Below, piece by piece: positions 1 to 64,000 of a stretch of DNA of 64,000 nt. The number at the start of each line of letters is the position of its first letter. Position 1 is the stretch's first letter. The stretch spans positions 80,463,067-80,527,066 of the forward strand of contig OX359245.1 of assembly GCA_947179485.1 (NCBI GenBank), written 5' to 3'. Position numbers and translations under genes: made by a program. The notes beneath the pieces are model-generated. The model saw only the letters and a program-made list of their open reading frames with translations, was not told where the DNA came from and made no database searches. Origin of the DNA: Allacma fusca (lineage: Eukaryota; Arthropoda; Collembola; Symphypleona; Sminthuridae).

Positions 1-3000
1 GCATATCCCAACGGTTTTACCGAAACCCCAATAACAGGAAAGTGATGTATCGCACGACAAACTCTAAAACTAATGGAGTGGATTCCCTTTTAAATTGGCG
101 TTGTGGACCAACGTTTATGTACATAGATTATTTGCAACAATTGTCTTTTCGTACCACGCAATTCCCTGAACTTCAGTTTGCTCTTTAGCAGAAGTTGAAC
201 TTTTATCGTCTTAAGGTACTCTAGTACAGAGAAAGCACTTTCAAAACCAGCAACATAAAAACTATCATTGCATTTAATAGGAAATTATTCGCAAAGTATC
301 TTAGAGCTGTATAGAAAACAATGTCAAAATTAACATGCTACGTATTGGAAATAAAGCCAAAATTAACATACTACGTATAGGAAATAATGTCAAAATTAAC
401 ATGCTACGTATATGATGATGACGTGAAATGATACGTTTCTACTATATACATATTTGTGAGTTTCCCAACTTAAAATGATTTTGCGACTAGGTTTCGTTCT
501 TCATATTTGAAATGTGTTTTGTCTATGAATTTTGGAATTGTTAAGCTATATTTGGGTTTTAGATATATTACTCATTTATGTAAAGAGTAGGAATTACTCA
601 CATATGTAAAGGAGAAGAATTGTATCTTGTATCCAGCCATTGGCTGTTGATGATGTCATTTATCAGATTCTTATTGTAAGATGTTATGTGCCCAACCATT
701 CGCTAAAAATGATGTCTTTAAGAAAGAAACTATCTTCCCCGTGTTACAACCATCTCTATATAAACCCAACTCATCCAGACAGTCGAGAGAAGAAGGGAGA
801 GAGCTGAGTCTGGAGTTAGAGTCTGGCCCGTGTCTCACACATAGGAACTAAACTGTTACTATGCCGGACTCCACATGTCACTCCTCTCTCTCTATCTCCC
901 TCTCCAGCTCACACATTCACTATCATATACTCGAGTACTTTGAATAAGCTTAATTGGCAGAACTATTCTATTTTACAAGTACATATTTATTCTACGGGAC
1001 AAATCCATGTAATATCCCGGCAATCCTCACTGAGCAAGCGCGTATACGCTTCCCCATACACCCAATTAGAGAACTTACTATCCTCACACCCTCATCTCTG
1101 AATCTTACTTAATAGAATGTATAATAACGATAATCTTTTTACCTCTTGAAATGGTTATACTCTCTATTACAATATTTATAGACTTAAATATCACAAATTC
1201 CCTGTAAGCGATTTCATTATTAATTTTTTGTGTCATATTGATCACCAAAATCACATATGAGATAATTTAGGACGTTTAATTAGTGATTGCGGTTAATTTG
1301 CAGTTGACAAGAAATACAACGTGTTAGCATATCCCAACGGTTTTACCGAAACCCCAATAACAGGAAAGTGATGTATCGCACGACAAACTCTAAAACTAAT
1401 GGAGTGGATTCCCTTTTAAATTGGCGTTGTGGACCAACGTTTATGTACATAGATTATTTGCAACAATTGTCTTTTCGTACCACGCAATTCCCTGAACTTC
1501 AGTTTGCTCTTTAGCAGAAGTTGAACTTTTATCGTCTTAAGGTACTCTAGTACAGAGAAAGCACTTTCAAAACCAGCAACATAAAAACTATCATTGCATT
1601 TAATAGGAAATTATTCGCAAAGTATCTTAGAGCTGTATAGAAAACAATGTCAAAATTAACATGCTACGTATTGGAAATAATGCCAAAATTAACATACTAC
1701 GTATAGGAAATAATGTCAAAATTAACATGCTACGTATATGATGATGACGTGAAATGATACGTTTCTACTATATACATATTTGTGAGTTTCCCAACTTAAA
1801 ATGATTTTGCGACTAGGTTTCGTTCTTCATATTTGAAATGTGTTTTGTCTATGAATTTTGGAATTGTTAAGCTATATTTGGGTTTTAGATATATTACTCA
1901 TTTATGTAAAGAGTAGGAATTACTCACATATGTAAAGGAGAAGAATTGTATCTTGTATCCAGCCATTGGCTGTTGATGATGTCATTTATCAGATTCTTAT
2001 TGTAAGATGTTATGTGCCCAACCATTCGCTAAAAATGATGTCTTTAAGAAAGAAACTATCTTCCCCGTGTTACAACCATCTCTATATAAACCCAACTCAT
2101 CCAGACAGTCGAGAGAAGAAGGGAGAGAGCTGAGTCTGGAGTTAGAGTCTGGCCCGTGTCTCACACATAGGAACTAAACTGTTACTATGCCGGACTCCAC
2201 ATGTCACTCCTCTCTCTCTATCTCGCTCTCCAGCTCACACATTCACTATCATATACTCGAGTACTTTGAATAAGCTTAATTGGCAGAACTATTCTATTTT
2301 ACAAGTACATATTTATTCTACGGGACAAATCCTTGTAATATCCCGGCAATCCTCACTGAGCAAGCGCGTATACGCTTCCCCATACACCCAATTAGAGAAC
2401 TTACTATCCTCACACCCTCATCTCTGAATCTTACTTAATAGAATGTATAATAACGATAATCTTTTTACCTCTTGAAATGGTTATACTCTCTATTACAATA
2501 TTTATAGACTTAAATATCACAAATTCCCTGTAAGCGATTTCATTATTAATTTTTTGTGTCATATTGATCACCAAAATCACATATGAGATAATTTAGGACG
2601 TTTAATTAGTGATTGCGGTTAATTTGCAGTTGACAAGAAATACAACGTGTTAGCATATCCCAACGGTTTTACCGAAACCCCAATAACAGGAAAGTGATGT
2701 ATCGCACGACAAACTCTAAAACTAATGGAGTGGATTCCCTTTTAAATTGGCGTTGTGGACCAACGTTTATGTACATAGATTATTTGCAACAATTGTCTTT
2801 TCGTACCACGCAATTCCCTGAACTTCAGTTTGCTCTTTAGCAGAAGTTGAACTTTTATCGTCTTAAGGTACTCTAGTACAGAGAAAGCACTTTCAAAACC
2901 AGCAACATAAAAACTATCATTGCATTTAATAGGAAATTATTCGCAAAGTATCTTAGAGCTGTATAGAAAATAATGTCAAAATTAACATGCTACGTATTGG

Positions 3001-6000
3001 AAATAATGCCAAAATTAACATACTACGTATAGGAAATAATGTCAAAATTAACATGCTACGTATAAGATGATGACGTGAAATGATACGTTTCTACTATATA
3101 CATATTTGTGAGTTTCCCAACTTAAAATGATTTTGCGACTAGGTTTCGTTCTTCATATTTGAAATGTGTTTTGTCTATGAATTTTGGAATTGTTAAGCTA
3201 TATTTGGGTTTTAGATATATTACTCATTTATGTAAAGAGTAGGAATTACTCACATATGTAAAGGAGAAGAATTGTATCTTGTATCCAGCCATTGGCTGTT
3301 GATGATGTCATTTATCAGATTCTTATTGTAAGATGTTATGTGCCCAACCATTCGCTAAAAATGATGTCTTTAAGAAAGAAACTATCTTCCCCGTGTTACA
3401 ACCATCTCTATATAAACCCAACTCATCCAGACAGTCGAGAGAAGAAGGGAGAGAGCTGAGTCTGGAGTTAGAGTCTGGCCCGTGTCTCACACATAGGAAC
3501 TAAACTGTTACTATGCCGGACTCCACATGTCACTCCTCTCTCTCTATCTCCCTCTCCAGCTCACACATTCACTATCATATATTTGAGTACTTTGAATAAG
3601 CTTAATTGGCAGAACTTTTCTATTTTACAAGTACATATTTATTCTACGGGACAAATCCATGTAATATCCCGGCAATCCTCACTGAGCAAGCGCGTATACG
3701 CTTCCCCATACACCCAATTAGAGAACTTACTATCCTCACACCCTCATCTCTGAATCTTACTTAATAGAATGTATAATAACGATAATCTTTTTACCTCTTG
3801 AAATGGTTATACTCTCTATTACAATATTTATAGACTTAAATATCACAAATTCCCTGTAAGCGATTTCATTATTCCTTTTTTGTGTCATATTGATCACCAA
3901 AATCACATATGAGATAATTTAGGACGTTTAATTAGTGATTGCGGTTAATTTGCAATTGACAAGAAATACAACGTGTTAGCATATCCCAACGGTTTTACCG
4001 AAACCCCAATAACAGGAAAGTGATGTATCGCACGACAAACTCTAAAACTAATGGAGTTGATTCCCTTTTAAATTGGCGTTGTGGACCAACGTTTATGTAC
4101 ATAGATTATTTGCAACAATTGTCTTTTCGTACCACGCAATTCCCTGAACTTCAGTTTGCTCTTTAGCAGAAGTTGAACTTTTATCGTCTTAAGGTACTCT
4201 AGTACAGAGAAAGCACTTTCAAAACCAGCAACATAAAAACTATCATTGCATTTAATAGGAAATTATTCGCAAAGTATCTTAGAGCTGTATAGAAAATAAT
4301 GTCAAAATTAACATGCTACGTATTGGAAATAATGCCAAAATTAACATACTACGTATAGGAAATAATGTCAAAATTAACATGCTACGTATATGATGATGAC
4401 GTGAAATGATACGTTTCTACTATATACATATTTGTGAGTTTCCCAACTTAAAATGATTTTGCGACTAGGTTTCGTTCTTCATATTTGAAATGTGTTTTGT
4501 CTATGAATTTTGGAATTGTTAAGCTATATTTGGGTTTTAGATATATTACTCATTTATGTAAAGAGTAGGAATTACTCACATATGTAAAGGAGAAGAATTG
4601 TATCTTGTATCCAGCCATTGGCTGTTGATGATGTCATTTATCAGATTCTTATTGTAAGATGTTATGTGCCCAACCATTCGCTAAAAATGATGTCTTTAAG
4701 AAAGAAACTATCTTCCCCGTGTTACAACCATCTCTATATAAACCCAACTCATCCAGACAGTCGAGAGAAGAAGGGAGAGAGCTGAGTCTGGAGTTAGAGT
4801 CTGGCCCGTGTCTCACACATAGGAACTAAACTGTTACTATGCCGGACTCCACATGTCACTCCTCTCTCTCTATCTCCCTCTCCAGCTCACACATTCACTA
4901 TCATATATTTGAGTACTTTGAATAAGCTTAATTGGCAGAACTTTTCTATTTTACAAGTACATATTTATTCTACGGGACAAATCCATGTAATATCCCGGCA
5001 ATCCTCACTGAGCAAGCGCGTATACGCTTCCCCATACACCCAATTAGAGAACTTACTATCCTCACACCCTCATCTCTGAATCTTACTTAATAGAATGTAT
5101 AATAACGATAATCTTTTTACCTCTTGAAATGGTTATACTCTCTATTACAATATTTATAGACTTAAATATCACAAATTCCCTGTAAGCGATTTCATTATTC
5201 CTTTTTTGTGTCATATTGATCACCAAAATCACATATGAGATAATTTAGGACGTTTAATTAGTGATTGCGGTTAATTTGCAATTGACAAGAAATACAACGT
5301 GTTAGCATATCCCAACGGTTTTACCGAAACCCCAATAACAGGAAAGTGATGTATCGCACGACAAACTCTAAAACTAATGGAGTGGATTCCCTTTTAAATT
5401 GGCGTTGTGGACCAACGTTTATGTACATAGATTATTTGCAACAATTGTCTTTTCGTACCACGCAATTCCCTGAACTTCAGTTTGCTCTTTAGCAGAAGTT
5501 GAACTTTTATCGTCTTAAGGTACTCTAGTACAGAGAAAGCACTTTCAAAACCAGCAACATAAAAACTATCATTGCATGGAATAGGAAATTATTCGCAAAG
5601 TATCTTAGAGCTGTATAGAAAATAATGTCAAAATTAACATGCTACGTATTGGAAATAATGCCAAAATTAACATACTACGTATAGGAAATAATGTCAACAT
5701 TAACATGCTACGCATATGATGATGACGTGATATGATACGTTTCTACTATATACATATTTGTGAGTTTCCCAACTTAAAATGATTTTGCGACTAGGTTTCG
5801 TTCTTCATATTTGAAATGTGTTTTGTCTATGAATTTTGGAATTGTTAAGCTATATTTGGGTTTTAGATATATTACTCATTTATGTAAAGAGTAGGAATTA
5901 CTCACATATGTAAAGGAGAAGAATTGTATCTTGTATCCAGCCATTGGCTGTTGATGATGTCATTTATCAGATTCTTATTGTAAGATGTTATGTGCCCAAC

Positions 6001-9000
6001 CATTCGCTAAAAATGATGTCTTTAAGAAAGAAACTATCTTCCCCGTGTTACAACCATCTCTATATAAACCCAACTCATCCAGACAGTCGAGAGAAGAAGG
6101 GAGAGAGCTGAGTCTGGAGTTAGAGTCTGGCCCGTGTCTCACACATAGGAACTAAACTGTTACTATGCCGGACTCCACATGTCACTCCTCTCTCTCTATC
6201 TCCCTCTCCAGCTCACACATTCACTATCATATACTCGAGTACTTTGAATAAGCTTAATTGGCAGAACTATTCTATTTTACAAGTACATATTTATTCTACG
6301 GGACAAATCCATGTAATATCCCGGCAATCCTCACTGAGCAAGCGCGTATACGCTTCCCCATACACCCAATTAGAGAACTTACTATCCTCACACCCTCATC
6401 TCTGAATCTTACTTAATAGAATGTATAATAACGATAATCTTTTTACCTCTTGAAATGGTTATACTCTCTATTACAATATTTATAGACTTAAATATCACAA
6501 ATTCCCTGTAAGCGATTTCATTATTCCTTTTTTGTGTCATATTGATCACCAAAATCACATATGAGATAATTTAGGACGTTTAATTAGTGATTGCGGTTAA
6601 TTTGCAATTGACAAGAAATACAACGTGTTAGCATATCCCAACGGTTTTACCGAAACCCCAATAACAGGAAAGTGATGTATCGCACGACAAACTCTAAAAC
6701 TAATGGAGTTGATTCCCTTTTAAATTGGCGTTGTGGACCAACGTTTATGTACATAGATTATTTGCAACAATTGTCTTTTCGTACCACGCAATTCCCTGAA
6801 CTTCAGTTTGCTCTTTAGCAGAAGTTGAACTTTTATCGTCTTAAGGTACTCTAGTACAGAGAAAGCACTTTCAAAACCAGCAACATAAAAACTATCATTG
6901 CATGGAATAGGAAATTATTCGCAAAGTATCTTAGAGCTGTATAGAAAATAATGTCAAAATTAACATGCTACGTATTGGAAATAATGCCAAAATTAACATA
7001 CTACGTATAGGAAATAATGTCAACATTAACATGCTACGCATATGATGATGACGTGATATGATACGTTTCTACTATATACATATTTGTGAGTTTCCCAACT
7101 TAAAATGATTTTGCGACTAGGTTTCGTTCTTCATATTTGAAATGTGTTTTGTCTATGAATTTTGGAATTGTTAAGCTATATTTGGGTTTTAGATATATTA
7201 CTCATTTATGTAAAGAGTAGGAATTACTCACATATGTAAAGGAGAAGAATTGTATCTTGTATCCAGCCATTGGCTGTTGATGATGTCATTTATCAGATTC
7301 TTATTGTAAGATGTTATGTGCCCAACCATTCGCTAAAAATGATGTCTTTAAGAAAGAAACTATCTTCCCCGTGTTACAACCATCTCTATATAAACCCAAC
7401 TCATCCAGACAGTCGAGAGAAGAAGGGAGAGAGCTGAGTCTGGAGTTAGAGTCTGGCCCGTGTCTCACACATAGGAACTAAACTGTTACTATGCCGGACT
7501 CCACATGTCACTCCTCTCTCTCTATCTCCCTCTCCAGCTCACACATTCACTATCATATACTCGAGTACTTTGAATAAGCTTAATTGGCAGAACTATTCTA
7601 TTTTACAAGTACATATTTATTCTACGGGACAAATCCATGTAATATCCCGGCAATCCTCACTGAGCAAGCGCGTATACGCTTCCCCATACACCCAATTAGA
7701 GAACTTACTATCCTCACACCCTCATCTCTGAATCTTACTTAATAGAATGTATAATAACGATAATCTTTTTACCTCTTGAAATGGTTATACTCTCTATTAC
7801 AATATTTATAGACTTAAATATCACAAATTCCCTGTAAGCGATTTCATTATTAATTTTTTGTGTCATATTGATCACCAAAATCACATATGAGATAATTTAG
7901 GACGTTTAATTAGTGATTGCGGTTAATTTGCAGTTGACAAGAAATACAACGTGTTAGCATATCCCAACGGTTTTACCGAAACCCCAATAACAGGAAAGTG
8001 ATGTATCGCACGACAAACTCTAAAACTAATGGAGTGGATTCCCTTTTAAATTGGCGTTGTGGACCAACGTTTATGTACATAGATTATTTGCAACAATTGT
8101 CTTTTCGTACCACGCAATTCCCTGAACTTCAGTTTGCTCTTTAGCAGAAGTTGAACTTTTATCGTCTTAAGGTACTCTAGTACAGAGAAAGCACTTTCAA
8201 AACCAGCAACATAAAAACTATCATTGCATTTAATAGGAAATTATTCGCAAAGTATCTTAGAGCTGTATAGAAAACAATGTCAAAATTAACATGCTACGTA
8301 TTGGAAATAATGCCAAAATTAACATACTACGTATAGGAAATAATGTCAAAATTAACATGCTACGTATATGATGATGACGTGAAATGATACGTTTCTACTA
8401 TATACATATTTGTGAGTTTCCCAACTTAAAATGATTTTGCGACTAGGTTTCGTTCTTCATATTTGAAATGTGTTTTGTCTATGAATTTTGGAATTGTTAA
8501 GCTATATTTGGGTTTTAGATATATTACTCATTTATGTAAAGAGTAGGAATTACTCACATATGTAAAGGAGAAGAATTGTATCTTGTATCCAGCCATTGGC
8601 TGTTGATGATGTCATTTATCAGATTCTTATTGTAAGATGTTATGTGCCCAACCATTCGCTAAAAATGATGTCACTAAGAAAGAAACTATGTTCCCCTTGT
8701 TACAACCATCTCTATATAAACCCAACTCATCCAGACAGTCGAGAGAAGAAGGGAGAGAGCTGAGTCTGGAGTTAGAGTCTGGCCCGTGTCTCACACATAA
8801 TAACTAAACTGTTACTATGCCGGACTCCACATGTCACTCCTCTCTCTCTATCTCCCTCTCCAGCTCACACATTCACTATCATATATTTGAGTACTTTGAA
8901 TAAGCTTAATTGGCAGAACTTTTCTATTTTACAAGTACATATTTATTCTACGGGACAAATCCATGTAATATCCCGGCAATCCTCACTGAGCAAGCGCGTA

Positions 9001-10609
9001 TACGCTTCCCCATACACCCAATTAGAGAACTTACTATCCTCACACCCTCATCTCTGAATCTTACTTAATAGAATGTATAATAACGATAATCTTTTTACCT
9101 CTTGAAATGGTTATACTCTCTATTACAATATTTATAGACTTAAATATCACAAATTCCCTGTAAGCGATTTCATTATTCCTTTTTTGTGTCATATTGATCA
9201 CCAAAATCACATATGAGATAATTTAGGACGTTTAATTAGTGATTGCGGTTAATTTGCAATTGACAAGAAATACAACGTGTTAGCATATCCCAAAGGTTTT
9301 ACCGAAACCCCAATAACAGGAAAGTGATGTATCGCACGACAAACTCTAAAACTAATGGAGTTGATTCCCTTTTAAATTGGCGTTGTGGACCAACGTTTAT
9401 GTACATAGATTATTTGCAACAATTGTCTTTTCGTACCACGCAATTCCCTGAACTTCAGTTTGCTCTTTAGCAGAAGTTGAACTTTTATCGTCTTAAGGTA
9501 CTCTAGTACAGAGAAAGCACTTTCAAAACCAGCAACATAAAAACTATCATTGCATTTAATAGGAAATTATTCGCAAAGTATCTTAGAGCTGTATAGAAAA
9601 TAATTTCAAAATTAACATGCTACGTATTGGAAATAATGCCAAAATTAACATACTACGTATAGGAAATAATGTCAACATTAACATGCTACGCATATGATGA
9701 TGACGTGATATGATACGTTTCTACTATATACATATTTGTGAGTTTCCCAACTTAAAATGATTTTGCGACTAGGTTTCGTTCTTCATATTTGAAATGTGTT
9801 TTGTCTATGAATTTTGGAATTGTTAAGCTATATTTGGGTTTTAGATATATTACTCATTTATGTAAAGAGTAGGAATTACTCACATATGTAAAGGAGAAGA
9901 ATTGTATCTTGTATCCAGCCATTGGCTGTTGATGATGTCATTTATCAGATTCTTATTGTAAGATGTTATGTGCCCAACCATTCGCTAAAAATGATGTCAC
10001 TAAGAAAGAAACTATCTTCCCCTTGTTACAACCATCTCTATATAAACCCAACTCATCCAGACAGTCGAGAGAAGAAGGGAGAGAGCTGAGTCTGGAGTTA
10101 GAGTCTGGCCCGTGTCTCACACATAGGAACTAAACTGTTACTATGCCGGACTCCACATCTCACTCCTCTCTCTCTATCTCCCTCTCCAGCTCACACATTC
10201 ACTATCATATATTTGAGTACTTTGAATAAGCTTAATTGGCAGAACTATTCCATTTTACAAGTACATATTTATTCTACGGGACAAATCCATGTAATATCCC
10301 GGCAATCCTCACTGAGCAAGCGAGTATACGCTTCCCCGTACACACAATTAGAGAACTTACTATCCTCACACCCTCATCTCTGAATCTTACTTAATAGAAT
10401 GTATAATAACGATAATCGTTTTACCTCTTGAAATGGTTATACTCTCTATTACAATATTTATAGACTTAAATATCACAAATGCCCTGTAAGCGATTTCATT
10501 ATTCCTATTTTTGTGTCATATTGATCACCAAAATCACATAAGAGATAATTTAGGACGTTTAATTAGTGATTGCGGTTAATTTGCAATTGACAAGAAATAC
10601 AACGTGTTA
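1..10609. repeat. Tandem array of eight 1326-bp satellite-like units
   Basis: The phrase GCATATCCCAACGGTTTTAC recurs at 1, 1327, 2653, 3979, 5305, 6631, 7957 and 9283, an exact 1326-bp period; the last unit is 1327 bp. Copies differ by only a few scattered substitutions. The window opens exactly at a unit boundary, so the array probably continues to the left. Each unit contains three copies of a 33-bp sub-repeat (around 325-415 in unit 1) and a TATA-type promoter-like block. No ORF of 60 codons or more lies in the array on either strand, so it is not a tandem protein gene. It could be a complex satellite, an amplified regulatory or non-coding RNA unit, or an amplified LTR-containing unit; the sequence alone does not decide. 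Confidence 0.97.
633..800 (+). promoter_or_regulatory. Promoter-like block repeated in each 1326-bp unit
   Basis: TATATAAA lies at 757-764 and again at 2083, 3409, 4735, 6061, 7387, 8713 and 10039. About 24 bp downstream is an initiator-like ACAGTC (A at 781), followed by a purine-rich GAGAGAAGAAGGGAGAGAGC. Upstream are two direct copies, 59 bp apart (633 and 692), of a module reading CC(A)(G/A)CCATT(G/C)GCT...ATGATGTC, combining an inverted CCAAT-like core with a CRE-like TGATGTCA. This is the arrangement of an RNA polymerase II promoter on the plus strand. Spacing and motif content are seen; transcription is inferred. Confidence 0.5.
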
Positions 10610-10925
10610 GTATATCCCAACAGTTTTACCGAAAACCCAATACCAGGAAAGTGATGTATCGCACGACAAACTCTAAAAATAATGGAGTGGATTCCCTTTT
10701 AAATTGGCGTTGTGGACCAACGTTTATGCCAACTGGATTAATTGCAACAATTCTCTTTTCGTACCGCGCAATTCCCCTGTACTTCAGTTTGCTCTTTAGC
10801 AGAAGTTGAACTTTTATCGTCTTAAGGTACTCTAGTACAGAGAAAGCACTTCCAAAACCAGCAACATAAAAACTATCATTGCATGGAATAGGAAATTATT
10901 CGCACAGTATCTTAGAGCTGTATAG
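10610..10925. repeat. Truncated, diverged ninth copy of the 1326-bp unit
   Basis: Starts GTATATCCCAACAG and follows the unit with more mismatches than the inner copies, for example GCCAACTGGATTAATTG where other copies read GTACATAGATTATTTG. It breaks down at the 33-bp sub-repeat, before the promoter block. Higher divergence at an array edge is expected where homogenisation fades. Confidence 0.9.
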
Positions 10926-11250
10926 AAAATAATGTCAAAATTAACATGCTACGTATTGGAAATAATGCCAAAATTAACATACTACGTATAGGAAATAATG
11001 TCAAAATTAACATGCTACGTATCGGAAATAATGCCAAAATTAACATGCTACGTATAGGAAATAATGCCAAAATTAACGTGCAACGTATAGGAAATAATGC
11101 CAAAATTATCATGTGACGTGTAGGAAAATATTCGAAAATTAACAATGCGTAGTGTAGGAAAATCTTCGAAATTAACATTGCTATGTATACGAAAATATTC
11201 GAAAATTAACGTTAAGTGGTATACGAAAATATGGAAAAATTATCATTGCG
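10926..11250. repeat. Expanded 33-bp sub-repeat at the array edge
   Basis: About nine copies of a 33-bp word (AATAATGCCAAAATTAACAT...TACGTATAGGA) replace the three found in each satellite unit and decay toward the right. Because 33 is divisible by 3, the minus strand reads as an 11-residue peptide repeat (MLILALFPIRS) over 10912-11178; this is a by-product of the period, not a gene. Confidence 0.85.
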
Positions 11251-11928
11251 CGGTATATGAAATTACCTGAAAATCAGGATAAAATGTCAGGTCAGTGAAT
11301 TTTTCCAGCGTGGAATTTAATGAGTTTTATCTTCGATTCCCAACACAACTTGTTCCTCTTATTCTTTTGGAACCGCTTTTGGTGAAATGGGACCGGGACT
11401 TTAGAAATTATTAATGAAAATCGGACTTTCAGTGGTTTCGGCGAATGACTTTAGAAGTCAGAGGAAGAAGTCACAAGGTTTGTCGATATGCACTACTACA
11501 ACTCGACCTGCTGAGTCCATTGGTGATAGTTCCGTTGAAATTCGTTAAAAAATGAACTTTAGAAGTTATTCAGGTAAATTGAAAATTCAATAATTCGATT
11601 ATGATTCAAAGTCACGTCAGTCAATTTTTCCCTGAGTGAGATTTTGAGGGTTTTATAAGTGGTTTCCATCACATCTCGACCACCGTAGTCTGTTGGTACC
11701 GGTTTCATAAAATCGGACGGGTACTTTAGAAGTTATTAAGTTACATTGATACAAAAATCAGGGTCCTGCCGTCAATTCGATTCATTTCACTCAATGTGTG
11801 TTTGTTGAGTCGAAAATTTCCTATTCTGAATTAAAGTGGTCCGACCACTAGAAGAGACGGTATGGTATATGTAAGTATATAACTATAAACGCTTTATTGG
11901 GAGTGTTTAGCGCACCATCAGTTTACAG
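11251..11928. other. No gene recognised
   Basis: AT-rich sequence between the satellite array and the first transposon-like block. No ORF of note, no splice-bounded exon and no clear repeat structure was seen, apart from short phrases about (ACTTTAGAAGTTATT) that recur loosely. Confidence 0.5.
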
Positions 11929-12408
11929 CAGTGTATTTCAAGGGTACAAAAATTCTGTACCTGGACCTAAATCCAAATAGTGGGTACCGGCAAAAATCGT
12001 ACCCAGACCCGTACATGATTATAAGTACCCACTCAGTAAATCTTGGTACCTGGACCTGAATATTTTCCAAGTAGTACTTGTAAAAACTTAGTTACTTATT
12101 TAGTCCTTTTACTTATACTTGTAGAACTATCAATAAGGCTAATGTTAACTCCTTTGAAATACCTTAAAGTCAAATACGGGTTCAGGTTCAGGTCGGGTTC
12201 GAGTCGGGTTAACATAAGATCTTAACTTTAGGGATTTTTTCAATCACGGGTATTCTACAAAAAATCCAGAAAGAATGCCTGACAAGTAAAGTATTTGCTT
12301 GGATTCACCTGGGCAAGTTCGGGTTGAAGGTAATTTATACCTGAAGTTTCAGGTACGGGTCGTGTTGAGGTACGGATCCTGAATTTTTGATAACTGAAAG
12401 CAGCACTG
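11929..12408. mobile_element. Possible degraded hAT-like element
   Basis: The left end reads CAGTGTATTTCAAGGGTAC, and the reverse complement of the right end reads CAGTGCTGCTTTCAG; both start with the hAT-like CAGTG. The interior is dense in GTACC/GGACCT words (for example GTACCTGGACCT twice), the same architecture as the better preserved elements in this window. The flanking octamers GTTTACAG and GACAAGGA do not match, so no target duplication supports it. Confidence 0.3.
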
Positions 12409-12756
12409 GACAAGGATCAGACTTGGGAAATTCGTCTTCACCACCAAAGGTAAGGAAAAGAAAGCTTCTCATCTCCCGTTTTTCAAGGACACAAAACTTG
12501 CTGGGAAAATATTCTGAAAAAAGACTGGTTTTGAGTGAAACTGTAGTGAGTATTGCTTATTAAAACCAATTTTCCTGCTTGCACCAATCCGGATTGCACT
12601 TGAATGGGAAATATCCTTACACTCGTTTTTAATGCAACAGCCAACATTAGGAATTGACCCATAAGACTTTGTTCTCCTGATTTGTAGGAAATTTAATTCC
12701 ATATTTTCTAGGCAAAATTGTCACTCATCTGGGTTAATACTTTATTTAAAGTGACA

Positions 12757-12891
12757 ATGCTAAAAAAAGAATCGGATTTCCACGGCAATTTGATCCCTGC
12801 TTGCAAAGACGTCCATCAAGAGTTTTCAACCTCATTAGGGAAGTTTACTGAGAGTGAAGTTGTGGCATGGGTACTTAGAGATGATATTTGA
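12757..12891 (+). CDS. Short unrecognised ORF, possible exon
   Basis: An ATG-started 44-codon ORF with balanced amino-acid composition (contains NLIPACKDVHQEF and TESEVVAWVLRDD), unlike the AT-driven peptides around it. No family is recognised. It is too short to rule out chance; it may be an exon remnant. No splice acceptor defines its start and no neighbour exon was found. Confidence 0.15.
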   Translation: MLKKESDFHGNLIPACKDVHQEFSTSLGKFTESEVVAWVLRDDI

Positions 12892-13903
12892 TATTGAAAA
12901 TGATCTTAATTGATCCCGTTTGTTAAGGATCTCCCCGCATAAACAAAATGCAAACATTTTTGTACAAACAAAAAAACAAAAATGAATTACTATAAGATTG
13001 TGGTGTTTCCTCATGTGTAGTGAATCCGTGCGTAAGGATGGGAAATCCAAAAACTATGAATTTTAATTCGAATTAAAATAATCAAGGCGAAGAACTCCGA
13101 TATAAAATACCTACTGCAATACTGAAAAATATTAATTCTAATACGTTTTTTAATACCCTCGAGTATTCGCTCATCATGTATTCTGATTTGAATATTTATT
13201 TGAATACTGCAAGTATACTGACAATGCAAACAATTTAGTTACGCAAAACAATCTTAGAAACATGATATCATCAATACGATGAAAAGCTAGTTTCATCCGC
13301 AGGTCATCAAGTATCAATTTAAGAGCTGAAAAAACACGGTCAACTGATACTTGAACTCCAACCTTGAACTAATTGCCCATTTTTTGTTACCTAAAAAAAT
13401 CTTTAGTATCAACGGTTTAAATTACTTGCGTAATTAACTTGTAGGACAATAGTTCTGAGCACAACCATTAAAAGCCTATGACAAGTGCTAATAATTCGAC
13501 TATATTTTATGTCGAATGCGAAAGCATGTTCATTTCGGATGAAGGAAAAGTTCGCCAATGCCCTTTGATTTGCTTTACGCTGTACAAATAAAAAATTGTG
13601 ACAATTTTAAATTTCTATTTAAGTATGTACACATGATAAAATAAGAATCTGCCATTGAAAACAAGCCCCGACTTACTATACTGTCCTGTCCCATTCCACT
13701 GAAATCCAATTAAGGTGCAAGCACATTTGACTACGAAAAACGATTTTGATAAAATATTAATAATTACTAAAATTGCTAAATTATTACAGTATTACATAAT
13801 TTATTTATAAAAAAATATATATTTCGACGAGGAGCGAATTGCAGGCTTAACAAGATTTTGTACTTAGAGATTTGTACTAGCAATTAATTGAGTGAGTCTC
13901 CTC
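12892..13903. other. No gene recognised
   Basis: AT-rich. Minus-strand ORFs here (12835-13050, 13011-13229) are rich in I, F, N, K and S and look like chance translations. No repeat or transposon end was recognised. Confidence 0.5.
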
Positions 13904-14382
13904 TCATTCCTGTAAAAAGATAAAACTCATAGACCACGGGATTCCCGTTTCCATGCTCAACGTTCCTAGGAGGCGAAAGACTTGTAAAGGATTTGATATG
14001 ATTTGATGAGGTGTGTCTGTAATCATAAGCTCGGACAAGACAAGTTGACGGGAATACTCTTCCTGTATGGCTTCTTGTATATATTTCAATAGATGTGGTG
14101 CTGAGGTTGTTGGGAAGCAATCTGAGAGTAATTGAAATGCTAGACATGAAACCTGTGTCACTTAGATAAATTGTCCCATGTTAGATCCCATATTAAATTC
14201 GTGCTTAATTGTGTTGGGGAATATTTCTTATTCGTAGTTATCGCCATATGTTTATGTGGAATGCTGTGTCTTAATGTTTTCAAATGCAATAAATGTGAGG
14301 TATGTGTGACGTCTTGCTCATAATGACTCCAAAAGAGAAGCTCATTTACATGCGGAATATTGCAGCGGAGTTCGTCGCACAT
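13904..14382 (-). pseudogene. Unrecognised protein fragment interrupted by a frameshift
   Basis: Two overlapping minus-strand ORFs have convincing protein-like composition: 14158-14382 (74 aa, contains IPHVNELLFWSHYEQDV and ends in LIWDLTWDNLSK) and 13904-14161 (contains CLAFQLLSDCFPTTSAPHLL and SELMITDTPHQI). They meet at 14158-14163, where AAG TGA in the first frame becomes AAG GTG ACA CAG if one base is re-read. A single-base deletion, or an assembly error, therefore separates one continuous helical-looking protein. There is no room for an intron. The ORF extends left into a stop near 13904, and stops lie just upstream of 14382, so it may be an exon pair or a processed fragment. No family could be named. 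Confidence 0.4.
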
Positions 14383-14459
14383 TCTGTTGTAAGAGTTGTA
14401 GTTTTGTGTTTATTATAGGGTTTCAAAATAAAGGCGTTTGTAAGGGTCAAGTATAAGGG

Positions 14460-14740
14460 TTCAGATTTCAATTAACAGTGAGTAATGGATCAAGGGTAGC
14501 TTTTCAAGTTCAAGGTCAAGTTCATTTGAGGGTTCAGCTTGACGCATTTTTACACTCGAGATTTCACAGACTTTGGATTTCATGAGATGCGAAGAGCAGT
14601 TTGGACTCTCGAGGAATACAAAAGTGATTTGATTTAATGTTCAGGGAAGGTTTGACATAATGACTGAATAATGACATTGTAATGGAATTCCATCTCCAGC
14701 ATTATTAATCATAGCAGGAATTTTGACGTATTTCTCAATT
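14460..14740. repeat. Duplicated block S, copy 1
   Basis: Homologous by eye to 41830-42150: shared phrases include CAAGGTCAAGT, TTTTTACACT(C/T)GAG and CATCTCC(A/G)GCATTATTAATCA. Part of the ancient tandem duplication spanning about 14-53 kb. Confidence 0.6.
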
Positions 14741-15589
14741 TCCCTCATTCTCTCCGTTTATCCTGAATTCCCCGAAACCAAAATGTTTTGGTACATAATC
14801 TCTTTAGACGTCGCATTCAGTTCAACACTATTCAATTCCACATTCAAATGCACACAAATACATGCCAAGTTCCATTGTAAATTTCGCAAGAAGTTCGTAC
14901 ACGAAGCAATGCAAGCTTAAAATTTGATGATCTATTGGAATTTCTAGTTGAATTCAAATTTTGTTACTTTTTGAATTTCAGTTTAAGTTCAAGTGTGAGG
15001 TCAAGTTTGAACTCACTAAAAATCTGAAACTTAAACCTGATTGTGAGCTCAAGTTTATAAATTCAAGGTTGACTTGGCAACAACAGATCAAGTTTAATTC
15101 AAGTTTGAGTTCAAGTTTGATTTGAAAATTATTTGTGGGCCCAAATATAGATATTTCCTATTGAAGTCTCGTGCGAGTTTATTTTTTGAAAAATTGAAGT
15201 TCAAGATTCAGTTTCAAAGGAATTTTCAGGAGTGAGATTCAACTTGAGTTCAAGTTTAAGGTTTTAATTGAGTTTGAGTGCAATATTCTAATTGAGTTAA
15301 TCTTTAAGGTTTTATGAGTTTGAGTGCAGGATTTAACTTCATGTCAATTTTAGAAATTTCATTAGTTTAAGTGGGAGATCCAACTTGAGTTGAAAAGTTA
15401 AATTCGTTTTACTCGAAAGTTGCATTTCGAATCAACGCTATGAAAAAACATAACCCTTTGGGGGCTATATGTTGAAAGGTTTTAATTTTAGGAATTGGTG
15501 GAATGGACTTGAGATGCTAAGCGGGTCGTCGAAAAACTTCGTCGGAGACGTTAAAAACGTCAGATATTACATAAATGGCGTTCAATATC
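14741..15589. other. TTCAAG-rich degenerate sequence, no gene
   Basis: Contains scattered degenerate copies of words such as TTCAAGTTTGAG, apparently decayed relatives of the 19-bp minisatellite. One plus-strand ORF of 65 codons (14723-14920) has no protein-like features. Confidence 0.5.
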
Positions 15590-16600
15590 TCCAGTTAGTG
15601 CCATCATAATACATGAATTCACGTACTTCCAATAAATTTTTCGCCAAAGTTCCAAATTGTCCTGATTTGCACGAGTCCTGGAAATGGATGGGAAAGTGTC
15701 TCATTCACAAATGTAGCAACAAATCCCATCCAAAACTTTTTCCCACAAAATTGCATAATTAATCCCAATTTCAATTTATCATTCAATTCATTCCCAAAAA
15801 CAAGGTCTCCACAAAAACATCCATTTTATTCAGCCACACAATCCATCTGCTCATGTTTCTCCATTTGTCCAAAATCTCCCGCAAACAATCCAACATCCCA
15901 CGGAAACCCACTTCTTCTCACAAGTAAACCATTTCCGATTCGGAAACCAATTTTGAACACTTCCATAAATTTCTTCAAATTTGAGGTCAAGTTTTCTTCA
16001 AATTAAATTTCAAACCTGGCATTCATTTTAGCTTCAAATTGGTTGTGAATTTTGGAGAAATCGATAGAAATGTATTGGGAAATTGGTAAAACAAATTTGG
16101 GAAAAATGGTAAAAAAATTGGAGAAATCGGTAAAAAATATGTGAAAAAAATTTAAATTTTTTTAGGGAAACTACGAAAAGCTCCCAAATATATTTTGGCA
16201 AAATTGGCTGTAAGTCTAAAAAGATCTTTTCATTAAAATCTTATGAATGTACTTAGAACAGGGTGGTCAGTTTTGTAAAAATTAGGGAAAATCCTCTGCA
16301 AAGTTAGGGAGAAAATCGCAATGTAAATTGCTGATCAAATGTTGGTCAATCCAGGCAAAGATGACATTTCAGGGAATTGTGGATTGAGAGTAGAGTTTAC
16401 GATTAATCTTAGTAAATGACCGTGGAAGACACGAGTTGTTTATTTGAAGTTTCACTCATCAATTTTGCTCCGGCATTAATTTATTCAGGATTGTAAAGAT
16501 ATTGATGGTGGTTAAAGGAGTTGAAAATGGCTGAGGAAGAGCTGACAGGGACTGGGAATGTGACAAATCAAAGACCTTTGGAATTGAACCTGTGACCTCA
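15590..16600. repeat. Duplicated block a, copy 1
   Basis: Matches 31620-32470 in the same order: CAAAATCTCCCGCAAACAA, TTGGAGAAATCGAT and, very closely, GAGGAAGAGCTGACAGGGAC at 16530 and 32411. The near-identity of that last segment, in otherwise diverged DNA, is notable. Confidence 0.65.
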
Positions 16601-17289
16601 GAGTGGAGAAGGACAAAAAACAAAAGCACCAATTAATTTTATTTCATTCTTCCTCTTCCATTTATTTCAATAAATTTAGCTCCTTTTGTATCTCACTCTT
16701 CTGCAATAGCTTATTAGCTTGTCCAATGTTTTTTATCACGTGACAGTGTTGAGCTCATGCTGCAAAGTGTTGGCGAATGTTAAGCCATGTCAGGCTGAGG
16801 TCAAGTTAAGGTCAAGTGCGTGTATGTCTTGGGAGTATCTGATAATTATCAAGTATAACTAATTGCTCCGAAACACGTTACTTCTCGAAAGTACCTGAAG
16901 TTTTTAAAGCACGTGAAATCTCGGATGTAACCAAATTCTCTAAAGTGTCTGAATACTTGAGTACGTAATATTTGGCCCACAGCCGTTCTTCAGCGCTTGA
17001 ACTAATTTTCACGCTAATGACAGATAAAGCGAACCAAACTGAACGAACGAAAATTACGTAATGAATTGAATCGAACTTTGTAAAAATATTGTAAATACGA
17101 GCTGAACTAAACGTAACAACTGAAATGTAAAATGTATGAAATTCACTGTCCAGGGTTTTTGTGTTGAATACTTCCACTAAAGCCCACACTTTAGAGTAAC
17201 GTTTGAAATACATGCTAAAAAGAATTTGCACAATTCTTTCCCACATGTCAAACAATTTGTTTCAAGGTTTGGATAATTTGTGTAACGAA
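16601..17289. other. No gene recognised
   Basis: Includes a short copy of block b (16740-16850, GAGCTCATGCTG...GGCGAATGTTAAGCCATGTC). A 125-codon minus-strand ORF (16878-17255) is the longest here but is rich in F, Y, S, I and V without a recognisable domain, so it is not called. Confidence 0.45.
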
Positions 17290-17534
17290 AAAACACTTGT
17301 TTTTACAAGTAAACCATTTCCGCTTAACAGACTTATTTTAGTCGCTTCTCTGAAATTCTTTAATTTTTAGGTCCCGTTTGACTTCAAGTTATAGTTCAAG
17401 TATAGTTCCCAGGTTTACATGATGTTTGGCTTTAAGGCTGAGTTGAAGTTTGAAATCAAGTTTTAGATTAATTTTATTATCAAGTTTGGGATGAAGTTTC
17501 GATCACGATTCGTTAGTGGCCAAGTTTGAGAATT
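17290..17534. repeat. Duplicated block c, copy 1 (left flank of minisatellite)
   Basis: Homologous to 28900-29110, 42390-42600 and 51040-51190: TTCTCACAAGTAAACCATTT-like phrase, GAAATTCTTTAATTTTTAGG and GATGTTTGGCTTTAAGG(C). It precedes a CAAGTTTGAG minisatellite in all four places. Confidence 0.75.
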
Positions 17535-17960
17535 AAATTCAAGTTTGAGATTTGAATTCACGCTTGAGATTTGAATTCACGCTTGAGATTTGAATTCACG
17601 CTTGAGATTTGAATTCACGCTTGAGATTTGAATTCACGCTTGAGATTTGAATTCACTCTTGAGATTTGAATTCATGCTTGAGATTTGAATTCATGCTTGA
17701 GATTTGAATTCACGCTTTTGATTTGAATTCACGCTTGAGATTTGAATTATTCAAGTTTGAGATTTGAATTCAAGTTTGAGAATTGAATTCAAGTTTGAGA
17801 ATGGAATTCAAGTTTGAGAATTGAATTCAAGTTTGAGAATTGAATTCAAGTTTGAGATTTAAATTCACGCTTGAGATTTGAACTCAAGTTTGAGAATTGA
17901 ATTGAAGTTTGAGATTTGAACTCAAGTTTGAGATTTGAATTCAAGCTTGAGGTTTGAATT
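17535..17960. repeat. 19-bp minisatellite, locus 1
   Basis: About 22 units of TTCACGCTTGAGATTTGAA and the variant TTCAAGTTTGAGAATTGAA. Two variant classes are clustered rather than interspersed, indicating local expansions. Confidence 0.9.
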
Positions 17961-18039
17961 TCTTGTTTGACTTAAAGAGTAGAAACATGTTGAATCGAGT
18001 TTGAATTCTCGAATTTGGGTTTTGAGATCAAGTTTCCAG

Positions 18040-18480
18040 ATGCTTGTGTTTTTAAAGGTTTTTATTACTAAACTGAACTGAACTCATGATGGAGTAATGC
18101 CTGACGAATGTTAAGCATTGCAAGGTTTAGGTCAAGCTAAGGTCAAGTGCGGTTAAAATACTTCATTTATCTCCTCACTGGGGAATAACCAACACAACGA
18201 TAATGAACACCCTGCATAGTCCACAAGTTGAATATTCTTTGTATTATGGGAATTACAATAAGCAAACATTCGAATATTCCTAAATTCTATTTATTTTTCT
18301 GAAATCAGCAACTTTTATTTGCTAATAAAAATTTAATAATAGGGGTGAATGTCTCATTAATTTTAAAATATGTTTTTGTCACGTTACCGGTTTTGGAAAA
18401 AATGCGAGAACGATATATTTTGAAACCGAGAGACGAATCAAGGAGATATCATTGAAACAGTCGCTTCGTACAATGTTTTA
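18040..18480. repeat. Duplicated blocks b and d, copy 1 (right flank)
   Basis: Homologous to 31370-31600 (block b only), 43040-43480 and 51760-52180. Shared landmarks: TTTTTATTACTAAACTG, TGACGAATGTTAAGC, GGTCAAG(T/C)...GGTCAAGTGCGG, CCACAAGTTGAATATTCTT and TTTTGTC(A/T)CGTTACC. Confidence 0.75.
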
Positions 18481-18839
18481 ACCCACCTTTGCTGGGAGTC
18501 CTTTCCTGTGCTCGAGATAAATAATAATAATTCTTGTAGGATCCGACGGATCTGAAAATGTAAAGGAAACGCAACGATCGTGGGAAACTCCGTTTTAAAG
18601 ATGAGTTAAATAGAAAGTTTTGATTTTGTTAAAATGTACAATCTTACAATGTATTTACCATCTTATTTTGCTGAAACATATTTGCTGAATGTGGACTAAA
18701 TAATGTACAAAACGCGGAAACCCGTGACCCACAAATCTCATAACAAACGTCGCTGTTGGTGAACCTCTGCTGCGTGGGAATTCGAAGTGCTGCGTAACTT
18801 AAAATGGCTAATGACCGTTGAATCAAACGGTTTAGCTTA

Positions 18840-19225
18840 AAAGTTCAAATGTGTTTTTATTTTCTTCAATTTGTAGAATATTCTGGACGTTAAATTAATT
18901 TTCTAAATTTTCCTAAATTTTCCTAAATTTTCCTGAATTTTCCTGAATTTTTAAAGCAATCAATTTAGGAAGATTATTTGGAATTTTCAACCTATTTTTA
19001 GTAATTATAGAAATGTAGGAAAATGTGTTTATGATCTTGAAACAATTTAAAAATGGTGACAACCACAAGAAGTTTTGGTTTTTGTGTGCTGTGAAGCAAA
19101 GGCTACATCGACTACATTGCAGCCGCATCGAAATGAATTTTCTTTGAATCGAAGCTGCATCGGAATGATTTTGCTTCTAATCGAAACTGCATCGAAATTA
19201 TCTATTTTGCTTTGAATCGAACGAA
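18840..19225. repeat. Duplicated block e and a four-unit 32-bp repeat relic
   Basis: 18840-19090 resembles the 3' flank of the gene at 43829 (43580-43790; compare AATGTGTTTATGATCTTGAAACAA with AATGCGTTTATAATTTTTGG) and also 33430-33650. It runs into about four degenerate units of the 32-bp word GAATCGAAGCTGCATCG... found expanded at 49615-50330. Any terminal exon that should lie here has been lost. Confidence 0.55.
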
Positions 19226-20279
19226 AACAGAACACACACATGCGTGAACACAAATATTATTATGTAGGTAAATGCACGTACGTCTTATTAACATACAGGT
19301 ACTTAATTGATCATTTAAAATTATTCTACAAACCTTAAACTTTGCATTATCAAGCTATTCTTGTTTTCAGTATTTGAGAAAATAATTATGAATGTTTGGT
19401 TTAGGCTAAAAAATAATACCCCCAAAGTAAAGTACAAACAACACAAATTTTACAACCGGTTGGACGTTCTTTAAAAAAATTAAAGGTCAGAATGTTAAAT
19501 TTTCAAAATGTTTGCACCGAAGAACAAATGTTCTCAAAGTTTCTCTCTGATTTTATTGAACATGCTTACAACTCCCCGCGTTGAGTCCTGCAAAATACGG
19601 CTTAGGAAAGGTAATTAAAATTTCCACATTTCTGTATCAAAATAGGTTTTTAAAATGTTTAATGTAAATTTTGAGCACTGGCTTGAATAGAGGTAAATAA
19701 AAATTGTAAACATTGCGAATTGATACACCAGGAAAGTAACCGTTTGATAGAGAAATACAGCGGCAAATTAAAAATCATCTCGTCTTAACGCCTGTCTGGT
19801 TCTTTTAGTTATTTTGCATCGGAACAAAACACTCAGAATCGATACTGTCAATTGAACCTCTGTGGTTCATCTCTATTGAACTAACTCTTGTTGTTCCACC
19901 GAATTCGGATTTTTGAGACAGAACCGGATTCTTCCTGTTTGCTGTCAATTAGCAATATTAAATATATGTGAGGTATGTTGACCATGTTGTGGCGAAATCC
20001 TGATTTACTATTTTGGTATGTTTCTAAATTGCTCCATTGTTGCACCCATTTGAAGGCCCTTAAAAATTTCCATCACGACACTTCAAATTAGATTTTTTGC
20101 AAAATATTTGACGAGTTAAATAAAAAAAGCATTAGCATTCCTATTTTCCACATAATAATCCTGACTTCTAGCCACTTGTTTTCAGTAACCACAATTTTTG
20201 AGCTACCTTATAGTTGAAAAAAATTTCCAAAGATCTAAAACATTTGCTACAAACAAGAGCAACAACTCATACATGGAGT
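19226..20279. other. No gene recognised
   Basis: AT-rich sequence without a supportable ORF, exon, transposon terminus or tandem repeat. Confidence 0.45.
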
Positions 20280-20760
20280 AACAATAAACACTAACCGTGT
20301 TCTATAATATTTAATGGGATGAAACAAAACGAAGAAATTGACATTTGAATAATTATTTCTAGAGACTTTGCTCAACGTGCCTACGACACTTGATACAAGC
20401 GAATAAAATAACTCGAATGTTTATATTCTGAACCCAAAAGTGTGATTTATAATTTGCTACATTCTTTGACGCATATTTATAAACAACAGACCATCTGCAA
20501 GAAACGATTCCTGCAATTCTGCAACTGCCTCGACAAATTTTGGAATAATGGAAAAGTAATTTGGTTAAATGAATGTCTTGTAAAATTCTTGTTCGTTTGT
20601 GCAATAGATACAATTTTGTTGTGGCCATAAATAAATAAGGCTACAGGTACAATAACATGTAATTATCCTAGTTGATCGTTTTTCCGAAACATTTGTTAAA
20701 ACGTTTGAAGGAAATGTTCGGTTTACAACGCTTAATCGCAAATGGTAAATATTGACGACT
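20280..20760. repeat. Duplicated block R2, copy 1
   Basis: Homologous to 35850-36270: AATAATTATTTC, TTTGCTCAACGTGCCTACGA, GTGATTTATAATTTGCTACA and TTTGGTTAAATGAATGT are shared with few changes. Short ORFs on both strands exist in both copies but are not conserved in frame across their length. Confidence 0.7.
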
Positions 20761-20889
20761 TTGAAAAATTTTAAATCCTTATAGAAATAATAGTAATTTA
20801 TTAAAAATGATTATTATAATGATGGAAAGCATTTTCCATTTTTCACATTGCGTAGTTAAATTAAATCGGCTTTTTTATTTTATTTTGGA

Positions 20890-21090
20890 AGTTTCGTTTA
20901 GCTTCTGAAACACATACGTGGCTGCGTTTGCGAATGTGCAAAGGCAGCAGAATATAGGAACTATCTGAAATTAACATTAAGCGGAATAGGAAGTTGCTCA
21001 AAACATGACATTGTTTGGTATAGGACGTAGTCCAAAAAATAAACTTGCGTATATAAAAGAAATATCTGCGAGAGTGTCTTAGGTTGCTGA
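20890..21090. repeat. Duplicated block P, short copy
   Basis: Shares GCAGCAGAATATAGGAACT, TGAAATTAACATTAAGCGGA and GGACGTAGTCCAAAAAATAAAC with 24540-24760, 33770-33930 and 49230-49370. Within it the two phrases AAATTAACATT(G/A)...AATAGGA and AAAATAACATTG...ATAGGAC look like two degenerate units of the 33-bp word of the left-hand satellite. Confidence 0.65.
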
Positions 21091-22450
21091 TTCTTTAGAG
21101 GAGAGTCAATTCAAGTAAAAATTGTTCACGCCTAATTCAGCAACCATTGCATGTATACGCACCAAATTTTCCAACAATAAAATTTTTGTGTCGGCACATG
21201 TCTGCGGTGTACTTAAATTAAGTTTGGTTCCGGGACGGGAATCCGAATCCGAATTTCACAGTGCCCCAAAAACTTTGTACCTCCAGTGGATGTAAATAAA
21301 CAATTGCATTGATTACTTGTAAATATACACAAATAGATCACTGATAGTAGAATTGGAATTTAAAACGAATTTTTGAAATTAGATACTTACAATACCTAAA
21401 AAATGGGCTTAAAGAAAAGTATTGGAATCGGAATCGGAATTAGTATCCGAAAAAAATAACAAAAATTGAAAATTTGTTTCGACCATACAATGCCATTTGT
21501 CAAGTATTTCAAAGGTTTCAAGGTTTAAAAAAGTATTCGTATTCAAGCTCCTTCCCGTCCGTGGTTTGGTTAATCATGGCGTCGTGGTTTATACATACAA
21601 CCTAGTTAGTGTTTTGCTTAGCAAGTGCTCAACCGTCCAGATGGATTTGTTCTTGATTAAAACCGAAATGGCCTACGGGGAATTTCAATAGATGATAAAG
21701 GGTATATTTCGTGGTAAAAATACATTGAGTAGCATTCAATTACTTCTTTTCCATCGGATGTGCACCGGTTTGCTTTTAGTCAAAAACTGTATCAAACCTG
21801 TTTTGTTTTTATTCCAAAATCTATCGGGACAGTTATTTATTATAGGCAAATTTATTTTCAACGGAAATTACAATTAATCGAAACAACTTTCTTTCGTTGA
21901 AATATATTTGTAATGGAAATTAACATTATGCGCAATAAGTTGAAAAATTGAATCTTTTAGGAACATATGGGTCTTCAAAATTTGTGTGTTAAATCCCGTA
22001 TAAAATTTGGAATTGAAAGTACAATTTAAATTTTACGTCATTTTCATATCGAGACTAACTGGATTTTCCAACGAATGGCGAAGCAGAGGCAAGTCAAGAG
22101 CAACTACGGAAAGTACTCAGATACGGAAAACCGTTTGACAAAAAAATTCAGCTTATTCAAGATGGGTTTACGTGAAACATGTACCTCCCATGTTATATAA
22201 ATGCCATTTAAAATTCCCAGTTTTAAATTTCGGGACAAATTAACTTCGAGTCATTTTTTATTAAAAACTACGAAGGACTTTTTAGGTGACAGGTGTGACT
22301 TAAAGTAGTACTCAAGGTTGGAGCAAACTAGTTTTGATGAAATTACTTGTAAGTGAACAGTCAAAATTTCAATGGGTGGTGATTGTGAATTACATGATAC
22401 ATTTATTTTGTATCAAAATTGTTTCCAGTTTGCAACTTCAAAATAGCGTG
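21091..22450. other. No gene recognised
   Basis: Contains small clusters of ATCCGAATCCGAA (21241-21256) and its near inverse GGAATCGGAATCGGAATTAG (21424-21443) that may be the sub-terminal words of another decayed hAT-like element, but no terminal repeat or target duplication was found. ORFs at 21497-21877 have no recognisable features. Confidence 0.4.
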
Positions 22451-22458
22451 ATTGAAAT

Positions 22459-24432
22459 CAGTGCTGCGATCGGGTCAAGTAATTTCAAAACTTGACCATG
22501 AACTTGACTTGACCACGAAACTTCAAGTAATTTTCAAGACACAACCTGAACTTGATAACTCACGGTCGTGTAATTACTTAACTTGTCAAGTTCAAGTAAT
22601 CAAGTAACTTTTGTAAGACCCGAACTTGATCACGTAGTTAAATTTCCAAATTGACTTGAACTTGACTTGAACTTGATAATTCAAGTTAAGTATCACAAAA
22701 AATTAAACATGGTCACAATAACTTGTCGAACTTGCTGCAGTAAATTATTTCCTTCAGACTGAAAACCAAAACGCATTTAGAAAACAATTTTACTGCTACT
22801 TTTTATTTAAAACCATTCGAGGACTTTGAGCGTATACTGAATACAGTAAAAGATTGATATAAGGGACTATATAATTTATAAAGGAATTTCCCTTATACAA
22901 AACGTCTAAAGCATTGTGTAAATGAAAGTTGGGGTCAAGCAAATGCATCACTGATATTGATACATACATTCCTTATAAGCTGAGCCCTTATAACGGACTT
23001 TCACTGTATATCTGACGAGTTTTACATGGTGTCAAGTTTTATTTAATGTTTATATATGTATATATACATATACCTATTTGAGCATTACCAGTACTCTAAT
23101 TTAAAATTCAATAAACTAGTATTTACTTATTTATTAAACACTTTTTGTAAAGAGCCATCTAAGCTCAATTTATATTGGAACTTATTTACACAGTTGAAAA
23201 TAATAATTCTAAGCAATAATATGAATTATCAAGATAATTCTTTCATTTCATGGAGAAGCCGCTGCAACAACTAACAATGAGCAACGTCTGGTAAACAAGA
23301 TCTTTATAAAACGGACTGGCATACGCAATCTAAAATTACTTGAACTTGACCATGAAATCTCAAGATCATGGTCAAGTTTTTTCTTTCCATTACTTGACCG
23401 TGAACTTGACTTGAGATTCAAGTAAATTTATCTTACTTGTACTTGAACCTGACTTGTCTTAGAATGTCATGGTCAAGACGAGTACGTGCTTGAACTTGAC
23501 CCGAAAGATTCAAGTAAAAATATTGGCCTAGTGGTCGGAACAATTCAATTCAATTCCAAATTTACAATTCAATCCAGTTTGAATACTGAACTGGATTAAA
23601 ATTTGTTTTTCAATTCGGTTCTGTATAAAACAATTCAATTCAATTCAGTTCACTTTATGAACTGAACTGAATTGTAAACCATTTGGTTCGCTCGGGCATA
23701 TTTAAATACTGCAAAGGTGGCTAGGGTGGCGCGTCAGCTAAGGCCATCTCTCCTTACCCTTTTTATAGTATAACATTGAGCTGATTTAAAAAATGCAAAA
23801 TTTTGTAAAAATAAAATTTTGATAATTTTTGAAAGCATTATGCTAGTAGCACTGACTATATAGTAAGTGTAAAAAAATTCCATTGAAATCGGTAGAACAG
23901 TTAGTCGTTTTTGATTTTTTACGTACGAACACGCATTACGATTTCAACCAATAAAGAATAACTTCTACAAGAGAGAGGACTAAAGACCATTCACAAAAAG
24001 TTTGAACAAAATTGGTTTGGAGGAAAACGTCGGGACAAACAGTTCCAAGCATCCACGGACAGCACTATCTTATAAGGGGGCTGGCACCACCCTAAAAATA
24101 TTAACACGTTTTAATGCTGGTTATATTGACGCAAAGATGGTACTAATCTTATCCTTATAATATCGGTTTTGATTCAGCCTGAAATTGTTTTGAATTGGAA
24201 TTCAAAGCAAACAATTCAATTTGATTCAAAAGGTGAACTGAATTATTCGGTTCAGTAAACGATCGAATTGAATTGAAAAATCCCTGAATTGAACCGAACT
24301 TAATTGAATTGAATTGTAAAATTGTAATTTAAACTGAATTGGTCCGACCACTATATTGGCCTACTTGAACTTGACCCGAACTTGAACTTGATTTGAAAAC
24401 TCAAGTATAACTTGAACTTGTCCGCAGCACTG
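22459..24432. mobile_element. Non-autonomous hAT-like element, CAGTGCTGCG type
   Basis: Left terminus CAGTGCTGCGATCGGG and right terminus (reverse complement) CAGTGCTGCGGACAAG share ten identical bases. The element is flanked by a perfect 8-bp duplication ATTGAAAT at 22451-22458 and 24433-24440. CAGTG termini with 8-bp duplications are diagnostic of the hAT superfamily. Both ends are packed with the word ACTTGAACTTGA and its reverse TCAAGTTCAAGT. No transposase ORF is present. The element is itself interrupted by a second hAT-like element (23529-24353), so its own length before that event was about 1.14 kb. Confidence 0.9.
23529..24353. mobile_element. Nested hAT-like element, TAGTGGTCGG type
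   Basis: Termini TAGTGGTCGGAACAATTCA and, from the right, TAGTGGTCGGACCAATTCA match at 18 of 19 positions. A perfect 8-bp duplication TATTGGCC flanks it (23521-23528 and 24354-24361), lying inside the older element at 22459-24432. Sub-terminal regions are made of CAATTCAATT-like words. The middle (about 23830-23935) contains CCATTGAAATCGGTAGAAC, a phrase resembling the tails of many arthropod retroposons, so the interior may hold a further insertion. No transposase. Confidence 0.92.
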
Positions 24433-24539
24433 ATTGAAATTTAGAATAAAAATATAATCAACTCTAATTTGTCAAAAAATGCCCTTATATTGATATATTT
24501 TTAATTGATAATTCATGCATATTAATTAAATTAAATCGG

Positions 24540-25144
24540 CTTTTAATCTTTGTAGAGTTATATTGGCTACTAAATCACAAAAGCGATTGCGTTAGCAAAA
24601 GTAAAAATACAGCTGAATTTAGGAACTGTGTGAAATTACATTGAATTGAATAGGAAGTTGTTCAAAATATCAAATTTTATGGCAAAGGACGTAGTCCAGA
24701 AAATAAACTTCCTCGTACAAAAGAAATATCCACATGAAATGCCTAAGATTGTTTTTTGGGTAAAGCAAAGTCGATTGAAATTAAAATCGGAAATGCGTTA
24801 TTTTGCTTTTGTTCGAAAACTGTACCGAGACAATTGTCCATCGAGAGCGTTTGATTTTAAATCCAAATTGGAGGGATAATATTGGTTTGAATGGAAATTG
24901 TATCTAACACTTTTGTTTCTACCGACACTGCAAGTTCAATATTTTTAAAATAAAAAACACAAAGATGTTGTTTTTAATCGGAATTCCTTCGAGACAACAT
25001 CTTGCTTTGAATCAAAGCTGCATAGTGTTAGCGATGCCATCGACATAAACGCTATACTAATTTCTTTTGTCTTGCAATGTGTAATAATCTCTCAGCTTCG
25101 ACACTTGACACTTGTCGTCCGGGCAGCCGGGTGTTTTCAGGAAG
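24540..25144. repeat. Duplicated block P with two-unit 32-bp repeat, copy 2
   Basis: Homologous to 33770-34470 and 49195-50500. Shared landmarks are GGACGTAGTCCAGAAAATAAAC, AAAGAAATATCCACATGAAA, CCATCGAGAGCGTTTGATTT, TTGTTTCTACCGACACTGCA and ACTTGTCGTCCGGGCAGCC. Only about two 32-bp units (24980-25060) are present here. Confidence 0.75.
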
Positions 25145-25152
25145 GTAAGAAA

Positions 25153-25975
25153 TAGGAGTGGGACTGTTCCGAAATGTTCCAGGATTTCTTGGCATGGTCT
25201 GGTCCTTGAGCCTGGACCGACCTATTTTATATGTTCTCAATGTAGGACCAGGACCATAAGGTCTTTTAGACTGTAGGACCGGAACCATCTAGCCCGTACA
25301 AATTGCTGGAACAGGAACATATGTTCTGTTCCTCAAAATAACTCGGACCAGACCGGAACAGAACAGACCAGACCACTAGGACCGAATAGGTTCATAATAC
25401 GATCACAACATTTGACAATTTAGTTAATGTTTTGAAAAATTTATTTGATTATTTGAAACGAAGTGTAAAATTGTCAATGATAATGAATGAAAATTGTATT
25501 TTTTAAATATTTTCTATTATTTTTACATAAGGAATTTTCCCAAATGTCTTCTTTACTAACCAATACTAAATACTAACGTGTGGCGGACACAATGCATGAT
25601 TCAGGAGGCCAGAATGTTCTCCGCGACACGCTGAATGAGAACTCTCCTTTGTTTTTCATCCAGCATGTAATATTGTATCGTCTCTCGATCGTATCATACT
25701 GTACAATCTAGCAATGCTATTCTATTCGCGGGAATTGGAAATACTTAAATGGTCATCTATCGAATCTGGTCCGACTATTTGAAATACATGCTGGAACGTT
25801 CCAAATGGTCTGGGCCAAACAAAGGACCAAACATTCTGGTCTGTTCTTTGAGCTGGACCAGGTTTAACTGGTCTATCAAGGTTCTTGGACTAGATACATT
25901 TGGTCCTTTCGTAAACAGGGAACAGACCAGAACGGACCAAAATTTCTGGTCCGGATCAGAACAGTCCCATTCCTA
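25153..25975. mobile_element. Non-autonomous hAT-like element, TAGGAGTGGG type
   Basis: Termini TAGGAGTGGGACTGTTC and, from the right, TAGGAATGGGACTGTTC match at 16 of 17. A perfect 8-bp duplication GTAAGAAA lies at 25145-25152 and 25976-25983. The paralogous block at 50340-50630 reads GGCAAGAAATCAAGAAAATT straight across the site, so an empty site is visible in the window. Sub-terminal zones carry many GGACCAG/CTGGTCC words. Minus-strand ORF 25052-25288 crosses the border and is not a gene. Length 823 bp. Confidence 0.95.
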
Positions 25976-26112
25976 GTAAGAAATCAAAAAAACTACAAAT
26001 TGATAGAAATAATTAATAATTGATAATATATATTTTTTTCAAAAATTAAAGAAAGTCATATCGACGGATGTAAAAATAATATTGAGTCGGATATATTTCG
26101 AAAGATCCAAAT

Positions 26113-26978
26113 TAAAGCTACTTGTGGGAGCGAAAAGTTTGACCCCATTTCCGCTCCCAAAAATCGGGTCATCAATATTTTCGGACTCATACCCGAACCC
26201 GTTCCCGAAATACTGGGATCGGGTGCACGAAATCTCAGACAAAATATGTTTAAATCGTTGATCTCAAACCCGATCCCAATCCCGAACCCGGAATCAGATA
26301 AAATTTGCTCCCAATCCCAATCCCGAATCCCTTGAACCTGGACTCATTCCCGGGACCAGTGCAGTTAGTGTAAGCCAATTTTTTTCTTCACGTTTTATTG
26401 ATTTAACAATACTTATACATATATGCATGCGTACCATGCGACAGTAGATGTAGGCACTATTAAAAATGGTCATTACACTAAGAGTCTGGTCTGCGTTGCC
26501 GAAAAAGCTGCACGAAGATTGCTTAAACGATTTCCACCATTGCGTTTTGCAATGACCTATATTTTGCAAGTTAGAGTAGGTGGAAATCACTACTATGCGA
26601 TGCCTACTGACAAAATACGAAACGGCTCTAGCGAAGCCGCGTACGTAAAATTATTATTTCAAATCTGAACACTTTCACGAAGCAAACCGTGCATAGTTTG
26701 TATTTTTTTCTCCGATAGATGGATGTGTAGTTCCCGGGAACGTGAAGCATGTAACGGGTGTTGGAACGAAGATGTTCCCGGTTCCCGACGGGAACACAAA
26801 TACCTTCATCAAGCTTGAACCCGTTCCCATACCCGGTCCCGTTCCCAAAATCCCGGGTCTGCTGACAATGTTCCTGAACCTGGTCCCAAAGAATTTGGGA
26901 ACATTAATTTGACACCCGAACTCGAACCCGTTCCCGAACCCACTTCCCGGATGTACACCGATCCCAAAAGCAGCTCTA
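26113..26978. mobile_element. Non-autonomous hAT-like element, TARAGCTRC type
   Basis: Termini TAAAGCTACTTGTGGGAGCG and, from the right, TAGAGCTGCTTTTGGGATCG match at 16 of 20. Flanks ATCCAAAT (26105-26112) and AGCCAAAT (26979-26986) match at 7 of 8. Paralogues at 34610 (AAAGAACAAGGTCATGCTGA) and 50600 (GAAGAAACCGAATCATACGA) run across the site without the element, giving two empty sites. Sub-terminal words are CCCGTTCCC and CCCGAACCC. An 81-codon ORF (26423-26668) in the core is not recognised as transposase. Confidence 0.88.
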
Positions 26979-26986
26979 AGCCAAAT

Positions 26987-27480
26987 CATACTGAGAAATC
27001 TTTATAATTTTTAACAAGAGGGTTATGATGCTAGACCGTTTATGTGAGAATCAAATGAATCCCAATAAAATTTACTACAAGCTCAGTGCTTAGAATTTTT
27101 TGCCACTAGCACTGTCTTGATTGCCTAAACAAAATATCTGCGCAAAAATTCCTCATGCGTCTTTTTAAAACGTTTAAAAAGCTTTGTACATTCCACCTGT
27201 CTGTTTTTTGTAAACAACCATTCTCACAACGAGACATTGCTTTGAGTTGTATACCCATAGTGTTTATAATATTGAGGCCAAATATGAATGGTCTACAGAA
27301 AAGAATCTCATATTAGAAAAATATAAATCTGGGACTAGTTGAGCTTCGACACGGTCCCAAGAAATGGTGCGTGATAGGGTTTTGTATTATCTAAGGCACT
27401 GGCCCTGTATTAAGTGGGCAGCAACTTTTCCTCAACTAATTCAGTTAACCCTCCCCACGAGTCTATTAGTGCGGATTTAA
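26987..27480. repeat. Duplicated block R1, copy 1
   Basis: Homologous to 34620-35330: AATAAAATTTACTACAAGCT, TTCCACCTGTCTGTTTT, AATGAATGGTCTACAGAAAA and CCCTCCCCACGAGTCTATTA are shared, the last with extended near-identity through GTGCGGATTTAATGGTCCCT. Confidence 0.8.
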
Positions 27481-27739
27481 TGGTCCCTTTGAATCCCCAC
27501 ATTTTACAGCCTGGGTCCTACTCATTTCCTTGCATATACATAAATCCTTCCGAGATTTAACATGATTAATGTCATTCTGAGGAACGAAACGTGCAAACGC
27601 CTTACAAAGGTATGTATATAAATTGTCCGTTTCAACATTGTAATTGATATTGTCCATTTTTTAATATTCAAATTTATAAATTTATAATAAATTATTGTAT
27701 TTTTGGAGTTTCTTCGGTTTTTTGTCCATTCCATCGGGA

Positions 27740-27900
27740 TTTATGGGCGGAAAATGTGTGAATTGTTAAAAAAAAGACTCATGCAAAAGCTTAACACCGC
27801 TAGTAAAAATGGTGAAACTTGGATTGGAAATGTAAACCAGAATTTCTTGTGGGAAATACATTAACAAATTCAGCACTGGCGTGTCCTACTTTGGAAACTT
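27740..27900. repeat. Strongly conserved duplicated block R1b, copy 1
   Basis: About 85-90% identical by eye to 35660-35810 over GGAAATGTAAACC(A/G)GAATTTCTTGTGGGAAAT(A/G)CATT, higher than the surrounding duplicated DNA. Both strands are open in both copies (minus: FVNxFPTRNSGLHF; plus: KCKPEFLVGN). Substitutions fall at all codon positions, so coding constraint is not demonstrated. Confidence 0.5.
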
Positions 27901-28028
27901 TAGGTCGGAAATATTTGCACAAACTGTATGCGCAGGTCAAAAAAAAATTAACAACAGCGAAATGTTTCTCTGAAGTCGATTTACACAAGAAGTTTTGTGC
28001 GAGACACTTAAATGATCTTTTATTTGTT

Positions 28029-28260
28029 TTATATTTCACGTTTTTCTGAATATAAAGTTTCCCAGTGCTTTTGAATAATTTTATAACGGCCAGCACTTTT
28101 ATGATAAAACGACAGCAACCAAAATTTCACCTCCTCTGTAATTTCACAATTATTGGATTTCAAGCAGAAATTCGACAGCCTTGTCCATTTCAGTAAACTT
28201 TCAGGGATTACAGGTCCCTTAATAACTGTGGCATCTTCTGCTGAGGATTTTCTAAACTTC
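28029..28260 (-). CDS. Candidate terminal exon of an unrecognised minus-strand gene
   Basis: A splice-acceptor-like tract (TTTTTAGTTGTAATCTCAG, AG at 28262-28261) precedes 77 open codons including the stop; one leading base would complete a codon split by the intron. The peptide has protein-like composition with KSSAEDATVIKGPVIPESLL and FWLLSFYHKSAGRYKIIQKH. The stop TAA is followed six bases on by AATAAA (28023-28018), a possible polyadenylation signal. The paralogous block at 36295-36390 keeps the acceptor and the DATV codons but has an in-frame stop, so that copy is dead. No upstream exon was located and the family is unknown. It could instead be an exon of a neighbouring gene in the duplicated cluster. 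Confidence 0.35.
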
Positions 28261-28769
28261 CTGAGATTACAACTAAAAATGAATGAAATGAAATCCGTTA
28301 TCATGTATGTTCACCTTTCAGTAAACATTTTATGGAAATGATGGTTACTTCTCTTCGCGTCAGGTAAATGTACTTGACAAGCGGTGCTATTTCTACAGCA
28401 CCGCAACCAACAACCAATCTACTGTTTATCTACTGACCCATTTATTCTAAATAAGCTAATCTAGGAAATTTCCACTGACCTGTACATTTCTTTTATTCAC
28501 ATTATCTTACCACCTAAACCATTGTAAATTCTAACCTTCAAGAAAATGCACATACAATTACTGACGAGCCTTTGACGTGAACACTTCTCTCATTTTAATT
28601 CTCGTAGATTTTGTAAATAAAATATACGCTCGTAGGTCAGAATCAAAACCCAAGCTAACCAAAGCAAAATCTTATTTTATCCATAAATTCCATGTGTCTA
28701 ATTGTGATCAAATTGTCATCTTCACAAAGTACGCATCTCATACTAACACAGCACAACATACAGTCCCTC
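28261..28769. other. No gene recognised
   Basis: Sequence between the candidate exon and block c. A minus-strand upstream exon for 28029-28260 was looked for here and not found. A plus-strand 108-codon ORF (28577-28903) runs into the conserved block and has no recognisable domain. Confidence 0.4.
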
Positions 28770-29139
28770 TAACATCTGGGCTCATCAAAGTACAAAGTCA
28801 TCGTAAAAACGTATTCTTTTTATTCTGCCTCGCATTCCATCAGCCCATATTTCTCCATCTGTCCAAAATCTCAAGTAAGCAATCCAACATACCAAGTAAG
28901 TAATATTTTTCTCACAAATAAACTATTTTAGCTTCACAGATTTATTTTCGTCGTTTCTTTGAAATTCTTGTTCTTCTTCTTTCTGAAGTTTGATTTCAAG
29001 GTAGAGTTCAAGTGTGGTTTCAAGTTAAACATGATGTTTGGCTTTAAGTTCCAGATCAAGTTTGGGATGAACTTTATTGTGAAGTTTGAGATGAAATATA
29101 TGATCAGGTTTGAGGTGAAGTTGGGGATCAAGCTTAAGA
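28770..29139. repeat. Duplicated block c, copy 2 (left flank of large minisatellite)
   Basis: Shares CGCATTCCATCAGCCCATAT with 50980-51000, and CATGATGTTTGGCTTTAAG with copies at 17420, 42510 and 51175. Confidence 0.8.
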
Positions 29140-31195
29140 TTTGAATTCAAGTTAGCGATTTAAATTCTACTTTAAGATTTACATTCAAGTTCGCAATTTA
29201 AGTTTGAGATTTAAATTCAAGTTTGCAATTTAAGTTTGAGATTTAAATTCAAGTTTGCGATTTAAATTCAAGTTTGAGATGTAAATTCAAGTTTGAGATG
29301 TAAATTCAAGTTTGAGATGTAAATTCAAGTTTGAGATTTAAATTCAAGTTTGAGATTTAAATTCAAGTTTGAGATTTAAATTCAAGTTTGACATTTAAAT
29401 TCAAGTTTGAGATTTAAATTCAAGATCGAGATTTAAACTCTGGTTTGAGATTTAAATTCAAGTTTGAGATTTAAATTCAAGTTTGAGATTTCAATTCAAG
29501 TTTGAGATTTAAATTCAAGTTTGAGATTTAAATTCAAGTTTGAGATTTGAATTCAAGCTTGAGATTTAAATTCAAGTTTGAGATTTAAATTCAAGTTTGA
29601 GATTTAAATTCAAGTTTGAGATTTAAATTCAAGTTTGAGATTTAAATTCAAGTTTGAGATTTAAATTCAAGTATGAGATTTAAACTCTAGTTTGAGATTT
29701 AAATTTAAGTTTGAGATTTAAATTCAAGCTTGAGATTTAAATTCAAGTTTGAGATTTAAATTCAAGTTTGAGATTTAAATTCAAGTTTGAGATTTAAATT
29801 CCAGTTTGAGATTTAAATTCAAGTTTGAGATTTAAATTCAAGTTTGAGATTTAAATTCAAGTTTGAGATTTAAACTCTAGTTTGAGATTTAAATTCAAGT
29901 TTGAGATTTAAATTCAAGCTTGAGATTTAAATTCAAGTTTGAGATTTAAATTCAAGTTTGAGATTTAAATTCAAGTTTGAGATTTAAATTCAAGTTTGAG
30001 ATTTAAATTCAAGTTTGAGATTTAAATTCAAGTTTGAGATTTAAACTCTAGTTTGAGATTTAAATTCAAGTTTAAAATTTAAATTCACGCTTGAGATTTA
30101 AATTCAAGTTTGAGATTTAAATTCAAGTTTGAGATTTAAATTCAAGTTTGAGATTTAAATTCAAGTTTGAGATTTAAATTCAAGTTTGAGATTTAAATTC
30201 AAGTTTGAGATTTAAATTCAAGTTTGAGATTTAAATTCCAGTTTGAGATTTAAATTCAAGTTTGAGATTTAAATTCAAGTTTGAGATTTAAATTCAAGTT
30301 TGAGATTTAAATTCAAGTTTGAGGTTTAAACTCTAGTTTGAGATTTAAATTTAAGTTTGAGATTTAAATTCAAGCTTGAGATTTAAATTCAAGTTTGAGA
30401 TTTAAATTCAAGTTTGAGATTTAAATTCAAGTTTGAGATTTAAATTCCAGTTTGAGATTTAAATTCAAGTTTGAGATTTAAATTCAAGTTTGAGATTTAA
30501 ATTCAAGTTTGAGATTTAAACTCTAGTTTGAGATTTAAATTCAAGTTTGAGATTTAAATTCAAGCTTGAGATTTAAATTCAAGTTTGAGATTTAAATTCA
30601 AGTTTGAGATTTAAATTCAAGTTTGAGATTTAAATTCAAGTTTGAGATTTAAATTCAAGTTTGAGATTTAAATTCAAGTTTGAGATTTAAACTCTAGTTT
30701 GAGATTTAAATTCAAGTTTAAAATTTAAATTCACGCTTGAGATTTAAATTCAAGTTTGAGATTTAAATTCAAGTTTGAGATTTAAATTCAAGTTTGAGAT
30801 TTAAATTCAAGTTTGAGATTTAAATTCAAGTTTGAGATTTAAATTCAAGTTTGAGATTTAAATTCAAGTTTGAGATTTAAATTCAAGTTTGAGATTTAAA
30901 TTCAAGCTTGAGATTTAAATTCAAGTTTGAGATTTAAATTCAAGTTTGAGATTTAAATTCAAGTTTGAGATTTAAATTCAAGTTTGAGATTTAAATTCAA
31001 GTTTGAGATTTAAATTCAAGTTTGAGATTTAAATTCAAGTTTGAGATTTAAATTCAAGTTTGAGATTTAAATTCAAGTTTGAGATTTAAATTCAAGTTTG
31101 AGATTTAAATTCAAGTTTGAGATTTAAATTCAAGTTTGAGATTTAAATTCATGTTTGAGATTTAAACTCTAGTTTGACAATTAAATTCAAGCTTG
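29140..31195. repeat. 19-bp minisatellite, locus 2 (about 108 units) with higher-order repeat
   Basis: Monomer TTCAAGTTTGAGATTTAAA, exact 19-bp register through most of the array. Variant monomers with CTCTAG start at 29685, 29875 and 30046 and again at 30331, 30521 and 30692. The second set is offset by exactly 646 bp (34 x 19) in all three cases, so a 34-monomer block was duplicated as one piece. Variants AAGCTTGAG, AATTTAAG and CACGCTTGAG recur at the same offsets. The period is not a multiple of 3 and no ORF crosses it. Confidence 0.97.
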
Positions 31196-31369
31196 CGAAT
31201 ATAAACTCAAAGTTGAGGTTTAAACTCAAATTTGAAATTTAAATTCAAGTTCGCGGTTTCAATTCTACTATGAGATTCAAATTCAAATTTGAGTTGTAAA
31301 TTGAAGTTTAAGATGTAAATTCAAGTGGGAGACAAGGTTTAAGATTTGTATGCAAGTTTGTTTTATTAA

Positions 31370-32470
31370 ACGTTGTGTTTTTATTGGGTTTTTATTACTA
31401 AACTATGCTGAGCTCATGCTGGAGTGATTTCGGGCGAATGTTAAGTCATGTCAGGTGTAGGTAAAGTGCGGTTAAAACATTTTATTTATCTCTTATCTGG
31501 GCAATAGGCAAAGGAATGATATAGGACCCCCTGTATATTCCACAACTAGAATATTCTTCGTTTCAGGTGAATTACAGGAAGGACGGGAGCGCGTGTCCTT
31601 TACAACTTAATCACCGAATTTAATCCCAAACATTTTACCACAAATTCCATAATACCTCAGGATTTTTTTATATCATTCGATCTAATTTCATTTACAAGGT
31701 CACCACGTTAACACATCTCTTTTATTTAACCCATATTTTTCCATCTCTCCAAAATATCCCGCGAACAAACCAACACACCACGGAAACCCGTTTCTCCTCA
31801 CAAGTAGACCATTTCCGATTCACAGATTTTTGCCAGAGTACAAGTTTTACTTAAAATTCAAATTCAAATGTGGCTTCCCGCTTAGCTTCAAGTTGGTTGC
31901 GAATTTTGGAGAAATCGATGGATAATTTTTAGGAAATTGGTAACAAATCTTGCGTAAATTCTTAAAATTTTGTGAAAATTTATGAAATAAATAAGAACAA
32001 TTCGTAGAAAATATTCTGAAAATTGTTTGCAAATTTTGCTGACACTGGGAAATGCTCCCAAAAAATAATTTGACGTAATTGAGAAAAAGTTTAAAAAACA
32101 TTTTTCATTCAATTTTTTTACAGTATTTTAAATTGGTTGATGAGGTTTGCAAAGATTAGGGAAATATTTTGACAAAGCTACGGTGGAAATTTCAATGGAA
32201 GTTGCTGATCAAAAGTTGGTCAATCAAAGAAAAGATCAGGGAATTGAGGGTTGAGTTCATAGTTAAATTAAATTAATAATATCAGGAAATGATTTACAGT
32301 GGAATATGCAAGGTTTTATATAATGCTTTCCTCGTCATTTTGTCTCACCCACTAATTAATTTAGCATTGTGTGAAAACTGAGGAGGTTTGAAGGAGTTTT
32401 TGAACTGACTGAGGAAGAGCTGACAGGGACTGGGAATGTGACAAAAGGAAAGGTCGTTCGAATGTATCGG
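31370..32470. repeat. Duplicated blocks b and a, copy 2
   Basis: 31370-31600 is block b (GAGCTCATGCTGGAGTGATT, CCACAACTAGAATATTCTTC). 31620-32470 is block a (partner 15590-16600). The order b then a here, versus a, c, minisatellite, b at 15.6-18.3 kb, shows rearrangement after duplication. Confidence 0.7.
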
Positions 32471-32698
32471 AGTGGAACAAATTTCCAAGGATCTAAAACA
32501 AAATTTTCTGCAAAGAAGGCGATTCAAATTTGTTTATTATTTGTGTTATTTTCTGTAGACTGGGTCGAGGAAATTGTTTAAAAATATGAGACGCTACACA
32601 ATTTCTCACTGACGTGTGCCCACCCCAAAATGTGAATCGACATTCGGCCTCCATAAATTATTTCTTCTGCGCAAATTTAGTCTCGGAATATTTTTGTG

Positions 32699-32818
32699 TC
32701 ATGAATTAATTCTTAGAGAATCCCTGTGGCTGGAGCTATTCCCATATAAATTTTGCAACAAAAAGTTGTACAAATTATCCCACTTATGGTACCAAATTGA
32801 GGAGTTTTGTTGCTCTTC
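32699..32818 (-). CDS. Candidate terminal exon, unrecognised
   Basis: A good acceptor (GATTTTTGCAG, AG at 32820-32819) is followed in frame by 39 codons and TGA. The peptide (WYHKWDNLYNFLLQNLYGN in its middle) has composition typical of protein rather than of AT-rich noise. No neighbouring exon was found, and no family is recognised. It lies in the same orientation as the gene at 43829-46101, in the region equivalent to that gene's 3' side. It could be a relic. Confidence 0.25.
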   Translation of the reverse strand, partial: EEQQNSSIWYHKWDNLYNFLLQNLYGNSSSHRDSLRINS

Positions 32819-33430
32819 CTGCAAAAATCACATCTTTCAACGTTGACGTCGACTAAAGCCCTACGAAGTGTAGATTAGAAAAGTTGTATTAATCCCATTT
32901 ATCAGATGCAGTTAAGAATATTCAAGAGTTCAATATCCGGTGTGGTATTTCCCAGATTTCCTCCCAAAACAGTACCCACAATCAGAATAGGGGTAGCAGA
33001 AATAGATTTTATCCACAAGGAGCGGCTGCCTGGCTTAACAAGCTTTTATGATTACAAGTAACCCTCGCCCAATGCCCACTCCGGATCGAAATGAAATTTT
33101 GAGTGAGCCTGGCTCAATATCCCAGCGAGACCAAAAGTTTGGAACTGTGTCGGAAATTGACGTCATTAAATTCAAGAGCATGAAGCGAAGTTGAGATTCG
33201 TTTATATTAATGACATTACAAAGTATTGTTATCCGTGAAAAAAATTCGGAATTACTTTTTAGACATATGCAGGTTGTAAAACATTCTATGCACTTTTATG
33301 GGAGTCATTGTACGAATCCCTTTGTTAAGAAATGGTTACATATTCTGCAAATGCAGAGATAAGCGCTGAGCGCATTCATAACCTAAAGCAAGGTGTGGGA
33401 AACGAGTGCTTTTAAGCCCGACACATTTCT
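32819..33430. other. Mostly unassigned; short plus-strand ORF 33048-33194
   Basis: One 48-codon plus-strand ORF starting MITSNPRPMPTPDRNEILSE and ending in KFKSMKRS has protein-like composition but no support from splicing or homology. Otherwise no feature was seen. Confidence 0.2.
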
Positions 33431-33659
33431 TGTCTTTTCATGTTTTTCAATTTATTGAATAATCCCCGAAGAAGTGAAGCATATTTTCCAGATTTTTCAA
33501 AACTTTCAAAAAAAAGAGAAATTTTCTAAACAATGGTTTTAAGATTCTTACGTCAATTTTGGAACTTTGAAAATATTTAATCAAAATTTTGCAACGTTAG
33601 CAAGAATACATTTCTAATTTTTAGAACAATTTACAAATGGAGAGAGACATCGAACATTA

Positions 33660-33785
33660 TATCACATAACACCAAACAAAATGTACTACATCTGGTGTCA
33701 GATTCCGAATAAATGTCATTAGCTGACTCAGATTTGAGGATTTCCATGAATTTCGACCCAAATTTTGGTTTCAGATCACAAGAGT
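33660..33785 (-). pseudogene. Relic terminal exon, paralogue of 43829-44039
   Basis: The minus strand reads CDLKPKFGSKFMEILKSESA, aligning with NCNRKPTLALKLLEFINSGS of the terminal exon of the gene at 43829-46101. At DNA level, AATTTTGGTTTCAGATCACA pairs with AATGTTGGTTTCCGATTACA. The right side loses the frame of the intact copy and no splice acceptor remains. The 3' flank (33430-33650) is also homologous to 43580-43790. Orientation is the same, as expected for a direct tandem duplication. The exons that should lie to its right are replaced by block P. Confidence 0.55.
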
Positions 33786-34620
33786 GGTTTCGTTCGTAAA
33801 AGTGCAATAGCAGCAGAACTTAGGAATTGGCTGGAATTAACATTGAGTTGAATAGGAACTTTCTCAAAATATTACATTGTGTGGCATAGGACGTGGTCAA
33901 AAAAATAAATTTGTGTGTACAAAAGAAATATCCACATGAAATGCAAGATTGTTAATTGCGTAAAACAAAGTCGATTGAAATTAAAATCGTAATTTTCATT
34001 TTACTTTTATTCGAAAACGGTATCGAGAAAATGTATACAATATTAGGTTGAATGAAAACTGAATCCAGATAACTTTGTTTCTACCGACACTGCAAGTAAA
34101 ATATTTTTTAAATAAAACCCCAGAGATGTTTTTGTTTTTAACATGAATTCCGTCGAGACAACTTTGCTTAGAATCGAGAGAGAGAAGCTGCATCGAAATA
34201 ATTTTGTTTTGAATCGAAATTGCATCAAAACAAATCCATTTATTTCGAAATAACATCGATGCAATCGATATAAACCGTCCACTAATTTCTTTTTTCTTGG
34301 AATGTGGAAGAGCCCGAACCCACAACAAGTTCATCGGGCAGTAAATTTCGCCGGGACCTGATGAACAGCGAAATAGAGAATCTCCAAAAGCTCCGTCCGC
34401 TTCCCCAATCCACCTAAAAGAATATTTCCCATCTACAACTCTGGACACTCGTCCGGGCAGCCAGTTATTTTCAGGAATTTAAGAATGCAAAAAATTTAAA
34501 AATGATAAAAATAATTAATAATTATTAATATAAACAACAAAATTTTCAAAAATTAAAACAAGTTATTTCGAAGGACGTCAAAACAATATTGAGTAGAATA
34601 TATTTAGAAAGAACAAGGTC
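33770..34620. repeat. Duplicated blocks P, 32-bp repeat and Q, copy 3
   Basis: Block P (33770-34130), about four units of the 32-bp word GCATCGAAATAATTTTG... (34145-34270), then block Q (34340-34620: TTTCGCCGGGACCTGA, GAACAGCGAAATAGAGAATC, ACTCGTCCGGGCAGCC). Partners at 24540-26112 and 49195-50630. Both hAT insertion sites of the 25-27 kb copy are empty here. Confidence 0.8.
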
Positions 34621-36390
34621 ATGCTGAGTAGACTAAAATTTTTAAGAAGGCGGTTATGATGGGAGATTTCAGAAGTAGGAAAACATATGAAATTTGGTAA
34701 ATAAAAATAATTTAAAACTTTGTTGGTTAAAATGAATTTACCACGGTCAGCATTAAGGGTGAATATATCGTTGATTTTGAAACCCTCGTTCAGTATTTTG
34801 TAAAAATGCGACAAATATTCCATGAGAGATATCATGTGCAGTAATTTTAAAATCAATAAATCCAATAAATTTTGGGGCTAGACTCTTTATATGTGAGTCA
34901 AATGAATCCGAATAAAATTTACTACAAGCTTTCCACTAGCACTGCCAAAATTTCATGAACAAAATAGGATCACAAAAATTCCTCTTTCTTTGATTTAAAA
35001 CGTTTAACAACTTTATCCCTTCCACCTGTCTGTTTTGCCAAACATTGCGTTGTTTTATGTACATACAATGTTTAAATAGTGTGTATAGTATTTAGGCCAA
35101 AAATGAATGGTCTACAGAAAAGAAACATACAAATTAGTAAAAAATAAATTTGGGACTAGTTGAGTTCCGACACGGACCCAAGGAATGATGCGTGATAGAG
35201 CTTTGTATTTACATCCAAGGCGCTGGCCGTGTATTACGTAACTTCTCCACAACTAATTCAGTTACCCCTCCCCACGAGTCTATTAGTGCGGATTTAATGG
35301 TCCCTTTGAATCCCCAAAGCTGACTGTCTGGGTCCCACTGAATTATTTGTTTATAAATCCTTCCGACATTTAACAGGATTAATTTCATTCATAAAATGTG
35401 CACAACGCCTTACTTGTATCTAATTATATAAATTACCTGTTTCGGTTTTTAACCGATTTGACTGCCTTCGCACCCAAATTATAAAAATTACCCGCTTAAA
35501 AATGTTTCAATGTACGGTTTATGCTTTCCTTGAGTTTAGAATGTATTAAAAAGTGTTTATTTGAGCGTTCCGCGAGTAAAAAAGATATAGGAAATTTCAA
35601 AATTATAATTATGCGTCTGATCGACCCTGTTTAAGTGTTTTTAAAAATCATTACCTTCACGGGTGGCCGTTTTCAAAAATACAGACTCATATGAAAGCTG
35701 AACACCGCTGTTAACAGTAATGATAAGTGGATAGGAAATGTAAACCGGAATTTCTTGTGGGAAATGCATTGACAAATTCAGCACCGGCGTGTCCTACTGT
35801 GGAATGTTTTGGTTGCAAACGAACACGCCAAGCGTGTACTAAAATATTTACTGGGAATATACAAAATAAAGAACTCGACATTCGAATAATTATTTCGAGT
35901 AGGAATTTGCTCAACGTGCCTACGATGTATGCTAAAAGCGAATAAAATTAATTTTTATATTATGAATTCAGTAATGCGATTTATAATTTGCTACAGTTGT
36001 TCGACGTATTTTCATACACAAAAGACCAAGTGTAAGAACATTTGGAATAACTTAAAAGTAATTTGCTTGAATGAATGTTTTGTAATATTCTTGTTCATTC
36101 GTGCAATAGGGAAACGTTTGTGGTGGAAATAAATAGATCAGGCTCGTATCAAATTATTTGTCCTAGTAGATCGTTTTTCCGAATCACTTGTTAAAAGATT
36201 TTAAGAAAATTTTCGGTTTAATATGTTCAATCACGAATGGTAAATATTGTCAACTTTGAAAAATCCAAAATCCTTATAAAATTTAACATGTGAAATTTCT
36301 GGGAAGGCAGTTCCCTCCGTAACTGTGGCATCTACTGCTTAGAATGTTCTAAATTTCCTGAGATTATAACTAAAAATGGGGAAAAAAATT
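34621..36390. repeat. Duplicated blocks R1, R1b, R2 and R3, copy 2
   Basis: R1 34620-35330 (partner 26987-27480), R1b 35660-35810 (partner 27740-27900), R2 35850-36270 (partner 20280-20760), R3 36295-36390 (partner 28190-28290). R3 contains a dead copy of the start of the exon at 28029-28260: acceptor AATCTCAG kept, then an in-frame TAA. Confidence 0.75.
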
Positions 36391-36489
36391 ACAACTGCAC
36401 TGAGAACTGAAAGCTATAATTAATTAACTTATTTTGAAATTTACCACCCAATAAAAACGTTCTTGAATGTTTGAAAAGCGCTCAACAAT

Positions 36490-36762
36490 CAGAGCTGCGC
36501 TCAAGTTCAAGTAGTACTTGACAAGTAACAAGTCAGGTCAAGTTCGGATCAAGTTCGGGATCATGAGCGTTTCTACTTGGTTGAATCGGGTCAAGTTCAA
36601 GTATTTGCTGGATCCAAACTTGGAACTTCGAATCGTTTCTGGTCCAAGTGCAAGCCCACAGAATTGACTTGCAATAAGGACCAAGTTCAAGTTCGGGTCT
36701 GGGCATGGATTTTACTTGAACCCGAACTTGGACTTTCAAGTACCGATTCAAGTAGCCCAGTT
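36490..36762. mobile_element. Possible degraded hAT-like element of the CAGTGCTGCG family
   Basis: The left end CAGAGCTGCGCTCAAGTTCA continues into AGTAGTACTTGACAAG, closely matching the right terminus of the element at 22459-24432. The interior is filled with the same TCAAGTTCAAGT/ACTTGAACCCGAACTTG words. The right terminus is poor, and flanks TCAACAAT and CCAACAGT agree at 6 of 8. Confidence 0.4.
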
Positions 36763-36985
36763 CCAACAGTTGCTTCCTTCGCCCTCGGTTTTTTGCACTT
36801 CTGCAACACACATTCTAGAAACTAGTGATGCCAATGGTCTGGTCTGATCCAGATTTTATGAAGCTGGTCTGATCCAGCGTGTCCGGCCAACTGCCAACCC
36901 CACAACTGCCACCGCGGCCAACTGCCATCACCTCACGAATTCGAGGCCAACTGCCCCTAGGCCAACTGCCTCACAATTCCACAAG
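36763..36985. other. Short-word-rich spacer, no gene
   Basis: Contains two copies of TGGTCTGATCCAG (36840-36885) and four of GGCCAACTGCC (36890-36970). Both look like small tandem expansions; nothing is coding. Confidence 0.5.
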
Positions 36986-37474
36986 TCACATTATAAAAAC
37001 CTATGCTCAGTCACATTTTAAAGTCCTATGCTCAGTCACATGTTACAGTCCTATGCTCAGTCACATGTTACAGTCCTATGCTCAGTCACATGTTACAGTC
37101 CTAAGCTCAGTCACATGTTACAGTCCTATGCTCAGTCACATGTTACAGTCCTATGCTCAGTCACATGTTACAGCCCTATGCTCAGTCACATGTTACAGTC
37201 CTATGCTCAGTCACATGTTACAGCCCTATGCTCAGTCACATGTTACAGCCCTATGCTCAGTCACATGTTACAGTCCTATGCTCAGTCACATGTTACAGTC
37301 CTATGCTCAGTCACATGTTACAGTCCTATGCTCAGTCACATGTTACAGTCCTATGCTCAGTCACATGTTACAGTCCTATGCTCAGTCACATGTTACAGTC
37401 CTATGCTCAGTCACATGTTACAGTCCTATGCTCAGTCACATGTTACAGTCCTATGCTCAGTCACATGTTACAGT
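36986..37474. repeat. 25-bp minisatellite, 19 full units
   Basis: Unit TCACATGTTACAGTC then CTATGCTCAG, in exact 25-bp register from 36986, with a 14-bp partial unit at the end. The first two units are divergent and the rest nearly identical. Three units equal 75 bp and the word lacks plus-strand stops, so all three plus frames stay open (ORFs to 218 codons); these ORFs are artefacts of the period. The right edge abuts the terminal-repeat-like sequence at 37475. Confidence 0.95.
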
Positions 37475-39137
37475 TCAAGGTCTTCACGGATCGGATTCTG
37501 ATCTCATCCGTATCCGATCCTATCCGATCCGGTAAATTCCGGATTTCAAAACCACCCATCCTATCCGATCCGATAGAGTCGGATACCATTTTATAAGAAT
37601 CCGTATCCGATCCGGAATGTTCGGATCGGATATAATTTTCGGTCCGGTCCGTCGGATACATTGACGGATGCATCCGATTCGATCCGCGGATATCCACGGA
37701 TATCCGAACCTTACTTCAAGAAACCGTAAAAGAGATATATGTTATATATTGGGCATGTTTCTAATTTAATCACATTCAAATCAATATGAAAATTTTTAAA
37801 TTCCGGTGTATCGATAATTACCTAGTTAGATGCAAAACCAATTTTGCTTCCAAAAAACTGAAAACAAATAGATTATGCATTCAATATAATTGACGCGACT
37901 TTCCTTGATTCTTTTGTCTCGAATATTTTTCCACCAACTCTTTAAGTTCATGTTGGAAATAAGTACTGAGAAAAATAATTAAACATGTAACAACAAATTC
38001 GCGAAGAATTTGAACAATTGATGCCGGGCACGTTGCATGCGTGTATGGAGGACGGAAATTCTCATGAATGCATTAAAGTTTCAAATTAGAGGTGGGATTC
38101 GGGCTTGACTTCAGGCCCGAACCCGGAAGAAACCCGAACAAATACTCAATTAGCCCGACCCCGCCCGCCAACGGGCTAAATATTCGATATTCAACCCGGC
38201 CCGTTTTATGCACTTTACATTTTCTGAAACCCGAACCCGTTAAAAACCCGGTCTCCAAAATATTTTACAACCCGAACCCGCTAAAAAACCTGATATTTAA
38301 ATAGTTTTAAAACCCGATAAAAATCCGGCTTTTTAATAACAATTAAATCCGCTGCGAAACCTTTATTTACATATTCTATTTTAATGGCATATACTGTCCA
38401 TCCCAATAAACCTGCACACACGGAGCAAAACTTAGCTCTGAAATTTTTTGAAGATAAACTATCAAACTTAAAGGATCGTTTCAAAATGTTTAAGCATGTG
38501 TACGTATTAAATACAGTGAACCATTATTTAGCTTTGCAATGAATATTCACGAAAGCAATGCTTGAACTCTGCGCAACGTCAAATATGCATGCCACATATC
38601 TGTCCTAAATCATATTCTAGTAGAATTGTCGGGTCATTTGTAATTTGTGACCCGCCCAAAACCTGAACTGAAAAATAAATGCAGGCCCAAGCCCGATCTT
38701 AAACCGGTTTCATTGTTTTAGTGCAGCGCGAACCCGGTCGGAGCCCGACGTAAGTTCGTATTTGCAGCCCGAACCCGGCTAAAAACCCGGCAGGGTCGGG
38801 TTCGGGCCGGCCCGAATCTAATAGCCCGCTTCCTGGCCTCACCTCTATTTCAAATCCAAGAATCTCCCTACTATAAAATGCGTGACAATATGATAGCATT
38901 ATTCCTCACGAGAGGGCTCATCTAAAAGACGGATATCCGCGGATATCCGCCGGATCATCCGAAAACACAGAACATCACAAACAACATTACTGCATCAAAT
39001 CCTATCCGAAACAAATACACGGATTCAAATGATGCATCCGGTCTGCCATATGTTTGACGGATAGGATTAATTGTGTTTTCCATCCTATCCGAATCCGATC
39101 CGATCCGAATCCGTCCGGATCAATCCGATCCGATGAA
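37475..39137. mobile_element. Candidate DNA transposon with GGATCGGAT sub-terminal arms
   Basis: The left edge has AAGGTCTTCACGGATCGGAT and the inverted right edge CAGTCTTCATCGGATCGGAT, followed by about 220-bp arms (37484-37707 and 38930-39137) dense in GGATCCGAT/ATCCGATCC words and sharing GGATATCC clusters at their inner ends. No matching target duplication was found; the left end sits inside the 25-bp minisatellite, which may have erased it. A complete hAT-like element (38087-38847) is inserted inside. Confidence 0.45.
38087..38847. mobile_element. Non-autonomous hAT-like element, TAGAGGTGGG type
   Basis: The left terminus TAGAGGTGGGATTCGGGC and the inverted right terminus TAGAGGTGAGGCC share TAGAGGTG. 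A perfect 8-bp duplication TTTCAAAT lies at 38079-38086 and 38848-38855. Both ends are packed with CCCGAACCCG/CGGGTTCGGG words. 761 bp, no transposase. Nested in the candidate element at 37475-39137. Confidence 0.92.
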
Positions 39138-39257
39138 GACTGATAGGGGTGAAACTCAGCTAAAATGTGGGGGAATCCTTCTTCTTATTGCTCTCGACCT
39201 GTCCTTTGATTTAAACCTTCGCGGCTTATTTCACGAATTCAAACCATCCCGGCTTAA

Positions 39258-39400
39258 GCCAAGCAAGTCGGTGGTATATACAACAAGCCGAGAAGCACAG
39301 CGGGCTGAAAGCTGAGACTCTGTCGCAGAGGAGGAGGAGAGCTTTTTCAGCTCGCTCAGCTCGCTTTTCTTCTCGGCTATAAACCAACTGCTTGCAGCCT
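39258..39400. other. Long imperfect fold-back (hairpin) sequence
   Basis: Outer arms AAGCCGAGAAG (39285-39295) and CTTCTCGGCT (39369-39378) pair. Further out, GCCAAGCAAG pairs imperfectly with CTTGCAGCC. Inner arms AGCGGGCTGAAAGCT and AGCTTTTTCAGCTCGCT pair, and the apex CTCTG-TCG-CAGAG (39318-39330) is perfect. Most of a 143-nt segment can therefore fold into one stem. It is GC-richer than its surroundings. It could be a fold-back transposon, a hairpin RNA source or chance decay of a palindrome. Confidence 0.5.
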
Positions 39401-40119
39401 ACTGGAAGGGAAGCTCTCAATATTACGCCATTTTAGATTATCACTTAAAAGCGCTAATCATAATTATTATATAAACATTAGACATAAATCATCAATAATT
39501 TGGATTAAACTAAGACTGGTAGTGAGAAAAACTACGTTCGGTTACAGTACAGAATAATTTGATAAGAGGAGAATTTTAATGACTGAACTTTGTTCACATT
39601 AGTGTGGGATTCTTACCAGGAAAAATTAAATAATCAGTGCGTCCAGTGTCTGAGGCTTCAGTTACAATATTTGCGGTACAACGGATTTATATACAAATTA
39701 TAATAACATAAAAAACATATTTGATCAGCACGGTGTGCTGATCCACTAACAATAAGGAGTGAAGCACCATACAGTGATGCAACAGCAAGATTTAATAACG
39801 ACGTTGGTATTAAATTGATCAAGCGGTTAGTTAAATTCCACGTGTATAGCCAAATATTGAGTTTGGGAGAAACCTTTAGTGGGCCGAAAGCTGTTGTCCC
39901 ATAATATTTTGATGATGAATTGCCAACTACCTATATGAAACGAATTGTTAGTCTTATAGTTAATACTTCGTCTTATATGAGATTACTTTGCCTGGCGAAG
40001 CGGGATATTAATATTAAGCCTTCTCGACAGGCCTTGATAAGAGATCTATTGCCATTTACACTTTTATTATTTACACTATTTATTTACACAAGTAATTGCT
40101 CCTGTGCGAAGCACGGGGC
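39401..40119. other. Unassigned; possible Helitron-like hairpin at 40101-40117
   Basis: No ORF is supportable. A perfect hairpin CCTGTGC-GAA-GCACGGG (40101-40117) is followed after seven bases by CTAGT (40125-40129) and T, the arrangement of a Helitron 3' end. No matching 5' end (TC) was identified. A second palindrome GATCAGCAC...GTGCTGATC lies near 39724-39742. Confidence 0.3.
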
Positions 40120-40883
40120 TGTTACTAGTTAATTATACCACACATAGCAAAATTAATTCCTTATTGACAAACCATTGTTTCAATTTGGGAAATCTTCCCG
40201 CGTCCAGGATGAAATTTATTAATCACACAATTATTACATAAATACAACTCAACTTATTTTACCAATGGATTTTCTAAATCAAACTCTATTATTATTAATT
40301 ATAATTATACAAATGTATCAAAGTTTAATTACCTTATCTTCAATAGGCACAACTTACAACTAACAATTCTTTGTCAAGTTCTTAGATCTAACGGTCTTTA
40401 CAAAATGTACAATTGATATTATTTTCTGTCTCTGTTCTAATATTCCCCTATTATAATTAGCTACCTGTAGATGGATTAACTCTCCATACTACCAAGACTT
40501 AACTAATCCTTAGGTCCCTTTACTAGACTAAAGCTAAGTTCTTTACTTCTCAACTACTTAAATCTTCAAAGTACAAATATAGAAATATAAAAGAGAGAGA
40601 TACAAACAGGTAGGATAACTTTCCCATCCTGTAGGGCCTGAAATATCTAAGATGTTTTTAGGAGAAGTCCAGCAGAGCTGTCGCCCGCTTCAGGACCAGA
40701 TATTCAGTGGTTCTTCAACTCTTTTTACTTTCCTATTTATACTTTTAACTTCCCTTATGTATTAGCGGCTTGAGATTTTCATCCGCAGCCGGTATTTTTA
40801 TGACTAGATTTAATCTCCGAGGACAAAATCTCAATCAGACTTTTTCCGAGAGGCTCACCGACATTCTGGCGCCGAAAGTAACA
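40120..40883 (-). mobile_element. LTR-like segment, possible solo LTR
   Basis: The segment is bounded by a 7-bp inverted repeat TGTTACT...AGTAACA. Read on the minus strand it starts TGTTACTTTCGGCGCCAGAA and has a TATA-like GTATAAATAGG about 140 bp in (plus 40732-40742). No flanking 4-6-bp duplication and no adjoining primer-binding or polypurine tract was found. Read on the plus strand, TGGCGCCGAAA at 40867 resembles a tRNA-Phe primer site, an alternative interpretation that would place an LTR end near 40863. Either reading implies a decayed LTR retroelement piece. Confidence 0.3.
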
Positions 40884-41829
40884 TAAATACCTATTTTGGA
40901 CAGTTAGTTCTTTTTCCAAAATCTCTACCACATGATAATACATAAGTGTCCAGGTATTGATTTTTACTGTCGCCTCTTTTATTGCGAATGAGTTAATTTT
41001 TGTCTACTCCATCGTAACTTTACGACTTCCTTATTCCCTCTACTTAATCTCGGTAAGTTGCCTTAAGACGCTAACCTCGGAGGACAAAGCAATAACACGT
41101 GTCACCGATTTTGCCCTCTCCTCCGGACCTTCTAGAACATTCTATTCCTATTCCTTAACTAAGAATATCCTCCACCAATATTTATTTTACTCAAGGAATA
41201 AGATCCTCCAGAATCTTCTGTGGCTAAGTTTCTGATTTTCCTGTTCATCGCATTGATTAATTTTAGTCCACGCCCCTTTTAACTATAGGGCTCTTATTCT
41301 TATTTAAAAAGTACGTAACAAGACCTTTAGGTCAAATGATGAATTTGAAGTAGATTTACGAGTGGGAGCTTTTTATTGAGTATAAACTGACTTGGAATTG
41401 CAGAGGATATTCAAGCTCTATTTCAAGTAGGGACTCGAGAAATTTCAAGTTATTGATTAACAGTTCAAGTGCAACTTGAATTTTAAGTCAAGTTTAAATT
41501 TTAGCTGAAGTTTCAGTTTAAGGCTAAGTATGAGTGTTAGATGAAATGAAGGTTTTAGGTCAAGTACGAGGTTCAATCGAAGATGGAATTTAAGGCCAAA
41601 TATTGTATCTGAAGTCGAGTATTTATTTCAAGCCAAATTCCGGTTAAAAATCTATTAAATATTTGAATCCCAATGTTAGCTTAAATAATTCAAGTTTACT
41701 ATCGAGTGTAAGTTCAAGTTTGATATCAAGTATAAGTTTTGTTACATGTTGAGATCTCGCTGGTGATCTGACAGGAAAAATTATTTATATTGTAGTCGTT
41801 TGATCCCATGCTTTTAATTATTGTACCTG
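40884..41829. other. No gene recognised
   Basis: 40957-41235 is a 92-codon plus ORF with no recognisable motif. From about 41400 the DNA turns into degenerate TTCAAGT words related to the minisatellite flanks. Confidence 0.4.
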
Positions 41830-43790
41830 AAATCCAGATTTAAACTAACGTTGAGTTCTGGGTCAAGTGTGGCTTTAGAAGTTCAAGGTCAAGTAACTTG
41901 AGGCTCGAACTTGATGCATTTTTACACTTGAGCTCTCGCAAATTACAACCATTTGAAATTGCTTGAATGTGATAAGCTGACTGGGTTTAAAATATTCATA
42001 CTACTATTTTACGAGATGCGCAAAAGAGTTTGGACTTGGAGATTTGGTTTTAGTGTCGAGAGAAGGTTTGGCTTAATGGCTTTGAATAATGAATATGTAA
42101 AGACTTTCCATCTCCGGCATTATTAATCAGAGGCGGAGTTTTCACGTCTTTGCATTCAAATTTCCACAAAATCCCAAATTATCGTGATTTACACGAGGTC
42201 TGGAAATGAAGTGGGGGCGGCCCAGTCACAATTGGACCCCTGTTAATTTCTCAATATCATTCAATTCATTCGCATTTACAGGGTCACCGCAAATACGCAT
42301 TTAGTTATGCCCCGCATTTCATCAGCCCATATGTTTTAATATCTCCTAAATCTCAAACCAGCAATCCAACATCCCTCGAAAAAACACTTGTTCTCACAAG
42401 CAAACCGTTTCCACTTCACAGAATTATTTTGGTCGCTTCTTTGAAATTCTTTAATTTTTAGGCACACTTTGACTTCAACTTGGATTTCAAGTATAGTTTC
42501 AATGTTTGCATGATGTTTGGCTTTAAGGCGACGTGCGAGTGTAAGTGTGAAATCAAGTCTTAAATTAATTTTATTATCAAGTTTTGAATATCGTACATGA
42601 TCAAGTTTGAGATCAAGTTGGTTTGCAAATTTGATAATTCAAGCTTCAGATTTGAATTCAAGTTTCAGATTTGAATTCAAGTTTCAGATTTGAATTCAAG
42701 TTTCAGATTTGAATTCAAGTTTCAGATTTGAATTCAAGTTTCAGATTTGAATTCAAGTTTCAGATTTGAATTCAAGTTTCAGATTTGAATTCAAGTTTCA
42801 GGTTTGAATTCAGGTTTGAGATTTAAATTCGAGTTTGAAATTGAAGTTCAAGTTTGAGGTTTGAATTTAAGTTTGGGATTTAAGTGAAAGTTTGAGATTT
42901 AAATTCAAGTTTGAGGTTGAAGTTCAAGTTTGAGTTTGAATTTAAGCTTGAGATTTAAATTCAAGTTTCAAACTGAAGTTCAAGTTTGAGATTGAAATTC
43001 AAGTTTGAAATTTGAATTTGGTTTTTGAGTTCAAGTTTGCAGATGCTTGTGTTATTAAAGGATTTTATTAATTAACTGTGGTGAGCTCAGGATGGAGTGA
43101 TTCCTGACTAATGTTAAGCCATGTAAGGTTTAGGTCAAGCGTAGGTCAAGGGTGGTTAAAGATCTTCAATCATCTACTCTCTGGGGAATGGGTAACACGA
43201 CGTTTTTGGACTCCCTGTATAATCCGCAATTTGAATATTCTTTATTTTAGGAGAATTGCACTATTCAATTATTTGAATATACCTAAATAGTATTTATTTT
43301 TTTAAAAGCACAAACGTTTACTTGGTAAAAATAATTTTATTATTTAATATTAATGGTGAATATCTCATTGATTTTAAATTATTTTTTTGTCTCGTTACCG
43401 TTTTTGGAAACAATGCGAGAAGATATTTTGAAAACTAGGGAAACAAACGTAACGAATTCAGGAGTAATGTCGATTCGTAAAAATTTGTTTATCAACCTTT
43501 GCTGGCAACGAATCGGAAGTGCTGCGTACCTGAAAATGACTTATGACCGTCGAATGATTTATTGTGAAGTTTGAGTTCAATTGCCCTTTCGTATTTTTCT
43601 GGTTTTAGAATCTACACTCGAATTAAAAAGAATGATTTAATTTTTAAATGTCAAAATCATGTTAGGATTTTCAAGCAACTTTTCGGATTTAAAAAATTTC
43701 ACGATTTTTAGCAAAATGCGTTTATAATTTTTGGAGCAAATAAGAAATGGTAAAACTCAAAAGGTTTTCTTGGTTTCTTGCAATTTGTCA
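41830..43790. repeat. Duplicated blocks S, c, 19-bp minisatellite, b, d and e, copy 3
   Basis: S 41830-42150 (partner 14460-14740); c 42160-42600; about ten units of TTCAAGTTTCAGATTTGAA (42645-42835) and degenerate units to 43030; b 43040-43270; d 43270-43480; e 43580-43790. This is the most complete version of the unit and lies immediately 3' of the intact gene on the minus strand. Confidence 0.8.
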
Positions 43791-43828
43791 ACCCTGCATG
43801 ACCATCAAAGTCAACATTACATTACAAA

Positions 43829-46101
43829 TCATACAAAATTTACTATTGCATAGTCCAAGCGTGGTTTCTTGGCTTCTGATTGGTTCCCGGTGATTTTGTA
43901 ATCATCATTTTCTGATTCACCAGTTGACCCAGAGTTGATGAATTCCAAGAGTTTCAGCGCCAATGTTGGTTTCCGATTACAATTTTCTATCTTTTGTTGG
44001 AATTCTTTCAAAGGAATTTTGGCGCCAAAGAAATCACACCTAAATAGCAATTCAATTAGTTTCAATCAATTGCTATACTTTTTTGTGGGGGTTTAAAATG
44101 GACGTCAAAGAACATGACAGTTCATGCAAACACTATCTAAATATCAGTGCTGGGACCTCTACTCTACTGAAAATAGAGGTAGTGGTAGAAATAGAGTAGG
44201 GTCGTTAAAATCAGCAAAACATCAGTAGAGGTGTAGTAGAGGTATACAGAAATTCTAGCATAATAGAGGTAGAGGAAAATAGTAGGCTAATATAAAATTA
44301 AGTGAGTAGAGGAGCGTTATTTAGGGTCCCAATTTAGATACCAGTAGTAGGAGTAGAGGTAGAACAGTACATCGTATTCTAATGATAATGATAGAGTAGA
44401 GGTAGTAGTAGTAGTAAGCTTATAGTAATAAGAAGTAATACATAAATTTACCATTTCCCTGAACACCCAATTTAATACTCGGAATGACATCTGGTGTCCG
44501 TATATACAACCTCACTTCACTTCATCATTACAGTAACTCATGAACGTGTTTTGTAGCTGCAAATGCAATAGAAGGGAATTGGAAATACATAACCAAATGT
44601 CATAACCACGTAATTCCCTTTATAAACACGCTAGTTTTTAAGCTTTTATCTAATTTAGCTTGTGGTAATTTTTTAGCTGTACTAATGGGGTACTGATCTT
44701 ATTGTATTCAATAAAACCTCAATATTAACGTTAAACTAGCAGAAATCAGTGATCTATTTTTTCTTGCTCACAATTACTCATGGAAAATGACCATTTGAAT
44801 ACAAACGAGGGTCAAAGTTTTCGGGGCAATATGCAATTCGAATTCCGATATCCAGCCCTGGTAGAAATTGAATGATAATTCAGATTCTTAATGAACCGTT
44901 TATAGGTACAAGTGAGGACTATTGGTTCTAACTTCATTACTGTTTATATTACATTCTGCTACTTTATTCTAAAACACCATGAATTTCTCTGTAAATACTG
45001 TATTTTTTTTGGTAGAGGTAGTGGTAGCTAGCAGAGCCAAAAAAAATTTCGAGAATAGAGTAGAGGTAGAGTAGCGACAATAACTTTAACACATAATAGA
45101 GTAGAATAATAGCTAGCAAGTCAGATAAACATAATAGCAGTAGAGGTCCTCTATTCTATCCAAAACCGCTGGTAGAGTAGAGTGTCATAGAGGCGGCAAC
45201 TGTTGAAAAGTACAATAGAGTAGAATAGAATAGCGCTTGCTGAAACGCCCATCACTGCTAAATATATTACTATATTTGTCAATACGCTGTTTGTATAGAG
45301 AGAGCTCATTTATGAATAATGCAGTGACAATTTATTTTTAAAACAATTTTCCGTAATTCAAAATTTATTGTCAAAGGAGAACGGAAACTCAAAATTCAGG
45401 AAATACTTACGCCCACCAGAGATACTCGGGATATGTTTTGATTTTCTGTTTTAATCGATTGAATGATTTCTCAAACGATGGCTCCAAACTGACGTTGAAT
45501 TCGTCGTAAATCTTTTCGTCCGCATCAAATAAGCAAATCACGACGGTTGATAGACGCAAATATGGAATCAAATCCGATGACTAGAATTGAAATCAATTGT
45601 TTAAGCATTTTGAAGCAGAAAATGAAACCTTTTTAAATTACTGAAGGAGTAACAAAACGAAACTAACTAGTTCAAATAAAATATTTTCCAGCCAGTGTTT
45701 TCCTTCGCGAATGAATGCATTTACAAAATCTCGAGACTTTGCAAATGTTTCAACATTTCCTGGGGTTTTCCAGACTGTCGATAAATTCCCTTAAATATTA
45801 CAAAATTGAATCAGAAATAATTAAAAATTCATGGGATACTTTGCACGAGTTAAAATTATTAGGACGATGAATTAAAAAATGTTTCATGTTTTATAAAATC
45901 GAAATATTCAAAATGCATTCTGTGCCAAATGTTTAACCGATTCAACTTGCCTAAGTAGTGTCCAAGTAATTCAATGTCTTCATACTTGTATTCCTGTGTA
46001 TTATCTCTGAAGTTTAGCGCGGCAGTAAACCCATCCACACCCCACTTATTGAAGATTATATCAAAAAAGCGAACTGCTCTATCTTTTCCAGGGCAGTTTT
46101 C
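43829..46101 (-). CDS. Spliced gene, last four exons; weak CARD-like resemblance, family unknown
   Basis: Exons on the minus strand: 46101-45951, 45789-45668, 45580-45411 and 44039-43829 (stop TGA). They join in phases 1, 0 and 2 to give 217 codons without a stop, which chance would not produce. Introns: 161 bp with a GC donor (AG|GCAAGT), 87 bp (GTTAGT), 1371 bp (GTAAGT); acceptors end TTTAAG, TTCTAG and TATTTAG. The first visible exon starts in phase 0 after TGTTTTAG and has no start codon, so upstream exons are missing from view. Exon 1 carries RAVRFFDIIFNKWGVDGF and EDIELLGHYLG, reminiscent of the last helices of a CARD death-fold; exon 3 has SSDLIPYLRLSTVVICLFDA. The C terminus ends in a charged tail with KKPRLDYAIVNFV. 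The CARD idea is weak inference. A hAT element fills most of the last intron, and a relic paralogue of the last exon lies at 33660-33785. Confidence 0.75.
44145..45257. mobile_element. Non-autonomous hAT-like element in an intron, CAGTGMTGGG type
   Basis: Termini CAGTGCTGGG and, from the right, CAGTGATGGG match at 9 of 10. A perfect 8-bp duplication CTAAATAT flanks it (44137-44144, 45258-45265). Sub-terminal zones consist of TAGAGTAGAGG and GTAGTAG words. At 1113 bp it makes up most of the third visible intron of the gene; without it that intron would be 250 bp. No transposase. Confidence 0.93.
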
Positions 46102-46359
46102 CTAAAACATCACGAGGTCATATTAATTTTATCCCTTGGCAATGTAATTTGTGTGAGCGATTGCACAAAAGTTGTCATTTGACAAAATCTCCTGCCTATT
46201 TTTATCTTTTGATATCTTTTAATTATAAGTAACGCAGATGAAGTAGTTCGGGAGGTGCGTTATGTTCACTTGCAAAGTGTGAGTTTCCATGGAGTTTTAT
46301 GGTTTTCGCTTGTTTTGAATACCCCGACTAATAATATATAACAAATTGAACTTTTATAA

Positions 46360-46505
46360 TAAAAACATTTAGTTCCCACATGTTGTATCAAATTTGTTAC
46401 CATTTCTGTTCCACCATATCTAAACTGAGTAACGCATTGGACAGTTGTTCGAACTTTTGACTTTTGTAAAGAATTTACGGAAAAATCCCCATTTGATTGA
46501 AACAT
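46360..46505 (-). pseudogene. Possible relic of a BED zinc finger (hAT transposase N-terminus)
   Basis: Minus-strand ORF 46266-46505 contains VQCVTQFRYGGTEMVTNLIQ followed by HVGTKC. The spacing resembles the BED finger found at the start of many hAT transposases (a Cys pair, an aromatic residue, a GG(T) turn, then TxNLxxHLxxxH). Here the second Cys is not in place and the last His is Cys, so the finger would not bind zinc normally. The rest of the ORF drifts into AT-rich noise. It could be a chance resemblance, or a last trace of an autonomous partner for the small elements in this window. Confidence 0.3.
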
Positions 46506-47029
46506 AGAAAATTCTAAATACTAATTTTTCCAAAATATCCTGACGTGGCTCAATTTCATTAAAACCTAACGCTAAGGTGTTTAAGCTACGATAAGAAACA
46601 TTTTCAACTAGAAACAGATTTGATACGACACGGGGCTGTAAAAAATGTGTCCCACACCGTTCCGATCAAAATAATTTAAAAAGATTGGTTGTTGAGAAGA
46701 GTTTAAAAGTGGGGTTTTGATTTGTTTGAAACTTGTTTTACATTCTTGGAAGTTCTGGCCAAAAGTTTGGCGTGTCTTTTTAGTCTCATTTGTTGACTAT
46801 TTTTAATAACTACTACTTTCACAGCTATTATTGTTTTTTTCTGGTCAAAAAAGAATCCATGGAACAGGTTTGTCAATATTCGTCACATGCGATTTATTGA
46901 CCACGTCCATTGGTCAAAAATGTTGCCATGAATTCATTTTAGACAAAATTGATGTCAACTAATTCCTTGAACTTTTAATCAGTCAAAACGTTCACAGCCG
47001 CTAGCCTGGCTTTTGACTACCCGAAATAA
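46506..47029. other. No gene recognised
   Basis: Upstream exons of the minus-strand gene were sought here and not found. Several TTGGTCAA/TTGACCA words occur (46840-46990) and continue into block B. Confidence 0.4.
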
Positions 47030-48460
47030 GTAACCCGAGGTTTCTTCCCCGAATATTTTCCACTATTCGTTCATCCGAAGGAGTTTAGCTGAATAACAAA
47101 AGCCAATACTTTTTAAAACGTTTTTCTTTACCCAATTTTGGCCAGGATTGAAATTAAATGTTACATGCGTGACCAGCGTTGGTCAACCTGCAAACATTAA
47201 AATATATCTGACTAATATTGGCAAACTGAAACCACTGACCCACTTGCGATCAACTGTGACCAATCTCTGCAATATAATAAATTGTCAAGAACTTTTGCCA
47301 ATTCGGGAACACGAACATTGGGTGATCAATATCGGACCATTGGTAAAGAATTTGTTCAACTATAGTCCGTGAGTGTGGCGTGTAACATCTTATGACAAAT
47401 ACTCGTCAAATACAGGTATCCCATTTCTTTTTTTCTCCATTGCTCAAATAAGGCACAAAAAACAAAAATCTGTGATTCCTTAATTAAAATCAAATTCTTT
47501 TCCAGATTCAACGAAATTGTGATCAGCGTTAAAAATTATTCTCACAGTTCCCAAATACATGAAGGAAAGTCGAGATGTTTTTAAGATTACCAGCTTCACA
47601 AATTAGTCTTACAGAATTTTTATTTCTGAACTGTCGACGCTCGTGTTTTAAAATTTGTACGCGCTTTTGCAGGAGCTATCTAACAAATTCCGGAGTTGCG
47701 AACTGTGGACGTGGCAAGAGAGTAAGTTTGGGGAAATTAATCTTCAGGTGCAAAAGTCCAGAAAGCAGAACTTCTTTCATAAAAATATTTAAAACGTCCG
47801 TGTTGTCTCAAATTTCATTCAATTCCGTCGAATACGTATCACGTACTTAGCTTAAGAATTGCAGTCCAAGAACAAACGAATATTTGTATACGCTGAAACC
47901 AAGAAGTTGTTAATTTTAACTTTTTAAAGCAATTCTTTAACTTCGCATAACTCTCTGAGTTCCTGTTGGACGAACATTTTGCATAAAAAATCTTTACGCG
48001 TGAAGATGAATTTCCCCAAACTTTGTTCCCAAAGGTCGTGTCCACAATTCTGAAAGTAACTCTTGGATTCCTCACCACGCTAAGATAAAGTCTCAAAATA
48101 AATTCGCAAATTAATTTAGAATATTTTCAATGCAGACAATCCACACAAAAACTCAACTTAGTGTCACATGCTTGAGAACCGCGGATTCAATTTTAATCTA
48201 TTTGTCAATGAAATAAATTTCGAAGAAACGAAATACCTTTAAATTCGAGGAATCGCATGTTCTGTCCGTTTTCTGACTTAAAGAGGTGAAATTAGAAATG
48301 GGACACCCTACACACGTTGAGATCGCAATGTATTGCAAATTATGGTTGTTCGTGGACTTTCGTGACTAAATATTTCACAGAGGATTTGCAGGTGACGATT
48401 TAAAGCTTAACTGGGGACCCACACTTACGATTTGCAAACTTAAATTTTGAAACGATATCT
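47030..48460. repeat. Duplicated block B, copy 1
   Basis: Homologous to 52200-52980, with the same order of TTTTCCACTATTCGTTCA, TTTTGGCCAGGATTGAAA, TTGGTCAAC words and a late GGTGAAATTAGAA...CACCCTA(C) segment. Inside it, 47690-47800 and 47950-48060 form an imperfect inverted repeat: AGTTTGGGGAAATTAATCTTCA on one strand against AGTTTGGGGAAATTCATCTTCA on the other. Confidence 0.6.
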
Positions 48461-49194
48461 TGCGCAAGGCAAACTGTTAAACAAATAAAGCTACGGCTGT
48501 GGTTTCGTCGGGGTCCCCCGCAATTCTTTATTGTGGTTTTTAGAAAATACGAGTAATTATTTTTAAAAAAAAGTAAATTAGATTTTCAGATGGAAACAAC
48601 TTTGCAGTTAACAAAATAATTCCTTACGATCAACATACCAAAGCACTACTCCTATAAGATTCGGATAGCGTTATTATTATAGCCGTTCTAAAAATATTGC
48701 GTAAAATCATTTCTGTTCTAGAAGCATTTAAGAGCCGCCAAAGTTCTTTCGAATCTCTGCAGTTGCAACAAAATCAGTCAAAATGTATCTACTTTCATTG
48801 ATTTCAACGTTGCAGTAGTTCCATTGTTCGAAAACCTGTCAAATTGGATACCCATAAATCGAATCAAATCCAAATATGGTTTGGGATTTTACTAATTGAA
48901 AACAGTAGCATTTAGTCTTAAAAACCGTTGAAAATATTAATAATTTAAAACATCGTTTTTTCGCAGACAAAAGAACAAATATTTTTAACATAGCTTCAAA
49001 GATTAATTCAGTATGAGTCCAAAAAAATGAAGGAAGAAACATTGAATTTGCTTCGTTTGTAATGTTTGCATATTTTTCAGACAATTACCTGGCAAAATTA
49101 ATAAAAGCCCGAATTCTCCAAATAAAATTAGTAAATCATTAGGTGTTTAAAATGTTGTAACACATTTTCATAGTTGATGTTTTGTCATAAAAAT
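48461..49194. other. No gene recognised
   Basis: AT-rich; a minus ORF of 81 codons (48839-49084) is rich in F, K, L and S with no recognisable domain. No repeat partner was noticed in the window. Confidence 0.4.
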
Positions 49195-50630
49195 TGGTTT
49201 TTTTCAGATTCACTAAAAACTAAACCACAGCAGTGGTTGCGTTAGTAAAAGTGCAAAAGCAGCAGAATGTAGAAACTGTCTGAAATTAACATTGAATGGA
49301 ATGAAAATTTGCTCAAAAAATAACATTGTGTGGCATAGGTCGCAGTCCAAAAAAAATTGCGTGTACAAAACAAAAGTACATGAAATGCTCAGATTGTTGA
49401 TTGGGTCGAGCAAAGTCGAATAACATTAAAATCGGACATGTGTCATTTTGCTTTGATTCGAAAATCCATCGAGAGCGTTTAATTTTCTAGAGAATCTAAA
49501 TTGGAGGGACAGTATTAGTTTGAATGAAACTTGTATCTAGACAACTTTGTTTCTACGAAAAATTAAAGTTTAATATTTTAAAAATAAGAAACAGAGATGC
49601 TTTTGTTTTTAATTCGAATTCCATCTAGTCAACTTTCCTTTGAATCGAAGCGACACCGAAACAACTTTCCATTGAATCGAAGCGACACCGAAACAACTTT
49701 CCTTTGAATCGAAGCTCCATCGAAATAATTTTGCTTCTGATCGAAGCTGCATCGAAATAATTTTGCTTTTGATCGAAGCTCCATCGAAATAATTTTGCTT
49801 CTGATCGAATCTGCATTGAATTAATTTCGCTTCTGATCGAAGCTGCATTGAATTAATTTTGATTTTGATCGAAGTGGCATCCAAACAACTTTGCTTTGAA
49901 TCGAATCTGCATTGAAATAATTTTGCTTTGAATCGAAGCAGCATCGAAATAATTTTGCTTCTGATCCCATCTGCATCGAAACATGTTTGCTTTGAATCGA
50001 AGCTCCATCGAAATAATTTTGCTTCTGATCCCACCTGCATCGAAACATGTTTGCTGTGAATCGAAGCTCCATCGAAATAATTTTGCTTCGAATCGAAGCT
50101 CCATGGAAATAATTTTGCTTCGAATCGAAGCTCCATCGAAATAATTTTGCTTTTGATCGAACATGCATCGAATTAACTTTGATGTGACTCGAAACTGCAT
50201 CGAAACAACTTTGATGTGACTCGAAGCTGCATCGAACCAACTCTGATTTGACTCAAAGCTGCTTTGAATAAACTTTGATGTGACTCGAAACTGCATCGAA
50301 GTAATTTCGTTTGTTTCGAAGTGACATCGATTCAGTCAAAGTCCAGAAGAGGTTTATCGGCCAGCGAAGTTTGCCGGGACCAGAACAGATCGACCTGAAC
50401 AGCGAAATAAAAAATTTCCGAGAGTTCCGTTCGTTCCACCGGTCAGAATATCTCCCAGCTTCAAATCTTGACACTTGTCATCCGGACAGTCAGTAATTTT
50501 CGGTAAGGCAAGAAATCAAGAAAATTAAAAGTTGTTAAAGTAATTATTAAAGAACGATGTATCGACCGATGTAAAATAATATCGAGTCTGATACGTTTCG
50601 AAGAAACCGAATCATACGATAGTAGTCAAA
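49195..50630. repeat. Duplicated blocks P, expanded 32-bp minisatellite and Q, copy 4
   Basis: P 49195-49600; about 22 units of a 32-bp word (CTTCTGATCGAAGCTCCATC then GAAATAATTTTG) at 49615-50330; Q 50340-50630. The minisatellite lacks minus-strand stops, and 32 leaves remainder 2 modulo 3, so all three minus frames stay open with a 32-residue period (ORFs of 139-175 codons); these are not genes. The same locus has two units at 24980 and four at 34145, so the expansion is specific to this copy. Confidence 0.9.
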
Positions 50631-50699
50631 CAACTGAATACGGAGCTTCTTGAAGACCAGCTTTAAATTTGAAGTTCTTTGCAATTGGTTATAAAATTG

Positions 50700-52180
50700 A
50701 AGTTTTGATATTTTGTTGAGTTTTAGTTTAACTTCAAGTGTGAGGTCAAGGTAATTTTTAAATGTGAGGATCTCTAGGAGTGTTTCATTATTCTGCAAAA
50801 GTCGACGTATTTTCATTTAAATTTCCACAAATTCCCAAATTATCCTGATTAAAACGAGGCTTGGAAACGGTCGCGAAGTCGTATCATTCACAGATCAAGC
50901 CTTGTATATTTCCCAATATCATTCAATCCATTCTCAAGTACAAGGTGACCGCAAAAACGCATCCCGGTTATTCTGCCCCGCATTCCATCAGCCCATATTT
51001 GTCCACCTCTCAGAAATCTCCCTCAAACAATCAAACAAACTTCGGAAAAACACTTCTTCTAAAAAGAAATCCATTTTAGCCTCACGAACTTATTTTGGAT
51101 GCTTCTTTGTAATTCTTTAATTTTTAGGTCAAGTTTAATTTCAAGTTAGCGTTCAAGTGTGGTTTCAAGTTTAGCATGATGTTTGGCTTCAATTTTGAGT
51201 TTGAGATCAAGTTGGGGATCAAGTTTGAGATCAAGTTTGAGTTCGATATTAGATCAAGTTGGGGATCAATTTTCAGATCAAGTTTGAGCTCGAGTTGGAG
51301 ATCAAGTTTGAGCTCGAGTTTGAGATCAAGTTTGAGCTCGAGTGTGAGATCAAGTTGGGGATCAAGTTTGAGATCAAGTTTGAGATCAAGTTTGAGATCA
51401 AGTTTGAGATCAAGTTTGAGATCAAGTTTGAGATCCGGTGGGGGATCACGTTTGGGGTTTGAACTCAAGATTGGGATTTCAATTCAAGTTTGAGATTTGA
51501 ATTCAAGCTTGAGATTTGAATTCAAGTTTCAAATTGAAGTTCAAGTTTCGGATTGATGTTCAAGTTTGAGTTTTGATACGCATGTTTGAGTTTAAAATTT
51601 GCATCAAGTTTCAGACTTGATTTTCTTGTTTTACTCCAAGTGTAGAAACAAGTTTAAAGTTTGAGCTGAAGTTTGTGATCAAGTTTGGCTTCAACTTCCA
51701 AACCTAAATTCCGAGTTTGAGTTCAAGTTTGAATTCTTGAATTTGGTTTTTGAGTTCAGGTTTGCTGGCCTTTGTGGTTTTAAAGGTTTTTTATTACTTA
51801 ACTGTGCTAAACTCATGCTGAAATAATTTCTGACGAACGTTAAGCCATGTCAGGTTTGGGTCAAGTTAAGGTCAAGTTCGGCTAAAGCATTTCATTTATC
51901 CCTTATCTGTAAAATGGGCATCACAATGATATTGGACACTCTGTATATTCCACAAGTCGAATATTTTTCACGTTAGGGGAATTACAGGAAGCAATCATTT
52001 GTGTCTAAATATATTCAGTTCTATATTTCTACAACCAGCAACATTTAATTTTTGGGAAAAATGATTAAAATTATTTAATGTTAGGAATGAATATTTCGTG
52101 GGTTTTAAAATCTTCTTTTGTCTCGTTATCTGTTTTGGAAAAAATACAAGAACGAGATATTTTGAAAACCAGAAAACTAA
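50700..52180. repeat. Duplicated blocks c, 12-bp and 19-bp minisatellites, b and d, copy 4
   Basis: c 50805-51190; GAGATCAAGTTT in 12-bp register at about 51205-51440; 19-bp units (GAGATTTGAATTCAAG...) 51470-51560; decayed words to 51740; b 51760-51990; d 51990-52180. Antisense and sense ORFs of 67-114 codons through 51124-51493 are products of the 12-bp period (KLDLKLDL, SSLRSSLR). Confidence 0.85.
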
Positions 52181-52199
52181 AGTAAGAAGTCCTTAAAAC

Positions 52200-52980
52200 A
52201 GTCATTTTTCACCTCAGGTTCCTTCAACGGATATTTCCCACTATTCATTCAACCTAAGTGATTTTGCGGATTCAAAACAGCAAATATTTTAAAAAACTCA
52301 TTTTGCTTACCCAACCTTAGCCAGCATTGAAACTAAATATTACGTTGTAACCAACAATCCAAACAATCTGCGAACATGAAAACACTGACCAATATGGGGT
52401 AATCTGAGACATGGATCAACTTTTGGTCAATTTTGACCAATGTCGGTACCAAGACATTCTGTAGACAGTTTTACCAAATCTTTGTTCAAGGAACTCCAAT
52501 GATGGACGTCCGCACATCGGTGACCAACAATTTGGTTAGAAATTGCCCGCTTTGTATCGTTCAAGAGCTTATGATAAATAATTGCAAAGTAGGAAAAGCT
52601 CCCCTGAGATCCTATCATCTGCAAAGCTATTTGTATATAGCAAGTGACGTCAAAAGATATTCCAGAAATAATTTTGCACGTGAGCAAATATTTTCAATGC
52701 CGACAATCCTAAAAACTCTCGACATTGCATCACCTTCTTCAGAGATGCGGCATCGATTTTTGACATGATAATGAAAAAATGTTTGCAAAAATCAATTATT
52801 TTTAAAATGTTGGAATCGTTTGTTTTGTTCCTTATTTAAGATAAGAAGGAGAAAATAGATTCAGGTCACCCTGTACGCGTGGAATTCCAAGAAGAATTTA
52901 AGCGCAGCGTTAGTGTATTTAAAATTCTGCAGTTTGTACACCATTTGCCTTAAATGATAAGTTTTTGAAATATTCCATTT
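52200..52980. repeat. Duplicated block B, copy 2
   Basis: Partner 47030-48460. It follows block d directly; in copy 3 the gene exons (43829-46101) lie between d/e and B. The exons have therefore been deleted from this copy. A 111-codon plus ORF (52433-52768) has no recognisable domain and is not conserved in frame in the partner. Confidence 0.6.
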
Positions 52981-53036
52981 GCCCAAAAGCTACCAAATTG
53001 CAGACAATAAATCGAATTATATTGTTACGGATATAT

Positions 53037-53072
53037 TATAAATAGAGTAGAATAAGCATAATCTAAGTCAGC
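53037..53072 (+). promoter_or_regulatory. LTR core promoter: TATA box and initiator
   Basis: TATAAAT at 53037 and TCAGC with A at 53070 have the spacing of an arthropod TATA-Inr promoter. Genomic RNA of the element would start here. Confidence 0.6.
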
Positions 53073-53449
53073 AAATAGTTTAGAAGGTCGTAAGCAGAAG
53101 CTACGTGAGACCAAACGCTGACCTAACATAATCATAAGTAAAGGAAAGGAAATGATTCAGATTATTTAATAAACAATAAACTAAGAATAGGATAAGATTA
53201 GATTTAGATTAAGACACGTAGATTAAGTACAAGTTCTAATCTCGACTTCAAGCAAGCAACATCAAGAGGAGCCGCACCTAGAGTCCATTCCCTCCGGGAT
53301 GGATCTCAAAAGGTAGCAAGCAGGGCAACATGAAATTCTCAGAATTTCAGGAAGAAGAGATTCAGACTTCAAATTCTATTTTGTGTTAAATGTAAATTGT
53401 TCAGTGTAAATTGTATCAGTTCTAGGAACATTAAATTGGCCCAAAGTTA

Positions 53450-53455
53450 AATAAA
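53450..53455 (+). terminator. Polyadenylation signal in the LTR
   Basis: AATAAA in GTTAAATAAAAGAAC, about 150 bp before the LTR end. In the 3' LTR this would direct 3' end formation of the element's RNA. Confidence 0.55.
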
Positions 53456-53623
53456 AGAACTACACCCAGAATTCAATAAGTTCCATTTATTCATGAGTTT
53501 CACCAACATCGAAACCATAATTCAGGGGAATGGAACGCCCGAACCTAGGCTACATTGACTATTACCCACACAACATCAATACCCGGGTGATAGCAACGTA
53601 ACATGATGTTTCTGCCAGGCCTT

Positions 53624-53670
53624 CGGGTTTCGGTAAAGACCCGGAGGGTCCTCAGGTGGAGGACGACCCT
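53624..53670 (+). other. Two adjacent hairpins just after the LTR
   Basis: Hairpin 1 pairs CGGGTTT (53624-53630) with AAGACCCG (53636-53643), about 7 bp. Hairpin 2 pairs AGGGTC (53645-53650) with GACCCT (53665-53670), with an inner CTC/GAG pair. Stacked hairpins right after U5 are common dimerisation, packaging or primer-presentation structures in retroelements; that role is inferred. Confidence 0.5.
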
Positions 53671-56089
53671 GTGACAAAAGACCAAACTTTGTAGCAAGTA
53701 AGGTCGTTAGTCAAATAAAATTCACGGGATGGAAGTATGGGGCTCGACAAGGAGTAAATGCTTCATTTCTCTCCAGGGCCACCCGAAACTTCTCGTGAAA
53801 GGCAGTTATGACATGCAACAATGTTACCTCAAGAAAGAAAATTTGGTCATTATCATCACGCGCGGATTCAAATAACAGTTCAGAAGTCCTAGTGCGGCAC
53901 TATAAAAAGAACTATTTACTGGCCAGGAATATTATTTTAAGTGACTAGTGAAATTGGGACTCTTTCCATCCGGAAAATTAGGGGAAGAGGACGTCCAATA
54001 AGGTAATACAATTTTTCTTTAAGGTTCATGAATTTCATGTTTAGGAGCATATTAACTTTGTCAGGTAGTTACGAGGCGTAGATAATATTCAGGAGTAATT
54101 AACCAGAGTTTAGATACAAATCATATGTTTAAATTAGAAAATTGCGCATATATGTATATGTATTTTGTGGTTTTCAGAGTACGTAGTAGGAGTATGTGCA
54201 TAACAAATTTTCACCAAAATTAGCTTCTTCCAGTAACATAAGTCTTCTTCTATCTTTTTAAACGCCTTAAGTGCCGTTGTGAGCGGAGGCATAAACAGTG
54301 TTCGTATTGTAAAGAGAACTATTCCGGCTGAAGGGCCGACGTTAATTGAGCGCAGTATAATAGTAATCTTTCTCTTCGTAAGTTTTAAGTTCCAAATTTC
54401 AAAAGGGCCGTTATTGAGCGTTGAAATTCTTTTAACTCTTCAAATTACTTTTCAAAGTTTTGGGAAACCCCAGGCTAGGGGATAGGAACCCAAAACACAA
54501 TTAAAATCCTTCATTAAATTAGGACATTTTTTTATTAACACAAGACTCTCAGAATTTACTTTTCAAGCTTAGTTTGAAGCAACAATATGATCTATCTTTC
54601 ATTAAACAACTCAAAAAATAAATTTTTCATTCTCTTCTTTCTCTACATCTTTTCTCCTTCTAGTATAAGTACATTTGAAGGGCCGTCATTGAGCGCAAAT
54701 GTCTCTAAAGTCTTTATCTCCAAATTACGTAATTAAGAGCCCCATGGCAAGGTGGCAAAACCCAATTAAAACTCTTTCGCTGAAAATTACTTTCTTTACC
54801 TGATGTGTAGGTTTACACGGGTAACAATAGGAACTATCATAAACTTTTCACAAACTTCTTTTCTTCTTCCATCTTTCCATTTCTACCAGAAATGCCGTTT
54901 TGTGCGCTGGGTAATTAGGAAATAATTTGTCATGGTTTTGACAAATATTAGGATTTCAAAGTCAATCCGGAAGGCCGAATGTGAGCACGGAGCATATCAG
55001 ATTTCAGTTAGTCATTTTGCAAATCAAAACCTATATAGCTCAGTTAGAGAGCATAGGTAGATCAGACCATCTAAAGACTATAGTATGTAAGGTGAGCAAA
55101 ATTACTCGGGAGGGCCGAATATGAGCACCGAGGTGATTAGGACAGTCTAATTAAGGTTTGAACAAAATTTAGTCCAAAGGGCCGAGGTACATTGAGCGTG
55201 GACACATTGGCATAGTACATAAGCATACATATAAGAAAATTCTCATCTACGTAGTTTTAGGGATTCAAGGGCCGAAATGTGAGCGGAATCATTGTTGTGT
55301 ATAAGTTTAGTATACGTAGAATCCGAGAGGCTAGGAAGATTAGGAGGGACCTTATGGTTTAGTAGGGTTCGAGTCATTCCAAGCACGGAGGTGATCGGAT
55401 GGAGTGCCGACAAAAGTACCGATAAGCCTGTGACCTACTAGAGGTAATCGGAGAGGCTATGATTGACGCACCGATATAGGTATATGTTTGTAATGTGCCC
55501 GAGCTAGCGGATAGGTAACAGCAATGACTATTACTAGTAAGGAGGTCCATGGTTTAGTGGATAGGATAACAGGGGACATTCTAAAGCACGGAGGTTCACT
55601 TTAAAATCTATGTATGCGGTTTCCAGCTATGGCCATACATAGGGACTTTCATATTTATTACTTCTTCCATAGATGACTCATGGTTTTGAGTGCATCATAA
55701 GTTAGCCATTCTCGAAGGATTTTGCTAGAGTAGAGAGAATTGGCATAAGAAACCACAGGCTCATGGTTTTTGAGAGTTGGTTATAGGGATAGGAATTCAG
55801 TAAATTCTGGTGCTTTCAGTTTTTGCTGTCTACAACAGATACAAGCCTTGCTGATGGTAGGATCGGTTCAAGGAAGTTCTTAGGTACGAATTAGGACGCG
55901 AAACATATCCTTTGGGACAGAAGGGTAATTAGTAGCGAGGAATACAGTCCTTATTAATTCCGGGAATCATTATAGGAGTATTTAGGGAATTTAGGCAACA
56001 CCGGCCCGAACGTGAGGAGTGTTGATTGACAAAAGACTGATAATTTAAGGAGTTAGACGCAACTAGCCATTGCAAATAAGTTATTGTAA

Positions 56090-56330
56090 GAAGGTTAAGT
56101 TTTAAGGTGAGTAAGTTTAAGAGCGCTAAGTTTTAAGGAGGATAGGATTAAGGAGACTAAGTTTAGGGAAGGTTAAGTTTCAAAGGACACTAAGTTTTAA
56201 GGGGAATAGGTCTTAAGGAGTTTAAGTTTAAAGAAAGTAAGTGTACGACAGTCTAGGTTTAAAAGGATTAAGTTTTAAAAGGAAATTAAGATTAGAAAGT
56301 TTAGGTTTTAAGGAAATTCAGGTGGTAACA
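56090..56330 (+). repeat. Degenerate purine-rich repeat in the leader
   Basis: Roughly fifteen loosely spaced copies of (T)TAAGTTTTAAGGA/G and close variants. Spacing is irregular, so it looks like accumulated or old tandem duplication rather than a clean satellite. Confidence 0.5.
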
Positions 56331-56697
56331 CCAGGAGGTACTCATTGGAAACGTTAGGATTACAGAGATTAAGTTTTAAGACGATTCACAGCTAAGGTTA
56401 GGGACGTTCAGGGATTGAACATTTAGGTTTTAAGCACAGAAATTTTCTTTTCCAAGTTATCATCACCAATTGGCACAACTAAGTTTAACAACTAGGATCA
56501 CATAAGCATAGGCATACAAGGCAAAATTTTAGGAAACGGTTTAAGTTAAAATTTGGCATAAGTTTTAAGAAGGTTTTCAGGATTGGGATTTGACAAAAGA
56601 ACTCTCACAACCGTCAAAACAAATTCATAAAACCAAACTCTACGAAACGCCTTAGCATTTTTCAGCCCATCAAGAAAAAGTTAGGACGTTTACAGGT

Positions 56698-59600
56698 ATG
56701 GAACCCGAAAAGAACCAACATCTATCAAGGAGGGAACCACCACCTGCACCTTCAATACCATCTCGAAGGACTACGCGATCGGCAGGACCAGTGCCACAGA
56801 ATGAAACAGGCTTGGAGGAGATCCTCGCCCGCAGGAAAGAGGAGAGGAAAGCAGCAAAAGCCAAAGCTAATACAGCAACGGCAGGTGTAGACCTCTCTTC
56901 AACATCTTCAGCTTCGACATCTACAGTCATGGAAGAATCCGGCAGTACAACCCTGGCATTATCTGCACAAAGTCCATCGGGCTCGCAGGCCACGGGGCAC
57001 GGAGATAATCCTGACAATAATGATGAAAGCATGGATGTGTTCTTGGACACGGTGTCAACACCTGTAACAGGTACGGCAACCAGTCCTAAACGAACACCAA
57101 CAGTATCGACAGCACAAACACCAAAGTTTTCAAAAACAAAGGTGGTGCAAGGACAGAATCTCCATAGACTAGCGATGCAACGAGAATTACGCGACCTCGA
57201 GGTAACCAACCTGGAGGGCCAACAGGTCCAACAAGACCAGGAGGTTGAAACCACAGGCGAATTCATGCTAAATGCTAGAGGAGACATGGTTTTTGTCAGT
57301 CACGATGCTGACCCCACGATCAAGGAAATCCTGTCGCAATTCAATCAACCTGAGGAAAGACCAACTAGTAGCGCTGCCACGTCATCATTTGAAATCATCA
57401 CGGATCCTGGAAGCAATCATACAAGCGTAGAGGAGGGCGAGCAAGGATTCGCAACTCCAGAAAGTGAGATAGAAGACGTGACCAATGAATCACCCAACAA
57501 TGTGGTTGTCAGCAACTCGACAAACCCAGTTGGCAACGAAGACATTCCTCAAGACACGAGCGTACAATCCCAACAGGATGTACAAAGCCAAGGAATGTGC
57601 AGCAAAGCTACTGGACAAACAAAACAACAGGTTAATCAGCAAAGCTCAACGGAATTGGATGACTTGGAGGATTCCAATAGACCAATTGCTATAGCAACAA
57701 GTACACCAGAGATTATCCAGCAAGGGAATCTCAGTACACACTCATCATTTAGGGACAATTTAGCAATAACTCAATCGGACGAGTCAACCGAACAGAGCGA
57801 ACAAGGTGACTCACCAACAGGAGTGCCACGTACCAATAACAGTATAGGGAGTGATCGTGACCAGGTCACTACTCAACTAAATCAGCAGTTGTCAAATTTA
57901 AGCATTAATGACCACTGTAAGGTTTCACAGTCAAATACTACAGTTTCTCAACAACCAGATATACAACAACTTGTGCGAGATAGGTTCCTATCAAGACCAT
58001 CTCCAGGATTTTCCAATAGAGGAGACGTAGGCTTTCAAAGGACACTCAGCCGGGTGTCTGAGTCTACAGAACAGGAAGGCCCAGTCGAGGATCAGCTACC
58101 ACCGATCAGAGAAGGGCTAGATAACATCCAAAGAGTGGAAGAAAATTTCGTACAATTAGTGACAGGTACAGGTGTGATAGTACCAGCGGGATCGTTTCAA
58201 CAACTAGTGACCACAGCAGGCTTCCAACGGAACTCAGTGGAAAATTTTCTGGTAGTTCGAGGATTGGAAGGACAGCTGATAGAGGTGTATCACAGGTTAG
58301 CTCAAAATCTTTATACAGGTACAGTCCAGTGGACACATTTTTTCCTTAGATTAGCTGAAGTCACCCACAGACGGGATAATAACAGAGATCCGAATAGGGA
58401 AGAAAGGGAAGTGCTACGTACACGTGCCTTCGAGTACGGTCGGAACGTCAGGGACAACATTTTCATCCCCACAGACGTCATCCGAAACCTTTTAGAGCAC
58501 CGGGTATTGTCGTTGAGAAGTCATCAGGCACACCAGGATAGCCAGATTTTCTTCAACGATACACCTAGGTACACGACCGTGATACAATCCGGAAGACTTA
58601 GCGAAAATCTAGAATTTGGTCAACAACGACAAGAAAGGCGAGTCAGCAACGAGAGTAGGTCAGGTCCAGAACAAGAACCAAATAACAACGGGACCACCCA
58701 ACAAGGCGTAATCGACTCCAGCGCTGACGACATTATTAGTAGGTACCTTAGGTACGAACAACGAAACCCACCAGTAACACGGAATCCGGTTACGGGTTTA
58801 TTAGAACCAGCATCTAGATCTACGCTAAGGACCATCTCAGGCGAACCTACAGTACAACCCGTTACGCCACGACGAATTTCACCAGAAAGCTTGAATACCA
58901 GCTCAAGCTCAATCAACAAGGCTATAGCCCAGGCAATAGCCTCAGCGACACTTCAAGCAGGTTTAACAACCCCTCGAAATCAGAAGTCAAGTAACTCCGA
59001 TCGTGACCATCTCAGACCAAGTAACCAGGTGACGGACAGTAACCAGGTAGATTACTCATCACCTAGGTCACAACTTTTCCAGAAATCGGTGAGAGGACAT
59101 TATAGGGTAAAGAGTGCTGAGGAGAACAGCAACTTAAATCCCAGGACCCGTCCACAAGGGATTACGACACGTGAGAGACCAAGCAACAGCCGTTGCGAGA
59201 CAGCCATACAGAAGGGTAGCCCAAGAGCACCCACTACATCACCCACAGTCCAGACAGGTAATCAGACGCCAGCAGGGAGCTCTACGGCACAACCGAGAGT
59301 GACCCCGAGGTCCAGTAATTCCTGTCGCTCAACACCCACAACCGGTGATAGGGGGCAATCAAGCCGACACAGCAACTCTCACGAAACAACACAGCAGATT
59401 AATCCAGTACACATCTCACCAGCCAGTCAGAATAGACAGGTGTCAACGGAAAATACACCGAGAAACCGACCAACTCAACCTAACCTGCAATTTAGACCAC
59501 AACCCACCCAAGACGATTTGGAGACACCAACCGAGGAGGTCGAGACCACCCAAATTGGTAATACATCGCAGGCTAACGTTAAGAGGGATTTAACAACAAC

Positions 59601-62600
59601 AAAGTTGTACGTCAACACAGATTCCCCCCAGGCAAACGGTAACGGACATTTGGTACACCGAGTTTATCAGTCACCGGGAGGTAGAATCTACGTACACCCA
59701 CCCGTGCACGCGTTGCGAGCACCACCACTTGATGTTAGTGAAACAGCTTTAAGAACATTGGTGCAAGTAGGGAGACAACTACGGGAACAGAATCCGTCAT
59801 TGACTATTGCAAATACCATCAGAAATTCTGACACAGGTACTTACTATCAGGCATTTAGACCCCAAGATAGGTTTACCGTCTATCAATCACCGAGAGGCTC
59901 GTTATACAACAGCCTACCGATAGGACGCACAGGTATACACCGCCACAGTTTACGAGGTCGAGACATCCTGCAACGAGCAACCAACAACGACAGGACCATC
60001 ATAGAAGGTGGAGAGCTTGTAACAGCACCACAACCACCACCTTCAGAACAAACATCTAGAAGCAACGAGTCGTACGTCCAAGGTGACACCTTAAGGTCAC
60101 GGACAGCAACACCTGCATCTACGACACGTGCAGCAACGACTTTTGCAGTACCAGCTAGACCAACCGGAAGGTTCATAACCAGGTCAGCAAACCGACCAAC
60201 GACACCGACAGCTCCAGCTGTCCCCGTCAGACCAAATTCAGCAGTAGCAGGACCATCTCGAGTAACAACAACTCCAACCACAAGTCAAGGTAAAGTCAGT
60301 TGGCTTGACGACTTACAATACGGAGTTAACATTTGGACAGGACCAAGTGGCAGAGTATACACCAGCGAGAACGAAGCAACCGAAGACGAGTTAGTACCAA
60401 GCAGGATAACAGTAAGACAATACTCTAAGATCGCGCGACAACAAGACAGATTCAGAAACCAGGGGGTAGAAAACGAAGCAACTTGGACAGGTCAAGTGAG
60501 ACGTCTGATCTATTACAACAGAAGGGACGGTATCATACAACGAAGGTTCAGACCAGCAAGAGATTCAAACTTTGAAGCGTTTGCAGCTACAAGAGCTGAA
60601 CACGAAGAGATTGTTCTGAGTGAACACCCGATATTTACCTTCTGGAACATAATCACCCGAAGATCTTTAGATCCAGGGCAGATCTCCAGCTACATCGCAC
60701 CCAACTTCAGACTTTACCATCGACACATCAGTCTACCGAACGGCGTTCGCAGACAAAGGGTACCACCAGGCTTCTTGGAAGAAGTCGAGAACGAACACGA
60801 CCACCAAGAGGCACTGAATAGATTAATTCACGACCCTAACGTAGAAATCTTGAGTGACACGTCCAGCGAGGAAGAAGAAGAGCAGGTAGTACAGAGAGAC
60901 ACTCCAAGACGTGAGAGTGGTCAGCATAACAGTGTACAGTCTAGTGAAGAGACAGACCACATTTTTATTGGAGTTGACGAAGAGGACTTCATTATTCCAG
61001 AAGTACCAGGTCAATTCACGATAAGAATCTCTATAGACGACGCCTACGACGCAGCGTTCAGAGCAATTGAAAGAGACGAAGAGATACAAGAGGAAGTCCG
61101 ATTTGTGGATAATACCGGAGAAACTCACTTCTTCCCAAGAATCCGACTCCGAGATCTTAGTCCGGAAACTCAAGTAGTACTCACTCAAGTCAGAAAAAGA
61201 CGTAAACCCCTACGAGCACGCCGTCAAATTGGAAATAACCAACCCAGACCACCAGGCCCAGGACCAAGTGGATCAGGGAGAGGAAACCAGCCGAGAGGAG
61301 CTAATAACAACAACTCCCACAACCAGCGACCATCACAATCAAGGTCAAATCCAGGTCGAGGAGGCTCAAGAGGAGGTAGACACATTGGAGAAAGACAGAG
61401 AGCAAGGAGTGACCCCGGAAGTTCCGGAGGAAGTAGCTCATCATCCAGCTCCAGTAGTAGCAACTCAAGTAATCCTCACGACTTCGAGGCCTTCGACAAC
61501 TGGAGGAATAGACAGATTGTGAACAGAAATAATTTCTTCAACCAGGTCAACGTTAACATCATCAACCCATACGTACCACTCAATCGCAATCAGGGAATAC
61601 GTATTGAGGAAGTTGCAGACCAAGAACAAGTACGAATAATTCCAAGGAGACATCTGGACGACGACATGACCGCCCTCATGTTTCCCAAAGTAGAATTCAA
61701 ACCGGGTGTAGATGACCCAGAGACAGCCTTCGCAACAGCCGAACTTCAGACCAACAGGTTCGGAGGAGATACCATCATAACCAGGATGCAATACGTACAG
61801 ATCATCTTTGACCCACCCGTCAGGGATTGGATCAGAAATTGGATTGCCGAACGAAGATTACATGAGGAACTACCCTACGACACCATTAACTGGGACGAAT
61901 TCAGGGAGGAATTTTTAATAAGGTACAGTATCACCGACCAAATGATACGTACACTAATGGAAAAGCGAAAGATGAATACGGATGAAGATCCATGCGCATA
62001 CATAGATGCGAAATTAGCACTAATCAATAGAGTCGACAGATTTATGCCCGAACTGGAGAAAATCAGACTCTTACGCGCAGGTTTAACATCCGAATACATA
62101 GTTTTCTGCCGAGGATGGACAGCAGGGACTGTAGCAGATTTCATAGAGGGAATCAAGCAGTATGATGAAGACCGAAAGACGGACGGCGCGGAATCTATTG
62201 AGACAAGATTTGCCAAAGTCCAAGAAATGTTGGAGAAATTAACCTCCGGAATGAAACCCGTTCCAGCGGAAACAACTGTAGTGAAAATAGCTGCAGTGAG
62301 AGAACAACAGGACTATCGGAGACCTGAGAATAGACCTAATGACCAACGAGGACGAAGTCCAGGTCAGGGAAACTTCAACAACTCACGGAATTCCAGCCCA
62401 GGTTACAGTAACAATAACAACTACCCGGACAGGGGACGTAACAACCAAGGGTATGATGACCGAAGAAATTATGGGAACCGAGGTAGATCTCCAACACCTG
62501 AGAGATTCTACAATAATCAAGACAGGAGTAGGCCTCAGTACAGAAATGATGGCAACAGCTCCAACAACCAAGGTTACCCTCAGCGGAACCAAAACTTCGG

Positions 62601-63264
62601 ATCTAGACAAAGTCCGAACCGACAATACTACAACAACAACCCTAACAATCAGGGAAATCGTCAGTGGAATGACCAACAGATGAACCAAGGGTACAACCAA
62701 TCCTACAACGGCTATAACAGCCAAGGATTTAATCAAACTCAAGGCTTTATGCCACCCCAAGGGTTTAATCCGAATCAAGGATACCCACCACAACAAGGTT
62801 ATGCACCATTTCAAGGTTATGCACCTACCCAAGGGTATGGACCATCTCAAGGATACGTACCTCAACAAGGATACGGTCAAGGGCAAAATGCAGGGTACGC
62901 CAACCCTGGCATGCAGCAAATTCAGGCCAACCCACAAGGTTACCAGAACCAGGGTTATCAGCCCAACAATAACCAAGGAGGTCAACGACCCCAACAGTAC
63001 AACAACAATAACAACAGGAGTAGAACTAACTCCAGGGACCGGAACAGCCAAAGCAATGACAGAAACAACTCATGGAGAAATCAACCAGACCGCCAGGAGC
63101 AGTCACAACCGATACCGGGACAATTGGCGCTAGAATCCACCCAAACCGACATAAAGTGTTTCGGATGTGGAGAGATGGGCCACCTGAGGAGGAATTGCCC
63201 ACACAAAAGACAATCTAGCCCATATCCGTCGGGAAACTCACAGAGGGGGACGCACCCCCAGTAA
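56698..63264 (+). CDS. gag: Gag polyprotein of the Ty3/gypsy element, 2188 aa
   Basis: The first ATG (56698) has G at -3 and +4; an in-frame stop lies about 14 codons upstream. Residues 1-1650 are long, low-complexity and Q/N/T/S/R-rich with a few ordered-looking islands: about 475-620 (FLVVRGLEGQLIEVYHRLAQ) and three related motifs VYQSPGGRIYVHPP, VYQSPRGSLYNSLP and IWTGPSGRVYTSEN between about 990 and 1225. Residues 1660-1830 are the capsid-like retrotransposon-gag region (VRDWIRNWIAERRLHEELPY, WDEFREEFLIRY, PCAYIDAKLALINRVDRF). Residues 1880-2150 are an N/Q/G/Y/R-rich tract with QGYAPTQGYGPSQGYVPQQG repeats. One CCHC knuckle follows (C2154, C2157, H2162, C2167). Typical Ty3/gypsy Gags are a few hundred residues, so the N-terminal extension is exceptional. 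Opposite-strand ORFs of up to 222 codons are shadows of the biased composition. Confidence 0.93.
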   Translation: MEPEKNQHLSRREPPPAPSIPSRRTTRSAGPVPQNETGLEEILARRKEERKAAKAKANTATAGVDLSSTSSASTSTVMEESGSTTLALSAQSPSGSQATGHGDNPDNNDESMDVFLDTVSTPVTGTATSPKRTPTVSTAQTPKFSKTKVVQGQNLHRLAMQRELRDLEVTNLEGQQVQQDQEVETTGEFMLNARGDMVFVSHDADPTIKEILSQFNQPEERPTSSAATSSFEIITDPGSNHTSVEEGEQGFATPESEIEDVTNESPNNVVVSNSTNPVGNEDIPQDTSVQSQQDVQSQGMCSKATGQTKQQVNQQSSTELDDLEDSNRPIAIATSTPEIIQQGNLSTHSSFRDNLAITQSDESTEQSEQGDSPTGVPRTNNSIGSDRDQVTTQLNQQLSNLSINDHCKVSQSNTTVSQQPDIQQLVRDRFLSRPSPGFSNRGDVGFQRTLSRVSESTEQEGPVEDQLPPIREGLDNIQRVEENFVQLVTGTGVIVPAGSFQQLVTTAGFQRNSVENFLVVRGLEGQLIEVYHRLAQNLYTGTVQWTHFFLRLAEVTHRRDNNRDPNREEREVLRTRAFEYGRNVRDNIFIPTDVIRNLLEHRVLSLRSHQAHQDSQIFFNDTPRYTTVIQSGRLSENLEFGQQRQERRVSNESRSGPEQEPNNNGTTQQGVIDSSADDIISRYLRYEQRNPPVTRNPVTGLLEPASRSTLRTISGEPTVQPVTPRRISPESLNTSSSSINKAIAQAIASATLQAGLTTPRNQKSSNSDRDHLRPSNQVTDSNQVDYSSPRSQLFQKSVRGHYRVKSAEENSNLNPRTRPQGITTRERPSNSRCETAIQKGSPRAPTTSPTVQTGNQTPAGSSTAQPRVTPRSSNSCRSTPTTGDRGQSSRHSNSHETTQQINPVHISPASQNRQVSTENTPRNRPTQPNLQFRPQPTQDDLETPTEEVETTQIGNTSQANVKRDLTTTKLYVNTDSPQANGNGHLVHRVYQSPGGRIYVHPPVHALRAPPLDVSETALRTLVQVGRQLREQNPSLTIANTIRNSDTGTYYQAFRPQDRFTVYQSPRGSLYNSLPIGRTGIHRHSLRGRDILQRATNNDRTIIEGGELVTAPQPPPSEQTSRSNESYVQGDTLRSRTATPASTTRAATTFAVPARPTGRFITRSANRPTTPTAPAVPVRPNSAVAGPSRVTTTPTTSQGKVSWLDDLQYGVNIWTGPSGRVYTSENEATEDELVPSRITVRQYSKIARQQDRFRNQGVENEATWTGQVRRLIYYNRRDGIIQRRFRPARDSNFEAFAATRAEHEEIVLSEHPIFTFWNIITRRSLDPGQISSYIAPNFRLYHRHISLPNGVRRQRVPPGFLEEVENEHDHQEALNRLIHDPNVEILSDTSSEEEEEQVVQRDTPRRESGQHNSVQSSEETDHIFIGVDEEDFIIPEVPGQFTIRISIDDAYDAAFRAIERDEEIQEEVRFVDNTGETHFFPRIRLRDLSPETQVVLTQVRKRRKPLRARRQIGNNQPRPPGPGPSGSGRGNQPRGANNNNSHNQRPSQSRSNPGRGGSRGGRHIGERQRARSDPGSSGGSSSSSSSSSSNSSNPHDFEAFDNWRNRQIVNRNNFFNQVNVNIINPYVPLNRNQGIRIEEVADQEQVRIIPRRHLDDDMTALMFPKVEFKPGVDDPETAFATAELQTNRFGGDTIITRMQYVQIIFDPPVRDWIRNWIAERRLHEELPYDTINWDEFREEFLIRYSITDQMIRTLMEKRKMNTDEDPCAYIDAKLALINRVDRFMPELEKIRLLRAGLTSEYIVFCRGWTAGTVADFIEGIKQYDEDRKTDGAESIETRFAKVQEMLEKLTSGMKPVPAETTVVKIAAVREQQDYRRPENRPNDQRGRSPGQGNFNNSRNSSPGYSNNNNYPDRGRNNQGYDDRRNYGNRGRSPTPERFYNNQDRSRPQYRNDGNSSNNQGYPQRNQNFGSRQSPNRQYYNNNPNNQGNRQWNDQQMNQGYNQSYNGYNSQGFNQTQGFMPPQGFNPNQGYPPQQGYAPFQGYAPTQGYGPSQGYVPQQGYGQGQNAGYANPGMQQIQANPQGYQNQGYQPNNNQGGQRPQQYNNNNNRSRTNSRDRNSQSNDRNNSWRNQPDRQEQSQPIPGQLALESTQTDIKCFGCGEMGHLRRNCPHKRQSSPYPSGNSQRGTHPQ
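63231..63259 (+). promoter_or_regulatory. Programmed -1 ribosomal frameshift site
   Basis: The slippery heptamer GGGAAAC (63231-63237) sits in the correct phase (TC-G GGA AAC in the gag frame). A 7-nt spacer TCACAGA and a hairpin GGGGG-ACGCA-CCCCC (63245-63259) follow, nine codons before the gag stop. The pol frame opens at 63219 after TAG and stays open to the window end, so the overlap 63219-63264 contains the site. GGGAAAC with a 5-8-nt spacer and a G/C-rich stem is an established frameshift design. A pseudoknot partner for the ACGCA loop was not seen nearby. Confidence 0.9.
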
Positions 63265-64000
63265 TTAAGGATATCCAAGAAAGAATGAATGCAATTATAG
63301 CAACTAGAGTAGAAAGTCAGTCAAAAGACGACGAAGAATTAGAAATTATTGATCTCAACCCATGTCGTTTATCAAACGGCAACAAGTCAACTTTACAAGT
63401 GCAAATATGCAGTATGATGATACCAGCTTTACTAGATTCAGGAGCAACAAGATCCTGTATCCAAAGAAACTTAGTACCAAGATGTGCGGAAATAAAAGAA
63501 GTTCCAAGCGCTCTGCGAGTAGCAGTAGCTAATGCAGAATTAGTAAAACCAATTTGTCTCACCAAATTCACAATGATGATTGAAGGTGAAAAACTTTTAT
63601 TCAAAGGTCTAGTGATGGAAACACTGGAACCACGAATGATTATAGGTGAAGATCTTTTATCACGTTATGGAATAACGTTGGATTACAAGAATAATGAAAT
63701 ACGGAGTGACCGATTTCAAACAGTTCCAATGACTAGAGACACTCATCTCTACGTCGGGGAGAAAAAGGCCGACGTAGAATTTGTCAGGTCAATTTTTTCG
63801 TTCCATGAAGTCAAAGTACCAAGGAACATGATGTGCAGGACCCGAAAAGCAGTCACAATACCAGCCTATGGACACATGAAAGTGCCCATACAAATTCCAA
63901 AACGTATCAAAAAGGATTTTTATTTGCAACCATCAGAAAAGCTTTACACCAGCAAGCGACTTTTAGTAGCCGCAGGTGTAGTACCAAATGAAGAACCTTT
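63237..64000 (+). CDS. pol: Pol polyprotein start: aspartic protease (partial, runs off the window)
   Basis: Frame -1 relative to gag, open from 63219 to the end of the window; translation would enter at 63237 after slippage. The protease active site is LLDSGATRSC (D-S-G at 63435-63443, DSG in place of the commoner DTG). The second protease hallmark, MIIGEDLLSRYGI, lies at about 63630-63670. This pair is diagnostic of Ty3/gypsy retropepsins. About 110 further codons follow (with HEVKVPRNMMCRTRKAV, IPAYGHMKVPIQIP), corresponding to the protease to reverse transcriptase linker; reverse transcriptase motifs are not reached. A standalone start at ATG 63285 or 63414 is possible but less likely than frameshifting. 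Confidence 0.9.

Follow-up and report, generated by a model that had tools for sequence, protein, structure and literature searches.

The window analysed here, a stretch of 64,000 nucleotides of the Allacma fusca genome, contains short elements whose ends are packed with short repeated words, a different word in each family. A preliminary description of this DNA had taken them for hAT mini-elements of one architecture and had suggested that each word may be a recognition code for a different transposase. Are these elements genuine, and what reads their words? The six elements are real non-autonomous, miniature hAT elements, and each word is most likely the landing site of the transposase of its own family.

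All features are given without strand. E1 (22459..24432; tips CAGTGCTGCG; word ACTTGA) lies between two copies of the duplication ATTGAAAT (22451-22458 and 24433-24440, 8/8) and measures 1,141 bp when its insert and the insert's duplication are left out. The insert is a second hAT element, E2 (23529..24353; tips TAGTGGTCGG), whose word CAATTC is inverted from one end to the other and whose duplication TATTGGCC stands at 23521-23528 and 24354-24361 (8/8). E3 (25153..25975; tips TAGGAGTGGGACTGTTC) carries the words GGACCA/GGAACA in both orientations and is flanked by GTAAGAAA (25145-25152 and 25976-25983, 8/8). E4 (26113..26978; tips TAAAGCTAC and TAGAGCTGC; words ACCCG/GGGAAC) has the duplication ATCCAAAT/AGCCAAAT at 26105-26112 and 26979-26986, which agrees at 7/8 positions. 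E5 (38087..38847; tips TAGAGGTG) has the words AACCCG/CCCGA, for the most part in direct orientation at its two ends, and is flanked by TTTCAAAT (38079-38086 and 38848-38855, 8/8). E6 (44145..45257; tips CAGTGCTGGG and CAGTGATGGG; word CCTCTAC, that is GTAGAGG, mostly direct) is flanked by CTAAATAT (44137-44144 and 45258-45265, 8/8). The 8-bp duplications were thus described correctly, five of them perfect. Hermes of Musca domestica likewise makes an 8-bp duplication. The termini are of the CAGTG or TAG type, as claimed, except for the left tip of E4, which is TAAAG.

A strict scan of positions 11301-56000 (8/8 duplication, inverted repeat of at least 8/10 in the first 10 bases, Y-A at both tips) returned six places, namely E1, E2, E3, E5, E6 and 16854-17476. 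The same scan on 12 dinucleotide shuffles returned no place in nine and one place in three. The interval 16854-17476 passed the duplication scan without a word array (p 0.955) and looks like a chance hit. Three weaker candidates had been credited with the same plan. E7 (37475..39145; word ATCCG), which is split by E5, is an element by homology; a search for its duplication found none. At 36490..36761 we find one or more ACTTG-word ends of an E1-family relative (tip CAGAGCTGCG; right boundary and duplication uncertain), with a strong array (19 occurrences of ACTTG against a shuffle maximum of 6) and relatives; a tip in locus L015 agrees with it at 93% over 104 bp. The candidate at 11929..12408 is weak, its GGTAC words being marginal (word p = 0.02), and no duplication was found. 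The nesting of E2 within E1 and of E5 within E7 is absent from the preliminary description. Satellites with similar TTCAAG words are also present in the window.

To assess the word arrays, the most frequent 5-mer within 200 bp of the two tips was counted on either strand and compared with 200 shuffles. In all six elements the count exceeded every shuffle at k=5: ACTTG occurs 12+15 times (left plus right) in E1, AATTG 9+12 in E2, GACCA 5+9 in E3, ACCCG 6+5 in E4 and 8+5 in E5, and CTCTA 9+9 in E6. The margin is small in E4 (11, with 9 as the highest shuffle count), where the both-ends measure was equalled by 36/200 shuffles at k=6 and by 4/200 at k=7. The words are 5-7 bp long and specific to each family; the subterminal word of maize Ac/Ds is AAACGG. 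A dense array of the family's own word at each end therefore stands for the whole set, but the accompanying statement that the words are inverted between ends is clear for E2 only. In E5 and E6 the orientation is mostly the same at both ends (in E6, CTCTA read inward occurs 2 times on the left and 8 on the right, its complement 7 and 1), and E1, E3 and E4 have both orientations at each end. When words were counted in the same orientation only, the both-ends measure fell inside the shuffle range for E4 and E5 and was weak for E3 and E6. Simple inversion therefore does not describe the words, and the counts given above take in either strand.

Candidate copies of all six elements were collected from the genome. 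The E1 left end yielded 574 first-look candidates, 40 of which were scored, at 89-100% identity. Likewise 40 were scored out of 728 candidates for the E2 left end (94-100%, with an additional 16 weak opposite-strand matches within the scored copies), 216 for E3 (91-100%), 241 for E4 (89-100%), 349 for E5 (94-100%) and 129 for E6 (95-100%). Relatives that bear a transposase share tip and word with E1, E2, E3, E6 and E7, those of E1, E2 and E7 having been compared at one end only. E1 resembles the transposase-associated ends of L048, whose tip is CAGTGCTGCG, at 73% over 223 bp and of L036, whose tip is CAGAGCAGCG, at 69% over 224 bp. E2 resembles that of L045 (89.5% over 190 bp), and the left part of E7 is 81% identical over 484 bp to the transposase-bearing element at L014 1417-5888 (duplication GATATAGA, tip TAAAGGTCTTCA). 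The partner of E3 is L029 417-4322, with 81% identity at both ends, and that of E6 is L023 1465-6364 (duplication TACGGTAA; ends 80% and 82%). For E4, whose right-tip pattern occurs at 165 sites against 0 for the reversed control, no transposase-bearing partner was found among the scored copies and tip-pattern sites, and none was found for E5 among its scored copies. A 3.06-kb copy of E4, considered as the autonomous partner from the spacing of its ends, was rejected, its interior being another nested array element rather than a transposase. A transposase-bearing relative with a matching tip and word is accordingly in hand for the elements at 22459, 23529, 25153, 44145 and 37475, but not for those at 26113 and 38087.

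The transposase-bearing loci repeat the plan of the small elements. Duplications are 8/8 at L023, L029, L014, L010 and others, and 7/8 at L012. Of the 15 transposase-bearing elements whose tips were accepted, 12 pass both word tests at k=5; the three ATAACG elements (L012, L017 and L027) failed the both-ends test. Among 20 further 3' stretches, judged by eye and without a shuffle test, 18 hold an array; those of L037 and L049 are weak, and none was seen in L038 and L042. Altogether the 41 transposase loci account for about 20 words. The claim of one architecture with a word per family is upheld by the arrays in the six elements and by relatives that match four of them, and E7, in tip and word.

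Such arrays might be no more than a by-product of slipped replication or of local duplication at the element ends, copied with each family and devoid of a binding role. Regular short steps in some arrays (5 bp in E2, 12 bp in L040) and the satellites with similar words speak for such an origin, which we nevertheless consider improbable. In all 11 end comparisons conservation is higher at word positions than elsewhere (pooled 0.90 against 0.66), and word coverage exceeds a neutral simulation in 11/11 end pairs (p 0.016 or less), figures to be read with the caveat that aligning repetitive arrays at ends may favour word-to-word matching. Moreover, several arrays combine mixed orientations with irregular spacing, and the ends are richer in the word than the interior windows examined.

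In our judgement the words are most probably subterminal repeats that serve as sites for the BED finger of the same-family transposase, which would also cut the tip. A search for the hAT C-terminal dimerisation domain (PF05699) gave 860 first-look candidates, of which 150 were scored, and the matches listed were all over the cut-off. The zf-BED domain exceeded the Pfam cut-off in 10/10 joined exon pairs as well as in L013 and L026; for L028 and L023 the pieces with the putative helix received no zf-BED call, and no BED helix was found in the fetched stretch of L030, L039, L048 and L049. A transposase profile, A1, was made of six pieces (L013, L028, L015, L020, L017); its best match among Hermes chains has E 4.8e-21, and it also matches the BED domain of ZBED1 (E 0.0016). 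The recognition helix lies on its own exon, past an intron that follows the first zinc cysteines. L051, the fetched copy for L031, is frameshifted. The N-terminal BED zinc finger of a family's transposase would bind the subterminal words, and the same protein would cut at the conserved tip. Given many sites per end, several fingers of a multimeric transposase could grip one end, as in Hermes. As families diverge, finger and word would change together and the tip more slowly. We infer the binding, the multimeric grip, the coevolution of finger and word and the exclusivity of each word.

Does the word follow the finger? At fixed catalytic kinship, word similarity correlates with similarity of the BED helix (partial rho 0.38, p 0.0002, n=17; 0.31, p 0.015, n=14 without near-duplicates), also in larger sets (0.25, p 0.003, n=25; 0.20, p 0.024, n=21). 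The sets are small, the pairs within them are interdependent, and a particular Pfam match pattern was the ground for choosing 12 of the 17 elements. L026 had too little catalytic cover for the partial Mantel test and was left out, as was L027. The word thus appears, from these comparisons, to track the BED helix modestly beyond catalytic kinship. Catalytic identity still correlates with the word given the helix in the 17-element set (0.24, p 0.014). Seven pairs share the same residues at all four positions that contact bases in Hermes; every one of them lies at about the 95th percentile or higher in word similarity, three being near-duplicates. Given catalytic identity, contact residues scored 0.15 against 0.39 for non-contact residues of the helix in 25 elements and 0.14 against 0.28 in 21; in the smaller sets the values are 0.31 against 0.35 (17) and 0.29 against 0.24 (14). 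On the whole, Hermes contact residues seem to have no advantage over the rest of the helix in predicting the word. Nearest-neighbour prediction, run without L011, L034 and L028, gave a mean cosine of 0.37 from the helix and 0.38 from the catalytic domain (all pairs 0.16).

This equality is what one would expect if the match of word and transposase reflected joint descent, the words drifting in a loosely read site and several transposases moving several classes, an account that we regard as possible but doubtful. The TTC/GAA core common to the words of the E2-type clade fits it too. In that clade, however, the word changes among related elements, with cosines down to 0.10 at a catalytic identity of 50-69%, and the partial correlation with the helix persists. 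Aligned ends show word columns of different families coinciding beyond all shifts in 6/14 pairs; when the register of ends with different words is examined without alignment, it is clear in one pair only, that of L034, where the sites hold their spacing to the tip and beat all shifted offsets (6/7 sites; others at most 4). L041 (4/6; best other 4) and L031 (3/5; 3) tie in this test, and L035 (2/6; 3), L037 (1/3; 3) and L032 (0/6; 2) show no excess. One close pair of transposases joins the helix GGTSSLKNHLTRRH to the word CAATTC (L045) and the helix GGTGSLKNHLDRSH to GTTTCA (L034/L041). Tentatively, BED fingers and their words in the A. fusca hAT elements may make up a natural series, with some pairs only a few residues and bases apart and with the sites within an end switching jointly and in register. 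The preliminary idea is correct in outline: helix correlation and word conservation speak for it, but the contact-residue and nearest-neighbour tests gave no advantage to a code in the contact residues, and a readable code stays hypothetical.

It might also be that the transposase reads the tip alone, the words being bound by a host factor or having a role in transcription or silencing. In favour of this, the binding of transposase to the words is a prediction here; we nonetheless hold the reading to be very improbable, because the words vary among families within a single host and correspond to transposase type and BED helix, and because the fingers of Hermes and Tgf2 are reported to bind subterminal repeats (PMC10368747, PMC4890040). 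According to the former, the BED helix of Hermes contacts bases in the repeats and many AAG(T/C) sites lie near the tips. Like Hermes, the A. fusca families combine short inverted tips, many subterminal repeats, a BED finger and a hAT dimerisation region; unlike it, they have words other than AAG(T/C), about 20 in one genome, and the elements of the window are non-coding. Tol2/Tgf2 of fish, a single family with another word, also combines short tips with numerous subterminal repeats; Tgf2 is reported to have 17 and 18 repeats per end and to need its zinc finger for good binding (PMC4890040). In maize Ac/Ds, a single system in a plant host that we liken by description only, non-autonomous elements share tips and some subterminal repeats with the autonomous partner (PMC3260210), and the Mar MITEs of Drosophila, again likened by description only, are miniature and hAT-derived (PMC3517528). 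The plan of these elements is usual among hAT transposons, and BED motifs specific to a family have already been published (PMC8097297): the CGGBP/hAT zf-BED proteins have hAT-derived BED and Hermes-type domains with diverse motifs, and for four hAT-encoded proteins the motifs match the subterminal regions of their own elements. That work used protein-binding arrays across species, whereas ours reasons from the DNA of one genome, in which, unlike that set, related transposases have different words. In literature on hAT subterminal repeats, the BED code and Collembola hAT elements, the same claim was not found at the level of titles and abstract beginnings, which makes for a weak statement of novelty.

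If finger and word change together, each small element would, we propose, depend on the transposase that reads its word. Private words could then explain how many hAT families coexist without cross-mobilising their elements. To our knowledge, few hAT-finger sites are known in detail. Although the principle itself is known, many related words in one genome could help to work out how BED fingers read DNA, and about 20 transposase-tied words in one host, close pairs among them, make the base choice of the finger directly testable. If the proposed series is real, a BED-finger recognition code would be readable from sequence using A. fusca, and a helix on its own exon may help families to swap specificity.

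The window holds six hAT mini-elements, E1 (22459-24432), E2 (23529-24353), E3 (25153-25975), E4 (26113-26978), E5 (38087-38847) and E6 (44145-45257), at the places assigned to them in the preliminary description, with five perfect duplications and one matching at 7 of 8 positions. A strict duplication scan of 11301-56000 returned 6 matches, versus none in nine of 12 shuffles and a single match in each of the other three; E4 is absent from this count because its duplication is imperfect. One of the six matches (16854-17476) lacks words, i.e. the short family-specific motifs repeated in element ends, and is probably a chance match. Nesting occurs twice: E2 sits inside E1, and E5 interrupts the ATCCG element (37475-39145). 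The left part of the latter shares 81% identity with a transposase-bearing copy across 484 bp. A 25-bp minisatellite of 19 copies (37000-37474) abuts the left tip (terminal inverted repeat) of the ATCCG element and may have erased its duplication. The plan of the window elements is ordinary for hAT miniature elements.

Dense end words were confirmed in 6/6 elements, the top 5-mer of the outer 200 bp on either strand exceeding all 200 shuffles; the margin was narrowest in E4 (11 versus 9). Inversion of the words between ends, claimed for every family, is clear in E2 and did not hold generally: words are mostly direct in E5 and E6 and lie in both orientations in E1, E3 and E4. A density scan of 11301-56000 detected at least one end of each of E1-E4 and E6, the array of the weak candidate at 36490, both ends of 37475-39145 and, beyond hAT ends, tandem satellites; E5 and the weak candidate at 11929 stayed under threshold. 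Satellites of 19 bp (TCAAGTTTGAGATTTGAAT type; 17521-17960, 29128-31326, 42636-43018, 51458-51576) resemble the hAT words TTCAAG and AATTC in their letters and may originate from transposon end arrays.

Elsewhere in the window, row spacing indicates a tandem satellite (1-11262) of some eight units of about 1,326 bp with internal 33-bp and 26-bp repeats. Tandem repeats of 32 bp with similar units occupy 49634-50330 and 19121-19221; long open frames from the former are probably spurious. At 56656-63998, an open frame of 2,202 codons with a CCHC zinc knuckle at its end is followed by a retroviral-type aspartyl protease. This is a retroelement of LTR type whose gag-like part is unusually long; the end of the window truncates it.

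Each of E1-E6 is a multi-copy family. First-look candidates for the left ends numbered 574, 728, 216, 241, 349 and 129, respectively; the 40 scored per element, including the window's own copy, were 89-100% identical, aside from weak matches on the opposite strand inside E2 copies. For E4, a search with just the right tip, allowing one mismatch, located 165 sites, and the reversed pattern 0. Two fetched genomic stretches, L067 and L052, share a region (86%) with arrays of GGGTAC/TACGGG type, located within a long E4 copy and next to a transposase; these arrays are perhaps a further word family.

In the 392.7-Mb assembly, the hAT transposase domain PF05699 gave 860 first-look candidates, of which 150 were scored. 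Of 20 transposase loci taken at 9-9.5 kb, 15 have an accepted tip pair with duplication; L009, L016, L022, L024 and L025 do not. For L027 the second-ranked pair was used because it agrees with that of L012, whose own duplication is only 7/8. L027 also contains, at local positions 3703-7640, a further transposase element, enclosed by an inverted repeat that matches at 20/20 positions (TAGTGCCCCTCATGGG) and has an 8/8 duplication. Tips and word are the same in L023 (4,900 bp) and E6, in L014 (4,472 bp) and the ATCCG element, and in L029 (3,906 bp) and E3 (81% at both ends). Another 20 stretches of 1.4 kb downstream of other transposase matches, picked by Pfam match pattern, included an E2 relative (L045, 89.5% over 190 bp) and two E1 relatives (L048, 73%; L036, 69%; about 220 bp). 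Such relatives are termed transposase-bearing, which does not imply intactness; introns or damage split many reading frames. They were found for E1, E2, E3 and E6 (plus 37475). No partner of E4 or E5 was found among the transposase loci examined; L047 and L049 have similar words (GGGAAC, CGGGC) but lack the tips of E4 and E5.

Words at transposase-bearing ends (41 loci) include CCTCTAC, TATCCGA, AACCGA, CAACAA, GAACAA, GTACAA, CGTTAC, AACTGAA, ATAACG (weak), GGACCA, CGAGTAC, GATTCA, CTGAAAC, ACTTGA, ACCGAA, ACTCGAA, ATTTGA, CAATTC, ACCTGA, GGGAAC and CGGGC (weak). In 11 end pairs of 9-43% divergence, bases within words were 90% identical and others 66%, with the same direction in 11/11, and word coverage exceeded a neutral simulation in all 11 (weakest p 0.016); the alignments of the most diverged pairs may be biased, those of the six pairs at 9-20% less so.

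Among E2-type ends, L045 (CAATTC) and L034 (GTTTC) have, without alignment, 6/7 word-core distances from the tip in common (18, 28, 42, 88, 108, 118), other offsets giving at most 4. Against L045, the corresponding counts were 4/6 for L041 (other offsets up to 4), 3/5 for L031 (3), 2/6 for L035 (3), 1/3 for L037 (3) and 0/6 for L032 (2); only L034 stands out by itself, because the other counts do not exceed those at shifted offsets. With aligned ends, word overlap exceeded all 140 circular shifts in 6/14 pairs (L041-L034 excluded) and 139 in one more, the remaining seven being matched by 7-106 shifts. The discrepancy between the two approaches may stem from indels or from alignment bias.

The transposase profile matched Hermes chains and the BED domain of ZBED1. 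Several members of this transposase clade have an intron between the first zinc cysteines and the exon of the putative DNA-reading helix; joined exon pairs passed the zf-BED cut-off in 10/10 cases. An earlier scan of ten pieces gave a zf-BED call for three (two from L013, which overlap, and one from L026) and not for those from L028 and L023 that contain the putative helix. A published account of Hermes places base contacts at residues 64, 66, 67 and 70, plus the backbone of 63 and 65, in the BED helix region (PMC10368747). We transferred this numbering to A. fusca via the first zinc histidine, a mapping of our own.

Word similarity (cosine of 5-mer excess) was compared with helix similarity by partial rank correlation. 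At given catalytic identity the coefficient was 0.38 (p 0.0002, 17 elements), 0.31 (p 0.015, 14), 0.25 (p 0.003, 25) and 0.20 (p 0.024, 21); conversely, word and catalytic identity at given helix yielded 0.24, 0.22, -0.06 and 0.02 in these sets. All seven pairs with identical contact residues, three of them near-duplicates, lay at about the 95th percentile of word similarity or above, which speaks in favour of a sharp recognition code; word similarity ranged from 0.08 to 0.88 in the 26 pairs that differ in their contacts and share 50-80% catalytic identity. Non-contact helix residues predicted words equally well or better in 3/4 sets, and the nearest neighbour by helix had no advantage over that by catalytic domain (top-ranked in 9 versus 8 of 22); both results argue against such a code. 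Each word is very probably a site for the BED finger and is read by the transposase of its own family, again very probably. According to a published study, hAT BED proteins vary in motif and their motifs match the subterminal regions of their own elements (PMC8097297), and to that extent this diversity and match are already known. The useful part is that one genome holds a series of related fingers and words.
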